Shown: positions 1 to 64,000 of the stretch, in pieces
Layout: each line of letters starts with the position of its first letter
Numbering within the stretch: the first letter of the stretch is position 1
Origin: Allacma fusca
Taxonomy: Eukaryota; Arthropoda; Collembola; Symphypleona; Sminthuridae
Assembly (NCBI GenBank): GCA_947179485.1
Contig: OX359247.1
Location: forward strand, 30,356,801-30,420,800
DNA length: 64,000 nt
Reading direction: 5' to 3'
Made by a program: the position numbers and the translations under genes
The notes under the pieces: generated by a model
Databases searched by the model: none
What the model was told of the DNA's origin: nothing
What the model saw: only the letters and a program-made list of their open reading frames with translations

Positions 1-3000
1 AGCGGGTATTGTAGGACCAATCCTGAAGTAAAACCCAGGAGAGTGGAAGTTCAAATAGAAGAGACCGCAGTAACCTTCGATTTATTAGAACACTGGATCC
101 AAGACACTTTACATAACCTTTAGATGAACTTTTTGCTTGACTGGATGGGAAATTTGGGATTGTCAGGCCAGGCCTGACAATGTAAACGCGTACGGAACTA
201 GGGGAATTGTATCTGAAAGAAAGACAAAAGTGAGAAGTTGGCACAAATTGTTAAACGAGTTGTTCATTATATTTCAAATGGAAAAGTTTTCCTCGGGAAT
301 TTCACAAGATACTGAATGAAGGGATATCTGTGGGCGCGTCTGTCTATGTTCCTTGGGTTGGGGGGACCTAACTTGATTATTGTATTGGAGTTGGGAATTA
401 TTTTGGGGTTATTATTTCACGAGCTTTTACCTTCAAAATCAAACGTACTATTTTACAATTCAAAACCTTTTCCCAAGAATGGTTGAGTGGATAAATCCAA
501 GTTCTCCGACAACTGATAACACTCAAGTTCAAATAGAGAAACCTTGTTACCTTCAGTAAACCTTTGAAAGGGTAACTTTCTAATGGTAACTTTCTAGGAT
601 CACCGACTTGTTCAATTCGAGTGTCAGGCTGGGCAAAGTTAGTTATGATAATGGGGCCTTTTTTCCAGCCGGTCCTATGTATGTATCTATGTATATGCAG
701 ATACTCCATACACATTAGGGGGAAGTTAGGGCTTGTACAGCAACCTATAGATACACACTTGCTACAAACATGTAGACATCTACATACATATGTGTATGCA
801 TGTCTCAGCGTCAAGACCCTATGTAAACAGCTATGGGAATTATGTAGACATAAAAGAACAAGAGAAAAGAGAAGAAGGGAAAGGGGAAAGTATTTATAAG
901 CAATGGGATTCCCTATATTGACTTTCTCCATTGACTCTTACTACAACTGTCAATTGGATTTACTCCAGCAAATTTTAAATTTGTCAATCTAATCAAGTGT
1001 TGGAGGAGCAGGGTGCTCTTGTCGTTTACACGTCAAATAATATCTCCTCCTGAAACCAAAACGACTCGCCTCCCTTTCATGTATTATTTATTTAGGAGAT
1101 GGCAGGTGAAAATATTATAAAGTTTCTGTCCAACTTCAAACACAAGTCCCGAGGAAAAACTTGAGCATAATGGGGAGTGAGAGGACGAGTGAGGTATGAT
1201 AAACGAACCGAATGTTTAAGCCTCATGACTACATTTGTTCAAGTAACTCTACCTCTCCCACTCCGACACAAATTTACAAAGCATAACTAAACAGTAGATT
1301 TATGTACATACATGTCTACGTATACGAAGTCATTTATATTGCATCTGTATCAGTCTCAAGACTCCATCCACATACATCTTATTTGTCTCACAGAGCGAGA
1401 GGGACCATTGTTACATTTCCTCGCAAATCTTGAGTAACTTACGCCTAACCAACCGACATTAATGTAGTAATGTACTTTTTAACAAACTTTTCCTCTCCTT
1501 GGGCTTTTCTCTCCAGTTTGTGTGATTACTGAGATACAGACATAGTGCTCATATGGATATGGTATATCTGTGTAAGGACATTTGCAAATGAGGAGTTTAC
1601 TAACGTTGGGAATTGCATCCCAGGAATAGTTACTACTGTTTCTCATTTTTTCGTAGGGGTGTATCCTTAATATATCTGTGGAGATATAGATACGTATGTA
1701 TATATATAATATATAAGGTACGTGTTGATATGAACCTCCTCCGCTAGGTATGTGTGAACTGAGAGAGTCTGAATTTTTCACGCACGAACCTCATCATAGA
1801 GGGAATGGGAAGTGGGAGAAAACCTTATGCCGAATAAAACGGATGGGGTCTGACGACCCTGCGGAGCACCCGGTCCATAAATTTATAATTTTTAGGTGTC
1901 ACTTTCCATTTGCCAAGATTTCGTACCCCGTGGTTTCCAGCTAACTCTACTACATTGTCCTACATACAGGGAGCTGGGACGTAATAGTGTATTTGAATTC
2001 AGTCCGTTAGCTCATGGAAAATTCAAAGTGCGAAAAGTTGGCGAATTTTAGTTGGAGCAAGTGTTGTAGTTGGAGGTACTTGGAAATTGCTTCTAAACTT
2101 GCCTCATGTATTGGAACGGGAGTGTGTACTATTACGCCCGAGCAATAGAGGAAAATGTGGTCTAGAGAGAATTGCCTTAGTTTGTTATACCCCACTGCAT
2201 GGGAACCTGGAAGTGAGAGAAGGTTTCAGAATAATTATGATCATCCCAGCCAATTTCATCAAGTTTGAATGTGGTTCATGTATCTGAAGGAGAACTCTGC
2301 AGCTAATCTTAGAGGATTTGCTGGACTGGACGCTGGCTATGAGGGAACCGGTTCGAGGCTTTTAAGTATAAAAGCGCAAATGCGTATAGAAAATAACAGC
2401 TTCATTCTACAACCATACCATCAAGTATGTATCTCTACACATTTGCATATGAGCAGCTCAGCCAGACACAATTAAAATCTAGTGGGTTCATAACTTACGT
2501 TTGAAAAATAAATATTCGAGGCTTTACCCACAGTGCACATTCATATGCACATACATGTAAACTTATGGATAGTGGGATTGAGTCCATGAATTTGGAGATG
2601 AGAACTAGTGATAAAATTTGAAGAATATCATATGTAACTGCCTACTTGAGGCTTATGTGCTCGCACTTGTTTTGCGGATGTCATCAACTCGTAAGTTTTG
2701 TTGAGATTGGGCAATGTGATCAAATGTTTTTTTTCTAGTAGACTCTGACTCCTTCTGAGTCATACTGTAATTAAAACTTGTATTGGGAACAATCTAAGTT
2801 GAGCGGGGACCAGAGACGAAGTAACGTGAGAGAGTGGACTGGGAGTGAATGGGTATAATTCAAGGAAATGTTATCATTGGGATATTAGCGCTCGGAAGAT
2901 AAACACTTGTAAATGAGAAATACATTACGGTGGGGATGGACAGAGAAAATCCCTTTGGAATGGCAGACGAAACACGTACTTTGTCTCAGATGGCTCTCTC

Positions 3001-5100
3001 TCTCTCTCTCTCTCTGGATATTTTATGTTCGGATGATGACCAGAGATGAAAGCTAAACGACTCCATTAATACAGGCTCCTAATACATAATACAGGAGGGC
3101 TGTTGCAGCTTGCACTCACAAATGGGCACATGTATACATTCACCCATAGGTGCATGTACTACGTACTCATTGTCAGTGCAGTGTTGAGGAAGGAGGAAAG
3201 ATGACTCAAGTTTTTAGCACTCACATTTAGATAAATTATAGCTTTTTCCTATAAGCTCTCATACGCAGCCCAAAACTTTCTATAATACTGCCACAGGTTC
3301 GACCAGCATATTAGGAGAATATGGAATTATGCACCGTAAGTGAATCTCCAGAAGTTCCTAAAGATCAGAGCCTCCATGCTATTTGTGATGATACATGTGC
3401 GTACATACTACAAAATTATAGCATCCATGTAAGAATAAGTTTCCCTGTTACTCATGTAACACGTTCAGAGTACGTCCCTATATATAACAGCCTCTGCATG
3501 AGAATGATGCAAGTTCCAACATATATATAGTCAGCAACACTGTTAAAATCTATTACTATGTGTGCTCTCAATACACAAGTATGTACGTTTTCACATGTAG
3601 GAGATTTGTAAGCTGTGACTGTATAGACTTTCATGGGGAGTAGTGTTTGACCGTAAAGTTTATCTGTTGAGACTGAGTGCTGCGTTGATGGTCTGCCTTG
3701 GTTCTATTTCACCACCAAATGGCCCCTTGTTCAATGTGTACAGATTATTATTTGGAGAGTTCCCATCTCATAGGCTGACTCTAACTATGTACACACAGTA
3801 TATAATTACATACACGTAGGACCCGGAGCCAGGAACATACAAGAGGAACATTTCTCTCAGGAGCATCCTCCGTGCGTGTAGTAGTAAGAGTGAAGAGAGT
3901 GTTCCAACCAGAGCTATAAAATAGACCCTTGACTGGCCGTTCTTAGCACTGGCTATTTACGTCAGTCCATGAGTCAGGGAACGAAGCTTGAAATGAGTGA
4001 GGGAGTTAAGAACTGAGAGAAAAATGTTTTTTACTCCTATGAAAATCTAAAGTATAACAGTCAAGAAATGGTCGTAAGTGGAGACTTAACAGCTTGTTCC
4101 TACTTTTCCTACTCAGTAGCGTGGGACACTCTAAACTCAATGTAGATCTGCCCATGGTATATAGCCCGAGAGCTACCTACCCCATAGGAATAGAGTCTCA
4201 CCCTATATAGACCTTATTACATTGACACCTCCTGTAGTCGCAAGTACCCTCGGAAAATCAAAATGTCTTATGAGCTTCCCAATACTAACGTTACCACACA
4301 CTGCACGGCAGTCTCAGAGACTCTCCCAAAGTATCCTATCTATCCTCAAATCATAGCTTTTTTATTGCTAAAAGATATATCTACTTATACATATTATCTC
4401 TTTTAGGACAAGTCCAATTTCTTGGATACTTTACTGTACTTGTACACTACAGTACAGTCCATGCATATGTATCTCTGTTCCCACATGGTTTCATGTCAGA
4501 CGTGGAGCTTCATTGGAAAAAGAGTGTGCATACCTGTAATGTTGATAAGACTGGTCGCCCCGGGCTAAAGCCACTTCCCGGCTTTGTCTTATAACGTCTT
4601 GTTGATTGTTAAGTCTCCCACGCTTCCCTATTACTACGGGTGCTCAATTGCTTGATTTCCCCCCTTTTTTTTCTCCTCCTTGAGTCTGTTTGTCCTCCGC
4701 ATGTTCAAGACGTTTCCGTGGTGGAGTCAAGCAGAAGCAATAAGGAGCTGGGTAGTAGTCAGGAGTCGTAAGGGCCGGAGATATCTACAAATACATACTG
4801 CATGTGTTTGTACGTGTGGTTCGGAATAAGCTGACTCTCAGTGAGTAATGACTCTTTCCGGTCAGGTAGGGAAAATTCCCTCAGGGTAATTTCAGTCCTG
4901 GTGACTCCTACCACTGACCGCACTATCTCATTTTATTCAATCTCCGCAACTTATTTCCTTCCAACCTGGACACACTCACTCTTGGACTAAATCCCTCCGT
5001 AAATATAGCCACTCACAATATCATCAAAAAACCCTTCAAATTTCAAATGTACTATTTGAGGAACCTGGTCAATGAAGGGAAATAAACACACGTGTATGCT
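1..5100. other. Non-coding DNA, no exon recognised
   Basis: Open frames are short and look random on both strands. The stretch holds scattered TACATA/TATGTA words (for example near 670, 1310 and 1690), one CT microsatellite near 3.0 kb, and no protein similarity that I recognise. It could be intergenic or part of a long intron of the gene downstream. Confidence 0.6.
2994..3015. repeat. (CT)11 microsatellite
   Basis: Perfect CT dinucleotide run. Confidence 0.95.
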
Positions 5101-5102
5101 AC

Positions 5103-5126
5103 TTATGTATGTATGTATGTATGTAG
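5103..5126. repeat. (TATG)n tetranucleotide run
   Basis: About six units of TATG, an expanded form of the TACATA/TATGTA family found throughout the window. Confidence 0.9.
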
Positions 5127-5331
5127 CATGTGAGTTTTGTTACCAGGAGGATATTGATAAATGCATTGTACATTTTGTAGTGCGTAGACCTAATTATGTA
5201 CATATATGTGCATCAACTTACCTACTGTATTGGGAATGTTCCAAGTATAGAGCTACTGAGATTGAATGGACTTATCCAGAATAGCTCATAGTGATATATT
5301 GAATGAGGCTTGTTGTTTGTTTGGAGATGGT

Positions 5332-5357
5332 GAGAGAGAGAGAGACAGAGACAGAGG
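5332..5357. repeat. (GA)n / GACAGA run
   Basis: GA run followed by imperfect acagag units. Confidence 0.85.
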
Positions 5358-7593
5358 AGTGCAATGCCAGAGGCAACTCCCACTTCACCGAAGAGCAGAC
5401 ATTTAGACGGCTCCTCTGTGAGAAGGTCTTTATTGAAAAGTACATAATGTATTAATTAAAGTAATTTATGACTGGGCTCAACTCCCTGTAACTGTATTAT
5501 GATTGTTGATTGAGCGAGACAATGCACTTCACCCCCTATTCTCCATGTTTAGCTTGCCAAATGATGAGCATTTGTGCAGCCCACCATTTATGGGAGATGT
5601 TTTTGCGGTGGTAAAGGAAACAGGGCCAATAGGTAGGGATACAATCAGTTTTCCCTACATCTCACCAAGTCAGAGATGGGAGACTCTCCATGGGAAAAAT
5701 AATCTTAAGGAAGAATGAGGAGGAAATTGAATTCAATATGAACATGTATTCATTAAATTCTTGTCGTCGTAACTTGAGCTCTCCTGATGATTACTGTACT
5801 CCCAGAGACCAGGCTATTCTCTCCATTGGAATTTTGGAATACTCATTTCCTCATCCCAGGCACACACAAGGACATTTCACCAGAGTGCTAGCAAATGTGT
5901 TGGATTAAATGGGACAGGAGTTGGAGGGAAAATGTGATGTTATTCATGACTACTCATATATGTAAATAGATATTGTAAGGATGTGTGAGCACCAGATAAA
6001 TTCTCTTGTTAGGATGTATGAACCTACACATATGAGAGAGGCCATGTATTATACTATTGAGGAAAAGTGCAACAGTTGAGATATGTAATGGTATGAGAGC
6101 GGCTGAGAGATATGTGGACGGAAGGCGTTTTTCCCTTTCAGCAAAATCTTGTTGTGGGCGGTTAGAGCTTTTATTTTCGTATATTTTCTAACGTAGTTTT
6201 AGTGTAAGCATGTATGTAAGCATCTGGGACTGTATGTAGGATCATTTTATCTATGTGCATTTTATATGGAGGTCCAATTTACTACAAGGGTTTTATCTAT
6301 GTATTTATGCACTTGAGCCAGAATTGTGTGGTATAGCCTGTCGCGAGTCATTCATTGTTCATGGAATTTATTTGGAACATGCTGTTACCGAACTGACTCG
6401 ATCCTCCGTCTTCTTCTCCTTCTCCTTCCGACTCCTCAACAGCTCCGTAACCTCACTTTTCCTCACGGAGGATATAAAGTCTTAAAATGTATGAGCTATC
6501 TGACAATGTATCATTTTTATGTTACAAGTCCTGAGCCTCCTTTTATTTCATTACTGGCAAAGTTAAACTTTAGGATCCCCGTTCTTTTTATATGGGGTAG
6601 GGAGTGCTACTGTGTCTGTCTATATCTTAGATGCGTACTCCTCTATAAACTCCTTGCGTGCAATGTGATGCAATATAACTATGAGGTAATGGCCGGGAAG
6701 ATCAATTTATAAAAGCTTGGGAAATGATATGTGAGCTGGACATGTTTCCAGAGGCTCATTGCCCTTGCTCTCTATAGATTGAAAAATTTTGAAGAACAAA
6801 ATATATGGATGACCCCCGATCTGTAACTCTACCGTGCTCCATATTTTCCCTCCTGTTTTATTAATATGGAAATCCGTCAGATGCATATTTGAAAGGGTAC
6901 TCGGAGGCTTCCAGCGTGGCTTTCATCCCATTTGGGCAGATTGAGGTTTCTTTTTATAATGAGGGCCCAAGTTTTGAGTGCGTTCTGTATCCGAGTGTCT
7001 GTCAAAGTTAGGGCAGAATTACAAGTATCTATCTACATTGTATTATTCTTAGGAGCAGTATGAGCACTCATGTACCTTAGCTCGTGAGGAGTTGTAGTGT
7101 AGTAATATACTGTATGCGTGTAACTGTGGATTTTTTCCTTGATTTTTCTCAAATGATTGACGACAACAACAACAGGTGTTTTCCCTGTGCGCTGTCCCGA
7201 CGTAACCCAAATCTAACCCGTGAGTAGGCAGACAAGTGAATTTGGTGCCGCTTGAGCTAAAGGTCCTGTAGCGTGTAGTCAGCCATCCCGTGTTCATAAA
7301 TAGGTGTGAGGAACAGTGAACCAAGTGAACCTATGTCCATACAATGTGTAGCCCACACGTACATACACAAGTCCTGCTAACATCATACATGCACTTGGGA
7401 GTATCTATGTACCTATGTATGTACATAAATTCTAAATCCTGGAATCATCATCTATAAGGACACAAGCACATGCATAATTAAGTATGCATGTTCCGACGTC
7501 CATTGAAATCTACAGTATATAATTATTACATTTGTAGAGACCTAGAGCCATCCAGTAAGCTTCATGGACTCAGATGCATAAGAACAGAATGAG

Positions 7594-7607
7594 TGTACAT
7601 ATGTACA
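7594..7607. repeat. 14-base palindrome TGTACATATGTACA
   Basis: Perfectly self-complementary; the identical sequence recurs at 11089-11102. Confidence 0.9.
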
Positions 7608-8482
7608 TATTCTATGTATGTAGATACATGTATCCCCCTGTTAGCAGGTGATTTGACATATGTATGGACGCTGAGGTCCTTGCGTGTGCATACGTATGTA
7701 TGTACATTTGTATAGAGTTGAGAAGGTGTAAACACAGGGTTCCCCAACTGTCGGACAAGTTGATGCACTTGTCTTCGTTAAGGTTCATTTAAGTGCCAAA
7801 TGAGAAGCATTTTTCCGGTTAGATTCGACTTATGAGGAGGGTAGATTTTTTTGTGTTTTTTTCCCTCGCTCTTATCTCCACGTAAATTTCCGGAGCAGTC
7901 CCCCCTCTCTATTTCTTATAAAATGGAAAAATCTCTCCCTTTTTTTAAAACGTTACGTGTCTGTCGTGCTGGTGAGGAGGAGGAGGAGGAAGAGCTGAAG
8001 GTGCGTTGTTAATAAAATTGAGCAACTATTATGATTGAACCACTTGTTGGGAAAATCCCCCCTCGCCCACCAACCCATCATTTCCGGCTCCAATTATCCA
8101 TATTGAATACAAATGGATTGTTCCACGTGCGGAGTCCTCTCTCTCTCCCCAAGAACCAATCTAAATCCTCCTGCCTCCTCCAAGCCCCGTCTTTTTCCCG
8201 GCTAATTTATTATGATTTACGATGATTACAAAAATTTTGCTGTTTTCAAAATATGACCAAGGAATAGATACTCCCCAAAGTGAAAGTTCCGCAGTGGATA
8301 GGAAATATTTAATAAATAGTGACACTTTCCTAGTATTTATATCCTCTGTCTCCCAATAACTATGAAACGTACAGCTAGAAAGGAAAAACTTTATCGTGTA
8401 TACTAATCTTTGCTCGTCAACTCTCACGACGAAGGATGTGAGCTGCTTAAAGTTTTGCCAAGAGTGCCAAGGTTTAGATGTT

Positions 8483-8509
8483 TCTCTCTCTCTCTCTCTC
8501 CCCCCCCCC
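8483..8509. repeat. (CT)9 followed by poly-C
   Basis: A CT run passes directly into about ten consecutive C residues, an unusual homopolymer here. Confidence 0.95.
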
Positions 8510-9053
8510 TTCCGAAATTTATTCCCATTCTTATGCATAAGAATTCTCAATTTTTTGAAATATGGAGCAGTCGCGATAAGAAATACTGTTGTATAAACAA
8601 GCTGTAAATCCTACGCTGTTTCTCAATCCCCTCAACTTTTTTCCCCTATCTTCACAACATGAGGTGGGATCCTAAGGCAAGGGACAGAATCAAAATCAAC
8701 TTTTCCTAAATATCAAGCCTCACAATTTATTTTCACGCCGCTGATTTTATAAAGGATACGAAAATATTTCTCCAATATAAATTTTACTTTTTACCTCAAT
8801 CCATTCTTAATGGTCCTGGCCCAATTTTCAGATACCTTTTGCTCCCCCAAACTCTACAAAGTTTGGCCATGCTTTTTCTTTTATAATCTATGTATTTAAT
8901 ACAGTATGTACGGTCCTGTAAAAAAAGCTACCTACACAGAGCACGCTGCAAACCCAGCTTTGGACTAGGCTGACTTTGTAGCCCTAATGAATTGGTAATC
9001 AGGTCTGATTTTACTTTTCTTCAACCATTCATTACATTCATCCGCCCGTGTGG

Positions 9054-9074
9054 CTCTCTCTCTCTCTCTCTCTC
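9054..9074. repeat. (CT)10 microsatellite
   Basis: Perfect CT run preceded by gtgtgg. Confidence 0.95.
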
Positions 9075-9864
9075 AAAAATATATGGGAAAGTAGATATCC
9101 ACAAGTGCATAAACTCATACTGTAGGGGCTCAAAGGGAGTTATGGTGGATAGCATTATAGTAATAGCAATTGTAAAGCATTGAGTTGATTTTTTTTCTGC
9201 AAATTATCCCAAGCCTTTGATGGAGTCGTTATGTGGCAGGAATGCGTTCCACCCTTCATGACTTGTACACTCGTCGAGTTACCGCGCTACAGTTACAAAT
9301 GTTAGAATACTCTGGGACTTGTCAATATCTACCATGGAGCTTTGCCCCCTTGTAAAACTCGAAGAACATAACTACATCTAACCAGGGGTACTACACAGAA
9401 AGCTACTTAGGACAAGTATGTATAATTATACGTATGTATGTACCTAGGCTTCCATAAAGGCATGGGTTCGAAGAATGAACCTTTTATTGGCAATCATGAT
9501 CTCCTTTTGCTACCGATGCGATAACATTTCTACTTGACACTATTAAATGTAGGCAATCATGATAAGTTGGGCTCGGAGAGGCTTGAAAGAAAAGAGCGCT
9601 CTTTTTTACTTGGTATCGATCCCAATCATATTCCTAAGGCTGAGGTAATTATGTTTTTGTACTAGTACACAGAATGCCTGAACAATAAATAAATTTTCCA
9701 TTTAATAACAGCCCAGTGAAGTTTTGTAACTGTCCAACTCTCAGTCACAAGTACCTATTAGGCTGTAATTTAGAAGGCCTCTTTATTATTTATTTTAATA
9801 CTGGATATGCATGTGACTCCATATCTTGATGTAATCATGGACGGACATATAAATACTACGCCTG

Positions 9865-9882
9865 CACACACACACACACACA
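9865..9882. repeat. (CA)9 microsatellite
   Basis: CA run followed by imperfect accacaca. Confidence 0.9.
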
Positions 9883-10672
9883 ACCACACAATATGTATCT
9901 ACAAATCTACACCAACGTACTCAAATATGTATCTACTATTGGGGTGAGTGCATGACAATGTGAGGGCTAGTAATGCATAATGATAAATACTGGGATTAAT
10001 GCCAATAGTCCGTACCTGGTATCAATTTTGGCATATTGTCCCGAATTGGGTATCAAGGGATTGTGGTATTTGGGAAGGTACTTACACTGACTGGGAGTAC
10101 TTAAGTACAGGAGGAAGTTGTGTGTGGAGCGGGTTGTTGTGTGTGTGAGTGGTTGTAGTAGATGCTTAGGTGAAGTCATTGACGGAGATAGCGTCATCAT
10201 CAACTAGTTTCCAGTAAATTGAGCTAAAAGTATAATGAAGGAGAGGGAAGAGGTTGGAAATCCAACAGTCTGGAAATGTGTGAGTATCGACCAAGTGTTT
10301 ACTTCGTGACATCCGCAAAACACTCTGTTTCCATTTGAGTTTTCTCTGGTTTTGTATATGTGTGGGACTATTAAAACACGGCCGCAGCCTTATCTCCTTC
10401 CAGTTTTCCCCCTCTTGAAGTGCGTCTCCTCCTCATTAAATACAGCCCCCTGTTCAGTTAAAAAGTGGAAGTGTACACAAGTTGTAAATACTTGTGTTGT
10501 CGAGGAGTTAGAGGTTATTAAGTTAGGACTTGATATGATTCCAGGAGCAATGTGTGAAGGAAATCAATAGAACAAGTCATTGCACTTTTACAGTGCTCTG
10601 CCTGTCGACGCCGGTTTCCCAGTTAATGCATTACAAGAGCAGAGGGCTACTTGTAAAGTGGCAAGTATCAGA

Positions 10673-10690
10673 CTCTCTCTCTCTCTCTCT
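10673..10690. repeat. (CT)9 microsatellite
   Basis: Perfect CT run. Confidence 0.95.
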
Positions 10691-11088
10691 ACGACAACCT
10701 CTCTCAAACCCCAACGACTATCTCCGATAAAACTTACGAGCAAAACAAGGGCAAAATCTATACTTTCGGTTATCATCCGCAGTTTCTCACAGGCTCTCCC
10801 TCAAATGAACGTGTCTAGTGATATGTCCTCCGTCATGTATGTACAGCCAGGGTATGGAGCCTCCTAGACAAACTTAGAAGGAGCAGAAGAAAACAAGACC
10901 ATCAATAACAGGGAGTTTCACAGCAAATGTATCCACTTCCATGGACATACCAATCCACGCATATGTATCAACATCCAACCCACACACTAACGGACTAGGA
11001 AGAGACAGCAAGAGAGATGCGAAACTCTCACTGCATCTTCAAGTAGCCAAGTTCTGGGATGCTGGTAGCGGGATGAGTCCGATATGTA

Positions 11089-11102
11089 TGTACATATGTA
11101 CA
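11089..11102. repeat. 14-base palindrome TGTACATATGTACA (second copy)
   Basis: Exact repeat of the 7594-7607 palindrome, embedded in tatgtatgtacat context. Confidence 0.9.
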
Positions 11103-12257
11103 TTCCCATCCAAACAAACATATCTCTTCAGCATTCATTATACGGTCAAACATAATAGATACTCTTGTAGCATGTACACACACACATACTGTCTATTTGT
11201 TACTGTTCTATCCCACATGTACAAACATATGTAGTGACTGTGTAAACTATACAATTACAAACATGTACCTACATATAGATATAATTATAGGATAGCGTCC
11301 TCCTGTAACTGCAGATATTGATGCTACGTAATAAATTCACATAATAAATCTTATGGTAAATGCAGATGCACACAATGTTTAGGTCTCGGTTGAGACGGGG
11401 AAATTCACTAGATTGTATTTTTGGTCCAAGAGGATATACATATACTATGTAAGACAATACCATAATAATAATAATTACATTCTACATGTAACTAACTATC
11501 AATGTGTGAGATTTAAGTCACACCCAAAATAACTGGTTCATATGGAGATAATATTTCAAATATTTACTTACTATTGTATCCACTCAATCTCTCTCGTATT
11601 CACTATTGACTTTTCAAAATGTTGCAAGATATTTCTATAATCTGATTTTTAAAATTCAATTCTTTAGCTGTTGGAAGGATTCTTCCTTGATTATAATTTA
11701 GTGTGTAATACAGTGCTGTGCTCTGAGGTTTAGCCTTCTATTGAGAGACCCGTATCTTTATACTGTAATAATGTAGTTTTATATTTGGAGTAACCTGCGT
11801 ATATTTATTTTTTATAGGGGTGTGTTCACATGCAGAAGGCTACAATTCCTGGAAGTATTCTCTAAGCTGTATTTATTTAATTATTGGTAATGTTACATGC
11901 AGGGATAGGTAGGTATTTGTACATGTTTATCTATAGTAGGTTCCGAGGGACTGCATAAAGTGTAGGGAGGAATAAACCGGCGGGGCGAGTCACACTTTGG
12001 TCTGGTAGTTATGGTGGTGGTGGTAACAAAGTGAGATCTCGAATTGTTTGATGGTGATAAATGTGGAACACATCGATAGATATTCAAAGGATGTCTGCCC
12101 CCACTTTTCCAATTACTATTTACTGCAATTACCTTGGTGAGTGACATGCCCGGTATGCGAGATATGCAGAATTCAGCCTCTCTCCAGCCTCCCTGCTCCG
12201 CTTGGGTTTTGCGCACGTGACTTTTCCTTTTTTCTCGGCTTTCCAGCATTTTTCTAT

Positions 12258-12282
12258 TCTCTCTCTCTCTCTCTCTCTCTCA

Positions 12283-12313
<31 letters not shown>

Positions 12314-12328
12314 GCTCACACACACATA
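12258..12328. repeat. Compound (CT)n-(CA)n microsatellite
   Basis: CT runs interrupted by cattctctctg, ending in a CA run, about 70 bases in all. Confidence 0.95.
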
Positions 12329-12608
12329 GAGATTCCTCTCCCTCGAATCTGGTTCACGAGAGTTGTTCCTGACTCTCTTACTAGCCTGTTTCCTTATCAG
12401 CGGGAACACCTCTTCACGAATTCCATTTAGGATGATCCTTTGAGATTTTTTCAACTAGTTTAAATATCCCCTGCCTACTAATTTACAGCTTGATTTGAGA
12501 AGGAAATTGCAACTGAGATAAGACCTTTTCCCTTTCTCTCTTTTTCCTCGCTTCTGTCAAAGAATCTCTTATGTTTAGCTCCTCTCAAATGAACTATTTT
12601 GCCAGTGA

Positions 12609-12629
12609 CATACATACATACATACATAA
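12609..12629. repeat. (CATA)n run
   Basis: About five units of cata/taca. Confidence 0.9.
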
Positions 12630-12963
12630 GGAAGGAGGTAATTTAGATCAGTAAACTCTGAGAGCTATTGAATTGGAGGGAATTATAATTCATTGATTTC
12701 ATGTGACTTTTGGCAAGGGAGGAGTATTTTCCAAAGTTCCGTCCGCCAGAATAATTTTCTATTTGGGAAGTTAGTTTTGGAGGGAAACTTTGAGGTTGAT
12801 GTCCTTTGATACTGCCTGCCTGTCTGTCGGCTGGTCTGTGTAGTTGTGTGTGTTCAATCGGGTGAAATACCTCCGTTGGATATTTTGCATGGTTTTCGTC
12901 TTGAAAAATGTTGAGGATGGATAATGCTCCCGACGAGGACGAATTTTGTTGTTGCTTCTATTT

Positions 12964-12990
12964 TCTCTCTCTCTCACTCTCTCTCTCTCC
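12964..12990. repeat. (CT)n microsatellite
   Basis: CT run with one cac interruption. Confidence 0.95.
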
Positions 12991-13204
12991 CTCACGCTCA
13001 CTCTTTCCCATACAAAAAGACTTGACTTCCTTGTAGGCAGTTAGAGCTGAGCAAAGAAGAGATTAATTTGATTGTCACCTCTCTTTGTCAGAGTTCACCG
13101 CTGTGAAATTCCAATCTTAATCATGTCTTCTCTCCCAGACTTCTTCTCTTGTGGGCTTAAGACTCCGGGAAATGTGAGTTTGAGCATAAATGCAAGACAG
13201 AGAC

Positions 13205-13239
13205 GAGAGAGAGAGAGAGAGAGAGCGAGTGAGTGAGAG
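13205..13239. repeat. (GA)n microsatellite
   Basis: GA run followed by imperfect gagt units. Confidence 0.95.
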
Positions 13240-13899
13240 GGAAAAAGAGCGCTTGGGTTAGAGATCGGGTCAATTTATTTCCGAGACAGCACAACAAATA
13301 AAGCGGGTGCTAAACGAGGCTCAAAGCACGTCCATGTATTCCTTCTCTCCTGTCTATTTATATTCCAGCCAATAAATACATGGCCTTAAATTCCTCCCGA
13401 TCTGATTTATTGTTTTTTCATCACTCTCATATCCCTACCTTCCTCCCTACCTTTCCTCGTCGTTAGAATCCATGGAGGAACATCACAGGGGACGAAATTA
13501 GATGAATCTTCCGGGGATTTTGGTTTATAACCCCCATCCTCTCGTTGATTGCTTGACTCAAGTGTTAAATGGCTTGTTTATTCAGAAGTTCGAGACACAA
13601 TTGGATTTTAAAAGTGTTGGCGGAGGAAAGGAGTACAGACTCTAGTCATAGTAGTAGCAGTAGTGATTGCAAAATCTTTTCCCTCTGTAACTTGCGACAG
13701 TATGGGAGGTCATTACAATTGATAAGGAAGATTGTTTTACCTTTTTTGCACACATTTTTATCGTCACTCCTGAGGAGGCGGGAAAATGTGAGTTGAATTA
13801 GTACGTACTTAGGAGTTGGAAGGGGACTGTAATAACAGCAATAAAAGTGTCAGCACGCAGGGAAAGTTGCGGACGATGGTTGAGTAAATGGGGGGATGG

Positions 13900-14060
13900 T
13901 TTTGTTCAAAGGTGAGGTTCCTCCAAGTGCAGACGGCGAGGTGGGAGATAATGAGTAATTAATTGTGTTTACAAGGGAGATAATCCAATTTCCTTATCTT
14001 ATGAGGAATTGTATGTCCGCACGGCTGGGAGGTTCTGCATGGGCTAAGTTTGGCGGATCT
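13900..14060. promoter_or_regulatory. Possible regulatory block with homeodomain, forkhead and K50-type sites
   Basis: Within 31 bases lie TAATTAATT (13956-13964, homeodomain core), TGTTTACA (13966-13973, forkhead-like) and GATAATCC (13979-13986, K50 homeodomain or GATA-like). The block lacks the microsatellites and TACATA words of its surroundings. The reading rests on short motifs, so function is inference only. Confidence 0.25.
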
Positions 14061-16309
14061 AAATGCTCAGCCCAAAGATTTACACTAATGTAGCTTGAGC
14101 ATATGTTTGTCCATTCCTTTGGATATGGTTTTGCTAGTTATGGGCTTCAAGTTTTATAATGGAATTGCATGCGTTTCATGTATCTATGTATCTATACTGT
14201 ATATGTATCTACATACATAGGTAGATACTCATAAAGAGATACATAGTTTGTGTTGAGCATAGTTGTTCCCTTGAGGAACCGGGAATGCTGTTGAGGATAG
14301 GCTCATATGGTAAGTTGTAGTTTCGTATGGTTTTGTGTAATTATTTTTGTGTGGATTCCCATAGTTATGGTTTAGTTCAATTATGTAAGTTGAATTTGTT
14401 GGGTATATTTGAGGTTACCATTGTGTTCGGGACTGTGCCCTTACGCATTTAAATTTCACCTGGATTAGTTCTACTCCGGAGGTTGCATAGCCCCCGTACA
14501 TAATGACCCAGATGAGGCTATTTACACACTACAATGTGGCCCATTATTGAAGTGAAATGTGTTGGATGGAGGAGATTTCCTCCTGTAATCCTGTTATTAC
14601 ACCTTTTGGTAATGCAATATTCTTGAAGTCGACTCCGCATTTCAAAGGTAAAGATGTTGCTATGGATGAGGGCCGTTGTGGCTCTCTGGCCGTTTGTTTG
14701 TTTATGGGGAAGGCGCGAACCCGTGTAAGTTTAACAAACCATCAAAGGGTGAGATGGGAGGAAGATGCATGTTGAGATCCCATCATCATAAATAAATTCA
14801 ATGAACAATTTCATGGCTACAAGACTGCAAATCCTCTCCTGCCCTTAATTGGAGTTAAGAAGCTGAAAGTGATGGTTTCTCATAACATGGTCTGCGGAGC
14901 ATATCCTACTCTCACATGGGAACAGCATCTACATACGTAATTATATTCCACGTATCTCTGTGACTGCGTATAGTATGCACGTGTCTCTCTAAACTTCCCA
15001 TGTTCAGAAATTTTTCATGTAAGTCCCTTTCATGCATCCTCCTATGCTCCGGAGGTGTTCATTTTCTGAAGACTCCACATATTCCTTACAATACATAGGG
15101 ATGAATTGCAATGGAAGAGCAGTCCCTGGACTATGTACACACATGGAAATTACCCTGCTCATGTTAAAACTGAAGAGAGACAGATATCTTAATCAAAACC
15201 AAAAAGCTCAGCGGACCTCGACTCTACTCTTGTGAACAAATGATAAATAACACATAAACAGATTTTTTTCCCCTCTTGTGTAAATCTTTTTTTGTCTTTC
15301 TCCCATAAATGCTCGACCCATTTTTTCACACGAAATTATCAGTTCCCAGCTCTCCATAAATTATCTTATGACAAAATTGCTCGGCTTTTATCTTTTGCAG
15401 GAGCTTTATTTGGGAAAAAATGTCATTTTTTTTAAACTGAAATTCATTCCTTTCAAATGTCGTACATGTGGATAGAGCTCACATGACAACAACTTTCTGA
15501 AGGTTCATATTTCAGAATTGCAATTCTACAGTATAAAAAAAAGATCTCTGTGGAACTATTTCGGAGGAGAAATGTTGTAGTTTTGGCGGTTGAATCTAAC
15601 TCTGCTGGAGGCATTACAAACTCCCATATATCCAACAAGTTGAAGGTACATTTTGATATCCGAAACGGGGGTTTTTCTGCGGACAAAGTCAGAGATACTA
15701 CGTGGAATCAAAATAAATTCTGGGAGATATGCTGACATAAAGCAAAAGGAGAGAAACATGGGAGGTTGAAATTATGCTCCAGTTTTTTTTTCTACTTACA
15801 CATCACACAATAAAACTTTTGTTTTGGTGGCCCCCACATTCCGGTATATATGTATGTACATGGGTGTGTGTGTGTGTGGATGTTTGTGTGTGAGCATGCC
15901 TTTTTTTATGATTGCGGTTGGGAATGATTTGGCAAGTCTGTAGTTTATTTTGATATGCTTTGTCTGGAAATCAGACAGTTGTGTCTTGTTTCTCATCTGT
16001 GGCACAGGACTCACATTGAAACCAAGAGGAGGGCTGGCGGTGGGTGTTTATGCAAACGAGAACCATGTTCAGGGAAAATGAGACGAGATGAAATTGGACA
16101 CCGCAGTGTAGGTCCAGAAAGGAAAAGTGAGCGAAGTGAATGCGAAATTGAAAATCGCACTACTATTCAGCCCGTCACCAAGTGATAAAGAACTGAGATT
16201 CTCCAAGCACATGTGTATATGTGTAGAGATAGACTCTATGGATTATTTCCACTCTCAATCCTCTAACTCTTGTATTTCATGGGATTTCCACAGGTTCATG
16301 CATATATTA

Positions 16310-16700
16310 TATAGACATGTACATACCTACTAACTCACATGGGATGAGTGTATTATCTACTGTGCATATCATTTTCATGTACGTACATATGTATCTCTGG
16401 ACATGAACCATGTCATGTTTTCTTGATAGGTTTTCCGCATGTAGTTTCGCACGTCCATTGTTACACATTGTCATACATGGATTCCCATATGTATATACAC
16501 AGTACATATATTCACATGTAATATCTAGAGACATAATTTTTGACACACACACACACACACACACATCTGAGATCTTATATTTTATATGATAGGCAATAGG
16601 CTTGTGGCTCACAGATTACTTGTACTTCTCCGAGTAGTACATACAAATGTATGTATGTACGTACATATGTATCAACCTATGTATTTACATATATGTAGAT
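16310..16700. repeat. Dense TACATA/TATGTA block with (CA)11
   Basis: Many TACATATGTA-like words (about 16383, 16488, 16640 and 16670) and a CA run at 16542-16564. The region is self-complementary at short range. Confidence 0.8.
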
Positions 16701-17063
16701 ACACATTCTTTAGCAGGATTATAGCCTGGGCCTACATCCGTGTTAGCATCTGTGACTGAGATGATTATGTCTATGCAGAAATGTAGATACAGATGTGCGG
16801 GACTACTCTCAATAAGCAATTATGTGTAAAATATGCCGGAGTAATACGTGATACATCACATGTGTGCACATTTCAAGTATGTTGATACAGAGGAGATTTG
16901 TAACGCCAGGAATTTTATGTCTCGCTATTTCCCGAGCCGGTTCCCGAGGAGGCCCACGTATGGGGATTGGTATGCACATGTATTTAGTGTGTATTTGTGT
17001 GGAAACTAAGGGAAAGTGAGAGTTGATCAATGTAACGTGTGTGAAAGTGTCTATTTGGCCTTG

Positions 17064-17090
17064 GAGAGAGAGAGAGAGAGAGTGAGAGAG
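17064..17090. repeat. (GA)n microsatellite
   Basis: GA run with one agtg interruption. Confidence 0.95.
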
Positions 17091-17515
17091 AACCCACACA
17101 TGGAAGCCAGCTCATCGTTGGTTGATTCCCCGGGTTTGGGAAACTTGTGAAAAAAAAAGAAGTGAATCCTCGATTGCAGATTGGAGCTGAGTCAGTTGCT
17201 AGGCAGTATGAATTTCCTATTGGCAACAACTCCATCCAGCAAGCCCTCACTTTGTGAGCAATACTATTTGAAAAACACTATCCCTCTCAAATGCGATTCC
17301 TTGCAAATCTCTTTGCTTGTGTGGAGTAAATGGTATCGTCCCGAAGATCCTCCTGCAGACCATGACTCTGTTTTGCATATGTACATGATACGTTCCGGTT
17401 GAGGACTCCCCTCCGCATGACATCCCTCGTTATGTGTCCCAATTTAATAGGAATTTTCCCAAGTAGATACCGTAGGATAATATCCCCCAGAATTTAAAAC
17501 TTGAGATGTAGGGAC

Positions 17516-17555
17516 AGAGAGAGAGAGAGAGAGAGAGAGAAAGAGCGAGAGAGAG
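17516..17555. repeat. (GA)n microsatellite
   Basis: GA run about 40 bases long with aaagagc interruption. Confidence 0.95.
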
Positions 17556-18002
17556 GATAAAGTCCAAAGCTATACTTTTACATTTCAATGAAAAGCTACT
17601 TTAATTTTATTAACGGAACGTTATCCTTGAGTTGAAACAAAATCAAAAACAAGTATATCACGCTCTGCTTTTGTCTTTTTGTGAAACTTACCCTCCTCAG
17701 AGTGTCAAATTCGAAAGACATTAGCTGGCTAGAGTGTGAGCTTGAGATGGTTCCTCGGAGGTAATTGATACGATTATGGCAGGGACTCATGATCTTACTG
17801 CTCAAATGCCATACCTTGAGCACACCCGCGCGCTCCGAATCTAATATGGTTTATGCTGAAACTCTATCCCTCTGTGTAATTGTATTTAGAATTGTTTAGC
17901 TGGCATGTTGACGGGTTGGATTTCCAAAAGACTATTTTAATTTATCTTGAGCCTTGGTTTAATGAACGGCAAAAGTTATCAAAAGAAACGACAGGGAGAG
18001 AT

Positions 18003-18004
<2 letters not shown>

Positions 18005-18034
<30 letters not shown>
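18005..18034. repeat. (AG)15 microsatellite
   Basis: Near-perfect AG run. Confidence 0.95.
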
Positions 18035-18038
<4 letters not shown>

Positions 18039-18659
18039 TATAACATGGGATTTTCAAACGTCAAAGATAGTTTTGAGATCTGACTTGCTCGTAACTCTTT
18101 TAATTGTTTGCCCTAGCCTGTCGTGGTGGATTGAAATTAAAAGGTTATTGAGACATCAGGATAATGCAGTTGTTTTCGTAACTCAGTGGTTGTTACTCAA
18201 ACCACTTGTCTTCTCTTCAGCTCTGAATGTATGAGCAATTCAATTGGAGTTTGTGTGTGGCTTGGGAGAGTGTGGGCTGAGTCTTTGGCTCGTGCTTTGA
18301 TAGAGCACGGAAACTGATTCATTGATCGCTTTTCTCTATGAATAAGTGTCATGATTTACCTTTGTAGTCAGCTTCGAATTTCTTTAATGGGCTCATGCTT
18401 GAGGAGTAGGCGAGGAGGATACGATGAACTGCGAACAGTCAAGTTCATTTCTAAACTAGTATTTCTCTCCAAACCAATCATCCCAGAAAAAGTAGTTAGC
18501 ACTTTTATTCATAAGGATAGCTGGCTCATGGCTTGGACTCCGGCTAAAACTCCCTCAATGCTCAAAAATTCTGTATCCATTTGACTCCCTTATTGTTCTC
18601 TCAGCTTGTCCTTTTAGGAGAATGTTCCTAATAATCCCTGTCAACCTTGTCATATTTGC

Positions 18660-19060
18660 TAATGGCCCATTGGTTAATTGCTTTCAGAATCTCTTGAGAC
18701 AATGTATTTAAATATTTTGCTCCCTCCATGCCTGTTTGTATTGTGAAAGGAAATAAACAGCTGTGGGGACAATTTCATTAACAAAATGTTATTGGATAAT
18801 ATTCATGACATTTAAATGATCTTCCCGTGCAGATGACCTGTTGTATTTGTACATACAATTTTTTTTTCAACCTCTCTGTTTGATAACCCATCTGTAATTT
18901 ATTCCTGGTCCCTTCAATTCGGACACAAGATCCTACTCAAATATTATCAATTTCACTTGAGGGTGTCAGAAAATGTGAAGGGGATAATTACCAAAATATT
19001 ATCTCACCCCAGCACCTGCCTTTAATTGAGAAATTGAGAAAGACGTATGGAAAATTTGAA
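18660..19060. promoter_or_regulatory. Possible regulatory block, repeat-poor with E-box and homeodomain-like words
   Basis: A run of about 400 bases that is nearly free of simple repeats. It contains TTAATTG (18674-18680), CAGCTG (18758-18763, E-box), GATAATTA (18983-18990) and CACCTG (19013-19018, E-box). This composition resembles conserved non-coding elements near developmental genes. There is no direct proof; conservation would have to be tested. Confidence 0.22.
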
Positions 19061-19669
19061 GCTGCATCAGATGATTTTTTTTGTATGTAGATACCTATGT
19101 TATTACTCACACAGCTGTTGTTGTTGGGAAGTTACTACTAAAGTTATCTCAGATCAACTAATCCAATTATGAAAGGACAGAATATCTCCTAGATATTGGC
19201 AAGCAATGAATGACAGTCTGTTCTTCGGCTCTTGAAAGCGTTTATCTGCTTTGTTAAAAAATATGAGTCTTGCTGAGTGTCGCCTGACGAGAGGGAAATT
19301 ATAGACAGTCGGAGACCGAAAGCTTGCCAATTGTCACTGCTTGTCAGAAAAAAGGGTTTGAGGTGAGTCTCCTAAGATATGGATTATCATTTCTTGTTTC
19401 TAATTTATTCCGTTTGTCAATAAAGTCATTGTGAGGAGTCAACTGGAGGTAATTGCTTCCATGCCTTTTCTGCTGTGAGTATAAAGCCGAGTATCTACCT
19501 CTATGGGAAAGCTGCTGTGGTGGGGTTGGGGGTTTTGAGAAATAGTGGATAAACAAACATGTCATGTACTGTGTAGTTTATAGTCCTCAAAGTGTATAAT
19601 TTATGGTCATAGCTCATGCAAATAATTGCATGTGAAATAGAATAATGCAAAAAAATGATTTAAAAGACT

Positions 19670-19689
19670 CACACACACACACACACACA
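19670..19689. repeat. (CA)10 microsatellite
   Basis: Perfect CA run. Confidence 0.9.
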
Positions 19690-20050
19690 AAATATAATAA
19701 GTCTATGCAGAGGAGCATACCGCAATAGTGTATTTACGCAATGGATGCTAAATTCCGTGGAGAATCCTCACTCCTCAGATGAAACATTGGGAAGAACAGG
19801 GAAGTTACCCAGCGAGTGTTTTATTTGGTATTTGTCATTAAGACAGAATGTAATCTCCAAGGGAGACTCTACATGGGAATGAACATGTGTGGGGTGCTAC
19901 TGTGCAGGGGTAAATGAGACTCGCGGAATTGGAGATGTAAACGAGGCAAATATAATTGGCAATATATGAGCATTCTGGTTTCCACATCTGAGACACCCTT
20001 ATCGCTTCATTTTATCATCATCACTGTAATTCGTCATGTGGGGAAAAAAA

Positions 20051-20087
20051 GAGGAGAGAGAGGGAGAGAGAGAGAGAGAGAGAGAGA
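20051..20087. repeat. (GA)n microsatellite
   Basis: GA run with one gggag interruption, followed by poly-A. Confidence 0.95.
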
Positions 20088-21000
20088 AAAAAAAAATCTT
20101 AGAAATTGGTTAGAGAGTAAACAGCAAAAGTAAAGGGCTGGGACGAGAGACACCTTGCTTGCTCGCCGTAGTGCGAGTTGTAGTACGAGTAAGGAGTAAC
20201 GCAGTTCGTGAAGAGGATTTTTATGCCTTGTCACACTGTAATGTAGTTGCCCATAAAATAATAAAAGTTTACATTTGAAACCATAGCAAAATGTCCGAGT
20301 GAGTATAAGGAGAGAGATCATTAAGTGCAATAATGAGGAGGACACGGTCGGGATTGGCGGAGCCGTCCTGTACGAAAAGTGGTAGGAGCAACAGAGAGTG
20401 TAAAAATACTGAGAATATTTTCCTCTATGTCTCTCTCTCTCTCTCTCCTCTTGTATCTCATCCTGTCCTGTGCGGATGGAAATTTTCAGACAAGACAAAG
20501 TATTTTATTTATGCAGTGAGTCAGTTGTCATTAGGAAACCATAAGACGGGCGTCGGAGTCCCAAGAGGACTGGCCAAGCACCAGCTGTCCCTCACCATAA
20601 TTCCTAATTCTTCCTTATAAGAACACTTAGTGAATCCATTACAATCACATTTGAATTGCCTCTTCGCTCTCTGATCATCTGTCCATAATAACGCTGTCTC
20701 AAATGTCTTTACTTCTTTTCCCCTCAACTCTCTCACTCCGTATCAGAGTCTCGGACAAAACTAACTTGACTTGAAGGATATGTGTAATAAACGGTAGTCA
20801 GTCGTCAGTTGTTTAGCATATAAGATACCATTGTGACTCTTTAAGTTGTTCTCTCTTCAAACCACAAATTGGCTATGTGTTGCGTTGGCGGGGACAATTT
20901 CCTCTGAAACGTCTGCCTCCTTTTTTTTCAACTTAGTTTCCCCATATCCACTTGAGTAAATGATAATTTGCAAGCTGTACGTTTTTTTGGAGAAAAACTA

Positions 21001-21054
21001 CGAGAGAGAGAGAGAGAGAGAGAGAGACGATGAGACTTGAGAGAGAGAGAGAGG
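21001..21054. repeat. Double (GA)n microsatellite
   Basis: Two GA runs (about 26 and 14 bases) separated by cgatgagactt. Confidence 0.95.
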
Positions 21055-22020
21055 AAATATAAATGTCATCTGATACATTTTATGCGAGCATCCAACTTGT
21101 TCCCTCTCCTTTTCAACAAAATCTCTCTACTTTGGATTACCCATAGAATTCCTGTATTTTTGAACCTACACTCATCCCTATCTACCTAACTCCAGTAAAA
21201 GCCTTTCAAATAGTACAATGGGCATGAAAGAAAAACTTGTGTGTGTGGGGGAAGAAAAATAATAGTGTTTTCAGCAAGATTTTAAATTGAGCTTGATATT
21301 AACTTCCATAGCTAATCCTTCCTGAGTCACGTACATACGTAATTATTACTAATGCATAATAAGTGCAGATATGTTTATGCACCTGATTCCTTCTGTATAC
21401 GCAATTATCCATGGAGTAACACTATTTATGCTCGGAGGTACCTGAATTACACAAGTGCTAAATCTTCCTTACCATTTTTGTAGGATGCAGATATGCAGGG
21501 TTGTTTTTTCCTTTGGAAACGTAAAATTGGTAACTCATAGGTATAGAGACATGCATCTGTATGTATGTATGTATTTACATATATAACACATGCACACTAC
21601 ATTGCAGGCATTATCACAAGGTGTTTAGTGGGCCCCTTTTGGAGGGCTCACATTGCACACGCTTGAATTTGAGAGACTAATCGCCCTGTAATGATAACAA
21701 GTAGTTTTGGAATTCTTCCTCACACTTTATACCCTGGAATAAAATATGACTTTGAATTTGCATTAAAATTGCATTACATTCATTACAGTTGTCAGGCTTC
21801 CTCTGTACATTTACACTGCCATGCTTTTCACACACATCTCACCTTCAAATATTACCCTATAGATCTATCCATGTAAAATTATACTTTGAATATAACCATA
21901 GTAAACACTAAAGGGTGTACATAATACATGGATCCAGTATTCTAGGAAGTCCTGTCCATTTATGAACCTGGAACGTACATACGCACACCTGCGAGTCTGT
22001 ATGAAATAGTGTGTATTTAT

Positions 22021-22049
22021 TGTGTGTGTGTGTGTGTGTGTTTGTGTGA
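22021..22049. repeat. (GT)10 microsatellite
   Basis: GT run followed by tttgtgtgag. Confidence 0.9.
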
Positions 22050-22852
22050 GTCTGTGTGAAAACGCAACCGAAACAAGTTCCCTCCATGTATTTTAAATGG
22101 AGCTGGAATTTTAAGCAGACGTTTAGGTCCATGCTGAAAAGATGCTTGCATTGATTTAGGTCTTGACTGGAAAAGTGGTCTGTCCAGTACTTGTGGAAGC
22201 TAATTCAGGTTTTATAAGGAGAAGCCAGTCCGTGAGCGTGTGGACCATTTTGCTCACAATTGTGGTTGCTCCTTTGTGCCTGTCTGCATGTATGGTATAT
22301 GTTTGTGCATTAATTTGCGTTATCCTCCAGAAGTGGTTAGACTGTCCTATGTGAGGCAGTAGGTTGTGGACAGGGCTGGCAAGTGGATGTATTTAAATTC
22401 TAGGGATGCGGAATATGTTATGTAGTATCTATGTAAATACTAGACCTGGGATCCACGTTATAATTCAAATGGCGGAAATCCGTATTGAATGGATCCCTGT
22501 GGGCGGAGGAGAGTTAATGTTATGGGAAGTGAAAGATACATAGGCTAATATGGTTAGGAATTAATGGGAAATGAGTGGCTATAATAAGGGGCCAGGTACA
22601 ACAGGAGCACGTGTTGCCGAGTTGGTGAGGGGAGGGTAGAGATTGTACTTTAAGGAAAAAGTCATTAAATGTGTATGGATTGAATATTAAAAGAAAAACC
22701 GCAGAAAATGTTCCACTCCGGTCTCCAAAGCTGGGCGGGAAGGAGAGAGAGAGAGGGAGGAGAAGATTGCCTGAGTCTATTCCTAAATATTTACATGCTA
22801 TAAAATTGCAATTTTTTCCACATAAAGCTACTCACTCGCTCCTTGTTTCCCA

Positions 22853-22876
22853 TCTCTCTCTCTCTCTCTCTCTCTC
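22853..22876. repeat. (CT)12 microsatellite
   Basis: Perfect CT run followed by cgcag. Confidence 0.95.
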
Positions 22877-23578
22877 GCAGAATATCCCTTCAATGAACAA
22901 TGTATGTGCTTTGAGAGATTCCCAGCCGTTCTGATGTTCTTTGCTCGCAGTTCTCCCAAGTTTTGTTTTAGTTTGTGTATGTACGGAAGGATAATATGCA
23001 TATGTTTCCCTTTATAAATATCCTAGAGTTTTCCAGAACATAGGACTTTCTCCAGCCGGAGTAGAGTACAATTTGACTAACCAGACTTCTTTCTCCTTGT
23101 ATACACGAGGGTTTTGTAGTGTTGAGCAGTTTTGGATGCGCCATATTGAAAATTTCCATTCTTTTTAGCCCTGGATTTGTTTCGGAAGAATTTGAAATGC
23201 TTATTAGAAAGTTTTTGACAGAGTGCATATCCATTACGTGTTTCGACCACACTGAGGATCTTGTGCGGTTAATTTCTCATAAGTTTTACAGAATATTTGC
23301 GAGAAGATTCTTATAATTTGTTGGGAGATAAGTCTCGAGGTTTTGTTTTCCAAAGGCTACAAAGGCGGAGGAGAGAGGAGGAGGGAGGGAGTACATTGGG
23401 AGAGAGAGAGAGAGACAGGTCACACCGGGAGTACTACAAGCCCAGAAATATGATAACAGACGGCGAACAAACTTCCATAAACTTGTCCTATCTGTTTATT
23501 ATTCAGTCGCTGGAGTTTTGTGGGCAACTCATACTTCATGCACTTTTCCCCTAAGCTCCTCCAAAATATATAAACTCG

Positions 23579-23683
23579 CTCTCTCTCTCTCTTGTCTGTC
23601 TCCACACATAAAATTACTGCCTTCTCGCTCTTTTTCTCTCTCTCTCTCTCCCTCTATCTCTCTCTTTCTCTCACTCTCTTCCC
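23579..23683. repeat. CT-rich tract
   Basis: Two CT runs separated by unrelated sequence; the second is imperfect (ccctctat). Confidence 0.9.
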
Positions 23684-24110
23684 CACAACACCACTCCTGT
23701 ATGCATCACGTACGGATGAGTTGGAATTTCTGGGAGAAATATATTTTTTTGATTCTGAATTTTCTCCTTTCTTCCCCAAAATGATAAAAGACTTTGTACC
23801 AAACTACTGCCCTATTTTTACACGGACGTGTACAGTATCTATCTGATGTGAAAACATCAGCAGAAATTCACAATTCTTTCCCCTAGTTTTAACCCTGGCC
23901 GAGTATTGGGAAAATTTAAATACTGAGATACTGGGACTTTGCTAACCCTCATATATACATTTATGTTTACAAACATCAAGTATCTATGTATGCATTGGGA
24001 CGCGTACAGAATACCGATGTACGCTGACAGATAAATTGTAGAGCAAAATACTGAATAAAGTAAAGTGCGTGTGAGGGGGTATTTTCACAATCTTATAGAA
24101 TAATGGGAGG

Positions 24111-24130
24111 TGTGTGTGTGTGTGTGTGTA
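24111..24130. repeat. (GT)10 microsatellite
   Basis: GT run leading into atgtaagggcatacatatg. Confidence 0.9.
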
Positions 24131-24937
24131 TGTAAGGGCATACATATGTATATATGTAGATTGTGTGCATGCTAAAAATAAACGCTAAAAATATGACCAT
24201 GCGTACCCACACAAGTGTTTATAGTAACAGTAGTAGTTATGTATGGAAGCACATGCTCTGTCGAAACACATGCGCCTACATAGGAGCTGTGACAGCAAGT
24301 AGGCAGGATCTTGTGTATATTCTTGTATGAAAAACTCCAACTTGAACAGCATATGGATTCACATGCTGTCAGATGCGTCCGGAGAAGAGATGAGGTCTGC
24401 GGTGAGGATGGATCTTGATCAAGCTCATCAAGCTCGGAAGCACATGTCCCTGGCCGGTTGTATACACGTACATATGTATGTAGGTACGCATACGTAGATA
24501 GTATATGATGAAGTGACATATGTATGTAGGCATACTAGTATAATTACAGATATTATTCTGTGTCAGCACATGCATATATTTTTTTGTTGAGTTTCTTTCT
24601 TTTCAACTCACATGAAATTTTTTGCTAGTTCCTCACAACTCCTGCTTTTTCCCCTTTAATTTTTTCCCTTCCTACCTCCTTTGTTTACTGAACGATTCGC
24701 ACAAGGAGACTCGATTCTGATTAAGTTTTCCTCAAATCTCTCTTACTCCCTTTCTGCTGACGAGCTGAAAGGGAGCGTGAAAGGGAACGGTTTTTCCAGC
24801 TTGTAAATTCCTTGGAATATTCATATTTATTTAGGAGTTCCACAATTCCTTATTCATGTGTCTCACACTACGCTCCGTCCTGATAATTAGGACAGTGAGG
24901 GATGCGTGGGACGTGCGTGTATTTTTAAGAGACTGTC

Positions 24938-24941
<4 letters not shown>

Positions 24942-24976
<35 letters not shown>
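24942..24976. repeat. (CT)17 microsatellite
   Basis: Perfect CT run of about 35 bases. Confidence 0.95.
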
Positions 24977-24979
<3 letters not shown>

Positions 24980-26009
24980 GGAGACAAAAGGAGAGGGAAT
25001 CTTGCGGTGAAGTCATGCATATGTAAGTGTGGGGGATGAACCTATGTACATACATCAGAGATGTACGGTGTGAGTAATAAGGGAAGGGAAAAAGTAACTG
25101 ATGCTTGTTTTTGCGGATGCTATTGAGCACTGGATAGTCAGGGGCATATGTAGTTTATTAAATCTAGGCGTATGTACATACAAAATACCATTAATTTCAC
25201 GGTTGTGACAGAAAGGAGGAAAGCAATGGACTCATCATCACAGGGGAAGTATATAGGGGGAAACCGCAAATCAAACCTTAGGATGAGTATTTATGTACTC
25301 CTCCAACCTACTGTGAGTAATAAAAGAGGAACATGTGTTCCACAGAGTCCAGTGTATAACTTGCCAAAATATGTCTCTACAATGTATTCGTAAATCAGCT
25401 CTCTCACACCGCACTCCTACCTGTGCCCATCGACCTATTTATAACTACTCCTTTCAATTTTCCACATCTTCATGTGATCACTCTTGAATTGAAACCCTCA
25501 AACGCATGTAATGTTTACTTGAGGATTTGGGAATGCAGAGGAAATTTAAAAAAAGATATATACACTGATTAGCTATCTTCTTTTTGCGGGGGAATTCTAA
25601 GAAAAAAATTTGTGGTTTATATTCTTTTAAAACAGGTACCTCATGGGGCCTAATTTGTTTGAGAGAAATGGAATTCTCATGCGGAAATTTGTATTGATTT
25701 ATTTGCCTATTATTAGTTGTTCTCTTTTTGACACACTGAGAGAGATTTTTTTCTGGAGGAATTTCTGGAGCGAAACTTTCAATAATAATTCCAGTTCCCT
25801 TGTTAACCCTAAAAGTTTCCCTCCCTGCTTACTTTCTTTTTCCACTTTACTTTCAGGGAAATTAAAAAGAGAGGAGTGGAATGAGGAAGAATAGGAATCC
25901 TCAAAATGTTTTCCGAACTTTACCATGGAATTCCCTGCCCTCGGCACTTACATATTCTGCCTCGCTATAGTAGTAAGGAATTTATTCCAGACATTTCCGT
26001 CTTTTTCCC

Positions 26010-26032
26010 TTCTCTCTCTCTCTCTCTTTCTC
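26010..26032. repeat. (CT)n microsatellite
   Basis: CT run of about 20 bases. Confidence 0.9.
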
Positions 26033-26339
26033 GTCTTACTTTTGATGAGAGCAGGCTTTCATTTTAGATAAGATGTTATTTTTTTTTGTATCTCGGGTAA
26101 AAACTGTTTACAAGGTATTATAAGTTTTTGCAAAAAAAAAATCCTCGAGCAAAATATTTTGTAGCCTGGTTGGATTCCTAAGCAGAAGAATTATGTGAGT
26201 ACATATGGCATTGATTACCTTTGAACTTTCAAGGGGAAAAATATCAAATGCCTGGGGAATTATTTCCTCATCCCATTTCTTACTTTTAACGTCCATTTCT
26301 TTTTGGGCAAGCATTCACCGTGAGATGTATTAGGTTGGC

Positions 26340-26789
26340 AATAATATAAGGTATTTATCTGAATGTATTGGAGGAAAAGTGGCTGAGCTGAGAGAAAGAG
26401 AGTTCAGAGAAAGTACTGAGAAATTGTTTGAAAATGCTAAAACGAGTATATTTCCGAGAAATAATTCCTGCAGTGGCTCATAATAGAAAATTCTTAAGAG
26501 TAATATTTTTTAAACTAAACGGATCCTTAAAAAAGTTTCTCAATCAGGTTTTTTGGGAACATAATTACAAGAGCAGAAATTAGGTGAAAGTATTGGAGAA
26601 AGTGGAGGTGAAAGTCCCGGTAAATTTTATGGAGAAAGTAGCGAATAAAAATCAGAAATTAGAAGTTTCCGAGGAAAGCTATAAAGAGAAAGTAAAGGCA
26701 AAATTGGGAAAGCACGGCACTCCTATGGTCGCATTACAGGGAGAAAGTAGTAAAAGTAGACTAGAATGGTTTGATAGCTATCGAGGTAA
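26340..26789 (+). repeat. Cluster of GGAGAAAGT-type motifs
   Basis: Exact GGAGAAAGT copies lie at 26595-26603, 26631-26639 and 26740-26748, with many one-mismatch versions (gtgaaagt, agagaaagt, gggaaagc) between 26370 and 26750. Spacing is irregular, so this is not a clean tandem array. The + strand is open from GTG 26584 and reads as a Lys/Glu/Val-rich peptide up to a strong donor-like CGAG|GTAAGA at about 26785 (phase 1), but there is an in-frame TAG just upstream and no pyrimidine-rich acceptor. I treat it as repeat rather than exon. Confidence 0.6.
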
Positions 26790-27434
26790 GAAAGTTTATC
26801 TTTCTCATTTTTTGCTCACTCCTTACACTCTCCCCCAGAAACTCCACACTACTTGCTCTCGTCTGGTCTGCTTTCCCACTCTCTCCGTCTCCTCGAGCTT
26901 TCACCATGTGACGTGCCTGGATTTAGTTTCGCCTTTGGCTCCAGCTCTCTCCTTTCAAGTCCCGATGTTTTTACAAGCCTTTCCAATCAACTCACACAGA
27001 AATCTTATTAAGACCGCCTAAATGATAGAGAGGTGAAGTGACGTTGGATTTCAACTTTCTTTCCCCGAACACTCCCCACTCAAGACACAAACACATGGGA
27101 TATATACCCTTGTAGTGGTTTTTCCCTCACACTCTCACGCTTTGAGAAGATCAACTCCAATTTTTTTCTCTCCCAACAGTGTCTACAGCCAGAAACCTAA
27201 TTGTCCAATTGGACTCTCTCCACGAAACTAGTTTTGTCTATTTATTTTAAATTTGCTTTCCCTTTCACTCCCTACACTCCCCTACCTTGAAGTAGTGGTT
27301 CTTTCATCAACGTGGAATGCTGATATAGTCGATAATAAATGAAGGGCTTTTTCCGTAATTATAAGGATAAATGAAGGGACACACTTGGAGACAGAGCCTA
27401 AGCCTTGTGACTCCTTAAGAGAGCGAGGAAGAAC

Positions 27435-27452
27435 GGAGAGAGAGAGAGAGAG
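27435..27452. repeat. (GA)n microsatellite
   Basis: Short perfect GA run. Confidence 0.9.
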
Positions 27453-30249
27453 AAAATCGTGCACAAGAGAAGGAACTCTGAGAGGAAAACTTGGCCGGCA
27501 ACTGATGACTTTATCGCTTTACTTTAATTAGGACGACTCTTCTCTCTTTCGCTTTCTCCCACTTGCTTTCTTTTCACTGAGTCCCTGATGATGATGAGTC
27601 GTCAAAGAATTGTAATCACGATCAATGCTGAAGAATCGAGGAAGCAAGATTGCTCTGCCTCGGGTCTTGCTTTCTCCTCTTCTCACTCCCTTCCCGTCCT
27701 ATGTTGTACTTTCCTCTTCTGTCCTTGTATAATCTGTATATATATAGAGAGAGAGCTCTGTTATTCCTCTCCGTGCGGACTCGGCATAAAGGCAAGTATT
27801 AGCGACAGGCAGGGATGGGAATGAACAGCACCGGAATTCCAAATATATCAAGGCCATATGATTGGTATTCCTGTGAGGCCCCTGATTTGGTGACGATGAG
27901 TATGACGAAAAGGACAAAGCGTAATCTCTTTTGAGTAATTAAGCAAAAACGGGAAACAAAGTATCCTTCCCAATGTTTGCTTTAGATCTCGTCCCTATTT
28001 TGTTTTACCATCCCGCCAGACTTTCTCCATTTAATTACATTGACTTAGAAAGCCGGCTTGGAATTTTTCTCCACGTTTGTCTCACGTGCGCTTTTCAGGA
28101 GTATATCCATTTCATTTGAAAGGAACTAGAATGCAATGTATTACTATATCTGTAATGTATTTCCGTTCACACTGTAGGACAAATCCTTACATGACAGAAA
28201 TTAGTTTCGCTATTGTTGTACCGATAAAAATTGCATTCCAGTCTTTGATGGTCTGAAACCTTGCCTTGGCTTTTTTTATAACTGTGCGTATAATTAAATA
28301 TAGATAGATACTCGTACGAAGCCAATCTATTCTTCATTAGAGCTTTTTTTAACTGATTATTTATCCTTTCGAAGATATTCTGTAGGAACACTTTTGGCAA
28401 ATGTGTGGGAACTTAGCGTACTCACTTATGCAAACATTAAGTACAATATTTAATTATGAGGATCTATCATGATGCAGGAAGTATCCTACGTCAATTACTC
28501 TCTCCTGTATTGCAATATACAAGCCAAAGTTATGATTTAAAGAGTAAAAGTAGCGGGATCAATACCTCCAAAAAACCTCATGGGCGTTGGAGATACATAC
28601 CTCAGGGAAAATTTCCCTTTGCCTCCTTCAAAGGTGCTTAAAAGCTACAGCGTACTTTACATGCAAAATTTAAGCCTTATAGGACATGAGCCACTTCGAA
28701 AAGGAGAATTTCCCCGGGAAAATGTTCGTACATGAAGGGAGAAAATGCATTATATGCTAATGACGTATTGATTCATTACCCAGTTCCTGCTCTCCTCTTC
28801 CCTCACATCTCCACATTACTATTCTTCCTCGCAAATGTTTGTCCTGAGCAAACAGCTCTTGAAGACATGTCCCCGGAGTTTTCTCATTTTGGCTTATACA
28901 GCTCGATTGAAAAATCCCAGTCCCCCTTTCCTTTTTGTAGAATGTACATATACATACATACATATTTAACTGTAGAGCTCCTTTGTAAACTCCGACGTTG
29001 TAAAAGTTGATGGAGTGTATTAAAATGAAACCAACGATTGTCCACTCACACCTTGTTGAGTCAGGCAGGAATGAGGTCAGTGTGGAAGTAATGCCTGGTG
29101 ACAAGTGGAAGATTGGAGAAAGTTTTGTCATTAGATTGCTTTCCGCCACACAGAAAAAAGTAATCCTACATGTGAGTCTTCTCTCATCAATTTTTTCCCT
29201 CTGCCTCATTCAAATTTCTGTGCATATGATTACACACTGTGTACATATCACCATGCACGTATACATACGTTTATACATAATAGACGTACCTATCTATATT
29301 TACCTCTATACAAATGTATTTAAATGAAGTCGAGTGTTTTATGCAGACACGTTTGCTTCTTTTTGCTCTCGATTTGAAAACGTGTAAGCGTATGGATATG
29401 GATGCATCATACATATATATTCAATATAAAATACAGATCAGTAGGCTAGCAGTTAAAGACTAAGGAATCGGATTACCTCATCATATGGGATCGGAAGGGC
29501 TGAAGAGTCTCATTCTCGATTCCGATTCAGAGGTAGATTTTGAGGACACTCATCATTCCAGGGCTTTCACCAGCCCGTGTCTTGAAATTAAGCGGGAGAA
29601 AGTTTAATATCGGTCAAATTACGGGAGATGAAACAGAAAGGGAGGTTGGCAATATTGGAGGTATTTTTCCTCTGTCTTCCCTCTCTCTCTCTCTCCCTCT
29701 CTCCCAACCCACTCCCATACAGTTGGATATATGAATAAAGCAAATGGAGAAAGTGAGGAAAGGAATGACAGGATTTGCCAGCGTAATATTACCCCTCTGG
29801 AGAGGAGACAATTTCCTAGCGTGTGGCGGGCTTGTTAAAACATAGTGAACTCAAAGGAGATTGAGAGACAGGAGTGAGTGAGAGAAAGGAGAAAGTGGAC
29901 GGAAGAATGGCAACTGAAGACAAAGGAGGAGGAAGAGGAAGGAGAGGAGAGGAAAGTGGTGGTAAAGCCTTCTCTCAGCCCATATTTACGAAAAGCCCCA
30001 TTGGAACGTGAAGAGAAGATTCAATGTAAAGTATATGAGAGAAAGAGCTGCGTTGACAAAACTCCAGTCGGAATATTTGTTTTTTCGTATGACTGGTCAC
30101 GTTCTTTCTTCTACTCTCATTTTATCATCTTCTTTCTCCATCTCTCCTCCTTTCCCTTCTGTATACGCTGTCTGTCTTTTCTCCGAGTAAATAGTCTCGC
30201 TTTTTATAACAAGAGTTGTTTGCCGGTCTGTGTGCCTTGCACATTTTTC

Positions 30250-30251
<2 letters not shown>

Positions 30252-30280
<29 letters not shown>

Positions 30281-30298
30281 TGCTCTCTCTCTCTCTCT
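30252..30298. repeat. (CT)n microsatellite
   Basis: About 46 bases of CT with a single ttg interruption. It lies within a 246-codon open frame and produces its Ser-Leu repeat. Confidence 0.95.
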
Positions 30299-33200
30299 TT
30301 CACCCACATACCTCCACAAATCCTATAAAGATCCACATTATAAGCCTTTGTTTGTTCACATGCAAGAGCACTTTTATACCCGAAAATTTTCTTGTTTGCA
30401 TATCTACCTTACATAAGCAATTCCAGATACACTCAAAAAGAAAAGCACACCTAAAATATGTAGGGGAATTTTCTTCCACTTTCTCCTCGCCTGGGCTGAG
30501 TAAATTTGAAGGGATTTTGTTTGAGGGTCTTTTTATTTGCGAAGTGTCCTCACGTCAATTTTTTTCTTTCTCTTCTCCCAACTTATACTACCTCCCACTT
30601 CTCTCCACACTCTCCTGATAGTTTGATGAATGGAAATCCGAGAGGGTGTACAAAGACCGGAGGAATTATTATAAAAATTCCTATTGAAATTCTTGTGGAC
30701 AAGTTCGCTCGATAAAAATCAAAAAAAGATTAATAAACAACCGGTTCTCTTTTGCATGACTTAATTAAATATGGCGGCGCCAAAATATCCACTCCATCCG
30801 ACGTTCTCACACTCCCTTACAATTCCTACGCATACAGTTTACTATGTGACCAAGTCCGAGGCTATGTAGTGTGTATGATAAGAGAGCTAGAGCTCTTTCC
30901 ATACACAGACTGGGGACTACTCCATCGCTACTTATTATCTTTCAATATGCATAGAAAAAGTTGCTCCATTTCAAACTGCATTCTCTTGACACTCATTTAC
31001 TTTTAACTTTAAAAGTTAGACTAACTAGCAAAACACGCTAAGTCAGAGTAGGGCAGTTGCTCGGGCTATGCTAAAGGGAGTCTTATCTGTGGAGGGTTTT
31101 TTTTTAATAGAGAATTCTCAATGAGTCTTTCCCAAGTGTGAATATTTAGCATACTTTACAACTTGACTTAATGACAGCTAAAATGAATAAATGGGGCTAA
31201 GTTGTTGAGATTGGGAATTAACGTGAGATTTTGGAGACTTTTGTGGAAGAGGAATGTTATTTACTATTGGTATATACATATACTCAGGTAAGAGATACGG
31301 GGATGGGACTATTTGTGAGTAAATTTATAGGACTTGATTGTTGATCCTTGGGGTTCTTGTTTTCGGTGAGTCTAATGAGAAGATGGGATAAATTGCTTAC
31401 GAGTAACTTGCACTTATGACTTGTACAATGCTTCTACTTGACTCTCACCGCCACTGCTTCTGCCTCCATGATTTCCAATGGTGAGATTGGAGATTGACAA
31501 GAGCTCTGTGCAAAGGGGGGAGGTTGTTTGGGAAAAAAGATTCTCTCATGAGAGAATGGGAAAAAAGCATGTTAGAAAAAAGGAGGACTATAAAAGATCC
31601 TTATCACTCTTTCTCGGTCTTGACAAAATCTTGAAACAGGTGAGCTGTTGTGCTCCGCACTTCCTCCTTATAAAAGCTTTTGGTGAGCTAACAGGTTTCC
31701 AAAATGCAGGGCCTCAGGGTCGGAAGTTGAAGCTATGATTTTACCCTCCCCTCTTTTCCCTTCTGTTGTTTTTTTTCTCTCTATTTTTCTCGCTCCTTTT
31801 TCTTCTCTTCTATTCTCCCTCCACAATAACTTTATTCCCAGGGAACTAAATTGTAGATTTTGACATTTGATTCGTCAAAAGTAGAGCTGCATACAGACCT
31901 ACGTATGCACCTTGCACTATTTACCAGTTTTATTACTCTCTCAAATATAACCTCGGATTCTCACAGAGTTGCTTTAGTTCCTTGCACTCCTTGCAGGAGC
32001 AACGTAGTCTCCTCTGTTTATTAAGAGTTTTGTTCTGTGGAACATGTCAGTTGGTATGGACAGCAGGAGGTACATACGCATGTATGTGTTTATGTATGTA
32101 TGTAATTACGTGTCCAAGGTAGGATGTACATACATGAGAGACTAGGAGTACCTATTTATCTGGACGAGCGTAACTTCAGGAGCGGAAAGTGTTGGAAGGG
32201 AAGAACGTTACATCCAGTGACGGTTCGGAGGTAGTTAATACAATTTGGACGATGAAATACCTCCTTGTCATAATTATTGTTCTGAGCGTCTGAGAAAGGG
32301 GGAGAAAAAAAGGCATAAAATCACAAGATTAATATTGCTTAAGGAGAGGGCAGAGGGTTTAATCCTCTCAGTTTTTACTCCACTGAGCTAAGCATTCTAA
32401 TAAAACCAAACTTCCCACACCTGTCTCAGCTCCATTGAACCTCCGTCTCACAAATTTCCAACTCTCGCAAACCAAATCCACTACAAGTGGAACTCCCGAA
32501 AATTTAGAGCTTGTTCAAAACTTGAGATACGCACATACACACATACACACATGCGTGCCATTTTATATTAATACTGGCGTGCCAAAATGCAAACCACGCT
32601 ATTCGGAAGGGCTCAAACTATTTCCCCTGTGTACATTTCAATAGGAAAACAAGCTATTTTAGGACTTCTTCCTTATTCACTACCAATTTTCCTGCATATA
32701 CTTGAAAATTAGTGGAAAAGTTTCTTCTAGCTTCCAAACGAGGATTTATTTACCGCCTGTCAAAATGAAACAAATGTTATTTTAATCTTCCCACAAGATG
32801 CTATTATGTGGGTACTGCTCTAATTACAAGGGCAAAACGCTTTATTTTTAGCGATTCCAAAGTTATACGGCATTAGGCTCATGTCAAATTGCAAATCGTG
32901 GTGCTTTGCATGCAACCCCCTACTTTGTCTATGGTACCCATCAAACTGTATAAAAAACTGACTGGTACATATTTAGCCCGTCAAAAGAAAGGTCCAGTAT
33001 GGGGTACTTCTCATGCAAAACAAGCTATATTTAGACTGTCAGCGTCCCTATTTCCTATTGTGCACCTTTGTTGAGACTCCCATTTGTTGTGGGATTGCAT
33101 GAGAATATTCTCAGTTGGTATATTAAAAGGAGTTAGACAGCTTAGGATGTAGAATAGTATTAGCTAACAATGACTATGGGTACCTAGAACACTGGGTGTA

Positions 33201-34170
33201 CGTCCTTACGGTAATTGTCCTCTGTGTGTGCTGTTCTCTTTATTAGTTTTATACCCTGCAATTTAGTATACAACATTTCTATATAACACGTATGTATAGG
33301 TAGATATACAACCTTCCTATACCTTGTGAGAGAAGAGACTGCTGCGGGCTCAGGGTGTGTATGTATGTATGTGCATGTGCTTCAGTTCAGAGTGAGTAAG
33401 GTTCGCGTTCAAAGTCTTAAATCAAGCGTGACGCGTGCGGCATTATCTTAGCTTAGAGAGCACGGTTGGGTCTAATGATTTGATAATATTTCTCCCTTCT
33501 CTCGCCTCCCCCTCAGTCCCTCTCAGGTAAATTAAATTCCAACTGACGATGAGGAGCATAAATTCAAAGCTTTTTCTAATTTCACTTTACTTTTCCCGCG
33601 CCTTCCCAAAAATTTAAAAAATCACTGAGTTCGTCCCCCTCCCATTAAAAATTGTTCCAGGATATTTCCATATCTTTTCCCTGAATTTGTTTCGTTCTGT
33701 CGTTAAAAACTGGTATTCCTACTCGAAACTATTTTTAGGGACAACCGTTCGTTCGGGAAAATTCACTCACGAAAGGGCAAGTTTTAAAGAGTTCCCAATT
33801 CCAATGTAGCTATATCTATACATACTTTCGATTTTCCTATTCCTTAAGTACCAGGCGTAATTGTGTGCATATATGTTTGTATGAGAGGGAGAGAGTGGGG
33901 AGAGAGGGGAAAAGGGGTGCGAGATTGTGAAATTATATGTTTGTATTTGAAATGAGGTAGAGGACAGGTCTCAGGAAAGGGTTTGATGTTCCTCATCATC
34001 ATAACGGTAAAAGTTAAGTGTATCCAGAGCTATTTACATTTTACGTGATGTCCTTAACCTTGCGTTTTTGAGAGTTGCGACAAACCCTTTCCCTCCTTCA
34101 GAATTTTTTCTCATGGAGTGTCTCTATACTTTGTATACATATCTACACATCACTGAACTTTATGCCCACT

Positions 34171-34270
34171 CCTAGAGGGAAATCTTCCCGTGAGGGGAAA
34201 AAAAGTTCTAAAGGGGAAAAAAAATTCTCGGGGAAAATGTTCCATGAGAGGAAAAATTGTTCACGCTGCT
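34171..34270. repeat. Degenerate tandem repeat of GGGGAAAA units
   Basis: About five units of 18-20 bases, each starting with gaggg/ggggaaa followed by A-rich sequence and ttc. The first unit contains GGGAAATCTTCCC, a near-palindrome. A similar word occurs at 28690-28735 (ggagaatttccccgggaaaa). It could be a decayed minisatellite. Confidence 0.5.
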
Positions 34271-34796
34271 ATGTAATAATAACAAATCATTAGATTAATC
34301 TGTGAGCTTATCGAAATAAGAGAAGGGAACGTAAAGTTACTAAGTTTAGGATGGGAGAGAGGAAGTTACATGGGGATCTTAAGTACCACTTGAATTTACA
34401 TCTATCCACTTGTACAATTTTGTACGTATGTAAATGCTCGGGTGCACATATGTACATACATATGTATTGATATATGTATGGGAGGTTGATCGGAGGACAC
34501 TGGGGAAAAAACAGTTTACAAATAAACACACTTGGGGATTACAAAGAGGAAACAATGCAGCGTGTCTGAAGGCACTTGACGGTGTTGGTGTGCATTGGGA
34601 GTGATAAGGTAGGGACAAACAAGAGGGAAAAGAAGGAAGGTTGTTAAATAAGAGACTCCTGATCCCTTGCCAAGAAGACGCTCAAACTTTGTGAGGATGA
34701 GCGACGGAGAGGGAAAGGGTGCAAATGTAAAGAGACCATTAATCTTCATCAAGTCCACTTGTGTTACTCTTCCGCTATAGCTACGTTACTTTTTTT

Positions 34797-34849
34797 TCTC
34801 TCTCTCTCTATCCTCCGCTCTCTCGCTCTGTCTCTCTCTCTCTCTCTCT
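34797..34849. repeat. Imperfect CT tract
   Basis: CT run interrupted by tatcctccgc and gctctg. Confidence 0.95.
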
Positions 34850-36729
34850 GAAGCAGGGAGACTCTTGAGGAAAACATTGAAGATAGGACTCTCCTAGTGT
34901 TTTTTTTCTTGTTGTGATAGGGACAGGAGAAAAAAAGAACTATTTGTAAGATGTTATACAGTGGCCAGGGCTTTGTTTGTTTGTCCCAAGCAAAATGCTC
35001 GGATCATTATTACATATCTCGACCATGGTCGGCTGCCTGGTCATTGGACATGGCCAGCAATATATTATTATACGTATATGTAAAATGTGGCTGTATGTAT
35101 CTAGCCTTACAATTAAATGGTATTTGACATAGGAAGTGCTGGGAGAGACTATGTATGAAAGGACGCTCCTCACTGGCACTTTATTATCGGGCTTGTCAGG
35201 AGGGTAGTTTTTTAAAGTGTCAACGTTTTCAATCTCTTTACAACTCATAATTAGCCAGGCTTGGTGGAGTACGTCATGCTTTATGGGTTTCTGTTTACAA
35301 GTAACTCACTTGGTTACACTGATTATCTGAGGGGATGTTTGTAGTGTGGGCTGGCGAGAATTAGGCATTAGACTCGTTATGATGATAGGATTAGGATTTA
35401 CGAACATTTACACTTGTTTCTCTTCGCTGGACATGCTGTGGCTCCTCGGTTTGATGATTTACATTTCTGGGGGCACACTGGGAGCTTTAGGGTTTTTATC
35501 CTGCTGGATTATTTACGTGCATATATGTAATTACGTGTATAGTAATTATGCACTTAGGTAATTAGAATTATACGGCCTACAGAGTATATCTAGGGTAACT
35601 CGTAGGGGTGTACTTGTGTGTATAGAGTAATGAATTGTGTACTGATAAATCTATAGGCATGGGGTTTAAATGTGTTATGAGCTTACGTAATGTGGGACAT
35701 GCGATCTTTAGTATTAAAAAAATATTTTTAAGTGATATTTTAATTTTAATGTTTAAAAATCAATCCGTCCGTAAATTAACGAAATTTTGATGGCAAGGTA
35801 TGCGTTGACTATCTATGTACTATACCTGGCTAAGTATAATTTCTATCTGAAGAAAAAACCAAGGAATAAAGTTGGAAAGAAATACTGACGAGGGTGGAAA
35901 GAGATACTGAATGTTGGATTTGAAGGCAAAAGAAAATGAGGCTACAGCGAAATTCATAAAAGGGGGAATTTAAAGAGAAAAAATGAGTATGTAAATTTTT
36001 GAAGGATTCAGCAGTTTTGATTATGAAGTTGATATGAGAGTAGTTTCTGGGAATTCCTCGTCTTCTCAAGCAGAAGTGAAAAAGAGAGGAGAGGAAGCTG
36101 GGAGGAAGGTATCTATCCGTTGGGATGTGGAAAAAGAAATAAGAAAATTTCATCTTTCCTTCCCTCCGCTCGTTACTCAGGGATCCAAACAAAAGTATTC
36201 CCAACACCCTGGGTTATCATTGATGAGATGGGGTTATGACGGATTCAGCCCGCGTACCATTGGACTAGATTAAATTTTCTTGCAAGAATAAGTGTGAGTT
36301 TTATTGAAGAATAAATTTCGGATTGGATGGATGTCAAGTCGAGGGAAATGGCTCCATATAGGCAAACACAAGCATCATAAACCTTTGTCATGTTGGCAGT
36401 TGCCAGAGAGCTAGAGGGGAAAAAAGGTGTCACAGTATAACGCCTTTTTCTCTCCCCGTATCCTATCCACAAGTCCTGACTTAAGGGAGTATTGTTTCCC
36501 CGGAACCTTATGACAGGAGAGAAACCAAGATAGTGACTGACACATACATGACTGACGAAATGCGAGGAGGAAATCCTCACAGCCCCATATTATCATGACT
36601 TTTGACAAACTCATAATAAAGTGTGGAGCTGATCAAATAGGCACAATTCCTAGTGGGGCGGGCAGGTCGCAGACATAATTTGAGTGTAGATTTGATATAA
36701 ATTGGAGAATTTTCCCAGATTCTCTTTTT

Positions 36730-36753
36730 TCTCTCTCTCTCTCTCTGTCTCTC
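36730..36753. repeat. (CT)n microsatellite
   Basis: CT run with one gtct interruption. Confidence 0.9.
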
Positions 36754-38085
36754 CCTTTTCTCCTCTTTAGACACGGAAAGGAAATTTTTAAAGGAGTATT
36801 TGTCTTTCGTCAAATCTTGAGGAAAATACTTTTCCCTCATAAGACCCCGACGTTTGGCTCCCCTTTCAACCTAAATGTCATGGCGGTCTGCTCTCCTTTT
36901 GTTTGTCAATGTGGGAGTCAGTGCCAGACAAAGTCAAAGAAGTGGCCAAAAAGTTGATATTTGGAACACATTGACAAACACACACCTACAAACTAACACA
37001 TCACTTTTCTCTCTTTCTTCCTCGTCCTATGTTCCCCTCTCTCACTCTCTCTCTCACTCTCTTTCTCTCTTCAAATCAACTTCATATAGCTACTTTGATC
37101 CTTTGACTAAACCGTTCAATAGAATTGCACACTTCCACTCTCTCCCCTCTTTTATATTGTGTATTTTCCTAGCATGTTCATTTTTTACCTTTATCACAGT
37201 TCACTCTGTCTGGAGGAAATTTTTTATTTCTTTATCCTTTACCTTGTCACTGCTTTCTCTTGATTTCCAATTTTTGTCATTTGCTTTCACTTTTCACTTT
37301 CTCTGTCTTTCTCTTTTTTAAGTAAGTTTCCCTGCTTTCTCCTGCATTCTCTTTTGAATAACTTCAAATATAAGCATTTGTTTCACTACACTGCACTTAC
37401 CCAGAGCTCCTTATCAGGTCAGAATGACTTGGTATTGTTTTTATGACCGGTGGTAAAAATTTCCCTAGGATTAGCAGCAGTTATTTTGATTCGCGAGCGT
37501 GTTAAGGAATAAAAGGAAACAATGTGTTTTGAATTCGAGGGGAAGTTATCCCTTTGAGTGAAGATACCATTTTGGAGAGAAACTGATCCTTTCTCTTTTT
37601 GCTTGAGTACTTCCTCTTTTATGTGATTTCCCTTAGCTTCCTTCTTTTTAACTTTCTCTACTTACGGGTACTTGGTACTCGTCTTGCAGGCATTTAGGCT
37701 TTGCTAGTGGGTCGTTCACATGGATGTACATGTACGTAAAAGGAATAAGTGTGATTTTTTGAATGGTGGAAAGTAAGATTTCTCCAGGCACTTTAACGCA
37801 TATTGAGTATCATATTTTGGGTTTGAATCAACGGGACGAATCAAATGACTTCGATTACTGTCGGCTTTAGCTCCCTTCATATTTCCCGTCCTCAATGGCT
37901 TTGTCATGATTATCCTGATTCCAGCACCTTTTACTACTGACTCGCAACTATGGCTACGCACGTAGAGCCTCTCAAGCTTTTCTTCCGGATTTTCCTACCT
38001 CCCCCTCCTTCCCACTTTTACTCTCTTTACGCTCTTTCCGAGTTTTCCCATACTTTCTACAAGTTTTCTCCTTCCATTCCTTCAT

Positions 38086-38087
<2 letters not shown>

Positions 38088-38131
<44 letters not shown>
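38088..38131. repeat. (CT)22 microsatellite
   Basis: Long, essentially perfect CT run. Confidence 0.95.
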
Positions 38132-38133
<2 letters not shown>

Positions 38134-39529
38134 GGAGATCCACGGAAAGGATTTTCTTTCTCTTGTGGCCATTCTGGAGCAATCACTCCAAAGAATCTAT
38201 ACTTTCTCCAACTTTTTCCACGCTCGTACATGCTCAGAATCGTCCTTTATATGGATTTTAAATTGTGAAATTGTCAGAGAGACCTTAAGGCTTACTTTGT
38301 CTTCAGCGAGCCGAGAATGACGTTTTGGAAATTGTTATTGCTCTCAATATCTCGTCCTCCAACAGCCATTCCAATCGACCTGCGACATTATCTCTCCTGG
38401 CCATAGGAAAGGAAGGGAGCTGAGAGAATTATCTTATATGCAGATACTCACGATGAGTTCATGATTTCCTATACGTTCGCATACATACACCTCTCTGGAT
38501 TCACATACATACATATATGCCACATACATAAATGCATACGAGACATTCTCCCACGATTTGAAAATACTTCAAAAACGTTTCCTATTTTTATCGACGTATT
38601 CTCCACAAAAGCTCTCAGAGAAAGAAGTAGATATTTGACGAATTTGAATCCTATGGAATAATATCTGTGAAATTTGCTAGTTTCCCGTACGAAGTGTTAC
38701 TTTAAAAATAGCTCTTACATTTGGAAATTTAAATGGTGGGAATTTCATCTCCCTATTCCCTCGAGGATTTTAAAGATTTTTTTTTAGCTATTTATGGACT
38801 TGCTTGGATTCTAGCTTGAAGCAAATAACATGGGATTTTTTCATATATCCATCTAATATCTACTATGAGTTAGTATTAAAACAAGGGAAGTATAAGTTCA
38901 CATAATGTCATTTGTGGAGTGCAAGGCTTGAGTCAAGATGAAACATTGCATGGGAGCGTTATCTCTTGATGTCACAATTTCCTCGTATGTGAGGGAGTGG
39001 GTCTTTGTGTGGGGAGAATGGTGCAAAGTCTGGAAAATGGCAAGGTTTTATGACCTGAAAACATGAATAATTGTATCATAAAATTCAGCTATAAAAATGG
39101 AAAATCTCACATATGTATATGGGTCTATTTAGGATTTTTCATTTTAAACCTAATGGAGAGTGTTAGGGATCTCTGGTTGGGAATCGAATCCTGAACCTAT
39201 ATTTTTTGCTTATACGGGTGGGATTTATATTTTACATATTAATGTACTATGTATTATGAGTTTTGTAATAATTATTACAAGGATTCATGGTAGTTTCATG
39301 GAATGTGGCTTCCATAAAAATGAGTAGAATGTGCTAATAGGTGAACATATGCCACACGCCAGGCCTATCAACGTACATCTATCTACTATTAATGCCTTAT
39401 ATGAGAAAGAAAAAACACGCTTTTACAAGGTATAATAAATACTGCACCTGTTTTTATTCCTTAAATGATTAACGCAAATGACGCAGGGAGACTCTTATGA
39501 TTCTTGCATTACAAATATGCATTTATTTG

Positions 39530-39620
39530 GAAATGGAGAAAGTATCAGGGAAGGCGAGGAAAGATGAAAGATGCAGTGTAAGTAGAGAAAGTACTTTGGA
39601 GAAAATAAGAAAGTAGCTCA
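39530..39620 (+). repeat. Short GAGAAAGT-type cluster
   Basis: One exact GGAGAAAGT (39535-39543) is followed by related words (gaggaaagatgaaag, tagagaaagt, tggagaaaat, aagaaagt) within about 80 bases. It has the same irregular spacing as the other clusters. Confidence 0.5.
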
Positions 39621-41344
39621 TAATAGTTTATTACTACTCCAATGTTTGATGTCTCACCTCCCTGCATATGTAGGTACTACTCTTCCCGGCTCATTCTCCA
39701 AGAAATGTGTATTGGAGGGTTGCATCTCTCATAATGGCTCGAGTTCCTTAGTAATGATTGCTGGAGGTAATTTACGGGAGAAAACAAGATAGAGAGTTGT
39801 AAAGAATCGGTATGTATAGGACACCGCGATGAGGATCTCATTTCCAAGAACACAGCGTAGTTCTGTACCATTCCCGGTAATAGTACTTATTGCTTTCTCC
39901 TTTTCTGGTTTCTGGAACTTTCTGGGAGAGAAATCTGCCTTATGCTAACTCTCAGTGGATCCAGAATCGGAAATGACCCTTTTGCCAGCTCTCGACGCCA
40001 TTGACCATGTTGTGTATGTTTATGCGAGGAGGTAATGGGGGAAAGGTGGATTAGAAAATAATAATGGGTATAGCCCAATTGGAGAAAGAGTTGGGTCCAG
40101 GTTCGACAGGATCTCTCCAGGCCTTCCCTTTCTCCTAGCCAAACCACTTTTATTGCGCAGAGGCACTCAGTATACATAATTGATCAGGATTCGGCACCAC
40201 ATTTAGCCAGCAGGGAATTCCTCTCGTAAAGATTACAGACTTTTACAGCACAGGAAATGTTATCTCGAGGTTGGAACTCTAGTTAAAGAAACACACTGAA
40301 TTTGGCGGCTCCTCTCGCTCCCCGATAAGTACACTTCATATGGTCCTGCTCGGAGTGAGGAGGTTCAACTTCCGAATAGAAAGTGGAACTTTTGGCCGGA
40401 AAGTTGCGCTTCTCTCTTGTAGCTTTCTCCTTCTGTGCTCCTCTTTTTTGGGAGAGACTGTGTGAGAGAACTGATGGTGATTATCTAACGTTAATTCTTG
40501 ACGAGAGTCAAATGGTTGCCCTGTTTATTTTCCACTCCATACGATTCCTTCGGGAGGAATGGGGAAGTAGTTGGAAAAATATGCATGACGACAGTCTGCC
40601 ACTTTATCCTCTCGGAGAGCAACCTCCATTTGAAGCCTTTGCTTTCATCTTAGCCCTCTTTCTGCATTTAATTACATGTGTCCCTATAAACCCATATATC
40701 TTCTCAACTTCAATATACCTATATATTTCGGACTGGACTCAAATACTCTTTCTCCTTGTCTCCATCCAGTAGTCAGAGGATCCAAGCATGCATATGTACG
40801 CTTCTTTGTGCACATATACCTCCGCCTTGATATATGAGTGTAATGGAAAGTCTGAAAGCTGTAATGCCAGTCGAATAGAAAACTTCAAACCAATCCTGTA
40901 ATTTTCTTTATCCTAGCAGCAGAAATGCAACCTCTTTTTCTACCCAAGCTATATATGAAATATAAATGGTTTTGGTTACGGGTTCCCGAGAAATCTGTAA
41001 ATGGAAGAATGGCAAGACTCCGAACGTTGTTCCGTCTGAGCCGGTTGTAACAGGGAGGTTCTTCTGGAGAAAGTAAAAGTTTTGATCTAACAGGAAGAAA
41101 AGTTTGCTCTTCAATGTGCTAAAATGTTAGTAGCTATGGCTTAAATAGGGTATAAAAGTCATTATTCACTGCTCTTAGCCCGAGCCGCCGTCTGCTTTCT
41201 GATCAACTCTACGCACATTCCTTCAACTCTCCACTATTTCGCTTTTACTTTCGGGGAGTACTTGCCTCATCTACATATACTTGTTTACCAACTCTTGTTA
41301 TCGACTTACAACAGACCAGGATGCATGTAGGACTGTTCTTGGAA

Positions 41345-41475
41345 CATTTGGTGAAAGTCGGGTGGCATGATGGAGAAAGTGTAGTGAAAATAAGAGAAAG
41401 CATAGAGAAAGTTGATGTAAGTACAGAGAAAGAGAGAGTACAGTGAAAGTACGGAGAAAGTACAAGGAGCCAGTC
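41345..41475 (+). repeat. GGAGAAAGT cluster
   Basis: Exact copies at 41372-41380 and 41453-41461, with ggtgaaagt, agagaaagc, agagaaagt, agagaaaga and agtgaaagt between them, spaced roughly 9-20 bases apart. This is the densest example and suggests a decayed minisatellite with a unit near gtacGGAGAAAGT. Confidence 0.65.
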
Positions 41476-41816
41476 TGAAGTAGAGAATTTGAGTGATTAG
41501 CAGTATCTACATACTCAGAAGGAGGCATAAAAAAAGTTGTTCCTCTCTCAAAATTGAAGCGTCTCATGATGGTAAGATAGAAAGTAAGGAACCATACGCA
41601 AAAATCCCTAGCAAGTTTCCCTCCGAAGCATATGCACTTATGTGGACGATAGTTACAAGTCACAACTCCAGTTTTTTCATAAACGTGCAAAGTATCTACC
41701 CCGGCAAAAAAGGAAATAGTCGACAAACTTAAAGAGAACGTTTCTGATAAAATGAAAAGTTTGACAGTTTCCAGCCTGAAAACACAAAATGTTAACTTTT
41801 GTGGCTTGTTTGGCAA

Positions 41817-41862
41817 GTGTGTGTATGTGTGTGTGTGTGTGTGTATGTATATATATGTGTGT
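41817..41862. repeat. Compound (GT)n-(TATG)n repeat
   Basis: GT runs interleaved with tatgtatatatatg. Confidence 0.9.
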
Positions 41863-43925
41863 TTGAGACCAAGAGAAAAATTCTACTAGTCTCTGTAACT
41901 TGAACACGTCCTCCTTTCTATCTTTCAACGTTGAGCGTACTTTCACCCCGAAATCTTTTTCCAAGGAGCTTACATGCAGATTAAAGAAAACAAGTATTTC
42001 CTACGGACCTCTAAGTGCACTTATTTAAATCAACGTCAACTTGTTTCAAGAAATGTTTCGACAGTTAAGAATTTAACTTCCTACATAAATATGTAAAGTC
42101 TGGGAAAAAAATTACTTACTTCAAAATACTATTTTGGAGACTTTCATTTCAAAATTATCATAGAAACAGTTTTTAGAGACACTTCCGGAAAAAATGCCGT
42201 TCCACATATGCTCATGTATCTGAGTGGTACAATTTATTCCCATTAAAAATTGAAAGGGTGAAAGATGAAAGGGAAACAATCGTAGAAAAAAATGTGGGAG
42301 TAAGTTTTGTCAATGTCATTTTGTCCAATGCGCCTTCGCCTCGTTGTCCGAACTCTGGTGTCACTGTCATTGTCTTTGGACAGACAACCGTTTATTCAGT
42401 TTGCATGGCTGTCCAACTAAAAGAGAGGGAGACAAAGAGTAAGTGAGGGAGAGAGAGAGAGGGGACAGTGAAAGGAAAGGAGAAAGAGTAACAATCAAGA
42501 CTTTTATACAAGTTGCCCACACGTGAGTTTTGTTCTCATCCGTCACATCTCTTCCATTCGGGAGGACCGTGGTAGTAGGGAGAGTCGTTGTGAAGATATC
42601 AGGAAGGAACACACTGCGCCTTCTTTTTAGGGCTAAGTGACTGACTGACATTTGGCAAAGTTGGTCATGAGGCTGTTCTCCTGAATGCCTGTCAGCTTTT
42701 CTGCTTCTTCTCTCTCCAATCCTAAAGTTTAACTCGGGAAAATTGGCTCTGCCCTTTCCTCCTCATCTCCCTCATTTTATTCCTGTGCATTGTCTGCTTC
42801 CTTCAAGATAGACGTCCTCACAGATACAGGTCTGCAGGCCCTGCCGGATATGATGATCAATTCATCCACTCATACATGTATACCTATACAATGCAAGCAC
42901 GCTCATCAGAATAAATTGCTTGTAAGGAAATCATAAACTGTAACGTGGCAGGGAAAGTTGTGAGAGTAGTACCTTCTTTGAATTATATAAATACCCATTT
43001 TACAACAATACAAAATCACTTGTGTACACCCAAAAAATGTGTTCCAACATTCCTATTTAATGTGCAGATTTTGATATGCCTGTCTCCAGGTAGAGGAAAA
43101 CGCCAGCAGTAGCATATATCTACATATAGTAAGACGTTTAAAAACCTAATGATCCCATCTTGTAATCTTTCTGGTAGATGTGTGTTTATTCATGTAAATA
43201 ATTATATATCTATACATAATCTCCAGACGTCAGACGTGATAAACGCTTGAGACAGAAACTACATATATGCATGAATATTTAATAACTAGTATTGCAGCAA
43301 CATCAACGTATTCATATCCAAGTATGTCATTTTTATACATCATTAGAAGTAAATGTCTAAGTATGTGTAAACAAATAGGTATGAATATTCAAGAAATATG
43401 TAGGACATTTGTGCACCAACATGCATGGTAGTGTAAAGCCTTGAAGGTATTGCTTACATCTTATAACAATTACACGCCAGCAAGCATGCATCTGTATAAG
43501 CTGAACCTTGATTGCATGACCGTATGCAGGCGTACTTCTAATCATAAATAAGAACCTTTGTATGGTTTTATGTGCGGAGTCAATGCATGTGGGAAGAAGG
43601 TGCCAACCAGCCTGCCCTTTGAGGTGCTTCCTCCTTATGTATAAGTAAAGACCTGGAGAAAGGAGGAGAAAGGAGGCACACTTTGAAAGACCGTTGTGTC
43701 TTTTATTAATAGCATTCTTCCGCCCCGTCAAAAAACCTATTCCTTTCAGCTCGACCCATTTACTTTTACAGCTGGCTGAGCTACCGCAATCAATGCTCTG
43801 AAACTTAAGACCTGGTCATACTACAAGCCATTGTCAAATGATTGAACAAGTCATTTTCGATTGACGGCTAGTCCTGCTGGCAAAAAGGCCCTTTTTCCCT
43901 ACAAAACTCACTAGTAAATAGAAGG

Positions 43926-43944
43926 AAGAGAGAGAGAGAGAGTG
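43926..43944. repeat. (GA)n microsatellite
   Basis: GA run followed by gtgagacagtgag. Confidence 0.9.
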
Positions 43945-44287
43945 AGACAGTGAGAGAAAAGGAGAAGAAGAGGCGCAATTCCCTTTTATTCGTCTTCTTC
44001 GACTTTCTCTCTCCACCAAATCTCTTTCCACGTTTCAGCGACCTGATTTGACCAAGAAAAATAATGGAAAAAATCCTTTTTCCAACTGTTTTCTCCTTTT
44101 TACTCTTTTTCTCTCTTACTTTCGTCTCGTTGTTTATTTATTTACAGTGACATGGAAACCCATATGCAGGGCTTCATACCCTGTAGTTTCTCTTATGCTT
44201 TATAGTTACGTACACTGAAGGGAGCAGAAGGTAGAAGGAATTTTGATGACTCGTTATCACTTTCACTTTCCTACAGCTCTGCTCTGT

Positions 44288-44310
44288 TCTCTCTCTCTCT
44301 CTCTCACTCT
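44288..44310. repeat. (CT)n microsatellite
   Basis: CT run with a cac interruption. Confidence 0.9.
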
Positions 44311-44714
44311 AATGTGAAGTGAAAATGAAACATTTTTCTCTCTTCCAATTTCTCATTGCCTTTTGCTCCTTTTTAGCCCTTCCTCTCACCATCCGTATTT
44401 TCACAGGGTGGGTGGATGACTTTCACTCATCTGACATGTCCCATGAAATATGTCTGTAAAGCAAATAAACAAAATGAGATTTTTTCCAATCAGATTTGGT
44501 AATTGTCATTTTGATTAAAAATGAGTTGCAATCATCATTTCGTCTCCAGAGGCCTCCCATCAATCCTAGACTTTTCTCAATTTAGTCCCCGTCTCAATCT
44601 TGTGCTTTCCATTTGTCTTATGTACCCAGAAAAAAAATTTCATTTTCACTTCAGTTGTTTTCATTTATTTGAAGAAAGCTCAGGAGGAATTAGTCATTTG
44701 AGGTGTAGATAGAA

Positions 44715-44745
44715 AATGGTTGGAGAAAGTATGGAGAAAGTTTTG
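44715..44745 (+). repeat. Paired GGAGAAAGT copies
   Basis: Two exact copies, 44722-44730 and 44733-44741, eleven bases apart start to start. This is the tightest exact pair in the window and gives a likely minisatellite period of about 11. Confidence 0.65.
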
Positions 44746-47222
44746 GGCTCGGTTATAGTTTGAGGAAGTCGTAAGGGATGCCTTTGAGCCGGTGTATTTT
44801 ATACGGACTTGTATGGGCCGGAGTGAAACGTTAGCCAAAACATGGAATCATGATAGTGATTTTATGACTTGTCCGTATGTGTGTGTGTATATCTATGTAT
44901 ATGTGTGTACATTCCTACTGGCGCCGTCTTGGCTCACTTTTGTTATTTATTGCAAGTATCAATTGCCCATCGTATTTCATCAGGGACTTCCAGTCCCAGC
45001 CCCTGTTTTTACCAACAATCTCAGCCTTTATTTCTGTATTGGTTTATTTGTAGTAAAACTTCCATGTTTATAGATTTTCTGCGTAGTAATTTTTCACTGT
45101 TTCTTTGCTTATACAATCAGAGATAGAAAAACAAATTTCAAAATTGAGAGTCCAGGGAGTGTACCGGGAATGTTTGGAGAAAGCAGATAAAAAATATTAC
45201 AAAATACGAAAATTGGAAACGTGTATAAAAGTAGCACCAATCAAAGGAAGGAGAGCACAAGGGCAATAGCTCACTGAAAAGACCGAGTATAAAAATTACA
45301 TCAAGTGTAAACACAGCATGCCTAACAAGTTGGGGAAAGTTTTGTGCGAGAGATAAAATAAAAAAATGTGGTTGTTAGGGGTGAAAGGTAATAAGAAAAG
45401 CATAAAATGATTCTCGAATGGATTTAGTTTTTCAAATAGAAAGATGGGTAGCTATACACTTGATATCTATTACATTGCTCTATTTAAGACTTTCATGACG
45501 ACGCGTAAGTGTTTCCTTTTGACTTTCACTCAACGAGTTTGTCTGTTGTTTCATCACTAAAGCCTCAGCGTCCGACATAAATATAAGGTTAAAGCTTCTC
45601 CCACCATGGCTAGTTTTTCTCCCACTAGGAAAATACATATGTACATGCTGGAGCTTGTACATTGTTTATAACCCCACAATTGGGCCTCACACTTATGTAC
45701 GGATACTCCGACCCTTCCATATATCAGATTGATGCAATGGCTACATTTTATAGCCCATTCCTGTGGAAGCCCGAGAAAAAGAAAGAGCCAAAAGAGAAAA
45801 GAGTTTACTTCTTTCCCTTATATAGCGGGTGTGCTCGAGAGAAGAATAGAGAAAATAATACTTACCCAAAAGCATCTCTCCGTCAGTGTGGCTGGAGTTA
45901 TGGAGAGGTAACGGAGGGGTTGACCTGGCACTGACTCTCCTTTCTCTTTGGCTAAGCAGAAGCCAAAATAAAGAAGGGAGATAGATAGAGAGAAAGAGAA
46001 AGAGAGAACGTGTCGGGATTTTTATTTGGGAGTGAAAGAGAAAAGTGACTTTCTCCCTTGTGACTCGCACTCTCTTATGTATTGGGATATTTATTTCCTT
46101 TCCAGCTGAGCTTTCGTCGTTTCGGGTGGGGGAAGAACCCTTCGACCTAATTTTTTCCTAGTTGTCTTTCCCCACTTTCTCCCTACTGTAGATTAGGTCC
46201 TGGGCCACTATTGGTTTCATATTTGGCAATTATTTTTAACTGATTTCCCATCTCCGAATCCTTCTCTCTCAACTTAGTTCCAGGACTATTTCTGGATTTT
46301 TATCTTACAAAGGATAGGCTACTTGAGAGCAGTTTAATTTAATTTAAAGGCATTTGAAGCAATTTCCTTCAAATGGCCTCTCCCCGTACATACTAGTACA
46401 TTGGCAAAAATTTGAGCCTAAATGTATTACATATTTAATTTATTTTAGTGCCCCCCTAATAACTTTCTCCGGCGACGACTGGATTTAGTGAATTTCTTGA
46501 AATGTCAGTTCTGATTTTATTTGTCCTTCTGAAACTCAGACTTGAAAATTTAATTAAAATTGTAATTTGAAAATTGAAATTGGCAGGTCTTTAGAAAATA
46601 TAAGTGAAAATAGAATTGTGAGAATTGTGGAGAAAGTTAATAAACCAAGCACACCCAACTACGTTAGTGATGGGCTTCACATCTGTCAAAGAGGGAATAT
46701 GAACTCATAGGACCTGACAAAGGCCCAGCAAGTTGTGATTGGAATACATAAGGTCCAAGGGAAAACAGATGTGCAGGAAAGACAGGAATTGTTTTTGTAA
46801 TTCCAACGCACGTATTGTCATATATTGCGAGCAATGGGAGATTTTGGGAGAGGAACTACAATGGAAAGATTGATAGGAAATGCATGAGTTGATATGTGGA
46901 ACAGTTCGTGTCAATCCTCATAAGTTGGTGGTCCGGATTGATCAGTGGACCGTGAGGAGATAGATCCAACCAGGATTTCCCACTCTTACGCGCACACACA
47001 TGATTGAATGAGCGGCTTGGATGTATCCTCATGGTGGGGCTTGGGGAAGGTATAACTAAGAATTACTGCTCAGCTGTGCAAAATCAACTTGAATATATGA
47101 TTGCCTGGATTCAAATAAATGTAACATTATTATTCAATATATTCTCAACCTTGGAATTGAGATTTTTGCTTTCTTTACTTTCTCTCTCTCTCTTCAAATT
47201 CTCCCATCCCCCTTATCCACAG

Positions 47223-47372
47223 AGTTTCCTTTCCCCCTCTAAAGATGAGAGGGGTAGATGTTGATGATTCCTCACGTGCATCTGACGGCTCCCTTGCTAT
47301 TATCGAAAGTGAGAGAGCTGATGGGTATACCCACACTCCTGGGCTCTGTCCTCCTGGCTTATGATTGCTGCC
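47223..47372 (+). other. Possible 5' leader with a small upstream open frame
   Basis: A convincing acceptor (long pyrimidine tract ending tatccacag at 47222) precedes this stretch, which leads to the Kozak ATG at 47373. An ATG at 47245 opens a 39-codon frame ending in TGA at 47362-47364, rich in Asp, Ser and Gly. Its stop overlaps the in-frame ATG at 47361 as ATGA. If transcribed as leader, it would be an upstream open frame able to dampen translation. This is inference from sequence only; there is no evidence for a promoter here, and the tract before the acceptor could be just another pyrimidine run. Confidence 0.25.
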
Positions 47373-47535
47373 ATGGATTTTCAAGAGTTGTTGAGAAAGT
47401 TTGAAAATTTTCGGACTCAAATTTCCTCCCTTCCTTCCTTTTACTCTTCCAGAGTCTCTCGCTGGAAGTGCTTTCCCTGCTTTCTCCTGCTCTGCTTCCT
47501 ATTGATATGTATTTCTACATCTCTTGGGCAGGATC
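47373..47535 (+). CDS. Candidate first coding exon: signal peptide of the sns/hbs-like receptor
   Basis: Predicted to target the receptor to the secretory pathway. The ATG at 47373 sits in a strong Kozak context (gctgccATGG). The 54-residue frame has a polar start, a basic patch (R27, R30, K32), a hydrophobic core at about residues 34-47 (F/L/C/I-rich) and a signal-peptidase-like end, S50-L51-G52, followed by Gln-Asp. The frame stays open to a TAA at 47559. Possible donors are C|GTAGTA after 47535 and A|GTACAC after 47538. Both are phase 1, matching the phase 1 acceptor of the Ig exon at 49110; joining would make a Gln or Lys codon. An ATG at 47361 is in frame but in weaker context. Caution: pyrimidine-rich DNA, common here, yields F/L/S-rich peptides by chance, neither donor is strong, and a good internal acceptor (AG at 47451-47452) could mean the exon starts later. 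Confidence 0.45.
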
Positions 47536-48151
47536 GTAGTACACTGTATACATAACATTATTGTTATGTCCCAAAAGTAGATATAATTACTTCTGAGCAC
47601 AAGGACCTGATCCTAGGCTCAAACATAAGGATCGTACATAACCATTTTGTCCTATTCGTATGCATGCACATCCTTACAATCTTAATCGTACTATTTTGTG
47701 CACGGGTACATGAACACAATTATTTGTGTTTTGTCTGGACGTGCATCATCATTATATAACCGTTGTACGTACAGCCCTAATTCCAAGCTTTTAGGAAGCC
47801 TACACCTAAATATGTGCAACATCACTCTTATGCATACTAACCCATTCTTATCTGTGCACATGAAGGAACATAAGGAACAGGTTCGTAAGTTGAAGCTGTA
47901 TATGGAAAACAGGAGACATATGGATAGCCAAGTAGATACTGAATGTGCATTAACTCTGAATAGAAATAATACCATGTATATATGTAACTACATGTGAAAG
48001 CATGGGGAATCACTCTACAAGTGTAAGACTTCTGGAAGAGTAGATGTGGTTCTAATTTACATGTGCTCCACTCTCATTCCATTGGTATTCTTGTGGAGGG
48101 ATCGATTCTACCGTGTTGTTGTCCTCACTTTTCTCCTCGTGTATTTTCCCT

Positions 48152-48190
48152 TCTCTCTCTCTCTCTCTCTCTATCTATCTCTATCCCTCT
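48152..48190. repeat. (CT)n-(CTAT)n
   Basis: CT run passing into ctatctatct; lies inside the presumed intron. Confidence 0.9.
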
Positions 48191-48849
48191 CATCTATTTG
48201 AAATTCCCAATGTGAATTTCCCCTAGAAATATCATATTGTGTGCGGAAGAATGTAATTGCCTTCTCAAAATATTGAGCTCTCGTCCTCTCTCTCTCTCTC
48301 TCGTTCCTGTCTCTCCTCTCAACTGTCCCTTTCTCCCTCATTCCCTCCTACATAATTTCTATACAGCAATAAAAATGAATTCTCTCATGCATTGACAAAA
48401 TTCTTGAGTGAATCAGATGGGAGACTTTATCCAAGACATATGTCTCCTCTATCTATGTATGTACGTTTACCCCTCATGATGCTATCTATCTACAAGCATT
48501 AGGAAGATTGCTGAAGGATAATATTCATTTATTTTCTATCTCGTACAACGACATAATGAATTGACTCGGGAATGAAAAGAAAATGAATAATTTTGATACG
48601 GTACGGGATTACAGTAGTGCCCTGCACATAACATTCTTCGTAGGGCCTCTTCCACATAGAATTTTTCCCATTCAGAAGATAATGACATTTGTAATTTTCC
48701 AGTTCCCCTTGGCTCAGCAGAATATTACATGGAAAGGGATGGGCATTTCACACGGGAAGAAAGCATCACTTTCTCTGCGGATAACTTTACCAATATATTA
48801 AATACATACAGGCTTCACTGCATTTATTAGTTTCAAACAATTTTAGTAT

Positions 48850-49025
48850 GGGCAAGGTGGAAAAAGTAAGGAAGTGAAATTAAGCAAAAATTATTTAAGT
48901 AAAAGTAAAAGAGGAGAGGTTTCAGGGAGTAAAATTCATCTGGAGTTTTGGAGAAAGCAGGAGAAACTGAGTGAAAATAAGGGAAAGTAAGTGAAAGTTA
49001 GGGAAAGTATTAAGTGAAAAAAAGC
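48850..49025 (+). repeat. GAAAGT cluster immediately upstream of the Ig exon
   Basis: Contains ggaaaaagt, agtaaaagt, ggagaaagc, ggagaaact, agtgaaaat, gggaaagt (twice), agtgaaagt and agtgaaaa words on the + strand. It ends about 85 bases before the 49109 acceptor, so if real it sits inside the intron near the branch region. Almost all copies are degenerate. Confidence 0.5.
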
Positions 49026-49109
49026 CATGGTGACTTTTTATATTCTCGCCTGGAAATCCCACAAAGCTTGGACAGTGTTGATTTACAGTATCTTTTTATG
49101 TGTTAACAG

Positions 49110-49247
49110 AAGTGTCAACACAGCAGCAGTCCTTTCGGAGACGACCACAGCCCTTGGAAGTGAAATTGGGTGAAACGGCCATTCTTCAGTGTGAAGTTGA
49201 GAATCAAGCTGGGGACGTGCAGTGGACCAAGGATGGCTTTGCACTTG
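49110..49247 (+). CDS. Internal exon: first half of an Ig domain, Nephrin/Sns/Hibris (Kirre/Rst-related) family
   Basis: Encodes 45 full codons plus two split ones and is symmetric, phase 1-1. After a Gln-rich start the residues follow the family pattern F-R-x-x-P-x-x-L-x-V-x-x-G, then the Ig B-strand Cys (residue 27), and the C-strand Trp at residue 38 within VQWTKDGFALG. The Cys-to-Trp spacing of 11 is typical of an Ig fold, and QWTKDGFALG is characteristic of the first Ig domain in Nephrin-type receptors. The preceding QQxSFR and CEVxNxAG resemble insect Sns/Hbs more than Kirre/Rst as I remember them. Known role of the family: cell-surface adhesion molecules in myoblast fusion, nephrocyte/podocyte slit diaphragms and eye patterning, working in heterophilic pairs. 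The acceptor follows a T-rich tract (ends tgttaacag at 49109); the donor is G|GTAAGA. A second acceptor at 49088 is also in phase and would add seven residues. The missing second half (F/G strands with the second Cys) must come from a later exon. Confidence 0.87.
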
Positions 49248-49399
49248 GTAAGAGCATATTTTTCTATTTGACTCCCTCGCACTCCTTGTTTCCCTTCTCT
49301 TTCTGGGAGCGAGCTCTTTCTCCATAAAACAGTCCTTGTTACATGCACTTATTCCCATGCATGGGCTCGTTCAAGGCGGAAACTCACCATAAAGGCACC

Positions 49400-49860
49400 C
49401 ACGTGGTTCGCAGGAGTGCATCCATCTTCATTATTAGGCCTCTCCACAGCATTAGGGTTTTGTAATAACAACGGTCATTAGCCAACGGAGCGATTCGCAT
49501 ACCAAAGATTGCCTCCTAGCACACCAACACCAAAGATTCATTCTCTCCCTCCCCTGTACCTCACACATTACCTCCTTAATTACTTTAATTACCGAAGGAA
49601 GGGCTATTGCATAAATTCCTTTTCCCCTGCAATGTGTTTTGGGAACAATATGTGGCCCTGCTGGGCTCCACGGGAGTAGCTTTAAGGAGTGTTTTTTAAA
49701 AGAAAATCAAGTGTTAAGCAATAAGAAATGTAATTGGGCTAAGAGAAATTATTCCCTGGGATGCAGTTGTACTGGAATAAATAAACCGGGACGTTAACGA
49801 GCCTTAATTAGTGATTTACTTGGGAAGCTTCGGAAACGCTACCAGAGTCCCAGAGCATAG
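49400..49860. promoter_or_regulatory. Possible intronic enhancer just downstream of the Ig exon
   Basis: Repeat-poor stretch beginning about 150 bases after the Ig exon donor. It carries two TTAATTA sites nine bases apart (49576-49582 and 49585-49591), a third at 49804-49810, and GTTAAC near 49793. It lacks both microsatellites and TACATA words. Early introns of developmental receptor genes often hold enhancers, so the location fits; activity is inferred, not shown. Confidence 0.27.
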
Positions 49861-51076
49861 CCTCGCCTTTCTCTAGACTTTCCTCAAATTACGGGAACTT
49901 ACCAAAAAGATAGAGTTAAACTAGACATTAAAACCAGGAATGTACGCACACGTAAGGATGGACAAGAATTTTGTAAATTAAAGAGAGATCCACTGTAACC
50001 TTCTTACGTATGGAAGTAACATTGTTACATTTGTAAGACACAGGCGCTAAATACAAAGCCCCCTAAAGTACACTTGCAATGGTCTCACTCTGGCCTCTCT
50101 GAGTAGATATGTGATTAGGGAATAAAGGCTACTGGATTTTGACCATGTTTGTAAGTCTACATGGAGGGGGAGATATACTCAAAAGTTCTATAACTAGAGC
50201 ATTGGTTCATTACAAGTTTCATGCCCGGAGAAAGTTGACTTCCTCAATTGGCATGTAAGTGCAAGTGTAGGCTGAGATAGGACATAAATTGCAAATAAGA
50301 GCGTGTGCTCATTCCAGGGTCCTGGACAAGCGTATATTTTAATGGAGAAAGTAGAGAAGTTCTTGGGTGTTTTATCTCTTCGTTTTAAAAGGGAAAGTCG
50401 GGGTGCGTCGGAACATGAATTTCTCCCCGGATTAGCTTTTTCCTAACCACATTTACACATTGCATTTGGAGTATTTTCAGGGAATGGGTCCAACCAATGG
50501 ACACTTATAAATCCACGGATCCCAAACACCACTCACTTTCAAAGGATGCATCGAGCGTCTTAATAATAGGAGCGTAAAGTCAATGCTGTGATACTTTTGT
50601 TTCATTAGAGATAATACTTACTACTTGGGATTCCTAAGTGAGCTCAGTTATGCTCAGGGAAGTTTTTGTGGGACTTGTGTCTTTAATAACATGTAAAAAT
50701 TCCCAATCATAGCTGCGTGCCTGTAAAACAAATTTCGACGATAAAATGCGTACATATGTGGTTGTGCATGCACAATTCATTATTGAGCTGTACATGCGAA
50801 CAATCTGTTGTCATACTTAAAGGCATACCAAACTGGTCCATTCAAGCAAGGAGGATATGAGCTTGCATGTAAATATGTAATATTACGAAGCCCAATCCCA
50901 TGAAGACATGCGAAGTTTTATGAACAAAGTGTGAGACCACATATGTATCAGGCCAAACACATGTATGTATGTATGTGTAATTAGATACATACATTTGAGT
51001 GAGGAAGTTTTAGGAAGCAGCATTGACTCTGGTGTGAGTCTTCCGATAATATAGGGAAAGTGAGGATAAAGAAATG

Positions 51077-51079
<3 letters not shown>

Positions 51080-51105
<26 letters not shown>
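51080..51105. repeat. (GA)n microsatellite
   Basis: GA run of about 25 bases. Confidence 0.95.
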
Positions 51106-51108
<3 letters not shown>

Positions 51109-52295
51109 GAGGAGTAGAGATAGTAAAAAGCCCTAAAGTTTTTGCTGGGAGAGTACATAAATAGGAAGCGGAGTCTTTTGCCGAGAATGCAATTCTCATA
51201 ATATGGATGGCTAGTCCTGCAGATAATGCTATTACAAGGCTAGAGGAAGGAGAAAGTAAAGAAATAACAGAATAAGAACCATCTTTACTAAGTGGCAATT
51301 TGTCTGGTGCTTTAGAATGGTCCCATTGTGATTCATCGTTCCTTATATCCCAAGTCCTTTGCCTTTCTCCAAGAGATTCCTCACAGTATCCAGCACTGCT
51401 TACATTTCACCCTCTCGACCTCTCCCGACGTACTTTCTCCCTTACTCTTCCTACATATAGATATATATATAAATACGCATCTCTCCCCACCACAATGCCC
51501 AGCCCATGGCCTTCCAAAGCTTCATGGGTCCATAGGCACTAGTGATTGGGATAAGGACGGGTATTACTCGGTCACGGACACTGACCGTACATACTCCGGA
51601 ACTAAATTTTCTTTAATTTTGCCCTCTCTACATAATCCTTCCCAAAGACAATAGTTTTCAAACCCAACGTGTACAGACTTTGTTCTGACATTTTGCAAAG
51701 ATTTCAATCCCAGTGCCAATTCATCAGCATGGAACACTTGAGCATCTACCTACTTAAAATTAAACTTTGGATTTTGGAATTCAAAGTTCTTGGTATATTT
51801 CGGATATCTAGTAATTTTTGACATATCCAAAATAATTATTACATAACCAGTTCTAAGTAGTACTCTTGCTATAACAGGGCTCCCCAGCACTGTAGAACTG
51901 GGATGCCAGCCTTTAGTACACGTCCGGAGCACTGATAGACACAAGTGGGTGAAAGGGCAGGCATACTTTGTCTGTGTGAAAGAGCAGAGAGAGAGGGAAA
52001 GTCAGGAAAAATTTAGAGTGTAGGACTATTTAATAGTGTTTTCCTTCCTGTCTCGTCCACCAGGATGAATGGGGAACGTCGTACATGTTGATGATGCCGA
52101 CATGATAAGATCCTTGTCTACTTTCCTCATCCAGTTACTTGTGTCTTAGCCCTCACAAACTTTCTCCCTTGGTCCACTCTCCCTCCTCTCTACTCCAGTC
52201 CATTGGAAGACAAACAAGTGCTTTCTCAATTCCTGCGGATTTCAAAATAAATCTGAGCACATAGAAAATGAAATGAGATGAGGAAACATTGCCGG

Positions 52296-52312
52296 GAGAG
52301 AGAGAGAGAGAG
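52296..52312. repeat. (GA)8 microsatellite
   Basis: Short perfect GA run. Confidence 0.9.
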
Positions 52313-53784
52313 TCGACGGATACTGCGGGGAGTGAAAGTATATATTATTATTGGGGAATCAGATGTGATTCCAATGCATGAGAGGGGAGGGGAAAGTATG
52401 TAAGGGATTGCTTCCAAAAAAGTATAGCTTTCACAAGAAAAATCAGAGGGAATAGGAGAAAGCTCGGGATCCCAGCAATACCTTCACTCTTCATAGTTAC
52501 CGATAAGATGGACCATGAGTGAGAAAGATGGTAGCCATCAGTATTCTGTTGAAGCGGGACACAGTGTAGCTGCTCTGGGCGACCGAGGAATTGATGCTAG
52601 TCACTTGGTGCTGTTCATCTTCCGTTATGTGCCTATTAGAAGGGGGCTATGGACAAAGACTTTCCCTTTTACCTTTTCGCACTTTCTGCATATGGCTGGG
52701 CTATGGTTCCATTTCTCCATCAATGGTCATTCTGCCTCCACGCCTTTTCTTTACATTCCCTTTCGCACTTTCTCCAACCTCCGGCCAATACATTACCACG
52801 TCACAAGTAACACTACTTTCCGTGACTCAGTTTAACTCTCTCATTGTAACTATATGGATATATGTTTACGTGCATAGTATTTTCTAAGACTCAAAACAAG
52901 CTCCAATTTTATTACAGCCGTCTTGTCAACTTTCTCCCATTTACATCTTAAAAGCATTATTTTGGACATTATATCTTTTGTATCTTTGCCAGTGCAAAGG
53001 GAATTGTTTTATGGTTACTAAACATTTTTGCAGCTATGAAAACATATGTAAGTGTATGTCAATATATACCAGTTAGTTCAGCTGACTTTTGTAATAGTTT
53101 AAAAAATGAGATGAAATTTTAGGTGAAAGCTGGCTGATTTGAAAAATATCACCTGGAGCGCTTTCCAAGGAGTTTCTTTTAGTTTGACAAAATAAATTCA
53201 GAGAAATGCCTCAAGGAGCATCATTGGTCAGGAGGGCTTCAACTTGAAAAGTTTATTTACATCATGGAGAGGGACATTTGAGCCCTCATATGTATCTACC
53301 TATAACTTCAAATGGAAAGACTACTTCTGGCCAACTTGCCCTCATAAAGTTCCCCAACGCGTCTTTTTTATCGTTTCATTCATCTTCGCTTATGGCTGAG
53401 TCGATTGCCTCATACATGCAGCAATGGAAATGAAGTTGTAATGGGAGGAGTATGAATGTATACCGGAGGCTGGAGAATAAAGAGAGGGGAAAGGTGTTTG
53501 CTTCCATTTATTGGACTGGTATTTGAAAGTGTTCAAAATTGGTTCCTGTATGCACGTAAGTACATAACGTTGTCAGTGGGGATGCCGGAATTTGATGTAT
53601 TTACTATGCTCTATTTTAAATTGGAGCTGCATATTGCAGCAGTGTCTGTATGGGAGGGTACGGGGAAGACGTTACGTGCATAATAACCCTCTAAATCTCC
53701 TTACGGCTATATCTTTTGACAATCCTTTCAATCAAACTCAAATAATCCTATCCTTATACACACTCATCTTATTTCTTTTCTCTT

Positions 53785-54065
53785 GACGGATTCTTTCTCC
53801 TTTTGACTCCCCCACTTTCTATTACTTTCTTCAGACTTTCTCTACAATTTCTTCAGACTTTCTCCGTACTTTCTTCGACTTTCCCCCGACTTTCGTTTGT
53901 TTTCTCCTGACTCATCCCCAACAGCTCTTCTCTCTAGGAACCTTTCCCACTTTCCCTGACTTTCTCCCATAAAATCCCAGTCAGCTGTCTCTCCTGCGAA
54001 GGATAACCTTACGTTATTAAATTCGAAATATTTGAAAAGCTTGTGACTTTCTATTACTTTCAAAA
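53785..54065 (-). repeat. GGAGAAAGT cluster, reverse orientation
   Basis: The + strand shows many actttct words, including exact ACTTTCTCC at 53857-53865 and 53959-53967, with cagactttct repeated at about 20-25 base intervals. It is the inverse-orientation counterpart of the clusters at 26.6 and 41.4 kb. Confidence 0.6.
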
Positions 54066-55314
54066 TCTTCTACCATTACCCCGTCAACCTGTCTATTATT
54101 TCCACTGATTTAAACTGTCGCATATTCATACCTTGAATGTCCCTTCCTCCGTTTTTCCCTCTTACATTTTCTATGTACTTATAAATAGATACTTCACAGA
54201 GTGAGAAAAACCCTTGTTTAAAGACATTACAAGTTTTATTTTTTAGAAAAATGTGTGCAACCTACAAACGTTTGAAAAATGTTTTAAAATATACTAGAAA
54301 AATATTCTTGGGAGGAACTTCGTGAGATTATTTATAAGGACAAATAGTTTAAGAACCGTTATAACTACTTTTGGGATGAATTGAGTTCGAAAGGCAAACA
54401 ACGAATTTGAAATCTGTAATTGTCTGGATAATTACGAACGTGGAAGCTCTAAAAAAATGTAGATCATCAAATTTACAATATGATTTCTTCTAATATTTTT
54501 TGGTACTCTTTTCATTGTACAGAAAGGCACAGGAGAGAGTGCAGATTTTATTTGCTCACATTATTTTTAAATAGGAAAAATATTTTACTGTATTATTCAT
54601 CCACGTGAAATTTTTCTTTCGTAAGGTATCCTGGAGGTATGGATGTATATACATACATACATTCTGGAGGTACGAAAGCAAATGCAACTGCGTACATTTG
54701 CAATATGCGGATTTCCACATCGGAGCGTTTGAACTAGAATAATTATGACAGTAGTTGAAAACATGCACATTTTCCGAGGAAAATCAAAGGAAATTGTCAA
54801 TTCTGAAAATAGGATGTGAGAATCCACTTGTGAGGAGAATTGAAAGGAAAGAGTAATCCTCTCAAGTGTTTTCGTTGGAAACAAGCACATTTTTACAGTA
54901 GTACCCCTCTTGCCTTTCCCTGTACTTAAAGGTCAGTACGTGCACTCATCACAAAGTAAAACACAACAGAGATTTCTCTGGGAACGGGAAAGTAAAAAGA
55001 CAATCTAGAAAGTAACTGGACGGAGGAAATCAATGGGGAAAGGTAACAAGGGCGCTTCCTATCATGTATGCAAAACGGAGTGGTTCGAAAGGCATGCCCC
55101 ATATGTACGTACATACATCCGTAGATACATGAAAGGCCCTATTGCCAGTTGTGGTAAATTTGAAGGCTGAGGAATCCCTTGGAGTGCAATTTAAATCCTA
55201 CGCTCATCGTCCGAATCCATTTTGGGTAATTTTTTCCCAAGAATTTCATGATTTCTCTCCAAGTGCTTATCTGTTCATGCTCTGCTTTCTCTCTCGTATC
55301 CCATCTTTTTTTTT

Positions 55315-55333
55315 TCTCTCTCTCTCTCTCTCT
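55315..55333. repeat. (CT)9 microsatellite
   Basis: CT run preceded by a T9 homopolymer. Confidence 0.9.
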
Positions 55334-57399
55334 TTCGTTCCTCTTTGCCCTCTTTATCCCTCGCATTCAAATTTATCGGCTCCAAGTTTTATGTTAAATT
55401 GAAACATTTCTCGATGATCGATGTTTGCAACGTAGATTTGTTCCAATTTTGAGGTCTGAATCCCATGCAATGTTTTCCACTCTTTTGTAAATGTATCTAT
55501 ACATACAACAACATTGGAAAAATCACGTTTTTCCCTCATCTGTTTACTCATGTTTTTCTGGCTTTGTTTTGACCCAATGACTCCAGACTTCTCACATCTC
55601 GAGTGCTCAGTCAGGCTGAATGGGAACTGCTCGAGCAATAAAAGATGAAATCATTCTGGTTTCTTATTCATTGCACATAATGGGGAATGATTGATTCAAA
55701 TCCTTTCCAAACACTTATTCCTCTGTACTTACAATGCATTTAGTAATGCAAATTAGTATGGATAGAGTTCAACTCAGAATAAATCAATCCATGTTGGCTT
55801 TTTTCCGTCGAGCCTTTTGTCCAACGATTCCCTTTCATTGGGGAAGCTCCTAGCTCTGAGATTTTGCTACATTTTTTTTAATGCATTTAAAACTCTATAA
55901 GTTCATACATATAAATTCCTCCAATTTGAGGTCAACGAATCCTTTGCAAAATTTATTGATTATAAATCTTTGAAAAATGCTAAGTAAGAATCAAAATGAG
56001 TCAAGTGCCCTTGTGCTCACATTCAATTTATTGACTTCTTTTTGAAATTTGTGCAGGGAATATTAAGATTTGATCCTTAAACGACATCTTGAACCTCAAG
56101 TGTACTCCTCAACTGATCTGTAAATCCTTAAATAACCTTTTGTATGTATTTTTGTAAAAATTCAGTACTACAGAATTTTTATTTATTTCCCGTCTTTTGA
56201 TGAATTGTAATTTCCTTTTTAAAGTTCCTACTTCTGTGGAGGGGATTTTGGTTTGTTTTTTCTTCCTTGAGTTTTTGTATTTTTTTTGAGCTTCTCAACC
56301 AAACAAAAATATTTTTTAAATAAATCAATAAATATTGATACCCTCAAATTAAGTTATCTTAAACTCAACTTCGTCTTTATTTTCAGTTTCCTCGTATTTT
56401 CTTGTTTGTTTTTTTTTTTGCCTTTTTAGTTTTTATTTGAGCGCTAGAAAAAAAAGAAATAAAGATGAGGCTGATTGGGTTTGTGCATGTCGGGATGAGG
56501 TTTTGTAGCCATTCTACTTGGAAAGGGAAATAAAGCGGAAAGTTTGCGGGAATGAGGAGAGCTGCGGAGCCAAGTCATGAAACGAAATGAGATTGCATTT
56601 TAGGGGCTGGTTAAAGGGAATTTTATGGACGGCTCCTCAGACATGATGACCGAGCTTTTCATCGGTTTCCATGGATGGCTAGATTAGCAGATGTGTTGAC
56701 AGAGAAGACTGACGAGTCGTCAATATCTGTCCTTGAGATCCTCATCCTTTTTTCCATGGGCTACTGTTGTAGAGTCATATAGTTTTTTTTTGCTATGTGA
56801 CGGATATGTATATCCATTGGAATCCGCTGCCTGTATTGCTTTGTCATTGGTATACAAGAGGGACGGAATTATTGTGGGAGAGGATCCAAGGGACATTGGA
56901 GGAGTTCTAGGAATTTTCCAGGATATGATCTGATATGACTGAAGTAGTATATCCGTCCGTGGATGCATACATATTTGTATGGACGGGAGGCTGAGGAGAA
57001 AAATTCAATTCGTTTGAAAAGACCGGTGGATTGAAAGCATACTGAGGGCAATAAATTCATTAGGAGACACTGCAATTTGTAGGACAATAGTTATGGGAAT
57101 TGAGTTGAGTAGGAGGTCGGGGGCTGCTGTGTAATGAAATGTATAGGGAATGTTGGGCCAGTGACAGGTTGTAAAATACCAGCATGAATTGATGAGCTGG
57201 ATGGAAATGTATTGAGGTAGACGGGAATTGGGGGAATGTGAGATTTAATTTATACTTGGTAATGGAAGGGAGACCGAGGCTTTGATTGAAATAGGAATTA
57301 ATATTCAAACAACTGTGCAGATCGGTGGAGAGGAGAAGAGGAGTCATTGAATAAATTAATGTGAGTTCACATTTTCAACTTGTTCCGGCGCAAGAGGGA

Positions 57400-57404
<5 letters not shown>

Positions 57405-57448
<44 letters not shown>

Positions 57449-57456
57449 TGTGTGTG
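57405..57456. repeat. (GA)n-(GT)n compound microsatellite
   Basis: About 42 bases of GA followed directly by about 10 bases of GT. Confidence 0.95.
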
Positions 57457-58375
57457 AGGGAAAAAAATTTCTGGGGATGTAAGACAGGTCGGGCGCGGGC
57501 TGAATTTTAAAGAACACTCTCCTGCTCCCAACTTGTAAGCCTAAAATGTTTACGTAAAAAGCTCAACGTATAAGTTTTGAGAGGGATTTCCAGTCAAATT
57601 GCAAGGACTCTTTGTTGCTGGGACTATTTAATGCAAGTACATTTGTATAGTTATACGTGTGTAGATAAGTACGTGCATGTAGATTTGAGGGTACACTGGA
57701 GAGAACGTTCCACGTACGTTCTGAGTCATGTACTGCATCCAATGAATACATACAATTTGTACGCTGTTGTACGCCGTGTACATAATTACATTCACGTTAC
57801 ACATAGATACGTACATAATTTTTTTACATAGTTCAGATATGCATGTATATATGTACATATCAACCCATACAATTTTCCTAAATTGCAGTTAAATAACATC
57901 CCATGTGCTAAGAAGTAATTGCGAATGTATAATTGCGAATTTATAAATATAGCCATTGCACGTAATTACAGTACTTCCTTGTTAAACATTCCTACCATTA
58001 ATAGAGCTCTGCATAGAAGCAGAAATGTAACCCTGAGAGTAATGATAGAAATTCATTTGAAGGACATAAAGCACCCTACACCCCAGCCTTGTGGTATAAC
58101 CTATCATTTACTTCTTAGCCCAGGAATTGAATAACATGGGAAGGTAACGTCCCTATAGGTGCAGAAACGTAGCATGTGTTGGTACTTAAATGGGAAAGGA
58201 AAGGTTACGCAAGCCATGGAATGTACGTATAAGATTTGCTACTCAAGTGATACGGTATAGATGTATTGCTAAGGTTGGGGTTGGGAGATAGGACGGAGCA
58301 TATGAACCTGCTTATCGTTAGTCGCCATTAGATAGGAAAGGAACTGTCAAAGTATGACTAGTGAAGAGAAACGTT

Positions 58376-58377
<2 letters not shown>

Positions 58378-58424
<47 letters not shown>
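58378..58424. repeat. (GA)23 microsatellite
   Basis: The longest perfect GA run in the window, followed by poly-A. Confidence 0.95.
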
Positions 58425-58428
<4 letters not shown>

Positions 58429-58599
58429 AAATGTGGGATTGTGGATGGAAAGGGAAAGAGAGCAAGGCAGAGCAAGTTTGTCTTTTGATTCAGATTGCAC
58501 ATTCAAGTTGAGAGCCCTCTCATCTTTTTGATGAGCTTTTGCTTTGCTTGCCATGACTTGTTGGAAAAAGAGGTGTGCCTTTTATTCCTCCTCGCCATC

Positions 58600-58620
58600 C
58601 TCTCTCTCTCTCTCTCTCTT
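58600..58620. repeat. (CT)10 microsatellite
   Basis: Perfect CT run. Confidence 0.95.
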
Positions 58621-59004
58621 TCTATGCCCTTTTTTTCTCTCAGCTCTCCTCCATGCAGCCTCCAGATGATGATGTGTGTACTCCCTTTTTTTCGACTTGA
58701 TTCATGAACTCACATAAAAATCAATTGAGAATAATACTTGCATTTTTTCCCTCTCGCAAGATAAAACCAGGATGATTTAGAGCCTTGGCAATTCCCAACT
58801 ACCTTATCGCCCTCAACTCATCTTCCAACTTGGCAGCGTTATGGTAACTGTGAGGAATTTAATTGGCGAAAAATTGAATACATTAACTTTTCCCTGACTT
58901 ACTTTTTTTCCTACTCTGCAGAAGCAAAATACATATGCTGTGTGTATGTGTATGCGTGAGAGTGGAGAGAGTGAAACCACCTTTACTATTCCTCTCCTCT
59001 CGCT

Positions 59005-59031
59005 TCTCTCTCTCTCTCTCTCTCTCTCTCT
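59005..59031. repeat. (CT)13 microsatellite
   Basis: Perfect CT run. Confidence 0.95.
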
Positions 59032-60259
59032 TGCTCTCAGCTCCTTTCACTATACACATTTTCTTACGGGTCTGACGCCATTCCTCTCGATTATCATGAC
59101 AAAATGGGATCAATTCAATTTCGTGGAATGTCCCGTAGTACTAAAGATATGGATGCTCTTTTTCTCCTCCTCACTTTCACGGACTTTCATAACACTTTAT
59201 CTGCCCGTCCTTCACACAGAGTACACACAAGGTACGTATGGTCCATGTCAGAGGGGCTTTTAGTAACGAGGCCGTTATCACGAAGGTGCTTGTTTTTTAA
59301 TGTCGGCTATTCTTCCTCCATTTTGCATAGACAGTGGTAATGGACGTAATACATAAACACACGGAGGCGCTTCCACAACTCATTTTGTGCGGTATAGGCA
59401 TTTCAAGATTTATACTCACAAGTGTAGAGAGTAGTACAGTGTCAGTATGTCTTACTTCACATGTGCCAGTGGGGCTGATGACACATGTTGTATTTTATAC
59501 GTACATACATAGATACATACGTGCATATGTACATATGTAGGTTTGAATGAAAACATATGGTTATTGTGTATATTGATAAATGAACTACTTCTGTAAATAA
59601 GTTTGTGCACATACAGTCAAATGTTATTGCCAATGTACTGTATGAAGGGTTTGTATGTAAATAAGAATTAACTTGTAACTTGAGACAGAGATCGATATAG
59701 CCTAGAAGCATTTACGCTAGACATGAAGTTGTACATATATTAAGTCATATAGCGACTCTGCTATTTACTCAGGTATCTGAAAGTATACTAATATGACGCC
59801 AGCACTACATGCAAATGTTTGTGAAGGCATTCAATTTAGAGCGTATGCTTTAAATGCAAATTCATCTGTGTATATGTGGATTGTACGTGTCTATTGGAAA
59901 TGTACTGCCCGTGTACATATGTAAACTTGCGTACGTATATGATCATACAGTCTACAAAGACCACCTATAAAATAAACTGTAAGTTGGCGCATTTTCCCAG
60001 GCATCACTTCATGCATGTAAAAAACAAGATTTGAGGAAAGTGCAGGACAATGCAAAAAAAAACCCTTGAAATGAATGGTTTCATATATGGAGTGAGGCCA
60101 AGGACAATACCATTTGCAAATTCTGTCAGAAAATAAATCCATCACTTTGCACTTGCTATTTCCACTCAAAAGCCACTTTCGAAGAGATTTTTCCGGAGAA
60201 AACACTTTCCTCTGTAGTTATATCCACCTCCGAATCGATAATCGGGAAAAGACGCGAAA

Positions 60260-60285
60260 GAGAGCGAGAGAGAGAGAGAGAGAGA
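60260..60285. repeat. (GA)n microsatellite
   Basis: GA run with one gcg interruption. Confidence 0.9.
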
Positions 60286-60542
60286 AGGTAGACAAGAAAG
60301 TATAAAGAGAATACGAGAACTTATTTAAGGGGTGTGTAGACATGGAGTCGTCCGTGAGGACTGACTGGACATGAGAATTTTTAGTGAGGAAAGGGCCATG
60401 AGGATGCAGCTGACCATTTGTCCAAGTCAAGAATCGTGAAGATTTTCATTAGGCTCATCTAAGAGTTCATCCATCATTCCAACGACTTCCTATTGAGAGG
60501 CACACACATTCTTTTCACCTCCGATCCCACTCCACTCTCTTT

Positions 60543-60554
60543 TCTCTCTCTCTC

Positions 60555-60593
<39 letters not shown>
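60543..60593. repeat. (CT)n microsatellite
   Basis: About 50 bases of CT with one ccc interruption. Confidence 0.95.
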
Positions 60594-60597
<4 letters not shown>

Positions 60598-61789
60598 ATA
60601 TTCCAAAGGCTATCAACATTTCACAACAACTATCTCTCCCTCCTTGAAGGATATGTACGTCCCTGAGGTACATTTACACTTGTCGTGATTTCCAGCAATT
60701 TGTTATCTAGCGGGAAAAACCTTATACTTTTGTCATTTTTGCACTGTTTTGATTTTCCCCCTTTCCCCCATTTATACCTACATACATACATACGTATGTG
60801 GATACTAACATGTCGACAGCTACAAGTACTTTATCCCAAATGATGATGCTTCTTTTGTTATCAAATGGGAGGTAGTCGTAGGCAACCAAGTGTTTTTTTC
60901 CTCCTTTTCCCGTCGCTCCAGACGGAGGGGAAAGCTTGATTGCATAATGTTTGAGTTGTGAGACACTTTTGCCCTCAGGCCTCGACAATTAAAACGGTGG
61001 CTGCTCCTCTTTGTTTTACTCCTTCCTTTAGGATTCAGTTCCTATGCCTTCAGTCCCAGGTCCAGGCTGGTACATATACATACAGTAGTCAGGCACGTAC
61101 TATATGTTTGTATGCACAGGATATGTTCCGGAACTAAATCAAGGGATTTAGTCATTACATATGCAGCTGTGGATGCATTTTAATTTTCTCTCACCACCTG
61201 CTGCTAGCAAGTAAAAACAAGCATCTCCAATCGCTTCTTAGGATTAAGCATGAATTTGCTTTATTTTGCACAAGTCATTACATCCTAGAATTTTTATGTA
61301 TTACAATATTTTACAACATCAGCGTTGTTCCTTCTTACAGTTATTAGGAAATTCTCACTTTTGCTTCCCAACGGTCTGTGTGTACTGGTCTCCCTTTTAT
61401 ATGTAGATATTTACATTATATATTTATACTGAGGCTACATAATCACTAGTTGTGAGTTTACACGTTATTATTAGTCTTATATTGTTCACATGTATCTACC
61501 TAAACATGAATTTAGCACAGTTTCTGGGCCTGGTGTAAATTGTGCGCGAAATTACAAAATCTTCTTAGAATTTAAAATGATTATAGATAGATACGTTTAG
61601 ATATAATTCCTTATATTAAATATATTTGATTCTCTACTTGCACTCATGGAGAAAGTTGTGCCCATGGAAGAGTTATAGTGGGGAGATACCTGACAGAGAG
61701 GAAATGAGCGGACAGTAACTAAATGTAGGAAATTAAATACACTTGCGGCAGAGGGATGAAATGTGAGCTTATGTTTAAATGGCAATAAG

Positions 61790-62000
61790 GTCTTTACCTG
61801 AAAGTCGGTCGGAGGAGGAGGAGGCCTTGAGCAGATGCTAATTAAATGGCTCGGTAGCAGACAGATTATATTAAGAAGAATGAAAAGGGAGGGTAAAAGA
61901 GAAAAGCCCGGTGTTTGGATATTCAAAGGCTCGATATAATTTGCTTTGAGCTTCCCCACAACCTTTGTGTTCCTGAATGTGTTGGAAAGGAGACTAACTA
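61790..62000. promoter_or_regulatory. Possible regulatory block
   Basis: Repeat-poor apart from a short GGA run near 61813. It contains a TAATTA core in gctaattaaatggc (about 61838), a CTTTGA word, and ccacaacc (Runx-like) near 61955. The minus strand is open for 167 codons across it (61597-62100) without a recognisable domain, which may just reflect low stop density. Confidence 0.15.
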
Positions 62001-62126
62001 AGTTGAGGAAACAAAAGAATGTTCCGGTTGATTGACGTCCGCCTGTTCTGCTTCTGTCATATTTAATAAAGTCCTGCTGGAGGAGATTTCCGAAACACAT
62101 GTGTTGACATACGTGTTACTCTCCTC

Positions 62127-62199
62127 GTGTGTGTGTGTGTGTGTGTGTATCCTATGTGTATATGTATGAGTGTGTGTGTATGTATGTGTGTGTGTGTAT
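62127..62199. repeat. Compound (GT)n/(TATG)n repeat
   Basis: Two GT runs joined by tatcctatgtgtatatgtatg. Confidence 0.9.
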
Positions 62200-62973
62200 A
62201 GTAGGAGTCTGCAAACATTCCGGCTCCCATATATACTGGAGTAAGCCCTTGCGTGGAATCTCCATTGCAGAACCTCAAATTTACTCGCTCAGGGCAAGAC
62301 AAGGAACAACTAACTAATACCATTTATTTTGCATGTGTTTCATAAAATGCCGGGGGGAGACAAGACAAAGTAGGAATTAACAGTTTATTCCCAGAAACAT
62401 TACTCTTCATGTGCTTCAAGCCCTGCCCGCCTCTCCGAACTCTTTCCCAACTCGTCATTTGTAACTCTACGTCCACACTTTTGTCTGTTATTCGTCTCCT
62501 CTTCTTCCTGCACTAGGAGTATTTACGTGATACACAACAGTCCCAGCCGCCCCACATAACCCACAAACACAGGGATTACACACACTTAATTACATGGTCT
62601 TGGCAGTGAACTTCCATGTATCTCTGTGTACACATAGACCTCTGGTTCTACACAGAAGAAATTAACCCCACATATACTATCTACACATACATACAAATCC
62701 GATTAGCAGTCATAGGGATATATTGCTCACTTCTGTAATAATTCCTTGTAATACTTACAAAATATTAGTAGAGTATTATTCCATATTTTTTGTTGGATAC
62801 AGATAGTAGATGTATCTATACTAGTTATTTGAGAAGTAATTACTCAGATAAGTATATACGTAATAATTAGATACCTATGTTGTTGAAATGTGTCAAAATA
62901 TTTTTGTCCCGTTAGATATAAAATTTGTTCATATTTGTAATTATTGTAGAAGGGGATTTCTTACAGAGATAGA

Positions 62974-62996
62974 GTGTGTGTGTGTGTGTCTGTGTG
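62974..62996. repeat. (GT)n microsatellite
   Basis: GT run with one tct interruption. Confidence 0.9.
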
Positions 62997-63484
62997 CTGA
63001 AACAGGACTGTAGTATTACATGTGATTAATTATGAGTGGACGGCTTGTCATACGAAATTACAGTCTCCATTGCAGATGCATTACAAAGCACGGCCATTAG
63101 GGAAGAAACACTGGCTTTTAAATGCAAACGCATTACAAATAATTAGTGGCCCGTTACTTAAGTTCCACAAGAACATTAACAAGTGTATGTATGTATGTTC
63201 GTAATTGTATATTGCGAAAGAAGCACAACATCACATTTCAACCCAGTTCCGTCAAAGTCAGTGGATTTTTGCACATGTAATTTATTTTTTGTCTGGTACT
63301 TCCTTACACATAGTTTCGACTACAGACATGAATGCACGCATGATAGTAGTAATTAGCAAAGGCGAAAAAACTTTTCGAAGAGACCGTTGCACAAATGATG
63401 GAAGTATTGTGTAAATACATAATGTATGAATCCTACTTGACCCCGGGCTTAATGGAAGATAAACCTTGAGTATAATTACTAAGG

Positions 63485-63541
<57 letters not shown>

Positions 63542-63543
63542 AG
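63485..63543. repeat. (GA)n microsatellite
   Basis: About 58 bases of GA with gata and ggga interruptions, continuing into purine-only sequence. Confidence 0.95.
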
Positions 63544-63939
63544 AAAAAGGGAAAGAAAAGGAGAGGGAAAAAAGGGAGTCTAATTTTTTCCCTAACCCAA
63601 ATTGCTGGCACAGACATAAATCCTAGTCTTGAGACCATCCATCTACGTTGCAGTAATGGGAGGAGGGCCGGGATGAGAGAGGAGAGATGCAGATTTTTGC
63701 GTGAGAGCTAATCGCAGGAAACAGTTGAGAGCTCCAGATTACGTGAATTGGTAACACGTCCAGGGGAGAGGAGATCAGCGGAGGTTTGCATGCATAAAAC
63801 ATATGAGGCTTCCAGAGGAACACAGTTGTGCACACCAACATGTTTTTTCTCCAGAGTTTTCACCCATCAAGACCCAATGCATGCTCATATGTATGATCAG
63901 TAGATTGTGTAGCAGGAGGAAGGGTACAGGCAAAAATTG

Positions 63940-63971
63940 AGAGAGAGAGAGAGAGAGGGAGAGAGGGAGAA
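63940..63971. repeat. (GA)n microsatellite at window edge
   Basis: GA run with ggga interruptions. Confidence 0.9.
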
Positions 63972-64000
63972 GAGGAACATTAGAGAGAAAAGTAACCAGA

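Follow-up and report, generated by a model that had tools for sequence, protein, structure and literature searches.

Coding content of the locus

The window, the whole stretch of 64,000 nt analysed here, contains one recognised coding sequence, a 138-base exon with AG/GT borders at 49110..49247 on the + strand that encodes the first part of an Ig domain, apparently of Kirre/SYG-1-like type. It matches Pfam I-set (E = 8e-6), and among the best 60 of 98 protein matches SYG-1, Kin-of-IRRE 1, 2 and 3, Roughest and Kirre each align with it in one stretch at E = 1e-7 to 1e-3. In this same set the best whole-chain value belongs to Roundabout 1 (8e-12), as the sum of five weak stretches of which the best single one reaches 0.18; titin and myosin-binding protein C likewise outrank SYG-1, with none of their stretches passing by itself. 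We take QWTKDG.ALG to be the signature of the Kirre-type family, and judged from this one exon the gene looks like a Kirre/SYG-1-like cell-adhesion gene. The screen behind this assignment covered 344 stop-to-stop ORFs of at least 60 aa with a complexity filter, part of the passing set being read by eye, and may have missed exons; 10 of the 17 ORFs of at least 110 aa have no Pfam match at E 0.01. Neither ARAGORN (bacterial settings) nor Rfam (gathering cut-offs) detected RNA genes in the window, and no phage relatives of 26400-30400 were found.

Abundance and regional distribution of the nine-base word

The word GGAGAAAGT is present in 32 exact copies on the two strands of the window, 18 on the + and 14 on the - strand. 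Markov models of orders 1-5, with the word's own copies in the training set, predict 0.85, 1.9, 2.8, 3.5 and 8.9 copies; with these copies masked the expectation is 1.8, 2.4 and 2.4 at orders 2, 3 and 4, and 60 order-3 simulations gave a mean of 2.8 and a maximum of 6. The best word lacking short-period repetition in each of these simulations reached 13.9 copies on average and 18 at most. All 9-mers that outnumber GGAGAAAGT in the window have short-period repetition, and the 429 words of the same composition that are present (reverse complements pooled) average 2.2 copies, the runners-up being CTTTCTCCA, which has eight bases in common with GGAGAAAGT, with 24 copies and then a word with 12. 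Eight words rank higher by the ratio of observed to order-3 expected copies; four are plain dinucleotide repeats, and the others are CGTACATAC, AGTATCTAT, ATGTATCTA and ACATAGATA, with 9-15 copies each.

The excess over chance within the window is thus real, and the strong over-representation claimed in an earlier note holds, with 32 copies against the 2.4-2.8 expected at order 3. That note gave 29 coordinates, 28 of them correct and one (29887) displaced by a single base from 29888; its counts of about 17 + and about 12 - strand copies overlooked three, at 41066 (+), 46048 (-) and 921 (-), and the last of these contradicts its statement that the first 23 kb have no exact copy. The many additional one-mismatch copies that it described do exceed expectation, albeit modestly, at 74 against 37, 45 and 48 (orders 2, 3 and 4). 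No one-mismatch word has more than 10 copies, and the exact word thus exceeds its neighbours; its excess of about 30 copies approximately equals that of the 27 one-mismatch words taken together (37, 29 and 26 at the same orders).

The copies are also regional within the window, as the note had proposed: 30 of 32 lie in a field at 22000..56000, which has no assigned strand and was delimited by eye on the basis of the counts, and their distribution departs from uniform (KS p = 4.5e-4). Of 873 copies of equal-composition words that do not overlap GGAGAAAGT, 525 fall there (Fisher p = 5e-5, for a block and 34-kb width picked after the counts were seen). When copies no more than 150 bases apart are joined, 24 remain, of which 22 fall in 34 kb (p = 0.001), 15 in 20 kb (p = 0.028) and 11 in 10 kb (p = 0.017). 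We regard the regional concentration as established for this 64-kb window. An apparent division into strand domains was dropped when the significance of strand runs (p = 0.01 for all copies) disappeared on merging clumps (p = 0.16).

Other words in the window are equally uneven, an observation that stands against a binding-site cluster. Among words with at least 10 copies, three exceed the variance-to-mean ratio of GGAGAAAGT in 4-kb bins (2.47), namely ATATGTACA (2.82), AGAGGGAGA (2.75) and ACTTTCCCT (2.75), the last being a variant of GGAGAAAGT.

Scattered copies and short arrays

The exact copies form two populations, nine that belong to short arrays with units of 10-12 bases (four of the five such arrays contain exact copies) and 23 that are scattered. 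Two scattered copies are outside the field, at 921..929 (-) and 61648..61656 (+). Those within it are found on the + strand at 29115..29123, 29595..29603, 29746..29754, 29888..29896, 39535..39543, 41066..41074, 46629..46637, 50227..50235, 50344..50352 and 51249..51257, and on the - strand at 23045..23053, 28020..28028, 30478..30486, 38201..38209, 46048..46056, 46174..46182, 46462..46470, 51432..51440, 52159..52167, 52767..52775 and 52929..52937.

Array 1 (26586..26795, +) has seven GAAAGT cores separated by 12, 12, 24, 54, 55 and 47 bases and includes exact copies at 26595..26603, 26631..26639 and 26740..26748. Array 2 (41353..41461, +), with a tandem period of 11, has five cores at gaps of 22, 32, 38 and 11 and exact copies at 41372..41380 and 41453..41461, while array 3 (44722..44741, +) consists of two exact copies 11 bases apart, at 44722..44730 and 44733..44741. 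Seven 10-base units, all variants and arranged as a 20-base dimer, make up array 4 (48950..49019, +), which has no exact copy and ends 90 bases ahead of the Ig exon. Array 5 (53814..53964, -) is built on a 22-base dimer, with nine cores at gaps of 10, 60, 11, 10, 11, 22, 11 and 10 and exact copies at 53857..53865 and 53959..53967. Unit length and favoured variant vary from array to array, as if each had been born locally from a pre-existing core.

Same-strand GAAAGT pairs 7-30 bases apart show a strong periodicity near 10.7 bases across the whole window (n = 29, R = 0.71), which is absent at 31-70 bases and weak at 71-150. By a count for which the lags were selected after the data had been seen, 37 of 54 pairs are in phase; the in-phase score of GAAAGT tops 34 control hexamers, and in a second test it ranks third of 88, after AGAGAG and GAGAGA. 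For the 32 copies together, the power of the 10.5-base echo is 7.41, between the 95% (6.6) and 99.9% (9.0) points of the controls, whereas that around the 23 non-array copies (4.3) is not above control (mean 3.6, 95% point 7.1). Phasing near 10 bases is strong for close GAAAGT pairs and does not extend across the whole region in the manner of PATCs.

We found no common flank around the 32 exact copies, whose surroundings look unrelated; immediately preceding the word, A is present in 18 of 32 and T in 17 of 32, with otherwise no clear agreement. Near-copies with at most two mismatches occur within 60 bases of 22 of the 32, no more often than for control words (mean 18.7, maximum 27), so that clustering at this fine scale is not clearly present outside the arrays. 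The window has 46 self-matches; judged by coordinates, 44 of them involve a GA/CT repeat in at least one partner, and the other two link motif arrays (41.4 kb with 53.8 kb, and 41.4 kb with 48.96 kb). On iteration, a 15-base weight matrix came to match purine-rich sequence in general, with about 450 sites, and we abandoned it.

Origin and possible role of the field

The earlier note offered three origins for the word: a short interspersed element, a decayed minisatellite seeded many times and the binding site of an abundant factor. The first lacks support, since the flanks are unrelated and none of the 46 self-matches is an element common to the copies, a test to which a single-copy element would be invisible. 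The second accounts for the five arrays and poorly for the 23 other copies. In its fuller form, a neutral dispersed family of arrays with a GGAGAAAGT core would be born, spread and collapse to functionless single units, and collapse of an array can indeed leave a lone unit. The resemblance to minisatellites lies in the arrays (one merely a pair), with their gaps of 10, 11 or 12 bases, the 20- or 22-base dimers in two of them and the periodicity of close GAAAGT pairs. Copies are head to tail in these arrays, but not for 23 of the 32 exact copies, whose unrelated flanks and lack of helical phasing above control are poorly explained by either a decayed minisatellite or an interspersed element. 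If the nearly equal exact and one-mismatch excesses came from array decay, divergence would be about 10% per base and neighbouring units should remain visible. Spread to unrelated sites would moreover need a transposition route, which nothing here shows, and arrays differing in unit length and favoured variant look locally born. We consider such a family on balance unlikely. It is rather improbable that the word is simply common throughout the non-coding DNA of the species and not tied to the gene, the empty first 22 kb being local variation. Other non-tandem words are indeed abundant in the window (ACATATGTA with 29 copies and ATGTACATA with 28), but the 30 kb outside 22-56 kb has two copies of GGAGAAAGT, close to the 1.1-1.3 or so predicted by the Markov models, and the longest gap free of the word, 22,124 bases, has p = 0.00025 with clumps merged.

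In an action at the RNA level, base pairing between oppositely oriented intronic copies would place the 138-base exon in a loop of the pre-mRNA, favouring skipping or a circular RNA. This is suggested by arrays 2 (41.35-41.46 kb, +) and 5 (53.81-53.96 kb, -), which lie one on each side of the exon and show 67% complementarity over 101 bases. Their predicted duplex, at -95.0 kcal/mol, is stronger than those of 300 random pairs of stretches (-47.6 +/- 11.7, minimum -89.8), and the length of the exon is divisible by three. However, two plain GA/CT repeat pairs around the same exon pair better (-103.8 and -100.2), array 4, the closest to the exon, pairs modestly with array 5 (-60.0), and the scattered single 9-mers would be left unexplained. 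Both orientations are furthermore found on each side of the + strand exon (14+/8- upstream and 4+/6- downstream), a mixture more in keeping with a site in DNA than with a signal carried by one RNA strand. We regard this explanation as highly improbable.

A factor binding site is probably the best remaining of the three earlier ideas. We tentatively favour, at somewhat below an even chance, the reading that the field is a large homotypic cluster of putative sites recognised by a single sequence-specific DNA-binding protein, spanning about 34 kb around the Ig exon, with copies that appear to be intronic on both sides of it. In this window a single word is in excess within a bounded non-coding region, as expected of such a cluster. 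The candidate protein would recognise GGAGAAAGT in double-stranded DNA whichever way it points, and each scattered copy would have arisen, or been retained by selection, individually. At a few places slippage may have duplicated a copy in tandem, giving arrays with cores 10-12 bases apart, near one helical turn. Binding across the field could then enrich the factor locally and determine gene activity or chromatin state. Against this reading, thirty exact 9-mers in 34 kb would be dense for an ordinary enhancer. A bolder version, which we hold to be decidedly doubtful, is that an exact 9-mer inserted or retained at some 30 unrelated positions around one adhesion-gene exon marks a long-range cis-regulatory or chromatin domain of tens of kb, read by a lineage-specific protein (a zinc-finger protein, for example), with arrays growing from individual sites. 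If the copies are bound, the cluster would be unusually dense and clean, with the site of its factor visible in raw sequence, and would offer an example of tandem arrays that seem to have grown out of pre-existing single sites.

Comparison with known systems

The field resembles homotypic transcription-factor binding-site clusters in having many copies of a short word, in both orientations and some tightly grouped, in non-coding DNA near a gene, but differs in its extent of about 34 kb and its nearly invariant 9-mer with few variants. The PATCs (periodic An/Tn clusters) of C. elegans are short intronic motifs spaced about one helical turn apart; the motif described here does not consist of A/T runs, and is periodic in its arrays and not, above control, in the scattered copies. 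A literature search did not find GGAGAAAGT as a whole word; ACTTTCTCC, matched inside any word, occurs in 610 papers. The core GAAAGT is common to GGAGAAAGT and to Blimp1/PRDM1 and IRF-E sites, although GGAGAAAGT begins GGA. According to one article, IRF-E core sequences are GAAAGT/C or GAAACT/C, and the sea urchin Blimp1 orthologue binds the conserved motif (PMC4497732). The longer Blimp1/IRF forms are not enriched in the window, with two copies of the tandem GAAAGTGAAA and three of the full Blimp1 consensus, and the ISRE-type spacing GAAANNGAAA, with GAAA half-sites six bases apart, is not favoured (20 at gap 2 against 16, 21, 15, 29, 28 and 25 at gaps 3-8). The shorter Blimp1 form AGYGAAAGY has eight matches in the window.

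Abundance and regional distribution

The motif GGAGAAAGT occurs in 32 exact copies (18 on the + strand and 14 on the - strand) when both strands of the 64-kb window are counted. A direct recount bore out 28 of the 29 coordinates in the earlier note, the remaining one being shifted by a single base, and recovered from both strands three copies that its list lacked, at 921 (-), 41066 (+) and 46048 (-). Only seven 9-mers are commoner in the window, each of them a di- or tetranucleotide repeat, and GGAGAAAGT ranks first among those without a di- or tetranucleotide period, followed by ACATATGTA (29 copies) and ATGTACATA (28 copies). Markov models of orders 1 to 5 predict 0.85, 1.9, 2.8, 3.5 and 8.9 copies respectively, and those of orders 2 to 4 predict 1.8, 2.4 and 2.4 when the motif is masked; in 60 windows simulated at order 3 the motif reached at most six copies, and the best non-periodic word at most 18. 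Microsatellite masking leaves all 32 copies in place. Eight words outrank GGAGAAAGT by the ratio of observed to order-3-expected counts, placing it ninth; four of them are dinucleotide repeats, and the other four have 9–15 copies each.

The copies are concentrated in the block from 22 to 56 kb, which holds 30 of the 32, its limits having been picked post hoc from the counts; we have therefore added tests that depend less on this choice. The positions depart from an even spread (KS p = 4.5e-4), and after copies no more than 150 bases apart had been joined, leaving 24, scan tests gave p = 0.001, 0.028 and 0.017 for 34-, 20- and 10-kb spans respectively, with p = 0.00025 for the longest empty gap. 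Other words of the same composition, excluding those that overlap the motif, place 60% of their 873 copies in the block, which makes up 53% of the window, and the wider form RGNGAAAGT resembles GGAGAAAGT in having 61 of its 67 copies there. Other words share such unevenness: three with at least 10 copies exceed GGAGAAAGT in variance-to-mean ratio across 4-kb bins.

Tandem arrays and scattered copies

One-mismatch words total 74, against 37, 45 and 48 expected from Markov orders 2, 3 and 4, so that the excess of exact copies (about 30) is roughly equal to that of one-mismatch forms (26–37); the commonest are AGAGAAAGT (10 copies), GGAGAAAGC (nine) and GGAGAAAGA (eight). Directly preceding the motif, A is found in 18 of 32 copies and T in 17 of 32, and the flanks otherwise appear unrelated.

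The core of the motif, GAAAGT, is frequently spaced on the same strand at 10–12, 20–24 and 31–33 bases, and only two opposite-strand pairs lie within 60 bases of each other. At distances of 7–30 bases the cores are strongly periodic in the window (R = 0.71 at 10.7, n = 29); the signal vanishes at 31–70 bases and is weak at 71–150. Defining an array as a chain of at least three cores with 10–12-base gaps, we find such chains at 26.59–26.80 kb (+), 41.35–41.46 kb (41353–41461, +) and 53.81–53.96 kb (53814–53964, -), together with one at 48950–49019 (+; core chain 48.98–49.01 kb) that consists of seven 10-base units without an exact GGAGAAAGT copy; an exact GGAGAAAGT pair at 44.72 kb is included as well. 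Self-comparison of the 64 kb revealed no repeats besides these motif arrays and GA/CT stretches, a low repeat content for an animal genome whose non-coding stretches are this long.

Gene setting

An exon at 49110–49247 (+), bordered by AG and GT and 138 bases long, a multiple of three, encodes the beginning of an immunoglobulin domain, with a Pfam I-set match at E = 8e-6. An incomplete search recognised no further coding sequence elsewhere in the window, neighbouring exons included. The best whole-chain match of the exon product in the structure database is Roundabout 1 (8e-12), a value summed over five weak stretches of which the best single one scores 0.18; the SYG-1, Kin-of-IRRE, Roughest and Kirre chains are each matched in one stretch, with E values from 1e-7 to 1e-3. 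We read the exon as probably part of a Kirre/SYG-1/Neph gene because its product contains the stretch QWTKDGFALG, which we take to be a signature of that family. The GGAGAAAGT copies on both sides of it would then be intronic. The CpG content of the window is 0.55 of expectation. Taken with its splice borders, the exon indicates animal DNA.

Candidate mechanisms

The earlier note had suggested, among other origins, a decayed minisatellite. Gap lengths that vary from array to array, and dimers of 20 or 22 bases in two of the arrays, match what is expected if the arrays arose by local tandem duplication. The 23 exact copies outside the arrays show no echo above control, and for all 32 copies together a near-copy lies within 60 bases of 22, against a control mean of 18.7. 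A role in RNA pairing is possible, in that the two long arrays at 41353–41461 and 53814–53964 flank the exon in opposed orientation and could pair in the pre-mRNA, with a predicted duplex of -95.0 kcal/mol against a background of -47.6 +/- 11.7, but plain GA/CT repeats on either side of this exon are predicted to pair better still. The mixed orientation, the exactness and the scattered copies appear, on the sequence, to be best fitted by a putative binding site acting at the DNA level.

GAAAGT is described in PMC4497732 as the core of Blimp1/IRF sites, and it is common to those sites and to the motif. We do not claim that the motif belongs among them, since the longer forms, namely the tandem IRF form and the Blimp1 consensus, are not enriched in the window.

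The runners-up ACATATGTA and ATGTACATA constitute a further family of frequent, non-tandem words, akin to ACAT/ATGT repeats, with related forms in all three blocks examined.
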